A stretch of 40,868 nt of DNA from a virus. Within the stretch, counting starts at the first letter, position 1. Each line of letters starts with the position of its first letter. Made by a program: the position numbers and the translations under genes. Below are positions 1-40,868 of the stretch, piece after piece. The stretch is taken from positions 1 through 40,868 of IMG/VR virus record IMGVR_UViG_3300042391_000796, one strand, 5' to 3'. The notes beneath the pieces are model-generated. The model had not been told where the DNA came from. It did no database searches and worked only from the letters and a program-made list of their open reading frames with translations.

Positions 1-704
1 TACCTATCAGTTCTTGCAGAATTTTCTTCAGTTGAAATAGATTTATCCACAACTTCTTCGACTTCTTTGATTTCTTCGGCTTTTGCAAGATTCAGGTATC
101 TGTTTTTGGCTCCGGCTGCGGCAAGACGTCCCTTTTCATTTTCTGATAAAACTTCCACACCGGACACTTCTCTAACGTGTGCAAAAGATTTACGAATCAG
201 CAATCTCATGTCGGATAAATTTACCCAATGAAGATTAGCGCTGTAATTGCAGAAAAGTTTTATCAATTCATGACATGTCTCGTCTTCCCATGATTCAATC
301 CCTGATTCAATATCTTCTTTTTCAATAAGGTGTTGAGCAGGATATGGAGACTGACCAAAGTCGTTGTAATAGAACTTTAGCCCTAGCAGTACTGCCGGGG
401 GAAACTTTCTATAAATCTCCCACTCGATTGCACCAAAACTTTTTGACTCTTTAATGTTGCACGGGGAGCAAAGAAAGCCACGAGCAAGACCCGTTTCATG
501 GCAATGGTCCAAAACAAGTTTTTCCCCGTCTCTGCCGCACATTGCGCACATACTGTTTTGCCATGTATGTAGGTGCCTGTAACCGTCGTAGTTTTCGAGC
601 GTTTTGGCTTCATTGCTTGTGCGACTGTCGTCTCTTATCCATATGAGGTAAGCAGGCTTTGGACGCTTGTGGAATGGGATGTGGTTTACTGTTCTTATTG
701 CCAT
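1..704 (-). CDS. Recombination endonuclease VII-like nuclease (3' end cut by window edge)
   Basis: I read an open frame from an ATG at 704-702 down to base 1 with no stop, so about 234 residues are present and the C-terminus lies outside the window. The protein begins MAIRTVNHIP. At residues 53-83 it has the endonuclease VII signature: CxxC (C53, C56), a DHCH catalytic block (D66, H67, H69), and a second CxxCN (C79, C82, N83). In T4 endonuclease VII the four cysteines bind zinc and the D-H...H...N set is the His-Me finger active site that resolves branched DNA before packaging. The family assignment is firm. Whether this copy resolves junctions or only nicks is unknown. The remaining ~150 residues match nothing I recognise. 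The ribosome-binding site is weak (AGAGA upstream). Confidence 0.82.
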   Translation of the reverse strand, partial: MAIRTVNHIPFHKRPKPAYLIWIRDDSRTSNEAKTLENYDGYRHLHTWQNSMCAMCGRDGEKLVLDHCHETGLARGFLCSPCNIKESKSFGAIEWEIYRKFPPAVLLGLKFYYNDFGQSPYPAQHLIEKEDIESGIESWEDETCHELIKLFCNYSANLHWVNLSDMRLLIRKSFAHVREVSGVEVLSENEKGRLAAAGAKNRYLNLAKAEEIKEVEEVVDKSISTEENSARTDR

Positions 705-717
705 TGTTGTCTCTTGT

Positions 718-1020
718 CTATCGGTTTAGGTTTGTGTTTTCCATTATTAACTTTGGCGGGATTGGAAGTCCCCCAGCGTTCATTCTTAGCCATGTTTTTT
801 CGCTAACCACCTCGTACGTCCATGCGTCCTGAGTAAAGCCGTGGTTGGCAGGGTGAGGTCGTCTGTCGATTAGGGACTTCAGGATTGCTCGCTCTTTAGT
901 TTCTTCGATTGTTACAAACCATCTTTCGGACGGGTCAGATGTATGCCATATGACGTAGACAACATCGCTCTCGTTTCCTGATTGCGTAAATTTACCTATG
1001 GTTCCTTTATTGCTTGGCAT
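718..1020 (-). CDS. Hypothetical protein, 100 aa
   Basis: A complete frame with a good Shine-Dalgarno (AAGGA, four bases before the ATG). The sequence starts MPSNKGTIGK and has mixed composition with no signal peptide, membrane segment or known motif. A central segment (VVYVIWHTSDPSERWFV) looks like beta strands of a small globular domain. It sits between the tRNA gene and the endonuclease VII gene, both read the same way, with only 13 bases to the latter, so co-transcription is likely. I do not recognise it. Confidence 0.7.
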   Translation of the reverse strand: MPSNKGTIGKFTQSGNESDVVYVIWHTSDPSERWFVTIEETKERAILKSLIDRRPHPANHGFTQDAWTYEVVSEKTWLRMNAGGLPIPPKLIMENTNLNR

Positions 1021-1035
1021 CTTTTCCTTTCATAG

Positions 1036-1108
1036 TGGGCTAGATGGGAATTGAACCCACGACCAACACCTTATAAGAGTGCTGCTCTTACCACTGAGCT
1101 ACTAGCCC
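1036..1108 (-). tRNA. tRNA-Ile (anticodon UAU)
   Basis: On the minus strand a 73-nt cloverleaf folds completely. The acceptor GGGCTAG pairs with CTAGCCC and leaves discriminator A. The D stem is GCTC/GAGC with loop AGTGGTAA. The anticodon stem is GCACT/GGTGT (two G-U pairs) around loop CTTATAA. The T stem is GTGGG/CCCAT around TTCAATT. Loop positions 34-36 read TAT, so the tRNA would decode AUA. The 3' CCA is not encoded. It lies between small genes of the same strand. Confidence 0.93.
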
Positions 1109-1114
1109 TAGTGA

Positions 1115-1453
1115 TTATGGGTATATTCGCCATGTTGCGTTTGTTTCCGGGTCGCTATTGCCATCCCAGTACGTTGGTATTTCTCCAAGGATATCTGCAG
1201 CCTTGCGAATGTCCTCATCCATCTCTGGAAGTTTAATGTCTAGGTCTGTAAGCCACCCAGCCGCAAAATAATCTTCTGACCTTGCCGACATTACTTCTGG
1301 CATCCAAATTTTAAGAATCTTTTTTAATTCCGTAGCTTCTATTTTTGCTTTCACAAGCCTGTCTTCAAGAATGTGGCAGTGCTCAATCCAGAACCTGAGA
1401 GCCTTGCGTTCTTCTTCTCTTTTTTTCTCAGGAGGGAGGTCTGGCATTTCCAT
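1115..1453 (-). CDS. Hypothetical protein, 112 aa, N-terminal coiled coil
   Basis: Starts MEMPDLPPEKKREEERKALR. Residues 8-48 are strongly charged with regularly spaced hydrophobics and should form a long helix or coiled coil; the rest is acidic and ends in a Trp-rich tail. There is no catalytic motif, signal peptide or membrane segment. The stop lies six bases before the 5' end of the tRNA gene, and the next gene upstream ends at 1456, so these genes are tightly packed and probably share a transcript. Function unknown. Confidence 0.72.
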   Translation of the reverse strand: MEMPDLPPEKKREEERKALRFWIEHCHILEDRLVKAKIEATELKKILKIWMPEVMSARSEDYFAAGWLTDLDIKLPEMDEDIRKAADILGEIPTYWDGNSDPETNATWRIYP

Positions 1454-1455
1454 TG

Positions 1456-1917
1456 TTATGTTTCCAAATCGTATTCAGGATTGATTAATAGGTCTTGTAC
1501 GTCGTTGGCCATTAACAAGAACCCACGGGCCGGATTGTCTGCCCCGCCAAGTGGTTTCTTGGTTGACTCATTGAACTTTTTATTGTTCATGCGAAGATAC
1601 CGCTTTAATCTGCTGGTGTCAACCATGACAAAAGAACCATCTAGGGCGAATACGTAAACCCACCACTTTGCTGTTGTTACGTTTATCCCGCTAGGAACCC
1701 ATATCGGATTACCGTCGCTGTCTTTGATTGCCTTAGGGTTTTGATTGGTTTCTACAACCATCCGCCCGTTTCTGTACCTGTCAGTTTTGACTTCAAAGCT
1801 TCCAGCAGATAAGGAATCAAGAAACCCCGTGACTAGGTCTTCTCCTTGGTGCCCAAACGACAGGTCTTTTTTGAAGTCAATCGTCCTCTGGGGTAGGTCG
1901 TATTCTTTCCTAGTCAT
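1456..1917 (-). CDS. PD-(D/E)XK nuclease-like protein
   Basis: From an ATG at 1917 the protein is 153 aa and starts MTRKEYDLPQ. This overlaps the upstream gene by 8 bases; an earlier ATG at 1971 would add 18 residues but overlap by 62 bases. The segment GHQGEDLVTGFLDSL followed by SFEVKTDRYRNGRMVVE resembles a restriction-endonuclease fold core: a helix with a conserved Glu, then a strand ending in E-V-K, then a polar strand. In PD-(D/E)XK enzymes the E-x-K pair binds metal and activates water. Holliday-junction resolvases and phage exonucleases share this core, so the exact activity cannot be set. The C-terminal half is basic and could contact DNA. Confidence 0.6.
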   Translation of the reverse strand: MTRKEYDLPQRTIDFKKDLSFGHQGEDLVTGFLDSLSAGSFEVKTDRYRNGRMVVETNQNPKAIKDSDGNPIWVPSGINVTTAKWWVYVFALDGSFVMVDTSRLKRYLRMNNKKFNESTKKPLGGADNPARGFLLMANDVQDLLINPEYDLET

Positions 1918-2125
1918 CAAGGCCGGTATTTCCGGAACGCTTATTTCCGCGGAAATACTTGGACAATTCATCCCCGTCGATGACTATCTCTCGGGGTTTC
2001 ATATTCTCCATAGAGTTTCTTATCTCAAGGAGGCGGTCTATAACGCTTTCGGCTGAAACTCTAAAAAAATTGTCATAAGAGTACAGTTCTGATAGTTCTG
2101 TTAAAAAACGGTCTAATTCTTCCAT
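1910..2125 (-). CDS. Hypothetical protein, 71 aa
   Basis: A helical, acidic protein (MEELDRFLTELSELY...). I chose the ATG at 2125. A TTG at 2188 in the same frame would give 92 aa, but those extra codons overlap the inverted repeat and possible promoter elements of the divergent region. No domain is recognised. It is the first gene of the leftward run 2125-1 and overlaps the nuclease-like gene downstream by 8 bases, suggesting translational coupling. Confidence 0.6.
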   Translation of the reverse strand: MEELDRFLTELSELYSYDNFFRVSAESVIDRLLEIRNSMENMKPREIVIDGDELSKYFRGNKRSGNTGLDD

Positions 2126-2254
2126 GGACCGTATCCTACCAATAAAACTTGTTATTACAAGTCCCAAATAAAGATGTGAATATTTCAAGCCTGGGGTTGC
2201 GTTGTCAATAGATGGCGTATATGTTTATGTCAACCTAGAAAAGAGAGGTTTTAA
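2126..2254. promoter_or_regulatory. Divergent promoter/operator region
   Basis: This 129-base gap separates leftward genes from the rightward gene at 2255. It contains a perfect 6-bp inverted repeat, ACTTGT-tatt-ACAAGT (2147-2162), of the size of a dimeric repressor site. On the minus strand there are two TTGACA-like -35 hexamers (around 2231-2236 and 2208-2213). On the plus strand there is a TTGTCA and an AT-rich stretch before an AGAGAGG ribosome-binding site. No -10 hexamer is close to consensus, so exact promoter positions are uncertain. Confidence 0.45.
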
Positions 2255-2458
2255 ATGTCAGAGTACGACACTCTAAAAAAACGCGGACTTGTTCGTGGAC
2301 GACCACGGCTTTCTGAAGAAGAAAAACAAAGCAGAAAAGAACTAACAGGAAAACGTCAAGAAGCAAGACGCAGGGCTTCACTCGTTCTTCAACATCGCTA
2401 CGCCGATGAGTACGTTGACATTTTTGAAGACGAACTTAAAGCTCTTCTGAAGAAGTAG
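2255..2458 (+). CDS. Small basic protein, 67 aa, AT-hook-like motif
   Basis: Starts MSEYDTLKKRGLVRGRPRLS after a good Shine-Dalgarno (AGAGAGG). Residues 14-18 (RGRPR) match the core of an AT-hook, which binds the minor groove of AT-rich DNA. The following ~25 residues are rich in Lys, Arg and Glu and should form a long helix; the C-terminus is acidic then basic. It is the only rightward gene in the left 8 kb and starts next to an inverted repeat, which fits a small DNA-binding regulator, but this is inference. Its tail overlaps the convergent gene by 23 bases. Confidence 0.68.
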   Translation: MSEYDTLKKRGLVRGRPRLSEEEKQSRKELTGKRQEARRRASLVLQHRYADEYVDIFEDELKALLKK

Positions 2459-2669
2459 CCTCTTTCGACTCTTCTTCCATGTACTCTTTTGGGTCTATTT
2501 TTAGAGACTCATCAGAAATTGCTTGATGGTCTTTTGGTTTATTGTTTTTATTTTCAGCAACGACGACCATGTCCATCAGGTCGTTGTTCTGCGAGAAAAA
2601 ACCATGAGTCCCTATTTTCATAGCGGCTAATGCCTTTTCTGGGTTTTTGCTATCAAATGGAAGTGTCAT
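2436..2669 (-). CDS. Hypothetical acidic protein, 77 aa
   Basis: I chose the ATG at 2669, preceded by GGTGA at a five-base distance. A GTG at 2678 would add three residues and overlap the upstream small gene. The protein (MTLPFDSKNPEKALAAMKIG...) has a Glu/Ser-rich tail and no recognised domain. Its 3' end overlaps the convergent gene at 2255-2458. It lies directly downstream of the 56-aa gene and is probably on the same transcript. Confidence 0.6.
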   Translation of the reverse strand: MTLPFDSKNPEKALAAMKIGTHGFFSQNNDLMDMVVVAENKNNKPKDHQAISDESLKIDPKEYMEEESKEATSSEEL

Positions 2670-2670
2670 A

Positions 2671-2841
2671 TCAGTCACCGTACTCCGTAAACTTCTTCGG
2701 GCGTTGTTTCTTTTTTCTTCTCTGCCCTAGGGATTGGTTTTGGGCCCATGTGTCATAGTCTTCCGGTATACCGGGATTTAATATAACGTACCTTTGGTAC
2801 TTTTCGAAGAGTTCGTCTTCTTCAGGTTCGTAACCAGCCAT
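2671..2841 (-). CDS. Hypothetical small protein, 56 aa
   Basis: A short frame found by reading the gap between its neighbours: ATG at 2841-2839, TGA at 2673-2671. It starts MAGYEPEEDELFEKYQRYVI and ends with a very basic stretch (RRKKKQRPKK) before an acidic tip. The acidic N-terminus and basic C-terminus suggest a small nucleic-acid or protein adaptor, but no family is recognised. Its stop lies next to the start of the following gene and its start is 9 bases past the preceding stop, as expected of a real gene in a packed phage operon. Confidence 0.62.
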   Translation of the reverse strand: MAGYEPEEDELFEKYQRYVILNPGIPEDYDTWAQNQSLGQRRKKKQRPKKFTEYGD

Positions 2842-2850
2842 GATTGACAC

Positions 2851-3981
2851 TCACTCACCGTTTTCTTCCCATGGCTTATTGCCTTGGGAACCGCCCAATG
2901 CGGTCTCTATGTCTTTGCGGAGTTCAGCGTTCATTACAAACCTCTCAAATGCCGTATCCGGGTGAAGGTAAGCAGACATACCTTCTGCAAACATTTCAAA
3001 CATGCTTGAATGGGCATATCTGGTTATAGTTCTTGGGGAGTTAGGTGTTTCAGAAAACTCTTTGTCCAAATTCGTCATCATTGTTGAATCGGACATGTAC
3101 TTTTCTGCAATTCTAAATAACGCAGCGTTGTTTTTGTCTTTAAGACTTTTTTGTCTTTTTACTCTTTCAGAATCATTGAGAGCATCAGCAATAAGGTGAT
3201 GAGACCATTCGTGTCGTATCTGTCCGTTTATTGATGGGTCCATCACGGGGTCTCCCATTTTGGGAACAGAGGCACGGCTCGTCATTGCCGTACTGTCCGG
3301 CGTATCGCCATTTGTATATATAGAATTTATTACTGATGGCATGAACGAAATACTGGTAAGGAATGCGTCTGATACGACCCCGACATTTCCAGTATTTTGG
3401 GATGGGTCTTCTTGCTTGCCGTCTATTTTGGAAATAGTTGCCCGTTCTGCACTATCTGTTTTTGCAACAATTATAGGGAACCCGTATTTCTTAACTGCCC
3501 ATTTAAATTTTGGAGATTCTTCAATCGCTGATTTAACGATGTCTTTAATTCGCGAAACAGTCTTTTCGGAAAAGTCAACACTGTTTTCTGGCAGGGAAAC
3601 CCATTTGTCGAATTCGGTTTTAAATTTGCTTTCAGACTCTTCACTCATTGAGTCGATACGGTTTGACTTCTTCCATATTTCAAAGTACTGCTCTGGTGAC
3701 GTTGGGGTAGCCATGTCGATAATGCTTTGTATGTCGGCCCCAGAAGAAGAAAAGGGTTCATCTGGAATCTTGTCTTCCATGTCCCTGATATAGGCGTCTT
3801 CCATTTTTTCCGATAGAGCCTTAATCTCGGTTCTATGGGGCTTTTCGATTCTGTTCGGTCCAGCAACTCTGTCGGATAAATACTTCCTCTTTACAGGGCC
3901 AGAGCCTGCGGCTTCCCTAAGGCCTTCTTGGCTGGGCCAGGGTTTGCGTCTTGACGCGCCGTCTTCGGATGTGTTTTCCAT
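2851..3981 (-). CDS. Zincin-like metallopeptidase-fold protein, 376 aa
   Basis: Residues 257-262 read HEWSHH, fitting the HExxH zinc-binding motif (H257, E258 as general base, H261). A conserved-looking segment around 325-340 (SMFEMFAEGMSAYLHPD) can supply a third Glu ligand (E329 or E333). This is the layout of gluzincin or lethal-factor-like peptidases. The N-terminal ~90 residues are disordered and charged and include FSSSG at 77-81, close to the R-L-S-S-G motif of the giant proteins. No signal peptide or membrane segment is seen, so the protein is cytoplasmic or packaged. The substrate is unknown. Zincins recur in phage 'polyvalent' proteins. Confidence 0.72.
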   Translation of the reverse strand: MENTSEDGASRRKPWPSQEGLREAAGSGPVKRKYLSDRVAGPNRIEKPHRTEIKALSEKMEDAYIRDMEDKIPDEPFSSSGADIQSIIDMATPTSPEQYFEIWKKSNRIDSMSEESESKFKTEFDKWVSLPENSVDFSEKTVSRIKDIVKSAIEESPKFKWAVKKYGFPIIVAKTDSAERATISKIDGKQEDPSQNTGNVGVVSDAFLTSISFMPSVINSIYTNGDTPDSTAMTSRASVPKMGDPVMDPSINGQIRHEWSHHLIADALNDSERVKRQKSLKDKNNAALFRIAEKYMSDSTMMTNLDKEFSETPNSPRTITRYAHSSMFEMFAEGMSAYLHPDTAFERFVMNAELRKDIETALGGSQGNKPWEENGE

Positions 3982-4021
3982 AAAAGATATTCTACTTTTA
4001 GCCCTGGTAAGGCCAGTGCAA

Positions 4022-4369
4022 CTAGTTGTTGCGTTGCTTTCTCGTTTTAGGATTATGTTCTTTTAAGCGTGTGTTACAAGCAAGACATATCTCTGCCCAG
4101 GGATAAAATCTTCTCGAATTAAGAGGGTGCACGCAGTCCAAAGCTTCCGCTGCGGTCTTGTTGAGGGAGTCGCGAATCCATGAGGAGAGTGTTGTTCCTG
4201 ATTTTTCAGCGGCACTCTTCCATCTATCACGGTCATATTCGGACGCCCTGATTAATACTTGCTTGTCAACAGTTTCCCCGTTGGACGTAGCGGGGTTAGC
4301 AATAGCCATGTCTTTGTTGTCTTCCATGACTCTGTCTATGGCTTCTCTGATTTCTTTATCTTTTGCCAT
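4022..4369 (-). CDS. Ribbon-helix-helix DNA-binding protein with C-terminal Cys/His segment
   Basis: Residues ~35-75 (KQVLIRASEYDRDRWKSAAE then SGTTLSSWIRDSLNKTAAE) match the beta-strand, helix, turn, helix pattern of RHH proteins of the MobC/CopG type: 'R-a-s-e-.-.-r.kwk.aA...G.tlS.wiR..L'. These proteins dimerise and insert a ribbon into the major groove. The C-terminal ~35 residues contain C-x-H and C-x2-C, a possible small zinc-binding element. The stop lies close to the next leftward gene and the start is 2 bases after the preceding stop. It may autoregulate the operon or act at a DNA end; this is inference. Confidence 0.7.
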   Translation of the reverse strand: MAKDKEIREAIDRVMEDNKDMAIANPATSNGETVDKQVLIRASEYDRDRWKSAAEKSGTTLSSWIRDSLNKTAAEALDCVHPLNSRRFYPWAEICLACNTRLKEHNPKTRKQRNN

Positions 4370-4371
4370 TA

Positions 4372-5025
4372 CTATTCTCGATTCTCGATAGAGAGGATTT
4401 CGGTCTCCTCTTCTTCGTCCTCTATTTCTACTACATCAGCGTCGATAATTTCCCCACCTCTAAGTAGTTGCCTAATCATCTCTGGCGGGAGTATTCCTGA
4501 AGCACCCATAAGTTCAAGCAGTTTCCTTGCTTCTGACTCTGGGTCGAACTTTTCTATCTCACCCTTTGCTGTAGCCCCAGCCAGGGTTACTCTTACTGGG
4601 TCAGAACTGGACATGCTGGCATCCATCTGCACGTTGAGGTTAACTTGGTCCATTCCGAGAAGCTTTGTTCTTCTATCCATGATGGACAAAACCTGCTGAA
4701 TCGCCTTCATGTCGGGTTCCACTGACACCTCTGAGCCGTCATCCATTCGGACTTTACGGTGTTGAGTCAGTGGCCAGATTGCTTGCTGAAGATTGTCGAG
4801 CCTTTCAAGCTCCATTCTTAAAACTTCTGGATAGGCAAGCATTGCCTCTTTGTTTAGTTTTTCCAGTTGCCTTTTAACAGCGTTGGAGACTACGCCTGAG
4901 CTGACGCCAAAGCGTCTTGCTATTTCCTGTATGGAGGTTCCCGCTTGTCGCATTTTGAATATGCGGGCATCCCTTTCGGAAAGGAATTCTCTAGTTACAG
5001 GCTTATTGCCTCTATCTTCTGCCAT
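4372..5025 (-). CDS. HTH protein, possible terminase small subunit
   Basis: Residues ~17-56 form a clear helix-turn-helix (RDARIFKMRQAGTSIQEIAR, then RFGVSSGVVSNAVKRQLEKL). After it comes a helical segment with ELERLDNLQQAIWPLTQ and later VLSIMDRRTKLLGMDQ. The 'E..RLD.l..a.w' and 'i..RR.kLLG.d' pair is common in small terminase subunits of actinobacterial phages, where the HTH recognises the packaging site. The last 20 residues are very acidic. The large terminase is not in the window and the gene sits by the primase, so a transcription regulator is the alternative. Confidence in DNA binding is high, in the terminase role moderate. Confidence 0.68.
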   Translation of the reverse strand: MAEDRGNKPVTREFLSERDARIFKMRQAGTSIQEIARRFGVSSGVVSNAVKRQLEKLNKEAMLAYPEVLRMELERLDNLQQAIWPLTQHRKVRMDDGSEVSVEPDMKAIQQVLSIMDRRTKLLGMDQVNLNVQMDASMSSSDPVRVTLAGATAKGEIEKFDPESEARKLLELMGASGILPPEMIRQLLRGGEIIDADVVEIEDEEEETEILSIENRE

Positions 5026-5038
5026 TGGGTGCGCCTAT

Positions 5039-6805
5039 TCACTTTTGCTCTCCTGAAACCTTAGCAAATTCAATGACCTGAAACGGGAATTCCTTGCCAC
5101 GAGTGATTTTAGTTGGCCAATGTCGCTCATCACGCGCACCTCTAAAGTGTCTAACGTCGTAAACATAAGGCATTGAGGCGGTTAGGTCCGGAGTTAGAGA
5201 GATACCGAATTCTGGCCAACGAGACCATACAGCGGAACCAAATGGACGCAAGTCTCTGGTCGACATACTGCTTCCAAGTGGGGCGTGATGCTCTAACCAC
5301 AGAGCGCAACCGTATGTTGTTCTGATGTAGTCAAGATACTTTGCTACTTCGACCGCTACGGATTCCGACGTTCGGCCACCCGGGTCTACAAAAGCCTTAT
5401 ACAGTGGTCCCAAGACGATTAGTTGTGGATTTGTTTTTTCAATATGCTCTTCAATAATCAGCCTGTCTGATGCCTTGAGTAGGTCAAGTCCATCAGGCTT
5501 GATAACGACACTTCCAGTAGGAGCAGTAACCCTGCGGTGCATTTTTGCCCTATTGGCTGCCGCTGCACCTATGGCCCTTGACGTTCTGCGAATAATTCTT
5601 TCTGGGTTTTCAAGGTCGATAGTAAGTGTTCGTACTTGGTCCATTGGCTGATATGTGAATGGATGAATCCCCCACATACAGCAAATAGCTATCTGCCTAG
5701 CAAGCATTGTTTTTCCAACACCTTCGGCCGCAACAACAATAACTCTTTCACCCTTTTCTAGAAGACCAGGAATAATCCATTCGTAAGTGTCGTCGTCGGT
5801 TTCGGCAAGAAAACTCTGCCATTCAACCAATCGACCAGGGTCAGGTGCTTCGTCTGATGAAAACGAACTAATAATAGTTGAGGCCTTAACTAGCTTCTGA
5901 AGAGTGTTTAATTCGTCGTTGGCTAATATTTTTGAGATTCTGTCAAGGGTGTCCTGCCCTTTATCTTTTTCTTTTTCTATTACTTCTTCTACTTCTTGAA
6001 TCTCTTCAACGAAATCGGAAGGTTCAAAGTATTCAAGCTCGTCTAGTGAGTACCCAGCCCGCAAGTGGTCAGTGACGTCTTTTTCGTGAGGACTAATAAA
6101 TATTGTGGCAGTACAGCCCGCCTTGCGGAGTTGTTCACAAACATTAATGGCGTGTGCCTTGCCGACCGAATCGTTGTCAGCGACAATTTCCACAGTAGCG
6201 CCGGCGAGAGACTCGGTATTTATTTCCAGCCACTTACCAGCACCACCTGGAGCAGTAGTAGCGACAATCCCCATGTCCATGAGTGTGTCTGCATCTTTTT
6301 CGCCTTCCACAAGCCAGATTGGGACATTGGCTTCTTTGGCCTGAATAACGTATGGAAGATTGTAAAGAATCTTTGGTGTATCACCGAGGGAATAAACCCA
6401 ATCGCCGTTGTCCAGTGGTTTGCGCTGTCTGAAAGTTTTTACTCCCCACTGGTTTACATACCTGAGTTTTTGGAACAGCAACGTTCCGCTTTCATCGAGG
6501 TAGTCGTACTCTTTAACCAGTGTTAGTTTTTCTTTTTCTTGTGGGCGTTCTTTCTTCTCTATTTTTACAGGGTATAGGTCTGACGGCTTTAGCCCTACGG
6601 ATGAACAAATTTTATCCACTCCGCAGCCGTTGCCCCTATGGCAGTGAACCAAAACTGTTCCATTACTATCTTCGGCGACGGACAGTGATGGGTTTTTGTC
6701 ATCATCCCTGCATGGGCATCTTGCTTCCCATCCGGAAGAAGAAGGCCTAACGCCGACCAGGCGAGATAGCAGTTCTTCTGTGTGTTTAAACTTTGGTTGT
6801 GTCAC
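5039..6805 (-). CDS. Primase-helicase (zinc-ribbon, TOPRIM and RecA-like ATPase)
   Basis: A 588-aa replication protein. Residues 26-75 form a DnaG-type zinc module (C30, C32, C55, C61 candidates, with H54/H56). A TOPRIM domain follows at ~160-250 with its acidic residues: WLVEGEKDADTL (E168, E170), ADND (D210, D212). A Glu/Lys-rich linker (~265-300) leads to a RecA-fold ATPase with Walker A AAEGVGKT (360-367), Walker B-like LIVLGP (462-467) and a downstream EHH (505-507). Proteins of this layout make RNA primers and unwind the fork for phage replication. The GTG start at 6805 overlaps the WhiB-like gene's stop by four bases (GTGA), so translation is probably coupled. Assignment is firm; helicase versus loader activity is less so. 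Confidence 0.88.
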   Translation of the reverse strand: MTQPKFKHTEELLSRLVGVRPSSSGWEARCPCRDDDKNPSLSVAEDSNGTVLVHCHRGNGCGVDKICSSVGLKPSDLYPVKIEKKERPQEKEKLTLVKEYDYLDESGTLLFQKLRYVNQWGVKTFRQRKPLDNGDWVYSLGDTPKILYNLPYVIQAKEANVPIWLVEGEKDADTLMDMGIVATTAPGGAGKWLEINTESLAGATVEIVADNDSVGKAHAINVCEQLRKAGCTATIFISPHEKDVTDHLRAGYSLDELEYFEPSDFVEEIQEVEEVIEKEKDKGQDTLDRISKILANDELNTLQKLVKASTIISSFSSDEAPDPGRLVEWQSFLAETDDDTYEWIIPGLLEKGERVIVVAAEGVGKTMLARQIAICCMWGIHPFTYQPMDQVRTLTIDLENPERIIRRTSRAIGAAAANRAKMHRRVTAPTGSVVIKPDGLDLLKASDRLIIEEHIEKTNPQLIVLGPLYKAFVDPGGRTSESVAVEVAKYLDYIRTTYGCALWLEHHAPLGSSMSTRDLRPFGSAVWSRWPEFGISLTPDLTASMPYVYDVRHFRGARDERHWPTKITRGKEFPFQVIEFAKVSGEQK

Positions 6806-7161
6806 TGCGCATCCATATCACGCCAACCGGTGAAGTCTCCGTTTGCATTTCTAGTACCTATTCCTGGGAAAAATATACGAGCATCTCTTGAGAGTCTGAT
6901 GCTTCTTGCCGCTCTGAGTTTTGCTCTCTGCAGTTCGGTCCTGCCTCCCCATATCCCGTATGGTTCGTGACGGAGTGAATACTCGAGACAGTGTTGTGTT
7001 TGTTCACAGTCTTTGCAAATGATTAATGCCTGCGCAGTATTGCGCTCATTTGCTTTGCGTTCTTCCCTTGTTGGTGAAGCACCAAAAACCGGAAACCACA
7101 TGTTGGTGTCTTGGCCTTTGCATCTACCATCTCGTGGAGCTTCATCAAATTTGTCGGCCAT
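6802..7161 (-). CDS. whiB: WhiB-like iron-sulfur transcription regulator
   Basis: At 119 aa it has the WhiB family pattern: four cysteines C14, C49, C52 and C58 (C...CxxCx5C) that bind a [4Fe-4S] cluster, then PYGIWGG (67-73), the family turn, followed by a basic C-terminal region for DNA or sigma-factor contact. WhiB proteins act with the host principal sigma factor and are limited to Actinobacteria and their phages; in phage TM4, WhiBTM4 represses the host whiB2. There is a strong Shine-Dalgarno (GGAGG, five bases before the ATG) and a four-base overlap with the primase-helicase, suggesting a coupled pair. This gene is the main evidence for the host phylum. Confidence 0.92.
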   Translation of the reverse strand: MADKFDEAPRDGRCKGQDTNMWFPVFGASPTREERKANERNTAQALIICKDCEQTQHCLEYSLRHEPYGIWGGRTELQRAKLRAARSIRLSRDARIFFPGIGTRNANGDFTGWRDMDAQ

Positions 7162-7179
7162 TCATTCCTCCGGTGCGGT

Positions 7180-7581
7180 TTACGATTTGGTTATCCTACC
7201 TACGTCAAGAGAAGAAAGAAATACCGTTGCGTACTGAATTTTTAATTCTTGATTTTCAAAAGCAGAAACAACATCTACTGAATCAAGAGAGACATTAAAT
7301 TTTGCAGCGATGGAAGCCTTGATGCTATTTATGCGAAATTCTTCAGAGGATGAATCTTCTTCAATGTAGGAAGTTCCAGAACCAAGTTGCAGCATTTGTT
7401 TGCCCATATTTACCGACTTGAAACACCAAGCGCATGCCAATGCCTTTGTCGATGCTTTTCTTGGTCTTGTTTCAACATGTCCACAGGAAAGCAAGTGTTC
7501 GTACGAGACATAGCCCCATGCGCCGACCTTTTTTACAGAGATGACTTTTTTGCGCGGTGATTTACGGTGTTCCGTAGTCAC
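7180..7581 (-). CDS. Small zinc-ribbon-like protein, 133 aa
   Basis: It starts at a GTG (7581), seven bases after the upstream stop, with AGG upstream. Residues ~25-55 contain LSCGH...ACAWC, a C-x-H plus C-x2-C arrangement that could bind one zinc; the N-terminus is basic (RKSPRKKVISVKK). The C-terminal half is helical with no motif. Small proteins with 'l.CGH...CxxC' are frequent in actinobacterial phages near replication genes. The role is unknown; binding nucleic acid is plausible. Confidence 0.65.
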   Translation of the reverse strand: MTTEHRKSPRKKVISVKKVGAWGYVSYEHLLSCGHVETRPRKASTKALACAWCFKSVNMGKQMLQLGSGTSYIEEDSSSEEFRINSIKASIAAKFNVSLDSVDVVSAFENQELKIQYATVFLSSLDVGRITKS

Positions 7582-7588
7582 GTTAAGC

Positions 7589-8011
7589 CTATTTCTTAAG
7601 TCTGAAAATCCTCTTAAAGAAGGAAAGCTTTTTCACTTCATCAGGGAAGACTAGATTGATGTTTTCCATAACTGTTTCGTATTTGTCAACTGTGTCGTTG
7701 ATTACAACTGAAATGTTATCCACTGTTTTATCCACAGCCGAATGAATCGGTGCGGCATTGAAGTTTACCTTAATGCCTGGCGTGGATGAAGTGGTTGACG
7801 TCTTTGTGACGTTGATAACGGGAGAAACGGCCTTCGCCACTTTCTGTGCGGTGCTCTTCTTTGCTGCAGTCTTTTTGGCAGGGGCCTTCTTGACTGGAGA
7901 CTTTTTAGGAGCAGCTTTTTTTGTTGTGGTCTTTTTCGCAGGGGCAGCCTTCTTTGCAGGGGCTGACTTCTTCGGGGTCGACTTTTTCTTCTGTGTTGTC
8001 ATATCGGACAT
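7589..8011 (-). CDS. Lysine/alanine-rich histone-like protein
   Basis: Residues 8-62 are a run of KKxAPAKK/KKTAAKK-type repeats, like the tails of actinobacterial HupB, bacterial Hc1 and eukaryotic H1. These tails bind DNA non-specifically and compact it. The second half is not repetitive: it is Ser/Thr-rich then amphipathic (VINDTVDKYETVMENINLVF) and ends in a basic tip (FFKRIFRLKK). There is no HU core, so this is a tail-only form. It may organise phage or host DNA; a virion role is possible. It is the first gene of the leftward run that includes whiB and the primase, and it starts 24 bases from the divergent gene. Confidence 0.75.
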   Translation of the reverse strand: MSDMTTQKKKSTPKKSAPAKKAAPAKKTTTKKAAPKKSPVKKAPAKKTAAKKSTAQKVAKAVSPVINVTKTSTTSSTPGIKVNFNAAPIHSAVDKTVDNISVVINDTVDKYETVMENINLVFPDEVKKLSFFKRIFRLKK

Positions 8012-8035
8012 AATAGCGACAAGAACCCCTCGGTA

Positions 8036-8719
8036 GTGGAAGTCCCCTGGGAATGCCCAAAGTGTGATTATTATTGTTTTGTGGAATCAACTTACGACAA
8101 TAATTTTAGTAAAATTGCGCTAGCAATAACATCGGCGCAGCTAGCTAAAAAGTTGTCCGTCAAGGAGTTCGGGGTTGGCGAAGATTTAACCTTCAACTTC
8201 ATGGGCTGGATTGACGACAGTCTAGAAGTGGTCTGTCAGATGAAGAAGTCCGTGATGACCCTGGAGCACTCAGACAGGCTTTTAAGGTCAGGACACCTAT
8301 GTACGGCACTCCGCAGATACTGGGGCGTTACGGACCTAACCATGATTGCTGAGGGCTTTTGCTCAAGGGATGCCAGCAAGACAAAGGGTCTTGACCTGGC
8401 AAAGGTATACGCAGAGCGAGATAGTAGCGTTATGGAGTGCATAACCGTGGCCCATGCTTCTATAACCAACGACAAGATGCTGAGCGACCTAGTTGCCCTG
8501 CCTTATAAGTACCTGGCTGACAATGAAATCGAATGGGGAGAAATTCTCACCTATCCGGGCAATGCCGACAAGGTTCTCAGAAACTCAAGTTTCCCCAAAA
8601 TGCTTAGAAAATCTCTTACGGAGCCGGTGTCCTCGGACGAGCTTCCGGATGAGGCCTATTTTGAATTAAAAGAAGCCATTAATAATAATGGATTTTATAT
8701 GCAGGAATTGCCAGAGTGA
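8036..8719 (+). CDS. Hypothetical protein with N-terminal zinc ribbon, 227 aa
   Basis: The start is uncertain: the first usable codon is a GTG at 8036, with no clear Shine-Dalgarno. Right after it comes WECPKCDYYC, a C-x2-C-x4-C knuckle, which suggests the N-terminus is correct. The rest is mostly helical (GVGEDLTFNF, EHSDRLLRSG, GLDLAKVYAERD) with an acidic C-terminus. No catalytic motif is recognised. It opens the rightward block that ends in ribonucleotide reductase. Confidence 0.62.
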   Translation: MEVPWECPKCDYYCFVESTYDNNFSKIALAITSAQLAKKLSVKEFGVGEDLTFNFMGWIDDSLEVVCQMKKSVMTLEHSDRLLRSGHLCTALRRYWGVTDLTMIAEGFCSRDASKTKGLDLAKVYAERDSSVMECITVAHASITNDKMLSDLVALPYKYLADNEIEWGEILTYPGNADKVLRNSSFPKMLRKSLTEPVSSDELPDEAYFELKEAINNNGFYMQELPE

Positions 8720-8730
8720 TAAAATAGGTT

Positions 8731-9069
8731 ATGGGCTATTTCTATGAAAACACATCGCCCGAAGACGGTTCGCGAAGGATTTTTAACGACACGACCATAA
8801 TTGGGGCTAGTAGGCAGCCGTGCATTGTGTGTGGACACGCGACCGGGGACTGCACTGGGGACTCTGGTCCGCCTATTGTTATTTTTGGACAAGGTTCTAG
8901 TGAGACAATCATTGACACTCAAACAGTTCTTGTCGAAGAAGACATATTTGAAGAGAGACAAATAACTCCGTTCACTCGTGCAAAAGTTCTTGTGCACAAA
9001 AAAGGCAAAAATATTCCTTACAGAGAAGCAGAACGACTCGGTTTAGTCGAGAGACCAAAACTTCCTTAG
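8731..9069 (+). CDS. Hypothetical protein with CxxCGHxTGDC motif, 112 aa
   Basis: Starts MGYFYENTSPEDGSRRIF with AGG upstream. Residues ~31-41 read CIVCGHATGDC, a compact C-x2-C-x6-C motif with His that could hold a metal, followed by TGDSGPP. The C-terminal half (EERQITPFTRAKVLVHKKG, then IPYREAERLGLVE) looks like a short beta segment plus helix. Similar small Cys proteins occur in actinobacterial phages, but the function is unknown. It is 11 bases after the preceding stop, so probably on the same transcript. Confidence 0.68.
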   Translation: MGYFYENTSPEDGSRRIFNDTTIIGASRQPCIVCGHATGDCTGDSGPPIVIFGQGSSETIIDTQTVLVEEDIFEERQITPFTRAKVLVHKKGKNIPYREAERLGLVERPKLP

Positions 9070-9101
9070 ACACTGGACTCTTTTAGTATTTGCCTGTAGG
9101 T

Positions 9102-9107
9102 TACAAT
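9102..9107 (+). promoter_or_regulatory. Possible -10 box for the ribonucleotide reductase gene
   Basis: TACAAT lies in the 81-base gap before the reductase start and matches the TATAAT consensus at five of six positions. No good -35 hexamer lies 17 bases upstream (TCTTTT is there), so strength is doubtful. Confidence 0.3.
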
Positions 9108-9150
9108 AGTAACTCCCACACCTACCTAGGGCATATTGAACAGGAAAAAA

Positions 9151-11076
9151 ATGAGCCATTTAGACCAACTATTCGTTGACTCTTACGCAACAAAGAAAGC
9201 CCCTTGGGGATTTAACGGACTAGGAGAAATTGTATTTCTTCGCACATATAGCAGACAGAAGGAAAATGGTGACAACGAAACTTGGGCAGAAACTTTACAG
9301 CGCGTCATTAATGGCGCACTTGACATTGGGGTACCGTTTACAGAAAGCGAAGCAGAAACTTTATTCGACCACTGCTTTAACCTCCGTTGTTCTTTTTCGG
9401 GTAGGTCTTTATGGCAACTCGGAACACCGTTAGTAGAAAAATACAACGCCACTTCTCTTAATAACTGCTACTTCACAAACATTGAAAAAGTAGAGGACTT
9501 TGAACTTCTGTTTGATTACTTGATGCTTGGTGGCGGAGTTGGATTCTCTGTTGAGCGTTCAAAGATTCATGATTTGCCAAAAGTGAAGATGAATGTTTCC
9601 GTAACGCATGAGCGCACTAACGACGCTGACATTATTGTCCCGGACTCACGGCAAGGATGGCGTCGCCTTCTTCACAGCGTCCTGCGTTCATATTTTGACA
9701 CCGGCAAGTCATTCTCTTACTCAACAATTTTGATTCGTGAGTTTGGTGCACCGCTAAAGACTTTTGGTGGAACCGCAAGCGGACCAGGTGCGCTTGTTGA
9801 CGGCATAGAAGACATTTGTAAAGTTATGAAAAACCGCGAAGGCAAGAAACTGAGGTCTATTGATGTATTGGATATTTGCAACATTATTGGTCGCATTGTT
9901 GTTTCCGGCTCGTCACGTCGGTCGGCGCAAATAGCAATGGGCGACCCTGATGACGTTCTTTTCCTTCGTGCGAAGAACTGGGCATCAGGAAACGTTCCTG
10001 CGTGGAGAGCCAACTCAAACAACAGTATTTACGCTGACCACTTTGATGAAATCATGTCAGAACTGTGGAAGGGCTACGACGGCTCAGGAGAGCCTTACGG
10101 TCTTCTTAATCGTCGTCTTGCTCGTACGACTGGCCGTCTTGGTGAAAAGAACCCAGACAATTCAATTGAGGGCTTTAATCCATGCGCAGAAATCGCACTT
10201 GGTGACGGAGAGTCCTGCAACCTAGCAACAATCTTCCTTCCGAACATTGAATCACTAGAGCAATTCAAAGAAATCAGCACACTTCTTTACAAGGTGCAAA
10301 AGCAAATCACTCGCATGAACTATCCATACAAGAAGACAACGGAAATTGTTAGCAAGAACGCTCGTCTTGGTCAATCAATTACCGGCGTTCTTCAGGCTTC
10401 AGCAGAACAGGTTTCATGGCTTGATGATGCGTATCAGAACTTGCGTGATTTTGATGAGGCGTACTCCAAGGAAAAGTCTTTCCCCAAGTCGGTAAGACTC
10501 ACCACGGTTCAGCCTTCAGGAACTCTTTCTCTTCTCCCGGGAATTACTCCAGGCATTCATCCCGCATATGCTCGTCACTACATTCGTCGTGTGCGTTTTG
10601 GTGCGGCTGACCCTCTTGTTGAGGCATGTCGCAAGCGTGGTTACAAGGTTCAATGGGACATGGGTCTTGATGGGCGTGAAGACCACACTCGTTACGTTGT
10701 CGAATTCCCATGCGAGTCTCCAGAGAACGCAGTTCTTGCAAAAGACATGACGGCGGTTGAGCAACTTGAATGGGTTAAGAAGATGCAGACCGAGTGGGCA
10801 GACAATGCCGTATCGGTAACTGTCTACTATCGCAAGGAAGAGCTTTCGCTCATCAAGGAGTGGCTAGAGAATAACTACGACAACTCTGTCAAGTCTGTTT
10901 CTTTCCTGCTTCATGCAGACCACAACTTTGCCCTTGCGCCATACGAAGAAATCACAAAAGAAGCATACGAAAAGCTTCTTGGCAAGGTTGACTTCACCGT
11001 CCCTCTCTATACGCCTAAGGGTTCTGGAGAGCTGGATATGGATGACTGCGCAACAGGTGCGTGTCCGATTAAATAA
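9151..11076 (+). CDS. nrdJ: Adenosylcobalamin-dependent (class II) ribonucleotide reductase
   Basis: This enzyme reduces ribonucleotides to deoxyribonucleotides with a radical from adenosylcobalamin, so the phage can make DNA precursors without an NrdB subunit or a glycyl-radical activase. I start at the ATG at 9151 (AGGA six bases upstream) and not the TTG at 9136. In the 641-aa product C106 lies in NNCYF. NPCAEI holds the thiyl-radical C345 and E347. C356 is 11 residues later, as in Lactobacillus leichmannii RTPR (C119, C408, E410, C419). VQPSGTLSLLPG is the phosphate-binding region. The C-terminal tail keeps the shuttle pair C633/C638. At 641 aa it is about 100 shorter than the leichmannii enzyme (~739). 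All catalytic residues are intact. Confidence 0.95.
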   Translation: MSHLDQLFVDSYATKKAPWGFNGLGEIVFLRTYSRQKENGDNETWAETLQRVINGALDIGVPFTESEAETLFDHCFNLRCSFSGRSLWQLGTPLVEKYNATSLNNCYFTNIEKVEDFELLFDYLMLGGGVGFSVERSKIHDLPKVKMNVSVTHERTNDADIIVPDSRQGWRRLLHSVLRSYFDTGKSFSYSTILIREFGAPLKTFGGTASGPGALVDGIEDICKVMKNREGKKLRSIDVLDICNIIGRIVVSGSSRRSAQIAMGDPDDVLFLRAKNWASGNVPAWRANSNNSIYADHFDEIMSELWKGYDGSGEPYGLLNRRLARTTGRLGEKNPDNSIEGFNPCAEIALGDGESCNLATIFLPNIESLEQFKEISTLLYKVQKQITRMNYPYKKTTEIVSKNARLGQSITGVLQASAEQVSWLDDAYQNLRDFDEAYSKEKSFPKSVRLTTVQPSGTLSLLPGITPGIHPAYARHYIRRVRFGAADPLVEACRKRGYKVQWDMGLDGREDHTRYVVEFPCESPENAVLAKDMTAVEQLEWVKKMQTEWADNAVSVTVYYRKEELSLIKEWLENNYDNSVKSVSFLLHADHNFALAPYEEITKEAYEKLLGKVDFTVPLYTPKGSGELDMDDCATGACPIK

Positions 11077-11434
11077 TCGGGCCGCCCATTGCCATCTGTA
11101 CTACACCATCTGGTATGACGGCAAATCTGCATTTTCCTTCAGGCTCTACGGTCTGAAGGATTATGCGGCATTGCCCAGCGCCCGCATATAGGACGCAGTT
11201 TTCGCACTTAACACCAATTCTTGCAACAGTGTTGCTTGACGCTTCGTCGTAGCCTGCCCAAATACCTTTTTTGTCTTCGTTGAACTTGCCGTATCTTTCA
11301 GCAATGTTCACGAGGGCATCTGCTAGTTCTTTTTCTTCCGGGGAAAGAGCGTGATGTCGTGGCTCTACACGGTTGACAATTCTTACAGGAGTACCAGACA
11401 TGAGCATTTCGAGGATTGATTTTTCTTCTGACAT
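11069..11434 (-). CDS. Cys-cluster protein, 121 aa
   Basis: Starts MSEEKSILEMLMSGTPVRIV with a strong GGAG ribosome-binding site. The last third carries CENCVLYAGAGQCRII...GKCRF, a C-x2-C-x8-C-x12-C pattern that could bind zinc or an iron-sulfur cluster. The N-terminal half contains a helical region (SPEEKELADALVNIAERYGK). The start overlaps the nuclease stop (TAATG), and the 3' end overlaps the convergent reductase by 8 bases. The Cys spacing recalls the N-terminal module of the protein at 11841-13133, so the two may be functionally linked. Function unknown. Confidence 0.68.
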   Translation of the reverse strand: MSEEKSILEMLMSGTPVRIVNRVEPRHHALSPEEKELADALVNIAERYGKFNEDKKGIWAGYDEASSNTVARIGVKCENCVLYAGAGQCRIILQTVEPEGKCRFAVIPDGVVQMAMGGPII

Positions 11435-11844
11435 TACTTAGTCTCCTTCTTAAACTCTGTCCATGTCTTGTCGCCAACACCAAAGTATTCACGCGCGTAT
11501 CCAGACTGGATGATGTCCTCGTTTAGACAGGCAACTTCCGGCCTGGCAATTGCTTCGTCTGTATAAATCTTTGCAAGAACTCTTCCGTACTTATCATTCT
11601 TGTCAGGGATTGTGTTTATATAAACCCACTGGTGCTTGGATAGCCAATCTTTTGTAAATTCCTTGGCCTTCAGACCTAGCTCTTTTTCTTTCAAATCTTT
11701 AGTCCTAGACTCCGGCGTGTTGACACCATAAAGCCTGACTCTTATTTTGTGATGAATATTAAACCCAAGGTCAATCATTAGGTCTATAGTGTCGCCATCT
11801 ACAACATTGAGGACTGTTGCTCCGTACCAAAATCTCTCGCTCAT
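11434..11844 (-). CDS. Staphylococcal nuclease-like (SNase) endonuclease
   Basis: A 136-aa OB-fold nuclease with all key SNase elements: VVDGDTIDL (D16, D18), RVRLYGVNTPESR (R37, E45) and DKYGRVLAKI (R88). These correspond to the calcium-binding aspartates and the Arg35/Glu43/Arg87 triad of the S. aureus enzyme, which cleaves DNA and RNA to 3'-phosphates. There is no signal peptide, so it would act in the infected cell, for example on host nucleic acid or in DNA processing. It overlaps its upstream neighbour (ATGA) and its downstream neighbour (TAATG), forming a tight three-gene unit. Confidence 0.9.
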   Translation of the reverse strand: MSERFWYGATVLNVVDGDTIDLMIDLGFNIHHKIRVRLYGVNTPESRTKDLKEKELGLKAKEFTKDWLSKHQWVYINTIPDKNDKYGRVLAKIYTDEAIARPEVACLNEDIIQSGYAREYFGVGDKTWTEFKKETK

Positions 11845-13133
11845 GGCTTCTGCCTAGATGCCCAAGCGTTGTCTACAAGGTTTGGGTAAGGTCGTCCAGC
11901 TGCTTTAGCACGAGCTTTTGCTTTTCTTTTTTGACCGTCTGTCAATTTGGAAGATTTTTTCTTAGAGGATGAATCTTGTTCCCAAAAAGGTTTTTTGTCT
12001 TCTTTTTGCGCTGATTTCTTTTCAATGTCTAAAGATGTTTCTTTTCTTCTTATTTTTTTTCTTCTATTTGTTACGGCCCTACGAAGAAATGCTCCGGCGA
12101 CGTCAAACAACCATTTCTCTTCTTTTGGTAGATTCATCTCACCATCAACCGGAAACGTTTTCTCAAAATCTTCATCAGAAAGCGACTCTATGTATTTTTC
12201 TACTTTTTCCTGGTCGGACATTTCTAAAAAAACTTTTGAATCAATGTCGTAAAACGCATCTTTTTTGTTCTTTTTTGTATTTTCATACCTTTCAAGAAGT
12301 CTGCGGCCTTTAGCCGCAAGTGCTGCTGCGTCTTCTGCATTCTTTGGAACTCTTTCACCCCACGCGGCAGCGGATAACGCTAGGCGAGTGGCTCTTCCTT
12401 TTTCATCAACCATGGGGCCTGATGGATTAGTAAAGAAGCGAGTAAGGAACGAACCCTTACGCTTCATCTTCTCTGGAGTGTCGGCCGCACCTTTTACCCC
12501 TGGCTTCAAATTCGAACCCTGAGTCCTATTAAAGAACTTTCTCCCAGCAGGGGTCAGTCCGCCCTTTGGGTCTTTGAGCTTTGCGGACTTTGTTGATACA
12601 GAGCTTTCACCAAGGAGCGTTTCGTCGGAATAGTCTTCGCCCCATTCTGGGAGTTCAACATCTTCGACGTTATCTTTTGCGTCCATGGCAATAACACGAG
12701 TATTTTGAAGTTTGATGAAATCCATTTCAAGAGACTTTTCTTTTAGCTTTCCCTCATCAACCGTTGGTCCACCCACAACCCAGGCATCGCACGTTCTTTC
12801 GGCAGCGCACTTAAAGTCAAAAGCTTCGCAATAACCAAGCTCTCCAGCTTTGATGATGTCCCAAGCAACATTCCCTTCCTCGTTTCCTAGACCGCCCTCG
12901 ATACAGTTGAGCATTGTTGGGGTTCTAACAAACATAAGACAGTTACCGCATGTTTGCTTTTTTGCCTCAGGTACAGAAACATCCCATTTATTAGCCCTCT
13001 TCTTCCAATATGCTTCGTTTGGCTCTTTTGGATTAAGGGGGCCATAGGCGGCAGATTTTATAGCGCTCTGTCTGTTCTTTATGTTTACCGCAACGTCCTG
13101 CGTTGCTGGTGGGCACTTGCCTTCTTCAGCCAT
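11841..13133 (-). CDS. Cys-cluster and DUF6321-like protein, 430 aa
   Basis: Two modules are visible. Residues 60-122 carry CGNC (62, 65), C77, GYCEAF (C102), C109 and C115 followed by DAWVVGGP, a six-Cys module seen in phage proteins and likened to high-potential iron-sulfur proteins. Residues ~189-285 (GGLTPAGRKFFNR, NLKPGVK, RKGSFLTRFF, TRLALSAAAWGE) match what I recall as DUF6321, common in phages and cyanophages, function unknown. The C-terminus is very basic and ends in DGQKRKAKARAKAAGRPYPN, another phage-type tail motif. It could be a virion or DNA-associated protein. Module borders are visible; the family name is from memory. Confidence 0.75.
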   Translation of the reverse strand: MAEEGKCPPATQDVAVNIKNRQSAIKSAAYGPLNPKEPNEAYWKKRANKWDVSVPEAKKQTCGNCLMFVRTPTMLNCIEGGLGNEEGNVAWDIIKAGELGYCEAFDFKCAAERTCDAWVVGGPTVDEGKLKEKSLEMDFIKLQNTRVIAMDAKDNVEDVELPEWGEDYSDETLLGESSVSTKSAKLKDPKGGLTPAGRKFFNRTQGSNLKPGVKGAADTPEKMKRKGSFLTRFFTNPSGPMVDEKGRATRLALSAAAWGERVPKNAEDAAALAAKGRRLLERYENTKKNKKDAFYDIDSKVFLEMSDQEKVEKYIESLSDEDFEKTFPVDGEMNLPKEEKWLFDVAGAFLRRAVTNRRKKIRRKETSLDIEKKSAQKEDKKPFWEQDSSSKKKSSKLTDGQKRKAKARAKAAGRPYPNLVDNAWASRQKP

Positions 13134-13183
13134 GGGGTCTTCGTCCTCTTTATTCGGGGTTCTTACATATTACATCATTGCAC

Positions 13184-13221
13184 AAAAGGGAAAGCCCCAC
13201 GCAGTAAAGCATGGGGCCTTC
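13184..13221 (-). terminator. Hairpin terminator after the oxygenase gene
   Basis: Read on the minus strand, a ~13-bp stem with a 6-base loop (stem arms 13190-13202 and 13209-13221) is followed by CC and a TTTT run. Two pairs are G-U only when read as minus-strand RNA and would be mismatches in plus-strand RNA, which fits termination of leftward transcription. It separates the oxygenase from the DUF6321-like gene. Confidence 0.65.
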
Positions 13222-13258
13222 TCTCGCCCTAAGGTAGGCATGAATTAATTATCTCACA

Positions 13259-13792
13259 TTAAATTGCGTCTATGATTAAGTGCACTCGGTCATTCTTGCC
13301 ACGGTTCTCAACACTGTGGTATCTGTTGACATTGTCTATAACCCAAATTTGCCCTGCCGGTAGGTTTTTGGATTCGTCACCAACGCTAAAAATACACTCC
13401 GTATTAGTTATGACCGGTACATGTATTCTATGGGTCTTTGCTGTTAGTCGACCCTCGTCCCTGTGTCTAGGAATAACTACTCCAGCTTTAAGTTGAGTAA
13501 GCATTGCTTGCTGCACTTTTAATTCACCAAAGTGCCCCCTTGCGGACAAAATGACTTCATCTACGTAAGAGCTGAATCTCTCGTAGTTTTTGTGCAGTAT
13601 CCCTGAATCAATCCTGTGTTTTAAGTCGTAAATCAATGGGATGGTATTGGTTACCGCTGAGGCCGCACCACGGGTTTTCTTTCGGTCGTCATATTCGGTC
13701 CAGTCTTCGTCCGTTAACAACAAGACCTCGTCTAGAAGATTATTAAATAGTGGCATCTCTCCTATAGATAGAAATGCTTCATTTTCTTTCAT
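13259..13792 (-). CDS. 2-oxoglutarate/Fe(II) oxygenase, aspartyl/asparaginyl hydroxylase-like
   Basis: From the ATG at 13792 (GGAAG seven bases upstream; a TTG at 13816 is rejected) the protein has 177 aa. The C-terminal half carries the iron and cosubstrate residues of the Asp/Asn beta-hydroxylase family: IPRHRDEG (H110, D112), RYHSVEN (H159) and RVHLIID (R169). Such enzymes hydroxylate side chains of proteins or small molecules using oxygen and 2-oxoglutarate. Related genes are frequent in aquatic phages; substrates are unknown. Hairpins on both sides isolate it from the capsid gene upstream and the DUF6321-like gene downstream, so it looks like a self-contained added cassette. Confidence 0.85.
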   Translation of the reverse strand: MKENEAFLSIGEMPLFNNLLDEVLLLTDEDWTEYDDRKKTRGAASAVTNTIPLIYDLKHRIDSGILHKNYERFSSYVDEVILSARGHFGELKVQQAMLTQLKAGVVIPRHRDEGRLTAKTHRIHVPVITNTECIFSVGDESKNLPAGQIWVIDNVNRYHSVENRGKNDRVHLIIDAI

Positions 13793-13814
13793 ACACAATC
13801 TTCCCGTATATAGC

Positions 13815-13854
13815 AAAAACCCCGCCCGTACCGTTCGAGGGTACAGGCGGGGTT
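13815..13854 (-). terminator. Strong intrinsic terminator after the major capsid gene
   Basis: On the minus strand AACCCCGCC pairs with GGCGGGGTT, then after one mismatch a further GTACC/GGTAC helix closes a GTTCGA-type loop. A TTTTT tract directly follows the stem. It begins 15 bases after the capsid stop, so it would end the long leftward head transcript. Confidence 0.88.
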
Positions 13855-13868
13855 CCGCTTAATGATTA

Positions 13869-15224
13869 TTAGGCTTCGTATCCTGGGAATCCGTCGAAGT
13901 CTACGACTACGAATGCTTCTGGACGCTTGACAGCAAGGGCGAGACGCTGCTCGGCCAAGATGACAATTGCGTTTCTTACGAAGAAGTCAGAGTGCTGCTC
14001 GCTGATGCGAATGCTTGACTGCTCACGGTCATAGAGCTGAGCTCCAGTACCGAACGCACCAACCAAAGCTGTACCTTCTGCAATTGCAGGAGTGTCAACG
14101 ATTGGCATACGCCATACCTTTGGCTCGCCACCCATTGCAACCGAAACTGCGATGAGGTACTGGCCGTTGGCATCCTTGGTCAATTCAATGTCTTCCCAAT
14201 CGTTCGGGTGAAGAACGATACCGGTTGGCTCGTAGTAAGCAAGGAACGACAAGGTTGCTGCACGACGAAGTGCGTCAGCCTTTGTGTCGGCGACTGGTGT
14301 GGTTGCACCGTCTGACCATGCGTACTCTTGAATTCCTGGAGTGTTCAAAACACCGAGCAAGTTTTCGCCAGTTCCGTCACCGTTAAGGATTTGAGAATCC
14401 TCAAGAAGGCGGAGACCGTACATCAACTCGTTGTCGATGATTGAGCGCAATTGTGGCTCATCAGCAAGAACGTTGCGGTGTGCTGCTTCCCAATGCGCAA
14501 GTGTGCGTACTGGAGCCTGCTCACCAACGAATTGGAATGCTGATTGTGGCTTGATTCCGAATGCTGAACCTGAACGCTCTGCTACTGGAGCAGCTGCGTT
14601 GTTGGTTGAGTAAGCGCCGGTTCCTGGAGCTGCAAGGCTAGTAAAGCCAATCTGACGGAAGTATTCGATAACTGCTGCAGTCGTGTTACGAACTGGGAAC
14701 AAGTCACGAACGCGCTTTGTGCGTTGTGGAGGTGTTACCAGCGCATCGCGCTGAATGGTACCGAATGAACCTGGTGTGCCTGATGGGAGTGCTGAGTAAA
14801 CGTCCTTGACATTGAGACCGGTAAGCGAAACGCCAGCTTGCCATGCGGCAGCCATGTTTGCACCATTACGGCCACTGTTGAGTGACTTGAATTCTGCGGA
14901 ATCGAGGAACATCTCGCCGATGCTCTTGATTTCACGGCTTGAAAGATGCTTTACATCGTTCGCAGCTGCAGCAAATGCTCCAGCAACTGTTTCCTGTGGC
15001 TCTGATGCCCAGTCGGAAACTCCGCCCATGCTCTCAAGACCCTCGATAAGGCCCTTGATTTCTTTGATGTCCTGCATGTTCTTATCGAACGCAGTCTTTT
15101 GTTCTGCAGTGACGACAACAGCGCCTTCTTCGATTCTGAATGAATCGGCGATAGCCTTATTGTCTGCCATTTTAACGCGGAGTGCGCTCTGCAGTTCCTT
15201 GATTCTTGAAGTGTCTTCCGACAT
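13869..15224 (-). CDS. HK97-fold major capsid protein
   Basis: A 451-aa protein with the marks of the HK97 capsid family: an N-terminal helical, charged delta-like region (1-~90), then the fold region containing ILNGDGTGENLLGVLN and a C-terminal AVKRPEAFVVVDFDG strand. In HK97 the prohead protease removes residues 2-103. Here two motifs resembling the polyprotein sites lie at that boundary: HLSSR (93-97) and LNSG (115-118). The ribosome-binding site AGGTAGGA is excellent, in keeping with the most abundant virion protein, and a strong terminator follows. The gene ends the leftward head module that begins with the portal. Delta-domain removal is inferred from HK97. Confidence 0.95.
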   Translation of the reverse strand: MSEDTSRIKELQSALRVKMADNKAIADSFRIEEGAVVVTAEQKTAFDKNMQDIKEIKGLIEGLESMGGVSDWASEPQETVAGAFAAAANDVKHLSSREIKSIGEMFLDSAEFKSLNSGRNGANMAAAWQAGVSLTGLNVKDVYSALPSGTPGSFGTIQRDALVTPPQRTKRVRDLFPVRNTTAAVIEYFRQIGFTSLAAPGTGAYSTNNAAAPVAERSGSAFGIKPQSAFQFVGEQAPVRTLAHWEAAHRNVLADEPQLRSIIDNELMYGLRLLEDSQILNGDGTGENLLGVLNTPGIQEYAWSDGATTPVADTKADALRRAATLSFLAYYEPTGIVLHPNDWEDIELTKDANGQYLIAVSVAMGGEPKVWRMPIVDTPAIAEGTALVGAFGTGAQLYDREQSSIRISEQHSDFFVRNAIVILAEQRLALAVKRPEAFVVVDFDGFPGYEA

Positions 15225-15387
15225 ATTTTTTCCTACCTCTTGTGAGATTATTTGTGGATGGTTAACTGCGACTTAGGTGAGCACCCAGCCCTTAACTATC
15301 AAAAATAACAGAATTTCCCCATCAATAGTGGAACTAACAATATTTAGTAACTATTGTGCGTAAATACTTCTACGAACAATGTGATTT
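15225..15387. promoter_or_regulatory. Leader region of the major capsid gene
   Basis: A 163-base gap with no gene, the longest in the right-hand part of the window. It is AT-rich and contains an exact 7-bp inverted repeat, CAATAGT...ACTATTG (15323-15356), around further AT-rich sequence. No convincing -35/-10 pair was found on the minus strand. A capsid-specific promoter or an RNA processing site is likely, since the capsid should be made in excess over upstream genes. Confidence 0.35.
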
Positions 15388-16107
15388 CTATTTTTTGTTT
15401 TTCTTGAGTTCTCTAGACACTATTGTTCTAACAGTGTTTTCCATGTCTCGTCTTTGACCTCTACGACCCAATGATGTAGAGCCAGAAACCCTTGAATAGT
15501 CACTCATATTGGTGCAAGGCATCCAAACGGCTCGTCCGGTTTTAGAGATTCTTCTGCTTATTCCAATGCATCCAAGTTGTCTTGACCTAAATCTTGCAGA
15601 TTCTGGGTCTATAAAAACATCTGGGTCGTTGTCTCTAACATATTCAGGACCTGTAGCCCGTCCTGCCTTTATGTCTGTCGCCTCTTCGTAAGCGGACTTG
15701 CTTCCAGAGTTAGTTATTCCTGGGATTACTCCTCCGCCAAAAGCAGTAACGGTCTCTCCGACTGCTGGGAGGGGTGGGTTGTTGCCAGACACAAGGCTTC
15801 CGTCTGGAAGCGTATCAAAACCAAGAGGAGCCCGCTGTTTTAAATTTTCCCATTCGTCGTCGATATAGCGTTTTCTTTTACCACGCTTTTTTCTTTTAGG
15901 CTTGCCTTCTTTTTTGTCATAAAAACCAATAGGTTTTTTATCTGGCTCAGCATCCATTGAGAGTTTTTGCATCTCTTCTTCTGTTGCACACGGCAGCCAT
16001 TTGCCATCTGCATCCTGGTGAGAGCCAGAACAGCCTATTGCGGTTGCCAGCTTCTCTGCGTCTGCCTTTTGGAACTTGGGGGCTTTGTATCTTTTCTTCT
16101 CGGCCAC
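15388..16107 (-). CDS. Probable virion-associated protein with paired GCxG...PC motifs, 239 aa
   Basis: It starts at a GTG (16107) with GAGGG seven bases upstream. Two similar Cys motifs are seen: IGCSGSH...GKWLPC (~25-40) and LGCIGIS...AVWMPC (~179-198), each GCxG then W-x-P-C. Between them lies a very basic stretch (KPKRKKRGKRKRY) and a Gly/Pro-rich flexible region. The C-terminus is again basic (RRGQRRDMENTVRTIVSREL). The paired Cys motifs may be metal sites or mutual disulfides. It is the last gene before the capsid in the run of cargo-like genes. No known family. Confidence 0.7.
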   Translation of the reverse strand: MAEKKRYKAPKFQKADAEKLATAIGCSGSHQDADGKWLPCATEEEMQKLSMDAEPDKKPIGFYDKKEGKPKRKKRGKRKRYIDDEWENLKQRAPLGFDTLPDGSLVSGNNPPLPAVGETVTAFGGGVIPGITNSGSKSAYEEATDIKAGRATGPEYVRDNDPDVFIDPESARFRSRQLGCIGISRRISKTGRAVWMPCTNMSDYSRVSGSTSLGRRGQRRDMENTVRTIVSRELKKNKK

Positions 16108-16109
16108 GA

Positions 16110-16820
16110 TTATGCCCTCTTGAATCTTTCCAGGCTTGAAATGTTTATTCTTTCAGTAACCGGGTAATTGCTCAGGTCTGTTTCTTCGTTACCAATCAAG
16201 GATTTAACTCTTCTGTTTATTCTGCTGTTTTTAGAATAAATACTAGATTTGTCAGGATTCACTTTTGTGCCAATCCTTCGCATTTGTCCTCTGCCCAATA
16301 TTGAGCCAACACGGTCAACCAACCACATTTTTGAAGGGTCTTCGCTTGTCGTTTTGAGGGTGTTTAACTTGCTGCTGAATCCGATGTTTGCCGACTTTAC
16401 TTCGTTGATGGCAGATGACTGGGTTAGGGACATTGAAAATTTTGAAGCAAGGTAATCAATAATTCTAGATTTTGAAAGATTTGGGGACATCGACATGGTA
16501 AAGCTTTTGCGCGGAGTATCTGAGTCTCTAGTTTTTACAATCCTGCCAATATAAACGAGCTCTGGGTTTACGTGCTTCCTTATTTCCTCAAGTGAAAGAA
16601 CAACGTTTCCGTCTATAGCGGGTTCTATTGTTTCTTGAGCCGACTTCGTGTAGGGGGCAAACCCTGTCCGTATTACTCTTTCCGGAGTAACGCCATTATT
16701 TGCCCAGCTCCTTCCAGCGGTACTTAGGCCGTGAAGGGATTTTGTTCCATCGAAATGTTCTACCTCTATACCAAATGGGGATGATGTTGATGGGTCGTAA
16801 AGAACAGAGAAGAGGTCCAT
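16110..16820 (-). CDS. Hypothetical protein, 236 aa
   Basis: Starts MDLFSVLYDPSTSSPFGIEV; its ATG overlaps the upstream stop (TAATG), so translation is coupled. The first half looks globular with a possible beta-rich domain (LYDPSTSSPFGIEVEHFDGT, LVYIGRIVKTRD). The second half is basic and Ser/Asn-rich. No catalytic signature was found. The position between portal and capsid genes suggests a virion-internal protein, but this is inference. Confidence 0.68.
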   Translation of the reverse strand: MDLFSVLYDPSTSSPFGIEVEHFDGTKSLHGLSTAGRSWANNGVTPERVIRTGFAPYTKSAQETIEPAIDGNVVLSLEEIRKHVNPELVYIGRIVKTRDSDTPRKSFTMSMSPNLSKSRIIDYLASKFSMSLTQSSAINEVKSANIGFSSKLNTLKTTSEDPSKMWLVDRVGSILGRGQMRRIGTKVNPDKSSIYSKNSRINRRVKSLIGNEETDLSNYPVTERINISSLERFKRA

Positions 16821-18823
16821 TAGATGCCCTTCAAGTAGTTGAGAAGCATTTTTTTACTAGAAGCCAAAACAGCAAGACGAGAGTCGTATATTTTTTCAAG
16901 AATTTTGAAATGGTTGATTTCGCCTTGCGAAAGTCCGTCTGCGTTAAGTTTTCTCTTTAGTTCAGCAACCCTAAATGACTTTGCTCTAGTTATTGACTGT
17001 TCTATGGCTCTCCTGAAAGCAAGCTGTTGCTCAATCTTTAGAGATAAGTAATATTCAGAATAGTCAACCTGGGTTCCAGAGTTGTAAAAATCATCTATAG
17101 CCATTTTCATGCGCTTTGTTATTTCTATTTTGCTTAAATCGGTTAGGCCTGATGTTGGGTTTTGTCCGAACATTGGCACTTCACCGTCAGGGGTTGTTAG
17201 CGCACTAATAGAGGCAAGGTCTCTTTTTCTTTGGTCCGTAAGGAAGTCGGCAACCAGCATCTTTGCAACATCTTGTTGCTTGAAGTCGGCCATCTTTGCG
17301 TTTGGATTAAATACAGAGCCAGGCAGTGCGGACTCAACATTTTGCATGAGGTATTTTCTTTTGTTTCCCTCGCCACCCACTAGGTAGACGTCCGGAGACT
17401 CAAGGCGCAGATGTTGCTGGACGTCAGACGCAAATCTTTCCGCAAGATGTGCGTACTCCGATTTGGGGGAGTATAAGATATATTTTTGACCATTTATAAT
17501 TACTATAGATTGGTTATTGTTTAACTTTTGAAGCTGAACAAGGTCTTTTCTAGCTAAAACTTTGGCTAATATCTCTGGAGAGATTTGAGAAAGACTTCCA
17601 CCGTTTGCAAGATGCTCGATGGCAGCATCTATGGACTTTATTTTCTTACCGGCCGCAGCATTGCTTACTGTTTCTCTAGCGGTTTCTGGTTCTGGTTTTT
17701 TGGGCATGTTTGCTTTAGAGAAAGCGTAGTTAACCCACTTAGGTTTGCCGTTTATTATTTCGTTAGGGTTCTTTATGTTTGTAAAAGATTCAGAATAAGC
17801 AATACCGTCACCCATTTGGTCGGCTATGTATTTCATGTTACCTGTAGGGTCGTTTGGTGTTGCCATTGACTCTGCGGTGCGTATTGTTTTTCCGAGTTTT
17901 CTTCTTTCACCAACAGTTAGGTCTCTGGCCTTAGCAAGGGATATTGTTGAGCCCCCAGGAAGAACAAACGTTACAGATTTAACTCCGGTATTGGAGAGCA
18001 TCCCTATTTCTTCTTTTCCAAAACCTTTAGCGTTAACAACCGAAAGGAGGTAGGCAGCACCTTCCATGTCTCTGTTGTCTGGAATCGAGCGCAAAACACG
18101 TGCCGGCACGACTGGTTCAAGCACGAAACCATCTCGTCTCACCATTCTTGCCGTTGGTGACTGAGCGGTGCTTAGGCCGTTAATCATTTGTTTGATTTGT
18201 TCAAGAAATGCTGCACGGTTAAAAGTGGAAACCTTAGGTATAACAACGTTGGGGTCTCTGCGTACCGTTGGGTCTCCCGGTCCGGGAACGCCGCCAAGAA
18301 CTCCGCCGGTTACTCTTTCTGGTTTTAGGGAGCGAAAGCCCTTTCTTATTGCAGAAAGTGCTAAACCAAGAGGGCTTGGAATGTCAAAAAGTTTCAAACC
18401 ACAAGTAGAAAGCCTGGAGTCAGTAAATCTTCCGCCGTACTGGTACCCCTCTGGACACCGGTAGCCACGGTTTGGCTTCATAGGCATGCTTCCAGGTATT
18501 CCGGGCTTGCCTGGAGTAAGGGTTCTGTAGATGGTCGAACGTATAGGGGAACGTATTGGGTCACTGTCACCAGGTATAGCCAAAGAAGCCAGCGTACTTA
18601 AAGCGGCAGATTTTACTCTGTATGAACCATTTATGGCGTTTCTGCTGCTAGAAAAGTTTCTTATAGTGCCGCTACGATTGGAGGCAGCCTTGTAGTCAAT
18701 GACCAATTTTGTATTAGCCATTGCTGTTTTGACAATGGCAGGCCTGCTTCTCTCTACAGAAGCCCCCAGTATGACCCTCGTTACGCGTGTGGGCCTATCG
18801 TCACAACATGAATCAATCGTCAT
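16820..18823 (-). CDS. Large virion-associated protein with diverged HipA/PI-kinase-like domain, 667 aa
   Basis: Residues ~120-145 hold RCPEGYQYGGRFTDSRLSTCG (split here: RCPEGYQYGG, RFTDSRLSTCG; C123, C141), related to a motif in the 2,551-aa protein. Residues ~430-565 resemble a HipA/phosphatidylinositol-kinase-like core: a strand pair (GQKYILYSPK), a helix with AERFASDVQQHL, SPDVYLVG, a hinge (KYLMQNV), then MLVADFLTDQRKRDLASIS in place of the usual 'D.L..N.DRH..N', and a later FGQ in place of the metal-binding D. The catalytic residues appear lost, so a pseudokinase is more likely than an active kinase. The C-terminus (570-667) is helical and basic. It ends in TAATG overlap with the next gene. 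The kinase link is a structural guess from pattern. Confidence 0.62.
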   Translation of the reverse strand: MTIDSCCDDRPTRVTRVILGASVERSRPAIVKTAMANTKLVIDYKAASNRSGTIRNFSSSRNAINGSYRVKSAALSTLASLAIPGDSDPIRSPIRSTIYRTLTPGKPGIPGSMPMKPNRGYRCPEGYQYGGRFTDSRLSTCGLKLFDIPSPLGLALSAIRKGFRSLKPERVTGGVLGGVPGPGDPTVRRDPNVVIPKVSTFNRAAFLEQIKQMINGLSTAQSPTARMVRRDGFVLEPVVPARVLRSIPDNRDMEGAAYLLSVVNAKGFGKEEIGMLSNTGVKSVTFVLPGGSTISLAKARDLTVGERRKLGKTIRTAESMATPNDPTGNMKYIADQMGDGIAYSESFTNIKNPNEIINGKPKWVNYAFSKANMPKKPEPETARETVSNAAAGKKIKSIDAAIEHLANGGSLSQISPEILAKVLARKDLVQLQKLNNNQSIVIINGQKYILYSPKSEYAHLAERFASDVQQHLRLESPDVYLVGGEGNKRKYLMQNVESALPGSVFNPNAKMADFKQQDVAKMLVADFLTDQRKRDLASISALTTPDGEVPMFGQNPTSGLTDLSKIEITKRMKMAIDDFYNSGTQVDYSEYYLSLKIEQQLAFRRAIEQSITRAKSFRVAELKRKLNADGLSQGEINHFKILEKIYDSRLAVLASSKKMLLNYLKGI

Positions 18824-18826
18824 TGC

Positions 18827-19480
18827 TTATCCGCAGCAGTCGCTCTTTCTTTCGATAGAAGAAAATGGGAAAGTTTTTATTTTGCCATCCACATCTTCTC
18901 CTTCGATTTCCCAGTTCTCTTCATCACGAAGGTACTCGGCAAAACCTTTTTCCATTTCAACAAAATCAGAAAGAACTTTCATTGCATGAATAATGTCATC
19001 TTCTGTTACCACAGGTTTATCTTCGCCCATTTTTGAGTGGTCATGCATGCTGTAAAAGTGGTCCACGTCATCTTCCGCCATTGCGGACTTCTTCCCACCA
19101 GGAATACGGACATTGTCAAGGTTGTTTAACTTCTTACGGAAGGCCGCATCGCTGGTCATGAGTTTTCTCAACTTGCCTTTGCAGTTTTTCATGCCAGGAT
19201 GGTGGCAACCCTCATTGGGCCAAAGACCAGTAGTTTCATGATGCAACCAAGCACAAATGCGTTCAAGTGGAAAAAGCTCAGGATGGTTAGCCAAAATAAC
19301 ACGGCAACGGGTAAACCCACCCTCTTTGCGCATGATTGGTCGCCAGTAACGCAAGAGTCTTTCCAGGTTTCCTCTACGTGGACCACGACCCTTGAGGACG
19401 TCGCCAGTTATATTCTCCTGCGGCAGAAAGTCGGGGAGGACTCCTTCACCGGCAGCTTTTTCCGAATAATCTATTGACAT
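18827..19480 (-). CDS. Conserved phage-type protein, 217 aa
   Basis: It has a good ribosome-binding site (GGACGGAA). Residues ~32-75 (GRGPRRGNLERLLRYWRPIM, then GGFTRCRVILANHPEL and ERICAWLHHETTG) form a motif I associate with structural-module proteins of actinobacterial phages, followed by CHHPGMKNC (92-100), a likely metal site. The C-terminal half is acidic and ends in a Cys pair (DCCG). No enzyme motif was seen. It probably belongs to the virion or its assembly; the exact role is unknown. Confidence 0.7.
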   Translation of the reverse strand: MSIDYSEKAAGEGVLPDFLPQENITGDVLKGRGPRRGNLERLLRYWRPIMRKEGGFTRCRVILANHPELFPLERICAWLHHETTGLWPNEGCHHPGMKNCKGKLRKLMTSDAAFRKKLNNLDNVRIPGGKKSAMAEDDVDHFYSMHDHSKMGEDKPVVTEDDIIHAMKVLSDFVEMEKGFAEYLRDEENWEIEGEDVDGKIKTFPFSSIERKSDCCG

Positions 19481-19495
19481 TTCGTTCCGTCCTGT

Positions 19496-19936
19496 TTAAT
19501 TCTTTTGCGCGCGTTTGCTATCAGATACTACCATTTTAGTCGAAAACTGAAGACCAGAAGAATTATTAACGTGATTATTGTTAATAAACGCATTTACCTT
19601 GCTGTCAATCTTTGTTTTCTTTTTTCTGGCCTTGCCTGTTGATTCTTGAACAGCAACACCTTCCATCATGTTTTTGTCAGGGTCGTCAAGCTTTTGAATA
19701 AAAACTTCCATCCAGCGCCTTTTGTCTTTTTCTTCGGGCTCGTTCCATAGGAACTTGTGAAACTCAGTAGACCTCAGCGGGCGTATGTTTGTTGTTTTTC
19801 CTATGTAGGAGAAAAAGGAAATCTCGTGCGTGGAACCATCCGGGTCTTCAACTATCCCATCCTTTGATGGGTCCTTAGAATCAACAACGTAATAGAGCTT
19901 CTTGTCTCCAGCGGTCCCAACCAATACAGCGCCCAT
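19496..19936 (-). CDS. Hypothetical protein, 146 aa
   Basis: The ATG overlaps the upstream stop (TAATG). Residues 1-~75 look like a small beta-rich domain (MGAVLVGTAGDKKLYYVVDS...). The C-terminal half is basic and Asn/Lys-rich, with a likely flexible tail (KARKKKTKIDSKVNAFINNN). No motif is recognised. It is part of the tightly coupled cargo operon. Confidence 0.66.
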   Translation of the reverse strand: MGAVLVGTAGDKKLYYVVDSKDPSKDGIVEDPDGSTHEISFFSYIGKTTNIRPLRSTEFHKFLWNEPEEKDKRRWMEVFIQKLDDPDKNMMEGVAVQESTGKARKKKTKIDSKVNAFINNNHVNNSSGLQFSTKMVVSDSKRAQKN

Positions 19937-20955
19937 TACTTCTCTTCCTTCATGCCGGACTTCTTTTTAAACAACTTCTGTATTTCTTCATCTACTTCTT
20001 TGGTTATTTTTGCTTTAAGTATTGACTCCACATCGGCAAGTGGCGATGCGTTTCTGTCATAGGTTCTTGGGTCTTCAATATTTACTCCGGTTGGGTGGGA
20101 TATTTTTATATAGTCAACCCCAATCCCTTCGTACATCTTTTTCATCTTCTTGGCAGCCCTGAACTCTTTCAGTGCCGTTATTGATTCTGTTTTCATTTCC
20201 GATGCCGATGGAAGACTTGAGAATATTCTCGCTGACTCCGCACTGTTGTTCAGTTTTTTAAGACGTGAAGAGATGAAGTTATTATTCAAGAAATCAACAA
20301 CACTTTCGTCTTCGGCCAATTTCTGTATTTTTGAATAAGGGAAATGAATTCCTTCTACATCTTCCGCATCAAACCCACCAAGAATCATTGCCTCGTAGGA
20401 CTCGTTTTTTCTTTCATGGGCAGATGGGTCTTTTTTATCTACAGGAGTAAGTCTCCCCTTCGAATCGGGAAGTGCCGTTACCCCAGAGTGGTCATCGTCT
20501 AGTGAGGCTTTCAGAAGACCAAGCATTGTTCTTGCCATTGTCTTCTTGGCGTTAGGACCGTCATCGTGAATTATTGCGTTAAGGATGTCTTCCTGTTGGT
20601 CCGAGTTCATCGCCACTGCTCTACCGCCAGTAGATACAGCATCACCTCGCGTATAAGAAGTTCTTTTAGCCACTCCGGGCTTGAGGATGACCTCTATCTC
20701 CCCCTGAACGGAAAGGTCCGTGCCTGACGGGTCTGCGTCAGAAGTCTCGAACGGCGCAGCCATGCCCTCCGGGACATTGCTTTTAGCCATGACTCTTCGT
20801 TTGGCATCCTGCGACCTGTTCACAAGGTATCCACTTACAGGGCGAAACGAATCGTCGACTTCCGGCCCTATGCCTATGCGTGTTTCATAGGCTCGCCTAG
20901 CAGCGTCAGCAACCCTCTTTGAGGATTCTTCTTCTTTTGGTTTTTCGTCAGCCAT
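19936..20955 (-). CDS. Probable ADP-ribosyltransferase-like or related effector, 339 aa
   Basis: The first 30 residues are disordered. Residues ~38-125 contain RPVSGYLVNRSQDAKRR, EIEVILKPGVAKRTSYTRGD and GGRAVAM, which recall toxin-type beta cores (an 'R-p-v-x-G-y-l-v' strand and a Y-x-R-G-D-x-x turn) seen in ADP-ribosyltransferase-like regions of giant phage proteins. A clear catalytic triad is not visible. Residues ~195-225 (ILGGFDAEDVEGIHFPYSKI) and ~275-300 (MYEGIGVDYIKISHPTGVNI) look globular. The start overlaps the preceding 82-aa gene by 8 bases. Identification is weak; it is best treated as an unknown, effector-like virion protein. Confidence 0.6.
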   Translation of the reverse strand: MADEKPKEEESSKRVADAARRAYETRIGIGPEVDDSFRPVSGYLVNRSQDAKRRVMAKSNVPEGMAAPFETSDADPSGTDLSVQGEIEVILKPGVAKRTSYTRGDAVSTGGRAVAMNSDQQEDILNAIIHDDGPNAKKTMARTMLGLLKASLDDDHSGVTALPDSKGRLTPVDKKDPSAHERKNESYEAMILGGFDAEDVEGIHFPYSKIQKLAEDESVVDFLNNNFISSRLKKLNNSAESARIFSSLPSASEMKTESITALKEFRAAKKMKKMYEGIGVDYIKISHPTGVNIEDPRTYDRNASPLADVESILKAKITKEVDEEIQKLFKKKSGMKEEK

Positions 20956-21196
20956 CTGAATTACCTAATCCAGACATTGCTTTATCAAAGCCTTTGTCTT
21001 TATATAATTCGGACGCTTTTTTCTCGTCTATTTCTTCTATTCCCTGAAACCCGTCAATTATGATTTTCATTAGGTCTGCGGTTTCTTCCCACTTGCCATC
21101 GGAAAGAAAGTACTCATAGAGTTCTTCTTTTTCGTCATCTACGGACAACATGAATAGTTTGACGTTTTCGCCTTTTGTAAAGAATCTGTTTTTCAT
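20948..21196 (-). CDS. Hypothetical protein, 82 aa
   Basis: Starts MKNRFFTKGENVKLFMLSVD and is acidic after a basic first ten residues. A predicted beta-alpha pattern (VKLFMLSVDDEKEELYEYFL...) suggests a compact domain. No signal peptide. It starts three bases past the stop of the 2,551-aa gene and overlaps the next gene by 8 bases. Its position straight after the giant gene suggests an immunity, chaperone or adaptor role, but there is no direct evidence. Confidence 0.62.
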   Translation of the reverse strand: MKNRFFTKGENVKLFMLSVDDEKEELYEYFLSDGKWEETADLMKIIIDGFQGIEEIDEKKASELYKDKGFDKAMSGLGNSDG

Positions 21197-21198
21197 AA

Positions 21199-24100
21199 TT
21201 ACCTCGGGGTGAATGGCTGTTCTTTAACAATACCAATTTCCAGCAACTCATCTGGCGGAACTGGGACACCAATCTTGTTGGCTATTCTTACCATTCTGTT
21301 GTACATAATCCAGCGCTTTTTAGGGTCTGTTTCTGTTCTGTAGTTATCGTAGATTAAGTGAATTTTTTCTTTATCAGCAACGGACTGTGGAGTGTGGAAT
21401 TGAAGTTCAAACTGGGTTCCGTTGGGGTGGGTTACCGCAACGTTGATTCCCTGGTATGGGTCGTCGCCCTTCCAGTAGTTCTTTACTCTTAGGTCATACC
21501 CAAGTTTTTGCATTTCGGCAATAACGTCCTTGACGCCAGCAATGTAATCCGCCGGTTCGTAGGACATCGTGTATCTGACAACATCAGACATTGCTTTTGC
21601 TGCTTTGTCTGCGTCGCCGCCATGCTCGCTGTCTTTTTCTGCGGCTATTTTACGAATTAGAGATTTTAGGGCTTTGAGCCTGAAATCAAGACCTTCCATA
21701 TTCGCCTTGTTTTTTTCAGCAAGGTCAATAAGGAGTTTAGTGATTTCCGCTTCTACTTTTTCTATTTCGGCTCTGTGTTTTGTGGCAGCCTCAACTACAT
21801 CATCAGGATATTCTCCCGGTTTGGTGGTTGGGTTGTCCGGCTCGTTTAATGTGTAGCCCTTGTACTTTTTGACGCGCTTTGGCTTCTTTGAGCGTGGGCC
21901 TTCTCCGCTGGACAATCTTGTTTCAGTCGTACTTGACCTCTTCTTGATGTCGGCCTCAATCGCCATGTCCATCCATCCGGTCCATGTGTCCAGTGCAGGG
22001 TTTTTGTTCGATGCGTCATTGCTAGCAACAAGAGAAGCAATGGGCGTGTGTTTGCCAACTAGGTGTGTCTCTCCAACCGCATTTTCTTCGGTTGCATCTT
22101 CGCCTATTTTTACTCTAAATATATGAATCCCGGTATCTGGCGACCGCTCTGCTCCGTCGCCCCACTCTGTAGAGTCGTTCTCTGCGTATCTTCCTCCATA
22201 GGAACCAAACAAATCTTGTGCCGAAGAGGCTCTGTACGTACTCGTGTACTGGTAGTCATCTGCGACTAATTGGTCAGCAACTTTATCAAGTCTGGATATG
22301 ACTCTATTTTGGTCATCGATGGCCCCATCTAGATTGGCGGACTGCCAGTCGGATGGCGTTATTGTCGAGCGCTCATAGTCAAGGTTACGACGATTAAGGC
22401 CCAGCAGCATTCTTGCTCTTCCCGCCCTGAGTGAATCCCTTGAGTCGGTTGCTGCGATTGCTTCAAAGTCAATAATTCCGTCAGCCTCAATCTGACGTTT
22501 CATTTCTTCCAAAATGGAAAGGTCTCGTTTTGCGTCATCCCGCTTGCTAACCATATACCTAGCTGTCTCGTCGTTTATTTGACGAGTGTTTCCGGCTATT
22601 CCTGCGCCTACTTGCCCTCGTGAACGAGATGGGTCTAGCTGTCCACCTTCCAGTGTTGTTGCTCCGTAGTGAACCACATAAACAGCATCGGGGTCGTTGG
22701 GGTCAGTAAACCTTTTTTCTCTTTCGCTATAAGAAAGCGCCTTTACGTCTGCGCTTCTCTTGCGCAGTTCTTCAGCCATTGCTGGGTCAGCAAGAAGTTC
22801 ATCAATACGGACAGTCTTTTCTGGTTTGCCACCAAGGGTTTCTCCCGAAGAAAGTCTTTCTCCGGTTTGAGAGGCTTCATATGCGTCGTTATCGATTTTG
22901 TACTGCTTCATGTCGGCAAAGTACTTGTCCATTTCCAGCTTGTGTCTTGCTTTGCGCTCGGTAACAACGTTCGGAAGGTTGTCAACGTCAAGTAGATGTT
23001 TTGGAGTGTCTTCTCTTTCCGCTGCACGCTCAAGTATTTTCTGAACAATCATTGCTGATGCTTCTGAGTCTGCGTCCGCTGTATGCCATGCAGTTAGTTC
23101 AACTTCAAGATACTCAGATAATGGTCCAAGGCTATTTGTTGCGTACTTTGTGCCATCTGGGTTGAGAGCAAATGGCCCGTCTCCGCCATCTGCTGTCCAT
23201 CTTGGAAGAAGTTCATCAGCAAGGGCCTTGCTGTCTATAACCCCAGCAGGGGTCCACTCAATTCCTGCGTTCTTTAGTGACTCTTCAAGGAAGCCAAGGT
23301 CAAAAGGCGTGTACTGTCCACCAAGGAGGGCATCAGGGCCAAAGAAGTCAATAAGCTGCTGGTGGCCTTCGTTGACTGAAGATTGACCTGATAACCAGTC
23401 GTTGGTTAGAGGTTTACCGTCAGCATTAAGTAGATTTTCCTTTGACCAGTCGCTAAGTTCTTTTTCGGGGTTAACAAAAACATTGAATCTTTCAATGACT
23501 TTCCCACCCTTCATTTTTACTGCACCAATCTGAACAGGCCTATCGTCCGTAGGACTAAAACCCGTTGTCTCGTAGTCAAAGAAGATGACTTCTTGTTCGT
23601 TGTATCTGTCGAGCATTTCCTGGTATGACTGAACACCACGGAATATGTCAATAAACTTCCCAGTCATTGGACCGTTGTCCGGGTCTCTTGGTCTACTTGG
23701 TTTCTTCGGCCTGTCCTTCTTTGGAGCCCCACCACTGCTCAGACGGGTGCGGGTTACACTTGCGCCCTCCATGATGCGTTCACGGCCGGCATCCGAACCA
23801 GAAACTCTTCTATCTAGTCTTCTTCCGCTAGAGAATGGGTCAACAGGAGCATCGGCGGGGTCAAAATCCCCAAATGGAACATCATCCGAAGCAGAAGGAA
23901 GACTTCCTGCATCGTCTCTTTCGCGAAGCTTCCTAAGCCTCTCACGCCCACGCTCGGCCATATTGCGAGCGCCTTCCCCAACTGCTTCACGGGCCCTCCC
24001 AGCGGCGTCTCCTGCTGCTTCACGGGCTCTTTCAAGGCGGTCTCTGTTCTCTGGCGTATCAAGGGCATCCGTTGTCGCTCTTGCTGCTCTCCCAACGCCA

Positions 24101-27100
24101 CGCTTTAGCGGTTCTGGAAGTCCGTCCGGTGCAATCTTGTCCAGCTTGGAGAGAATAGACTTTGCCTGTTCGTCTGTTATTTTTCCGCGGTCAATGAGTT
24201 CCTGAACAGTTCTTTCTGCAATGTCCCTGCTCCCTCTTCTTCCGAGGTCTATAGCCAGGCGCGTCAAAGCTGCCTCTGGGCCAAATTTAAGAGCAGAGAC
24301 AGTACCAAGAAACATCTCTGCAATTTCTTTTGAATCTTCGTCCTTGCCAATGCGCTCCGAAATCATTTCAATTGCGCGCTCTTTGGCGCGAGCCTTAATT
24401 CCTTTTTTAACCAAACCGGAAGACAGACGCTCAGTATCAAAAGAACCTTCTCTGCCGTATCTACCACTGACGGCAAACTTGTCAAGCTCGTCTTGTCTCA
24501 TTCTGACTCGTGGTCGTGCATCAAAGCTTTCGTGAAGATTCTTTGCAGACTCTGCTACAAGTTTATAAATCTCTTCGTCTGAAGAGTTCTTGATAAAGTC
24601 AGCAAGCACTGGGTCAATATGTGTGAGGTCAAGACCAAGAGAGTCGCCGGCTCCAGGAACATTGTCAAACATTTCACGGAGTGACGTCATTACTTCTGAC
24701 TGCATCTCAGCCATCTGTGTGATTCTTTCTTCGCGTGTCTGTGGAGGTCCGTATATTTCGTTAAAACCGTCATTATTTGATGGCTCAAGAAGGCGGGCAA
24801 GTTGCTCATTACTTGAAGGCATCTGCCCCCATTTGGCACCAGAAGAGAGCCTGTCATTACCCCTACTGCGCATTTCTTCCATTCTCCATCTGCGCTCGTC
24901 TGGACTTAAATCGTCGTCGAAGTCGCCAGTCCCTATGTCGTCATCATTGGTAGCAAAACGACGTGGGGTAGCACGACGTGGTGGTCGCGGTGATGAGTCG
25001 GGGGTAAATCCAGCGCCAGACGCGGCGGTATCTGCTGTTGTGGTAAATCTTTCTTCCTCAATTGGGGAGTTCTTCCTTGGGTCAAACATTCCTTGTTTGC
25101 GACGCTCGGCAATTCTTCTATCAACAATTTTGCTGACTTTTTTCTGAAGACCCTCTCTGTAGGCACGGTCTCCATCGCCGACGCTGTAACCAATCTGCCC
25201 TACTGCTTCCCTGAGTATTTCTTCTGTTCCTTTTTGCTCGCCAACCTCAAGAATAACCGTTCCGTCTTCACGAATCTCAACCAAGTGAAACTTGGATGGC
25301 GGAATCATCATCTTCTGTTCTCCGTTATCGGATTCAGAATAATACGACCAGTCTGGGAGTAAAGCCCTACTACCTTCAGGCACGCGAATTATTATCTTCT
25401 TGCCGTCCGAGAAGTCAGTCTTGTCGGTTACTAGGGTTCCTGTTCCAATTCCGCCAGAACCGACTGGCATGCCGCCGTTGAGTAATTCTTCAACATACTT
25501 TGCGGCGTCGTCATCGCTGTCTATGTACATTTCTACAGTTTGAGACAATGAGGATTTGTCCATTAGTTCAATAAGCGGGATATAGAAGTTTTCTATCTGC
25601 TCTTCAATCGAAGCCTCGTGCTGGTTTAAGCCATCCGGCAAGATTCCGTTTTTCCTAAGGCGTGTATTTCTTCTCTGTATTGCCCTAGCTGCTGCCATTC
25701 CTTCGTCGTGACCAATCATCATGTTGATTGCATCTGTGTCGCCACTGCCCATCTCTACAAAGGCAACTTTTTCGGCTGTCGTTGCACCCTCCATAAGGCG
25801 GGCTCTTTCTTCTGTGGCAAAAGTATGTGCGCCGTTCTTGCCTTTGTGGCTTGTGAACTTCTTTGGTTTTACGCGCGTTTTCTTTTCTTTTTCGGCAACG
25901 GTTTTTGGTTTGCGAATTTCTTTGAACTTTGAATTAAATTCTTTACGTGCATCTTCTTTAGAGACCGAATCTGGCCCTTCGGTTCTTCTCTTTACGTACT
26001 CGTCGCGATACATGTCGCGCATTTCTTTTCTGCGAATACGTTCTGGTCCGTCTACACCTTCTCCGGTGGCAAGTTCTTCCCAGTCTGAATAGTGTTGAAC
26101 AAGTTCTACCAAATCCATGTCTTTGGCACGCTCTGTAGCACCTTCCATGAATTCGCGATATCTGCGCTCTTCTATTTTTTCTGGAGAAAGGGTTCCTCTT
26201 GACTCGCGCTTTTCATCAATCATTTTCTGAAGTTTTTCCATTGCTTCAGGGCTTCTTCTAACGGTAAATCTTTTTACCCATTCGTCAGCAACGGCTTTTG
26301 TTTGTGAATCCAGAGTGTCTCTATCCATAACGCTCATCCAGCTTGGCTCTTCGCCAGCATCGTCGGCTGCATCAAGAAGTTCACTAAGAGCATCAGAAGA
26401 CTCTGTTGAAGAAGCAAGGAAATCAATCATTTCCTCTTCCGTCATTGTTTTGGCAGCTTCTTTTGTAGCTTTTACTTCAGCCCGTTTTTCTTGAGCGTAA
26501 GCCTCTCTTGCGGCAGACATTCTTTCTTCCGAAGCTCGTCCGTCAGCATCAAAAAACTCTCCATCAGCCGAGCCTGCTTCTTCTGCAAGTCTTGCTGCTT
26601 CAGCTTCTGCCGCGTCTCTGTATTCAGCATCTCTTTCGCGTGCTTCTCTGGCTTCACGAACTCTTCTTGAGCCATCAAGATGGTCCTCGTAGATTCTTCT
26701 TGTCAGAATGCTGTCAGAAACGTCTCTATCTATAGTTATTTTTCCAGACGCAATGTCGTCCATGTACTCAAGAGCAGCATCTACGTCGTCTCCAAAAACA
26801 AGACCAGAACTACGTAGTGCCCACAGCTCTGCACCTATTTCGGAAGCGCGCCTCTTGTCTCCATACCCAGCTTTAACATCGTCGATGTATCTACCGGCAA
26901 GAAAAGCTACGACGTCAGCCCTAGAGCGTAGATTGCTCAAAGTCTCAAGGTCTATCCCCATATAGTCTTCGTTAATCATCAACGCCATTAAGTGACTAGC
27001 AGTTAATTCGTCAACGCTGTTTATCTCTATAGGTGTTTTGTCTTTTCTTGGAATTAACAGTGAGCCTCTAGCGTCAAGCTCGCGTTTCATGTGTTCAAAT

Positions 27101-28854
27101 ATTGCTGCAGCTTGTATTGAGTGTGCTATTTCATGCTTCATGTCGTGGCGGCCAAGTCCGCGACCGCCATCTACCATTGCCATCATCTGTCCGGCGTGCG
27201 AGTTTGAGTTAACCAAAAAGTCTTTTACCGCCATCGCCCTTAAAGCGTCAGACTGTCCGCCTTCAGCCCATATTCTCAATCTTTCATCAGGAGAAAGATT
27301 TGGGAGCATTGAGTCCTGGAATGCCATTGAAGCAGGGATGTCAATATCTATTGAACCCACTGGTTTCCCAGTTCTGGGGTCTATGCCCGTAACTGCGTAG
27401 GAGGCCCTGTCCCTGCCTGTTGGCATCATCCTGATTACAGGTATTGATTTCATGTGCTCCGGGTTCTTAATCACCTCGTCCAAGAAGGCTTCAAGGTGTG
27501 CGCGCTCAAGTTCCCTGTATCTCTGAACTTCTATTTTGAGAAGTATCTCTTTCTCTTCGTCCGTGCGAGCAATCCAATGGGCGTCCATGTTTTTTAGGCG
27601 AGCAACCATCATTGCTTCAACCTGAGCCGGGGTTGGCTTACCAAGTATGTCGGCTGTTATTACGCCAGATTCTCTGAGCTTTTTGAACGCTTCGTATAGG
27701 TGCTCGTTTGTTTCTTTGCTTGCATCACTTACATCTACGCCAAGCTTTGCGTACAGGTCCGCCATGCGAGCATCTTGGGCATCTAGTTCAGCGTGAACAC
27801 GCTCTACTCCATTAACCATCCAGCGTTCGTTCTTCGCAACACCACCGGCTTCGCGGAACTTACGCCACTCACCGTGTTTCATTCGCGTTCCGTCTGCGTG
27901 ATACCAGACGTTGTTGCCGAAGATTCCATTTTCCATATCGAAAAGGAAGTTTGCTATCCCTCTGGTAAAGCCAGAAGAACGCATTGGGTCGTTTTCTGGA
28001 ACAAGTCTTTGAGCAAGATTGATTGCTTCAGAAATTATGTTTCCTGGAGTTGTTCCAAAACAATTAGAACCAGTCATGTCCGTGAACTGGTTTGCTGCCG
28101 GCGTACCCGGTGGGCAACGCATCTTGCCAAGTTCATCCATGATTACACCAAAGCGAGCAGCAGCCCGCCCAGCAATACTTGCCCCAGGCATTCTTTGTTT
28201 CAGGGTTGAGCCAAGGCTCTTTTCCTGTATTTCGCCAGATTCCTCATCGGACATGTTTTCGTCTATTTCATTCGACACATCCGGGTTGAGTTTAAAAGTT
28301 TTACCGAACCTCATTCGGTCAAATTCAACTTCCGTGTCTTCTATGGGCTCACCAGTACGAGTATTTATCTTGTACTTAGACATTCTTATTTTTGGTTTTT
28401 GCTCCACCTGTTGAACAAACTGTTCAGGAGTAAACATCGGCTCTTTGTCAACGAAACCAAAGTTGGGAACTTTGTTAGATGATTGTCTTTCTTCTCTTGA
28501 TGGAAAAAGCCTTAATACCTTGTCTGGACCCCACGTGGATTCAGGCATGTACCTGTAGCCCTCTTCGTCCTCGTCCATGCCGGGAACGCCGCCTTTGTTG
28601 ACGCGCTTCTTCCCATCTGTATCGGGTGAACCATCCTGAGCGGATTGCCCAATAGATGCTGCAGAAGAAGAAAGCCCAGCCCCCATTGCCGCCTTGACAG
28701 CAAGGTCGGCATTAAGCACAGCCATTGAAGAGTTCTCAATAAGGCCGCGTCTGAAGTCAACAGCGGCGTCCACAAAACTCTTGCGGCCCGATATTGGGGT
28801 AAAAAATTCAGGTGATGTATAGACTCTTGTTTTAGTCTTAAACGTACCCGTCAT
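21199..28854 (-). CDS. Giant polyvalent polyprotein 2 (zincin, ART-like, DEDDh exonuclease, RelA/SpoT-like), 2,551 aa
   Basis: The frame is open over 7.6 kb from an ATG at 28854. Visible domains in order: RCPPGTPAANQF...CFG motif (C247, C265); zincin with HEIAH (574-578) and downstream Glu candidates; a long charged helical region (~720-1010); an ADP-ribosyltransferase-like core at ~1150-1190 (GKKIIIRVPEGSRALLP, then EQKMMIPPSKF) in which the usual E-x-E reads E1179-x-K1181; an Arg/Glu-rich helix region; DEDDh exonuclease (FDYETTG near 1759, HTADADS near 1922); a second possible ART-like region (YVVHYGATTLEGG near 2059); and a RelA/SpoT-like domain at 2386-2551. Six R-L-S-S-G-type motifs (first residues 1335, 1476, 1673, 1704, 2000, 2313) lie between domains. 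Such domain mixtures match the 'polyvalent proteins' thought to be injected with phage DNA. Confidence 0.85.
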   Translation of the reverse strand: MTGTFKTKTRVYTSPEFFTPISGRKSFVDAAVDFRRGLIENSSMAVLNADLAVKAAMGAGLSSSAASIGQSAQDGSPDTDGKKRVNKGGVPGMDEDEEGYRYMPESTWGPDKVLRLFPSREERQSSNKVPNFGFVDKEPMFTPEQFVQQVEQKPKIRMSKYKINTRTGEPIEDTEVEFDRMRFGKTFKLNPDVSNEIDENMSDEESGEIQEKSLGSTLKQRMPGASIAGRAAARFGVIMDELGKMRCPPGTPAANQFTDMTGSNCFGTTPGNIISEAINLAQRLVPENDPMRSSGFTRGIANFLFDMENGIFGNNVWYHADGTRMKHGEWRKFREAGGVAKNERWMVNGVERVHAELDAQDARMADLYAKLGVDVSDASKETNEHLYEAFKKLRESGVITADILGKPTPAQVEAMMVARLKNMDAHWIARTDEEKEILLKIEVQRYRELERAHLEAFLDEVIKNPEHMKSIPVIRMMPTGRDRASYAVTGIDPRTGKPVGSIDIDIPASMAFQDSMLPNLSPDERLRIWAEGGQSDALRAMAVKDFLVNSNSHAGQMMAMVDGGRGLGRHDMKHEIAHSIQAAAIFEHMKRELDARGSLLIPRKDKTPIEINSVDELTASHLMALMINEDYMGIDLETLSNLRSRADVVAFLAGRYIDDVKAGYGDKRRASEIGAELWALRSSGLVFGDDVDAALEYMDDIASGKITIDRDVSDSILTRRIYEDHLDGSRRVREAREARERDAEYRDAAEAEAARLAEEAGSADGEFFDADGRASEERMSAAREAYAQEKRAEVKATKEAAKTMTEEEMIDFLASSTESSDALSELLDAADDAGEEPSWMSVMDRDTLDSQTKAVADEWVKRFTVRRSPEAMEKLQKMIDEKRESRGTLSPEKIEERRYREFMEGATERAKDMDLVELVQHYSDWEELATGEGVDGPERIRRKEMRDMYRDEYVKRRTEGPDSVSKEDARKEFNSKFKEIRKPKTVAEKEKKTRVKPKKFTSHKGKNGAHTFATEERARLMEGATTAEKVAFVEMGSGDTDAINMMIGHDEGMAAARAIQRRNTRLRKNGILPDGLNQHEASIEEQIENFYIPLIELMDKSSLSQTVEMYIDSDDDAAKYVEELLNGGMPVGSGGIGTGTLVTDKTDFSDGKKIIIRVPEGSRALLPDWSYYSESDNGEQKMMIPPSKFHLVEIREDGTVILEVGEQKGTEEILREAVGQIGYSVGDGDRAYREGLQKKVSKIVDRRIAERRKQGMFDPRKNSPIEEERFTTTADTAASGAGFTPDSSPRPPRRATPRRFATNDDDIGTGDFDDDLSPDERRWRMEEMRSRGNDRLSSGAKWGQMPSSNEQLARLLEPSNNDGFNEIYGPPQTREERITQMAEMQSEVMTSLREMFDNVPGAGDSLGLDLTHIDPVLADFIKNSSDEEIYKLVAESAKNLHESFDARPRVRMRQDELDKFAVSGRYGREGSFDTERLSSGLVKKGIKARAKERAIEMISERIGKDEDSKEIAEMFLGTVSALKFGPEAALTRLAIDLGRRGSRDIAERTVQELIDRGKITDEQAKSILSKLDKIAPDGLPEPLKRGVGRAARATTDALDTPENRDRLERAREAAGDAAGRAREAVGEGARNMAERGRERLRKLRERDDAGSLPSASDDVPFGDFDPADAPVDPFSSGRRLDRRVSGSDAGRERIMEGASVTRTRLSSGGAPKKDRPKKPSRPRDPDNGPMTGKFIDIFRGVQSYQEMLDRYNEQEVIFFDYETTGFSPTDDRPVQIGAVKMKGGKVIERFNVFVNPEKELSDWSKENLLNADGKPLTNDWLSGQSSVNEGHQQLIDFFGPDALLGGQYTPFDLGFLEESLKNAGIEWTPAGVIDSKALADELLPRWTADGGDGPFALNPDGTKYATNSLGPLSEYLEVELTAWHTADADSEASAMIVQKILERAAEREDTPKHLLDVDNLPNVVTERKARHKLEMDKYFADMKQYKIDNDAYEASQTGERLSSGETLGGKPEKTVRIDELLADPAMAEELRKRSADVKALSYSEREKRFTDPNDPDAVYVVHYGATTLEGGQLDPSRSRGQVGAGIAGNTRQINDETARYMVSKRDDAKRDLSILEEMKRQIEADGIIDFEAIAATDSRDSLRAGRARMLLGLNRRNLDYERSTITPSDWQSANLDGAIDDQNRVISRLDKVADQLVADDYQYTSTYRASSAQDLFGSYGGRYAENDSTEWGDGAERSPDTGIHIFRVKIGEDATEENAVGETHLVGKHTPIASLVASNDASNKNPALDTWTGWMDMAIEADIKKRSSTTETRLSSGEGPRSKKPKRVKKYKGYTLNEPDNPTTKPGEYPDDVVEAATKHRAEIEKVEAEITKLLIDLAEKNKANMEGLDFRLKALKSLIRKIAAEKDSEHGGDADKAAKAMSDVVRYTMSYEPADYIAGVKDVIAEMQKLGYDLRVKNYWKGDDPYQGINVAVTHPNGTQFELQFHTPQSVADKEKIHLIYDNYRTETDPKKRWIMYNRMVRIANKIGVPVPPDELLEIGIVKEQPFTPR
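21202..21903 (-). other. RelA/SpoT-like alarmone synthetase domain (C-terminus of polyprotein 2)
   Basis: Residues 2386-2551 carry the synthetase signature. R2392-x-K2394-x3-S2398-x2-R2401-K2402 matches the ATP-binding R-x-K-x3-S-x2-K motif, D2424...R2427 matches the D-x2-x-R strand, and E2483-L-Q-F-H-T matches the E-x-Q-x-(R/H)-T metal/GTP strand. A preceding helix (~2340-2385) is also typical. The closest functional parallels are RelA-fold toxins that make ppGpp, ppApp or pyrophosphorylate tRNA, but the product cannot be told from sequence. It starts at a motif (2313-2317), so it would be released as a ~234-residue fragment. Confidence 0.8.
21904..24852 (-). repeat. Six R-L-S-S-G-type motifs in polyprotein 2
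   Basis: Fifteen-base codings at 24838-24852 (RLSSG), 24415-24429 (RLSSG), 23824-23838 (PFSSG), 23731-23745 (RLSSG), 22843-22857 (RLSSG) and 21904-21918 (RLSSG), minus strand. Codons differ between copies (for example CGT CTG AGC AGT GGT versus AGA CTT TCT TCG GGA), so the amino acids are conserved, not the DNA. Each lies in a charged or Pro-rich spacer at a domain border. Confidence 0.9.
22843..23730 (-). other. DEDDh 3'-5' exonuclease domain (polyprotein 2)
   Basis: Residues 1709-2004, between two R-L-S-S-G motifs. It begins after a Lys/Pro-rich spacer, then IFFDYETTGFSPTDDRPVQIG (split: IFFDYETTG, DRPVQIGAV; metal D and E), a central GGQYTPFDLGFLEE (third D), and HTADADSEA (catalytic H and last D). 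This is the DnaQ/RNase T family order. Without a polymerase gene nearby it is unlikely to proofread phage replication; attack on host nucleic acid or repair of incoming ends is more plausible. Confidence 0.85.
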
Positions 28855-28871
28855 GTCGGGTCGTCCTTGCT

Positions 28872-30518
28872 CTAGTTGATTTCTGTTTCGGCTTGAAGCA
28901 GTTCAAACTCAATCAGCGAAGCCATGAGACCTGCGTCCACGGTGTCACTCTTCTTTTCTGTTCCGCCACCCATGACCCAGTTAGACGGAATGAGGCTTTC
29001 TTTGCCCATGTCCTTTGCCCGTTTCATAATGTGACGCTTTGCAGCCTCTTTGTCTTTTGCACGACCATAAGCCTGAATTGCATTACGCAAGTCTGATTCG
29101 CTCTTAATAGGGAAAGAACCGTCGGCCATCGCAGTGCCTTCTTTCGACATTGAGTTGCGTTGGTCGTCAGTAAAAGCGCGCTTCAGTGCAATTTCTGCAG
29201 CCTCTGCTTCAATCTCTTCTGCTTCGTCCATTTCGTACTTGTCGTATCCAAGAACTTCACCATCAAGAGAAACAAAGACGTCGTAAGACTTTCCGTCAAA
29301 GCCGTCAATTTCTACTGCGTAGGAATCGATTCCTTCAAACGAGTCTGGCTCAACACCAATGACATGGCCATCGATTGACTTGACTGCAATTTCTGCTGCT
29401 TCGTGGAACTGAATCATTTCAATTCCACCCTGTGCTGACTTCTGCTCAAATACTGAGTTGTCAAGCTTGTGGAATCCCTGTACTTCGGCGGTTGTTCCGT
29501 CAATGAATACTTCATTTACAGAGCCACTTTTTGTCTGCACATCGATAACGTACATGTCAGCTTTCGCCGAGTAACCAGAGTCAAGAACTTTTCCGTCAAA
29601 CATTTGCTCAGCAATGCCTTCAACATGGAGTAGTCCAGGAAGGCCCTTTTCAGCGATGCATCCACCTGGGCAGTCATCACAAACAGAAGAGCCACCTGGG
29701 TAAGCTTTTCTTTCAATTGCGCAAAGATATCCACGAGTGCCAAAGTCTTCCGACTTCATCCCCATTGACTGAATGCGCTTCTTGCGCATTTTTTCAAGCA
29801 TCATTTGCTTTTCGGCTTCTTCGTCGTCAGGCATGTCCTCGGACATTTCGTCCTCGGCCATTTCTTTTCCTTTAAATCCGTTTGAAGTTGAAGCAAGACC
29901 GCGAGCCTTGCGCTTCTTGTTGATTGTCGCTAGAAGTTCTTTTTCTTCTTCGGTCATGTCTTCTTCCCCGTCTTCGCCTTCCTCGTCTTCATCATCTTCA
30001 ATTTCGATGCTCATTCCCTTGAAACCGTTTGTTGTTGCCGCAAGACCGCGGGCCTTACGCTTCTTATTGACCTGCGCGAGAAAAGCCTTCTCTTCTTCAT
30101 CAAGAGATTCGTCATCTTCGAGCATGTCTTCGTCTGGCATTGCGTCCATACCCTTGGTAGCTTTCTTGCGCTTCTTGAGAAGCATCTGAAGGAGACCTTT
30201 TTCTTCTTCGGTTAGGTCTTCGTCTTCTTCTTCTGGCGCTTCAAGCTGTTCTGGCTCCATGCCGGCATCTTCCATCGCAACAGGTTCTGCTGGACGAGGA
30301 GCAGGTGTTGCTCTATCTTCGTCGTCCATTTCCTCTTTTTCTGTATCTTCTGCGTCATCCACGGGCACCATCTTCATCTGAACCGGCATAGCTCCGCACT
30401 TCCCACACACTTTTGCGCCAGGAGTAAATCCGCATGCGGAAACATCTGCGCCCTTTGCGCACTTCAGAACTTCGCCCTCAGTGCTAACGCTAAGGCTATT
30501 GTTCATTTCATCGTTCAT
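28872..30518 (-). CDS. Acidic scaffold-like virion protein with PepSY-like and DUF6582-like regions, 548 aa
   Basis: It starts with an ATG at 30518 (AGGAG upstream). Residues 20-41 contain four cysteines (C20, C29, C38, C41), a possible zinc knuckle. Residues ~52-250 are very acidic with three repeats of an E-E-E-K-x-L-L...K-K-R-K helix, two of them closely alike (141-168, 190-217). A Cys-rich patch (266-287) precedes two PepSY-like halves (~297-350 and ~370-432). The C-terminus (~445-514, TDDQRNSM..AMADGSFPI then DLRNAIQAYGRAKDK and RAKDMG) is a phage motif I recall as DUF6582. Scaffolds of HK97-type phages are acidic, helical and encoded between protease and capsid, as here. The role as scaffold or cargo adaptor is inferred. 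Confidence 0.72.
   Translation of the reverse strand: MNDEMNNSLSVSTEGEVLKCAKGADVSACGFTPGAKVCGKCGAMPVQMKMVPVDDAEDTEKEEMDDEDRATPAPRPAEPVAMEDAGMEPEQLEAPEEEDEDLTEEEKGLLQMLLKKRKKATKGMDAMPDEDMLEDDESLDEEEKAFLAQVNKKRKARGLAATTNGFKGMSIEIEDDEDEEGEDGEEDMTEEEKELLATINKKRKARGLASTSNGFKGKEMAEDEMSEDMPDDEEAEKQMMLEKMRKKRIQSMGMKSEDFGTRGYLCAIERKAYPGGSSVCDDCPGGCIAEKGLPGLLHVEGIAEQMFDGKVLDSGYSAKADMYVIDVQTKSGSVNEVFIDGTTAEVQGFHKLDNSVFEQKSAQGGIEMIQFHEAAEIAVKSIDGHVIGVEPDSFEGIDSYAVEIDGFDGKSYDVFVSLDGEVLGYDKYEMDEAEEIEAEAAEIALKRAFTDDQRNSMSKEGTAMADGSFPIKSESDLRNAIQAYGRAKDKEAAKRHIMKRAKDMGKESLIPSNWVMGGGTEKKSDTVDAGLMASLIEFELLQAETEIN
29868..30098 (-). repeat. Internal 28-residue duplication in the acidic protein
   Basis: Residues 141-168 and 190-217 share EEEK-x-L-L/F-A-x-(V/I)-N-KKRKARGLA-x-T-x-NGFKG, with only a few differences. 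DNA identity is partial, mostly synonymous. A third, weaker copy (EEEKGLLQMLLKKRKK) lies at ~104-119. Confidence 0.85.
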
Positions 30519-30551
30519 ACTAGATGACTCCTAATTCGTAAGTACCGTAAA

Positions 30552-30580
30552 ATTATACTCTAAACGTATCATTTGAGTAA
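30552..30580 (-). promoter_or_regulatory. Promoter before the acidic scaffold-like gene
   Basis: On the minus strand TTACTC is followed after exactly 17 bases by TATAAT, a perfect -10 hexamer. It lies in the 88-base gap between the protease polyprotein and the acidic gene, with the start codon about 34 bases downstream. It would allow genes after the protease, including polyprotein 2 and the capsid, to be expressed more than the protease. Confidence 0.6.
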
Positions 30581-30606
30581 GTATCGCGGTGTATGTGTGT
30601 TGATTG

Positions 30607-33600
30607 TTATTTTTTTCTTCTGCTCAGACGCTCAAGGAAGATTGCTGTTTCTGCAATTCTTTCCCAACTTCTATTGACAAGACCCGAAGAATGTTTTTTG
30701 TCATCAAGAGACTTAACCAAGAACGGGGCATTGAACGGGTCGCTGCTCCACTCAATGTAAGCATCTTTGACTTCATACAATGGGTCATTGAAAATCTGCA
30801 AACTCTTTACATCGACTGCCGACTCAGCGTCCGATGCGGTAAGACCCATCTCTTTCAAGACTGCTTGCATCTGTGCGATAAGCATATTTGATGCTGCTTG
30901 AGCTTTTATGGAAGCTTCCTGAAGGGCGTTCGGCTCTTCACGAAGAACCTTCAGCCAGCTGGCCAAGTAATGGGCGTGGTCTTCTCTTGGCTCGGCAGAC
31001 AGGTCGAACATGGCCAACAAGAATGCTGAACCAAATTCCGCAACGAGTTCTTCTCGTGCGTAATCGGGTGAACCGAACTGGTTCATGTTTTTTCTGTCAA
31101 GCCTTGACGAGTGTCCAGTCCAGTGGACCAGTTCGTGGGCAAGGGTTCCGTAATAACCTTCTGGGGATTTGAACAGTTCAAATGGAGGCATAACAATATG
31201 GTCTTCACGTGGGGAGTAGTAAGCCCTACTGCCGTCTCCGGTGTTGATTGTTGCGCCAATCTCTTTGATTGCGTCCTCAAGTTTCCCGACTCTTTGTTCG
31301 GGAGTGAGGGCGTCCGCAGGAGCCTTTAAGAACTCTTCACGGTCAATTCCTTCAATCTGGTCAAAGTTAAATACATGAGCGGTAGAGAAGAAAGTCCCCT
31401 TTGACTTGCGAACTTTTACGCCATTGTCGTCGATTTCCTCCCCAAACATTTGTCTCGGGATGAGAATGATGGTTGCCTTTTCGCCCTTTTTAACGCTTCC
31501 GCCGAGCTTCTTCCATTGCTGGAATCCTGCCCACTGAGGAGTTGTATAGCCTTTTTCTTCCGCTGCAAGCATCAGAGCAAACAGGTTTCCACCTGAGTAC
31601 ATGTTCTTTGTTGAAGCATTTCTTGGAAGGTTTCCGGCTCTATGCCACGGAGCATCCCACTTGCCGCCCTCTTTTTGTGACTTTTCAATCATGTTTATGA
31701 GATGGCTTGTGAGGTTTTGGTAATACTCGTCTGCTTTTCCTGAAGAAAGTCTTGTACCTTCTGGTACTCCAAAATCAATCCCTGTTACTGGAACGGCTTT
31801 CTTTACGCCTCCAGCTTTGGTGATTGCAGCCTCAAGGGCAGTAAGGTTTTCATTGGTGCTGTTCCTATAAGAGGATGGCGAGCGTTTACTCCATCCACGA
31901 TTGTTGCTTAGAATTTCGTCAACTTGGGAATAGAGAGTTCCCATTCTTGCATCTTCGTTGCCGATACCCATTTGGTAGGCGTCGTCAAGCTTTTTGGTTG
32001 CTTTACTAATCTTTTCATCGATTGCCTCAACCAAAGGCTGTCCATCTTCTTCTCCGTACCTCTTGATTACATCAGCGCGCTCTTTTCTTAGCTTCGCAAT
32101 CTTGTCAAGAGCGTCTTCAGCTTCTTCGATGGCTGCATCCATGACATCTTCAGCTTCAGAGAATTTCTCTTCAATTGCATCAATGTAATCATCAAGTTCA
32201 ACCAACTTGTCTACAAGTTCCGCAGCTTCGTCTTCTGGGATGCCGGCCTTTTTCATTTCGTCTTCAAGGTCGTAAACACTAAAGCCATTTATTGCCGAAG
32301 TATCTACGTTAAGAGTTTCTGCTATTTCTGCTCTCGTCTTAACTGCTTTTTCAAAGTCCTCTATGTTTTGACCAGGAGTTTTCCTTATTCTTACACCTTC
32401 TGGAATTGTTGCACTAACCGCAGCATCTCGCATGTTGGTTGGGCTCAGTTTTCCATCTGCATCTCTGAATGCTGGCATTGACTGGATGTTTCCGCTTGAA
32501 AGTCGAGCGACATTGCCTTCTCTACGAGCGGTAGCGTCGTTCATCGCATCGGCTCTTCTGCTTGAAGAGCTTCTGGCAATAAATCTCTGACCTGAAGACA
32601 TTCTTGGCGAACCAGGAACCGCAGAACTAAAGTTGTTTACATATCCACCAGCTTCGTCCTTGGGGAACAGTTCATCTTGGCTTATTTCTGGATATCCAGC
32701 TTGTGTGAGTTTTTCGTTAACGAGACCAAGAACTTCAGAAATCTTGTCGTCGCCAATCATTCCGTCTTCTTTCATGTCTCCGGCAATCGAGACACGTCCT
32801 TCTATTACTCGTTTTTGTTTATCTGGGTTACGGCCAAAAGCGGTAGTCATTGCATCAGTGATGATTTTGCTTGCACCGGCAACGCCATCCTTATTCATTT
32901 TGTCTTTGATTCTTATCAAAGCCGCATCAACAAGCATTCTTGAGTCATATTCTGCAGCAAGTGAGTCAAGCCTTGGGTCTCCAAGAGAAGCAAGTGCTTC
33001 TTTCATGTTCTTGAATTTTCCGGACGTAATCAAAGCATGCATAACCTCATCGGGAATTGCCATTCTCTTTGCGTCCACTACTGTCTGGTCTCTGAACACA
33101 CCATCGTTTCCAATGGTTTTCAACCCTGCTTTTTCTCTGATTTCATTAAGAGCAACAAGAAGTTTTTTGACTTCTGCGTTAGTAACGTTTTCACCCTCTG
33201 AATCTCTTTGGATACCAAGGATGTCCATCATGTTTGCCGCACTGACACCATGAGCACGCTTAATCCACTCTTTCGCAAATTCTTTATCTGCTCTTGCTGT
33301 TGTTTGCCCAACCCTTGCTTGTGAAGGCATTCTGGTTGGCTCTAGTTGTTCTGACCTGGAGAGCTTTTTAGGTGTTGCTATAAATTCAGAATCCACAGTT
33401 GGGTTCTTGAACGAGCCAGCGCGGGCATCCCACTTAGGGTTAGAAGCAACGGCATCACCATTGAAAAACTCCACAGGAGATGTGTATACGGGTTCTGGTG
33501 GGTTCTTGCCACGCTTTACTTCGGCATCAAACTCAGCCCTAGAGAGACCTTCCCACTTGACGTCAGACCATGTAACCATGTCGTTCTCGTCAAGGTCAAA

Positions 33601-36600
33601 TTCAGGGGTTGCTACATCACTGTGGCGCACCCATTTAGGAGCGCCATCAAATCCCCAAACTCTGGCAACATCATTCAGTCCACCGACGCTTTGGTCGTAT
33701 TGCTTGTTCCTGGACAACTTGTCAAACATGTCAGCGGCTGTTCCGCTTCCAATGTAGACAGGCTTTCCGTCAAGCATGTCTTTAGCACTGCTTTCTGGTA
33801 TTCCAAGAATTGTTGCAATACGTTGAGCGTCTCCAATTTCGCGGAGCGTTCTAATTGCATCGTCATCGTCTACTTCAATGAAGTCGAGAAGTTTTCCTGC
33901 ATCAACGGGCCAACCGTTGTCGGCGGAGTATTCCATGTCTGGGTTTGCAATAATCTTTTCTGCTGCTGCAGTGTTGAGAACATGCGACTCTTTACCAGAA
34001 GGAACGTCTCCAAGTATTCCTGTAGCTTCAGAAGGAATAATTGCAGTACTTGGGTCCGAATGGTAAGTTCTCATTGTTGCCCCAACCTGCTCCTCGCGGT
34101 TGTACTTATCGCTACCCGTTGGAGGTGGTCCCTTTACTTCACCAGAGGAAAGTCTTCTTTGAAGTCTTGAGCCGGACTCTCCCTCTGGTGCAAAACGTGC
34201 CCCAGAAGAAAGCCTGTTTTTTTCTTTTCCTGCGTTGCGATACTCCCTGGAGAGAATTAGGGCTTCTCTGTCAAACGCATCAGCCTTCCCGTTTTTGAAC
34301 GGGTCTAACTCTTTGTAAAGTTTTTGTGCTTCATTAAAAGTGTCTTCGGTTACCTCGCTCTTAGACACGCTGATTCTTGGTCCGAACAAGTCCAACCCAT
34401 CCGAAGCGTTTGTGACCTGGTGGCCTTCGATGCCAAACGTTCCTTCAACGATTATTGGTTTGTCAAGTTTTTTACCGTCGGCGTCGTGGGTGGCAAGAAC
34501 CACAAGCCCCCCGTCGGTAGACACACCCGTTCCACCGGGATAGTCTTCATCTCTTTCAAACTCTTCGTATTCAGGCGCATTACCGTCGACAATAATTCCG
34601 TAAAGTTTGTTTTCTCCTCCATCGGCAACCGATACCACCTTGCCGATGTGTGCCGTCCCATCTTCCGGGGAGTGTTCGTCGTCCTCTACGGGCGTTTCGT
34701 AGTCATTTTGTGGGTCGTTGTAAATTCCGCGAGAGCTATTTCCTTGGAATATTCCCTCTTCGCCATACTGGGCCATAGTTTCCTGCTCAGAAGAACCAAA
34801 AATACCCATGACGTCTTCGTCGGACTCTATGTTTCTGTCAAGCGTATGGCCAAGTTCGTAGAGTTCAGTGCCTTCCGCCCAGTCAACTACTGTACCTTTA
34901 AATTCGTCAGACTCTTGATACTGGCCTCGACCGTTGTACTTTACGTACTTTCTTCCAGGCACCAAGTTTCTCCAAGAATCTATGTCTGGGCGGATATAGA
35001 AACCTTTAAGTGGTCCGTCTTTTATCTCTCCATCATCTCCAATCTCGGGCATTTTCCAGCCCTCTGGAGTGGCAATGTTGTACCTGTTGAAGTTGTTAAT
35101 ACCTGAAGAAAGTCTTTCGTCGGAAGAAAACTCGTCCACCGAAGGTCCTTGACGACGCTTGCCTGGAACTGTTTGGGCACGAAGCTTATTGCCGTCAGCA
35201 AAATTTTGACGGTCCTCATCGCTCCATGGGCGTTGTCCACGAGCACGACTGTTTTTGCCGCTGCCCTGTCTTCTTGCGATGCTTCTTCCAGAAGAGAACC
35301 TATCGCCATCTGGGTTTGCGGCTCTCCAGGCTTCTGACTCAGCATCACGTCTGGCCATATATCTTTCAAAATCAGCATCCCATGCTGCCCTGGCTGTCTC
35401 TGGAGTTACGGAGCTGTCCCACCAGAATGGGTCATCCATTTCTTCATTTGAGGCACCAAAAAACTGACCTCTTTCTCTTGCCCAGTCTCTTGCAAATTCC
35501 ATAGCTGAGTCAATAGAGTCGAAATCTTCATCGCTTAATTCTCCGCCAATGTCCCAGTCTGGTTCATCGTCGTAGTAACCCTCATAATCGTCCCATACGA
35601 GTCTTCCGAGCGCGAATTTTCCATTCGGAATTCCGTTCTCGTCGCGCAACTCATCAATAGTGATTCGTTGGTCTCTTCCGCCTTCAAACCTGTCATAGAT
35701 GTCAACAAACAATTTTTGTCCGTCGTCAACCTGAACCCACTTGCCATCCTTCTTTATGTGACGTGGAGATTTATCTTCAACGAAACCGTACTTAACTGTC
35801 TTCCCGCGTGGACGCGAGCCATGGCCTGAAGACAGTCTTTGATTTCCTGAAGATGGGGAGTCGGGGTGTAGTTGAGGGAATTCCTGAAGGTACCCATCAA
35901 TATCTAGTCCGCCGTCTTCCAGAACGCCAACCATGCTTGGATTGTTGTCTGAAAGTCTTTCTTTAATTCCATTGAACACCGTAAGTTGTTCCGTGTCCGA
36001 CATGTCTCCAAATAGGCGAGCATCTCCATTGGCTAGGTCCTGTGTAAAGGCTGTGGTTTGCTCCGCCATATCATTATAGAAATTGGATATGCGCTCTTCT
36101 GAGGTATTCCCCTTGGCACCGGAGGACAGTCTGTCCCTCCATGTCTCTTCGTCCATGTAAGCGGCGTAATCTGCAGCTTCTTCAGGTGTCATATCAGCAA
36201 ATCTGTCAGTGACCGTTTGTGCACGAGCAAAGTCTTGTGCCATTGCTTCCATTTCAGCATCGGTCATTTCGGGCCGCATGGATGCATACAGTTCGTAGTC
36301 GTCTATTGATTCACTAACGTCTTTTTTAACTGCATCAAGAAGAGGTTCAATATGTTGCGCCCTGACATTTAGTGCGTAAGCCAAATCTTCCGCAGTCATG
36401 TCTTCGTAGTCGTTTATGTTGTTCGCTATCAAATGAGAGAATATTGCTTCTTTTAGGTCTTCTGGGTTGTCGTAGGACCTAATGAAGTTGTCTTTTTTGC
36501 TTCCGCGAGTAGCACCGGAAGAGAGTCTTGGCATTTCGTCAAGTGAAGGACCAGAGTTACTGTATCTTCCACCCCAGCCAAGACCTGCTTGCTGCAGCCA

Positions 36601-39600
36601 TGCTTGGTAAGCAGGGTCGTCGCCACCATATGGACCGAATTCAGGTCTGTTTACATACAAGAATGAACGAACTGCGTTCATGTATGACTCTTTGAAGTTG
36701 TCCGAGTACTGGTCAGAATTTATAACGTTATCGATGTCGCTGGTAATTTGCGGGGTCTTGGCCATGTACCAGGACTTGTAATCAACAGTGCCCTTCTTGG
36801 CAAAAAAGTCTTTCTTTGAAGGCTTCCCTGGCTTGTTGAAGAATTGCATGAATTGGTCATTTAGATAGTCGTCTTCAAAACGCAGTTTTGCTACGTTCGT
36901 AGCAAACTCTCGTGCACGGTACCAGTCTTCACTTTGCCACTTTGGGTCACCGTTGTACATTGGTATTTCCATAAAGAAGCCGTTGTTCTTTATAAAATTT
37001 GCAACAATTTCTTCATAGGCGTCACGGGCTGCTTTTTCTTCAGGCAAGTCATAACGGAGCGGATTGCGCTCGGCGTGACGCATCTCTCTGAGACCTGACG
37101 CACCCTTTTTGTCGAAGTCCATACCAGAAGAGAGGCGCTGTGCTTTGTTGTTATTCTCCAGTTTATTTTTTCTGAGGCGTATTTGGGTCTGTAGCGCATC
37201 AGATAGAAGCTCTTCGCTTCCGAGTATGTCGGCTATTTCTTCAATAGTGGAAGGCATATCGTAGCTTCCGTCATTTGTTTCATCTAGAATTTCAAGCGCT
37301 CTATTGTAGAGAAACATCTCTTCAACGTATTCTTGCTCTTCGTCAGGGTTGTAGAGGGGAGGGTTTCCCCAAACTTCAACATCGCGAGTATCAAGAAGTT
37401 CGAACATCTCGTCGTTCAAGAACTTGTTGTAAATAACGTTATTTAGTTCTTCATCGCTGTCTACCTTGAATATTTTTTTAAGCAGTTCTTTTTGTGCTTC
37501 TTCATCTCCGGATTCAAGTGCAGCCTCAAGAGCAGTAAGACGCTTCTCAATATTTGCTACCTGTTGGTCTGTAAGCAGTAGTTTTCCAGAAGAAAAACGT
37601 TCCACTCCACCATCGCCGTCTTCTGAGTCGTCGTATGAGTCGTCCCTATTTCGTCTGTCGACCTTGGCCCAGATATACCCAGTAAGCAAACCCGCTAGGG
37701 CTGGGTTGTCAGCAATCGTTTGCAGCAATCCAGAAGAGAACCTATCATCCCTGTCTCTCCATGTTTCTTCGTCCTGCCATGCTGCATAGTCGGCAGCTTC
37801 CTCGGGAGTCATATCAGCAAGATTTATGTTGCTTCCTGTGTCAATAGTTTCTTTTTTGGGAGCAGGCTGTTTCCCTATTGGGTTTGTCGCGTTTTCTCCT
37901 CTTGCCCTATCTGCTTCTCGCTGCTTTGCAAGCTCACGAGCGTATTCAGCATCATCCCTACCAGAAGAAAGCCTTGTAGCCTTCTTTGGGGCGTTTGACA
38001 CTTTAGGGGCTTTAGCCTTTGGGGTCTTTGGAGTCTTTGGCCCGTCGATTGAATTAGGGCCATCCGGTGTTGGGTCCGGCTGGGACAGGGACATGCCACG
38101 ACCATCGGTAAGGCCTTCGCCTACAATGCCGTTATTGTTCCTGTCCGGTGCGTTTTTTGGGTCCCACATCGTTCCATCACTGAGTCTTACTACAGCTCCC
38201 CGTGAACCAATACCGCGACTTCTTGATGCGAGGTTGGGATTCGTATCTCTTCTATTGCGCCCACTGCCGATATTTGGTCTATCTACAGCTCTGTCAACCA
38301 TGTTGCCGATGCTGCGAAATACGCCCTTTGTAGCGATGTCCATTGCATCAAGGAATTCACTATCAAGCGACTTGACAATGATTCCATCTTCGGTAACCGT
38401 TGCGTCAACTCTGTAGTAATCAAGAACTGGGTCAATGGCTTGCTTGACCTGAAATGCGTTTTCAATATCGACAGGGATTATGTACGTTGACTTCTCTTCA
38501 ATAATCTTCTCAAGGTTACTGATGACGCTATTCAGGGTTGAGGTGTCAACTTGCTGAGCAGGTATTTGCTGACCAAAACCACCCCCCCAGCTTGTATCGT
38601 CAAAAGAGATTAGCGACTTTCCTGCGTCGAACATATCTGGATTGCTGTATCCAGCAACTTGAGGCATAGCGCCTGGCATGTCGGGAACGCTTGATTCTGG
38701 GTTCATCTGCATGTTGATTTTTTCTGGCTTACCAAACATGAACTCGCCGTTCATGAAGTGGTAAGGAAGCTTGTATGTGCTTGAAACTCCATCAGAGGTA
38801 ATTCTGTCGAAAACAACATTGTTCTCAGCTGCCGAGCGAACAATTATGTTCGAGCCGGTTCTGGCAACAAGTTCTCTTCTTATTGCTACAAGCATTGGGT
38901 TCTCTGGCATTGATGGGACTTCTGGCTTAACAGCATCTCTTGGTGCCTGAGTTTGCATTGGCTTTGGTGCAGACGGCATCCCTGGTCCGCCGGAAGGCAT
39001 CCCCACGGGCATGTTCATGGGCATTGTTGGTCCGCATTTTTCGTCAGTTGCTACTGCCATTGTCTTGAGAGCATCAAGTACAGAAGAGAGTTCGTTTACG
39101 TTAAGACCATCAATGGTCGGCTGCTCGTTTACTAAAACTGACGAAGACTGGTCTTCGGACTTTATTGAAATTGTTCCTGTCAGCTGATTTGCACCATGAA
39201 GGACTGGAGAAACTTCGTAAAGTTCAACTTCGTACAAAATATTTGCTTGCATTTGGGGGTCGAACTTGGCGTTAATAGTCTTGTAGCCAATTGACCACTC
39301 TTGTTCTTCGCCAAAGAATGCCACGTTTGCAAAAGCTTCACGGCCCTTTTCCGACTTCAAGTTGAACTGAACACGAGCATACAAACCGCCAATACCGGCA
39401 GCTTTCATTTTGCCAGGAAGACGAGGGTCGCTAGGCGGAACCTCATACATATCAAGGACTTTACCGATTGGGTCGTTCCAGTTGTGACCCCAAACAACGC
39501 GAGGCTTGCGTCTAATCAGGCTCTTACCAAAAGCTCCAGGGGCACAAACATCGCCTACTGAGTCTTTGTTTCCAATACCTGCGACAAAACACTCAACGAT

Positions 39601-39681
39601 GCCTTCGGCCTCGTCAAGATTGACCATCCCTTGCGGTGCGGCCTTGTACTGAATGTCAGAATTTTTTTTCGAAGAGGGCAT
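30607..39681 (-). CDS. Prohead protease-led giant polyprotein 1 with ArdC-zincin C-terminus, 3,024 aa
   Basis: I start at the ATG at 39681 (AAGGAG at four bases). Residues 1-~175 are an HK97-family (U35) prohead protease: VWGHNWNDPIGKV (H66), EWSIGY (S130) and ELYEVSPVLHGAN. In HK97 this serine protease trims the capsid and scaffold inside the prohead, then itself. It continues into a Met/Pro-rich linker and then many spaced modules: a duplicated DMTPEEAADYAA element, a hydrophobic peptide (652-699), helical and acidic segments, a coiled coil (~2450-2600), and at 2649-3000 an ArdC N-domain plus zincin (HELVHWTGHSSRLDR, 2849-2863). Fifteen R-[L/F/M]-S-S-G-type motifs separate these modules. 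Normal HK97 proteases have ~200-250 residues, so this is a fusion of about 12 times that size. Cleavage at the motifs is inference. Confidence 0.9.
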   Translation of the reverse strand: MPSSKKNSDIQYKAAPQGMVNLDEAEGIVECFVAGIGNKDSVGDVCAPGAFGKSLIRRKPRVVWGHNWNDPIGKVLDMYEVPPSDPRLPGKMKAAGIGGLYARVQFNLKSEKGREAFANVAFFGEEQEWSIGYKTINAKFDPQMQANILYEVELYEVSPVLHGANQLTGTISIKSEDQSSSVLVNEQPTIDGLNVNELSSVLDALKTMAVATDEKCGPTMPMNMPVGMPSGGPGMPSAPKPMQTQAPRDAVKPEVPSMPENPMLVAIRRELVARTGSNIIVRSAAENNVVFDRITSDGVSSTYKLPYHFMNGEFMFGKPEKINMQMNPESSVPDMPGAMPQVAGYSNPDMFDAGKSLISFDDTSWGGGFGQQIPAQQVDTSTLNSVISNLEKIIEEKSTYIIPVDIENAFQVKQAIDPVLDYYRVDATVTEDGIIVKSLDSEFLDAMDIATKGVFRSIGNMVDRAVDRPNIGSGRNRRDTNPNLASRSRGIGSRGAVVRLSDGTMWDPKNAPDRNNNGIVGEGLTDGRGMSLSQPDPTPDGPNSIDGPKTPKTPKAKAPKVSNAPKKATRLSSGRDDAEYARELAKQREADRARGENATNPIGKQPAPKKETIDTGSNINLADMTPEEAADYAAWQDEETWRDRDDRFSSGLLQTIADNPALAGLLTGYIWAKVDRRNRDDSYDDSEDGDGGVERFSSGKLLLTDQQVANIEKRLTALEAALESGDEEAQKELLKKIFKVDSDEELNNVIYNKFLNDEMFELLDTRDVEVWGNPPLYNPDEEQEYVEEMFLYNRALEILDETNDGSYDMPSTIEEIADILGSEELLSDALQTQIRLRKNKLENNNKAQRLSSGMDFDKKGASGLREMRHAERNPLRYDLPEEKAARDAYEEIVANFIKNNGFFMEIPMYNGDPKWQSEDWYRAREFATNVAKLRFEDDYLNDQFMQFFNKPGKPSKKDFFAKKGTVDYKSWYMAKTPQITSDIDNVINSDQYSDNFKESYMNAVRSFLYVNRPEFGPYGGDDPAYQAWLQQAGLGWGGRYSNSGPSLDEMPRLSSGATRGSKKDNFIRSYDNPEDLKEAIFSHLIANNINDYEDMTAEDLAYALNVRAQHIEPLLDAVKKDVSESIDDYELYASMRPEMTDAEMEAMAQDFARAQTVTDRFADMTPEEAADYAAYMDEETWRDRLSSGAKGNTSEERISNFYNDMAEQTTAFTQDLANGDARLFGDMSDTEQLTVFNGIKERLSDNNPSMVGVLEDGGLDIDGYLQEFPQLHPDSPSSGNQRLSSGHGSRPRGKTVKYGFVEDKSPRHIKKDGKWVQVDDGQKLFVDIYDRFEGGRDQRITIDELRDENGIPNGKFALGRLVWDDYEGYYDDEPDWDIGGELSDEDFDSIDSAMEFARDWARERGQFFGASNEEMDDPFWWDSSVTPETARAAWDADFERYMARRDAESEAWRAANPDGDRFSSGRSIARRQGSGKNSRARGQRPWSDEDRQNFADGNKLRAQTVPGKRRQGPSVDEFSSDERLSSGINNFNRYNIATPEGWKMPEIGDDGEIKDGPLKGFYIRPDIDSWRNLVPGRKYVKYNGRGQYQESDEFKGTVVDWAEGTELYELGHTLDRNIESDEDVMGIFGSSEQETMAQYGEEGIFQGNSSRGIYNDPQNDYETPVEDDEHSPEDGTAHIGKVVSVADGGENKLYGIIVDGNAPEYEEFERDEDYPGGTGVSTDGGLVVLATHDADGKKLDKPIIVEGTFGIEGHQVTNASDGLDLFGPRISVSKSEVTEDTFNEAQKLYKELDPFKNGKADAFDREALILSREYRNAGKEKNRLSSGARFAPEGESGSRLQRRLSSGEVKGPPPTGSDKYNREEQVGATMRTYHSDPSTAIIPSEATGILGDVPSGKESHVLNTAAAEKIIANPDMEYSADNGWPVDAGKLLDFIEVDDDDAIRTLREIGDAQRIATILGIPESSAKDMLDGKPVYIGSGTAADMFDKLSRNKQYDQSVGGLNDVARVWGFDGAPKWVRHSDVATPEFDLDENDMVTWSDVKWEGLSRAEFDAEVKRGKNPPEPVYTSPVEFFNGDAVASNPKWDARAGSFKNPTVDSEFIATPKKLSRSEQLEPTRMPSQARVGQTTARADKEFAKEWIKRAHGVSAANMMDILGIQRDSEGENVTNAEVKKLLVALNEIREKAGLKTIGNDGVFRDQTVVDAKRMAIPDEVMHALITSGKFKNMKEALASLGDPRLDSLAAEYDSRMLVDAALIRIKDKMNKDGVAGASKIITDAMTTAFGRNPDKQKRVIEGRVSIAGDMKEDGMIGDDKISEVLGLVNEKLTQAGYPEISQDELFPKDEAGGYVNNFSSAVPGSPRMSSGQRFIARSSSSRRADAMNDATARREGNVARLSSGNIQSMPAFRDADGKLSPTNMRDAAVSATIPEGVRIRKTPGQNIEDFEKAVKTRAEIAETLNVDTSAINGFSVYDLEDEMKKAGIPEDEAAELVDKLVELDDYIDAIEEKFSEAEDVMDAAIEEAEDALDKIAKLRKERADVIKRYGEEDGQPLVEAIDEKISKATKKLDDAYQMGIGNEDARMGTLYSQVDEILSNNRGWSKRSPSSYRNSTNENLTALEAAITKAGGVKKAVPVTGIDFGVPEGTRLSSGKADEYYQNLTSHLINMIEKSQKEGGKWDAPWHRAGNLPRNASTKNMYSGGNLFALMLAAEEKGYTTPQWAGFQQWKKLGGSVKKGEKATIILIPRQMFGEEIDDNGVKVRKSKGTFFSTAHVFNFDQIEGIDREEFLKAPADALTPEQRVGKLEDAIKEIGATINTGDGSRAYYSPREDHIVMPPFELFKSPEGYYGTLAHELVHWTGHSSRLDRKNMNQFGSPDYAREELVAEFGSAFLLAMFDLSAEPREDHAHYLASWLKVLREEPNALQEASIKAQAASNMLIAQMQAVLKEMGLTASDAESAVDVKSLQIFNDPLYEVKDAYIEWSSDPFNAPFLVKSLDDKKHSSGLVNRSWERIAETAIFLERLSRRKK
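30682..31737 (-). other. ArdC antirestriction domain with zincin (polyprotein 1)
   Basis: Residues 2649-3000 sit between motifs at 2644-2648 and 2996-3000. The N-part has the ArdC signature: W-x-A-P-W, LPRNASTKNMYSGGNLFAL, GYTTPQWAGFQQWKKLGG, VKKGEKATIILIP. The zincin has HELVHWTGHSSRLDR (H2849, E2850, H2853) and YAREELVAEFGSAFL with a candidate third ligand. ArdC proteins bind single-stranded DNA and protect incoming DNA from type I restriction, which is when a virion-delivered copy would be useful. Confidence 0.9.
36118..36195 (-). repeat. Second copy of DMTPEEAADYAA element (polyprotein 1)
   Basis: Residues 1163-1188: DMTPEEAADYAAYMDEETWR then DRLSSG. It is matched by residues 623-651 (37729-37815): the same 12 residues, then WQDEETWRDRDDRFSSG. 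DNA is clearly related but diverged at wobble positions. Both copies end in a processing-type motif, so they may be a recognition or packaging tag for the upstream fragment. Confidence 0.85.
37729..37815 (-). repeat. First copy of DMTPEEAADYAA element (polyprotein 1)
   Basis: Residues 623-651, the partner of the element at 36118-36195. It closes the 77-residue segment after the first motif. Confidence 0.85.
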
Positions 39682-39780
39682 GTGGCTCCTTGTGTATTCT
39701 TCGATAATAAACGACAAAGACTGCACCAAACGGCAAGTATTAGGGTTTTTCGGTTTGTTTACTAAAACCAAATACTAAAA

Positions 39781-40868
39781 CTATACTGTGATGTACTTTC
39801 CGTATGTCCATGCCCGACGAGCTTCTTCTTCGGCAATTTCAGGAATTCTCTTTGCAAGCACATTTGTGTACAAAGAAACAATGTTCGACCTGAACGCTCC
39901 GGCTCTCTGGTCTTCATCGGAAATGTTCATCGAAGAAAGCATTAGTGATGTTATTTCATCCGTCAAATCCTGGTTGAGGCTTTTCATTCTCGACATTTGA
40001 GATTCAACTTGAGCAATAATGTCTGCTTCTGTATTTGAATTCTTTGCGGACTTCTTACCAACAGGAGAAGAGGCCTTCAGGGATTCTTTAACAATTGCAG
40101 TCACAACAGGCTTGATGTCTTCATCAAACTGCCTGTCCCATGTCTCCGTCGAGAGAACTGAAGGGATATCAAGAGTTCCAGCAAACAAAGCCTTCTTGGC
40201 CTTTGCTCCACTCGACTTCTCTAGAACAACCCTTTGCTGTCTTTCAAGAACTCTTTCCATGCTTCTGACGAGAATTTCTTCCCATCTTTCCATCTCTAAT
40301 TTCTGAGAACTGTTTTCAGCCTCAAGAGACTTTGTCTCAAACTCGGAAGATTCAGCGCTTGTTGCACCCATAGGTAAAGGCTCTGCGCCAGTCATCATGC
40401 CGGGAGGCATTCCAGGAATCGGAGACTGAGCCAACTCGCCACCCGGAGGTGCGGTTGAGCCGACTTCTGCAAGTGCTCCTGCCATTGTGTTTGGGTCCAC
40501 AGGCGGTTCCCCGGGTGCTGGAGGCATGCCTGGCATTGCAGGGGCACCTGGTGGCATGCCTGGTACTCCTGGCTGTCCTGGGGCTCCAGGGACCTGAACC
40601 TGAGATGGGTCTGGCATCTTCTTCTTTGTGTTGGAGATTGGAATCAGGTTTGGGTTAGCCAGCAACGAGTCAGCCAAATCACTTTCGGTCTCTTTACGAC
40701 CTGAGCCAATTCGGTATTCGTTGTTGCTGATTAGACCTGCGTTAAACTCATCCATCAAGTAGCGATGACGCTCCTGTTCGTAGAGCATCAAAATGGGCAC
40801 TTGGTCCACGTTGAAGTCAACGTAGTTGTCTACATCGAGTTCGTCTAAGGCGCGAGACAAAATTTCCA
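39781..40868 (-). CDS. Portal protein, C-terminal part (5' end cut by window edge)
   Basis: The frame stays open to the window end, so the TTG at 40860 is not a start and the N-terminal portal core lies outside. The visible part begins in a portal-like C-terminal helix (ILMLYEQERHRYLMDEFNAG, then LISNNEYRIG). A collagen-like Gly-Pro region follows (PGAPGQPGVPGMPPGAPAMP and on), then a helical domain whose end, RIPEIAEEEARRAWTYGKY, resembles the N-terminal helices of Mu gpF-type minor head proteins. EKSSG (40207-40221) resembles the polyprotein motif. Directly upstream of the protease gene, it fits the portal-protease-capsid order. The assignment rests on the tail and context only. Confidence 0.68.
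   Translation of the reverse strand, partial: EILSRALDELDVDNYVDFNVDQVPILMLYEQERHRYLMDEFNAGLISNNEYRIGSGRKETESDLADSLLANPNLIPISNTKKKMPDPSQVQVPGAPGQPGVPGMPPGAPAMPGMPPAPGEPPVDPNTMAGALAEVGSTAPPGGELAQSPIPGMPPGMMTGAEPLPMGATSAESSEFETKSLEAENSSQKLEMERWEEILVRSMERVLERQQRVVLEKSSGAKAKKALFAGTLDIPSVLSTETWDRQFDEDIKPVVTAIVKESLKASSPVGKKSAKNSNTEADIIAQVESQMSRMKSLNQDLTDEITSLMLSSMNISDEDQRAGAFRSNIVSLYTNVLAKRIPEIAEEEARRAWTYGKYITV

Follow-up and report, generated by a model that had tools for sequence, protein, structure and literature searches.

Phages and conjugative elements encode polyvalent proteins, giant multidomain proteins that combine ArdC, MPTase, nuclease and other effector domains and that are predicted to enter the host together with the DNA (PMC5512222). 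Release of the effectors by embedded peptidases has been proposed, with a processing role for assemblin-like peptidases, and the authors of that study compared polyvalent proteins with the polyproteins of eukaryotic RNA viruses (PMC5512222). Capsid, portal and ejection proteins of phage SPN3US are substrates of its gp245 protease, which cleaves after A-X-E (PMC10052503). In phage P1, the Dar antirestriction proteins are packaged into the head, and DarA and DdrB are reported to be proteolytically processed (PMC9024508, PMC5512222). Prohead peptidases and polyvalent proteins are both mentioned, but apart from each other, in the accessible text of a jumbo-phage survey (PMC7824862). Polyvalent proteins, the idea of peptidase-driven release (PMC5512222) and the cleavage of ejection proteins by a prohead protease (PMC10052503) are already published.

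Here, we analysed a virus record of 40,868 bases (referred to as the window, meaning this whole stretch of DNA), in which two giant ORFs, A and B, contain a recurring pentapeptide that we propose to be a cleavage site. In the polyvalent proteins covered by the accessible text of Iyer et al. 2017 (PMC5512222), the assemblin-like peptidase is described as always C-terminal, whereas that of the window is N-terminal, and the same text mentions neither a cleavage motif nor a code that several proteins share or that switches. SPN3US gp245 resembles our proposal in pairing a phage protease with a short motif (PMC10052503), although for the window we infer the cutting. Moreover, the identified SPN3US cuts, with the exception of the protease's own, remove N-terminal propeptides, whereas the approximately 20 candidate sites of the window separate modules. 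The two systems differ further in that the window's protease is fused to its presumed substrate while its major capsid protein (MCP) has no site, and in that the motif varies among proteases 72 to 97% identical to that of the window. In the case of the P1 Dar system, DarB is packaged via a localisation signal, and the accessible text reports no repeated code (PMC9024508, PMC5512222). In the open-access literature searched, we found no description of a cleavage code common to phage polyproteins or of the switching of such a code, and with RLSSG as the search term, the matches listed all concerned restless legs syndrome.

Two giant ORFs and a recurring pentapeptide

ORF A (30607 to 39771, minus strand) comprises 3,054 codons when read from the TTG in the same frame at 39771, and 3,024 codons from the ATG at 39681 that was used as the start in the preliminary description; ORF B (21199 to 28854, minus strand) comprises 2,551 codons. 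The two frames of 3,024 and 2,551 codons described earlier were thus reproduced. All features below are on the minus strand, and residue numbers of sites and domains in A count from the TTG. A contains 14 R[LFM]SSG sites. Ten of these are RLSSG, at residues 600 (site 1, 37960 to 37974), 879 (site 4, 37123 to 37137), 1082 (site 5, 36514 to 36528), 1214 (site 6, 36118 to 36132), 1312 (site 7, 35824 to 35838), 1553 (site 9, 35101 to 35115), 1853 (site 10, 34201 to 34215), 1873 (site 11, 34141 to 34155), 2423 (site 13, 32491 to 32505) and 2674 (site 14, 31738 to 31752). Three are RFSSG, at residues 677 (site 2, 37729 to 37743), 725 (site 3, 37585 to 37599) and 1491 (site 8, 35287 to 35301), and one is RMSSG, at residue 2390 (site 12, 32590 to 32604). 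B contains five RLSSG sites at residues 1335 (B1, 24838 to 24852), 1476 (B2, 24415 to 24429), 1704 (B3, 23731 to 23745), 2000 (B4, 22843 to 22857) and 2313 (B5, 21904 to 21918), as well as a variant site, PFSSG, at residue 1673 (23824 to 23838).

The strict R[LFM]SSG count is therefore 19, or 20 [LFM]SSG sites with the single PFSSG included, which corrects the 21 copies counted previously. Based on residue composition, 0.155 occurrences of R.SSG and 0.01 of RLSSG are expected in A and B together, while 19 and 15, respectively, were observed. The rest of the window contains one [LFM]SSG among 13,366 aa of stop-to-stop ORFs of 100 to 2000 codons, a set that covers both strands and counts in spurious ORFs. 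The 20 sites are written in 19 different 15-base DNA spellings and, thus, it is the peptide rather than the DNA that is conserved, as had been suggested from the differing codons. The motif is a genuine protein-level feature of the window. A DNA-level pattern for the motif gave five reverse and one forward match in the window and was set aside as too restrictive, and comparing ORF A with phage records by megablast gave no match.

The beginning of A (residues 58 to 201; 39169 to 39600) was assigned to Peptidase_S78 by Pfam, alignment and fold. The match to PF04586 scored 37.4 bits against a cut-off of 21. In an AlphaFold2 model of this domain with a moderate pLDDT of 73, the nearest solved fold is T4 gp21 (Z 10.1, rmsd 3.2, 126 aligned residues), and herpesvirus proteases follow with Z scores of 5.5 to 8.3; using Foldseek alone, herpesvirus proteases rank first, none of them with an E value below 0.001. 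Across the 58 rows of an alignment, His66 and Ser130 (numbered from the ATG) are invariant, and they are the presumed catalytic pair known from the S78 family. These data support that the N-terminus of A is a prohead protease of the assemblin fold with predicted activity on head proteins, in line with its initial annotation. Herpesvirus assemblin lies at the N-terminus of its precursor and cuts between Ala and Ser at two hydrophobic-x-Ala-Ser sites in the scaffold precursor. It belongs to the same fold class as the window's protease, and the P1 residue would be small in both if the register proposed below is right; in contrast to the two sites in a scaffold precursor, the candidate sites of the window are many and lie in an enzyme polyprotein. 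The first motif of A follows the protease domain at a distance of approximately 400 residues.

The effector domains named in the preliminary description are distributed over the two giants. Site 14 lies directly ahead of an ArdcN domain in A (residues 2682 to 2801; 31369 to 31728), which is followed by an MPTase-PolyVal zincin domain (residues 2831 to 2954; 30910 to 31281), both identified by Pfam. B carries an RNase_T/DnaQ-like exonuclease domain (residues 1757 to 1936; 23047 to 23586; Pfam) and, at approximately residues 2352 to 2524 (21283 to 21801; the range is that of a PHROG match), a RelA-like or small alarmone synthetase domain. The best structural match to the B C-terminus is the exported small alarmone synthetase 8vx3 (TM 0.76 by target). 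Between A and B lies protein C (548 aa; 28872 to 30518), which has no strict motif. The portal gene (39781 to 40860, partial at the record end) is located upstream of A and that for the MCP (13869 to 15224) downstream of B. Based on this position among head genes, the products of A and B would be carried in the virion and injected.

Position of the motif relative to protein domains

In six giant ORFs chosen by hand, none of 75 motifs falls inside a domain range, while 12.0 would be expected; among these ranges are some Pfam matches below the curated cut-off, the RelA-like domain is delimited by its PHROG match, and a five-copy KTSC is represented by its best stretch alone. In G001 and G017, a UvrD-like helicase has no motif between its N-terminal and C-terminal parts, and the motif nearest upstream of the C-terminal part is 530 to 558 residues away, ahead of the N-terminal part.

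We considered 30 ArdC instances with a match near the domain beginning, enough upstream sequence and distinct upstream sequences. In 28 of these, a code motif falls between positions −30 and +8 relative to the domain start (in all 30 if LASG is allowed), versus 10.3% of random windows of ArdC-bearing proteins; no code motif was found within the 8,109 aa of ArdC domain sequence. The motif ahead of ArdC follows the coarse code of the genome, i.e., [LFM]SSG, GFxSR or LGSR, but the residue preceding it may deviate, as in the KLSSG genome G013, which has RLSSG at this position. In a model of B 1352 to 2551, 389 of the 1,200 residues have a pLDDT below 50, and the segments in this range include all five motifs modelled, in agreement with the earlier placement of the motifs in flexible spacers. 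LSSG flanks are also richer in disorder-promoting residues (0.673 versus 0.587). Each polypeptide unites unrelated effector domains, with S78, ArdcN and MPTase-PolyVal in A and the exonuclease and RelA-like domains in B, and the candidate cleavage motif recurs between domains.

Different codes in different lineages

For 30 relatives, we fetched 20 to 40 kb around the protease (G018, with 9 kb, was left out). More broadly, the best 80 capsid loci were taken from an MCP query, and four protease queries, for which the best 80 of 541, of at least 600, of 521 and of 582 matches were used, gave 292 protease loci with 149 distinct domains, some of these loci being the same contig fetched twice. The order of portal, A, C, B, a protein of approximately 670 aa and MCP, as read from ORF sizes, recurs in most relatives fetched, and homologues of protein C were found in all 30. 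G023, G033, G034, G045 and G046 have a short protease ORF of 785 to 881 aa plus further large ORFs, which reach 2,459 to 3,927 aa in four of these genomes and 1,353 aa in G045. The giants of the relatives also carry UvrD, WYL, KTSC, NUDIX, DnaJ and Zeta toxin domains.

In 31 records (the window and the 30 relatives), we searched ORFs of at least 780 aa blindly for short patterns that are over-represented, and the top pattern was a code motif in 30 records; the exception was G045, with a non-code Cys pattern (score 23.0). The code motifs scored 18.6 to 98.8 compared to at most 16.5 in shuffles (one local shuffle per record). The score exceeded 25 in 27 records; for the weakest three code motifs, in G015 (24.3), G020 (23.6) and G029 (18.6), it is close to or below that of the G045 Cys pattern and is not decisive. 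The patterns differ between genomes and include RLSSG in the window, RFSSG in G003, GLSSG in G009 to G011 (13 to 17 copies), KLSSG in G012, G013 and G015 (5 to 11 copies), SLSSG in G037 and G044 (8 copies), GLxSxG in G020, GFxSxG in G048, ISGRM in G033 and G046 (12 to 13 copies), VSGxM in G034 and ITGxM in G023. The preliminary description had raised the possibility that RLSSG occurs only together with this protease. Instead, relatives with proteases 72 to 97% identical to that of the window carry other codes, which makes RLSSG one of many variants.

Additional patterns came from protease loci in which LSSG is rare or absent, i.e., LGSRS, GFxSST, RxGLASxS, RGMASR, SLRSSG, GMRS, GPVGxM and EAGMS, while many other such loci gave none. 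Among 119 loci, which are those of the 149 distinct proteases with at least 1000 aa of ORF, 72 were assigned a code of one of 11 types and 47 were not, a labelling that was not blind because the patterns were drawn up after the low-LSSG loci had been viewed. A code was assigned to 46 of 49 loci with a protease ORF of at least 2000 aa (leaving three without), to 16 of 38 at 1000 to 2000 aa and to 10 of 32 below 1000 aa, where the length classes include ORFs cut by contig ends. Two relatives at 73% and 66% identity (L443 and L444) have no code in ORFs of 1,969 and 1,670 aa, respectively; L442 has a weak GLxSxR pattern with five copies, and blind search revealed no code in L445.

Among 957 records with a protease match, five cultured phages were examined in part. 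No repeated code was found in GMA6, Cantare and DalanDe (approximately 24.5 kb each), in five ORFs of Gray or in gp48 and gp52 of Streptomyces phage Gilgamesh. The blind score reached 16.9 in Gray. The 4,624-aa giant that Gilgamesh encodes beside its protease had a top score of 13.3 compared to 13.5 after shuffling, which argues that a giant phage protein does not give a motif by default. Single sites were seen in GMA6 (RFSSG in a 343-aa ORF and ALSSG in the tape measure region) and in DalanDe (VLSSG in a 164-aa ORF).

Within a genome, the code is shared by separate proteins. At the coarse level, there are four codes that almost exclude one another between genomes, and the cross-code table is nearly diagonal: in ORFs of at least 1000 aa, LSSG genomes contain 346 LSSG versus 4 to 8 of each of the three other codes (145,407 aa), and ISGxM genomes contain 60 ISGxM versus 1 to 3 of the others (35,089 aa). 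In G033, ISGxM is present in four giant ORFs. The density of LSSG in LSSG genomes is 2.38 per 1000 aa in the giants versus 0.158 in 412 other ORFs. At a finer level, the residue that precedes [LFM]SSG in A is predictive of its counterpart in the other, downstream giants (B and, in a few genomes, any further ORF of at least 1000 aa), with a match of 0.56 versus 0.25 after permutation (p = 5e-5) in 18 genomes. These 18 are from a hand-made list of 20, in which G005 has no downstream giant and G032 was lost; a regex removed G032, G041 and G048 from the underlying table, genomes with other codes were set aside, and the near-duplicates G001, G013 and G044 were left out, while G017 and G021 were both kept. 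In G017, G021, G035 and G040, the residue before the motif is mixed. These comparisons of sequences support that the sites in a genome's different giants have changed code together. Because the code is common to different proteins of a genome, its reader must act on all of them.

We considered whether the motif is a mere flexible linker, or a recombination joint for domain shuffling, with no reader at all. The modules are indeed shuffled, with relatives of the exonuclease occupying different ORFs in different genomes, and the disorder-rich LSSG flanks would suit a linker. However, a neutral linker would not preserve one pentapeptide through 19 DNA spellings at 20 sites, the giants of one genome switch code together, and the Gilgamesh giant has no such motif. 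We therefore regard this explanation as extremely unlikely.

Candidate readers and a proposed processing scheme

Mapped onto the protease tree, the code of the 72 loci requires 13 changes compared to 39.7 in 100 shuffles. In 29 genomes (G005 has no MCP), the trees of the protease, MCP, portal, 667-aa protein and protein C all require the same numbers of changes, i.e., three for the coarse and ten for the fine code. As these five head-region trees tie, tree shape cannot single out the protease among co-inherited candidate readers. In the protease, columns 47, 137, 139 and 150 differ by code group, a difference that is confounded with ancestry: at column 47, all 30 LSSG loci have Ala, where the remaining 42 loci have Leu, Ile, Val or Met, and at column 150, Tyr, Phe or His of the LSSG loci contrasts with Lys or Arg of the remaining 42. 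Every record contains the prohead protease, but this is not independent evidence because the records were selected by the protease. It is nevertheless the natural reader, because it heads A, because its fold cuts head proteins at short motifs and because the code follows its tree. As regards the claim that the motif is a peptide code common to two proteins, placed at domain boundaries and linked to the prohead protease, our data support it.

In 29 genomes, the strict code motif is absent from the MCP, which is the usual substrate of prohead proteases. This absence would fit a motif that serves as a docking or capsid-targeting tag on each module and that binds capsid, portal or scaffold for packaging without being cut. 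Such a tag would also accord with the co-inheritance of head proteins with the code, visible in the equal numbers of code changes on their trees, and with the capsid localisation signal of the 250-kDa P1 DarB (PMC9024508). On the other hand, one or a few copies of a tag would suffice, and it would not have to recur between so many domains; the motifs are placed at domain edges in spacers of low pLDDT, and the skeleton that they have in common is similar to sites of prohead proteases, for example A-X-E (P3-P2-P1). We consider a docking tag unlikely. Among other head-region proteins, we noted a single motif-like site, ALSSG, in the portal of G026; the 667-aa protein has LSSG or FSSG with a different preceding residue in G009, G012 and G013 and a single ISGxM in G033 and G046.

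A second protease in A could also be the reader. Iyer et al. 2017 proposed autoproteolysis by MPTase for polyvalent proteins (PMC5512222) and, by analogy, the zincin MPTase-PolyVal would cut both giants of the window; the domain was found in A and in 22 of 30 relatives. It was not detected in the remaining eight records, seven of which (G009, G010, G020, G023, G033, G034 and G046) are coded, although these records may be incomplete, and we view this explanation as very unlikely. By comparison, we consider it likely that the phage's own prohead protease reads the motifs as cleavage sites, which would free approximately 21 products.

In the scheme that we propose, A and B would be polyproteins in which enzyme modules are arranged on flexible spacers, and the motif in each spacer would be recognised by the prohead protease at the A N-terminus. 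The protease would cut A in cis or in trans and B in trans, most plausibly within the assembling head. If all strict sites were cut, approximately 21 products would be freed (15 from A and 6 from B), among them ArdC, the exonuclease and the alarmone-synthetase-like domain, for packaging and delivery with the head. In most lineages, the site would have a skeleton consisting of a bulky hydrophobic residue, one variable residue and then Ser or Gly, while the flanking residues would constitute a lineage-specific code that has changed repeatedly, in all giants of a genome together. By analogy to the SPN3US protease, which cuts after A-X-E, we place the putative cut after Ser/Gly, i.e., L-S-S/G in the window and F-A-S/R-G, L-R-S/x-G and I-S-G/R-M elsewhere, where the slash marks our guess of the scissile bond. 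In a one-register alignment, the hydrophobic-x-Ser/Gly skeleton is present in 9 of 11 code pools, whose fixed positions follow by construction from the patterns that define them; GPVGxM and EAGMS fall outside it. These two codes speak against the scheme, as do the MCP without a motif, the long protease ORFs to which no code could be assigned, and the distance of the first motif from the protease domain.

Based on these data, it is likely that a lineage of tailed phages uses a polyprotein strategy with up to approximately 20 sites per genome, in which capsid protease and sites co-evolve as a private code that switches; the 11 code types on which this reading draws are patterns drawn up after the blind search. 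If true, this would explain how one or two genes suffice to deliver many separate enzymes when infection begins, and tailed DNA phages would join the viruses with self-processed polyproteins. Because the sites are readable from sequence, the products of each genome would be predictable, and unannotated giant phage proteins could be resolved into their discrete modules. Repeated changes of code around a conserved protease would be a natural experiment in the evolution of protease-substrate specificity, and the nearly exclusive protease-site pairs would be a possible source of orthogonal laboratory proteases. Finally, we note that the best matches to the MCP of the window are from Brevibacterium and Gordonia phages, from which we guess that the host is an actinobacterium.

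Capsid protein and proposed cargo of the protease

The strict form of the repeated motif that is the candidate cleavage site was not found in the capsid protein (13869-15224 in the window) in any of 29 genomes, including that of the window. Therefore, the usual substrate of the prohead protease is not visible here, and the protease may be specialised on cargo, i.e., the enzyme modules of the giant proteins that it is proposed to free. The RelA-like C-terminus of the giant protein B (window 21283-21801) is structurally similar to 8vx3, a small alarmone synthetase that is exported, as well as to the T6SS effector Tas1 (6ox6), which suggests that the cargo includes a nucleotide-signalling enzyme. 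We note that giant protein A, which carries the protease domain, contains a near-duplicate segment, DMTPEEAADYAA...EETWRDR, at ~650-680 and ~1190-1218. In both places a motif follows immediately (at 677 and at 1214, respectively), which may reflect the duplication of a module together with its site.

Giant proteins in relatives

The 3,927-aa giant of the relative G046 (L226:8203-19983) has NUDIX, DnaJ, and Zeta toxin domains interspersed with ISGxM motifs, and includes the doubled site ISGRMGGISGRMA. No repeated motif was found in gp48 of Streptomyces phage Gilgamesh (MN234216.1 31978-45852, corresponding to L448 7979-21853), an unannotated 4,624-aa giant placed upstream of a 34%-identical protease. 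The 1,969-aa and 1,670-aa ORFs of the relatives L443 and L444, respectively, have no code. The protease ORFs of these two loci, which lie on contigs binned as Gammaproteobacteria MAG, are short (438 and 444 aa, respectively).

Protein C and the plus-strand neighbour

Protein C, encoded between A and B (window 28872-30518), has homologues in all 30 relatives fetched. In the window sequence, its first 45 residues include four Cys, and a segment is repeated within the protein (VNKKRKARGLAATTNGFKG and INKKRKARGLASTSNGFKG). The largest plus-strand ORF, which encodes a ribonucleotide reductase (window 9136-11076), runs opposite to A and B.
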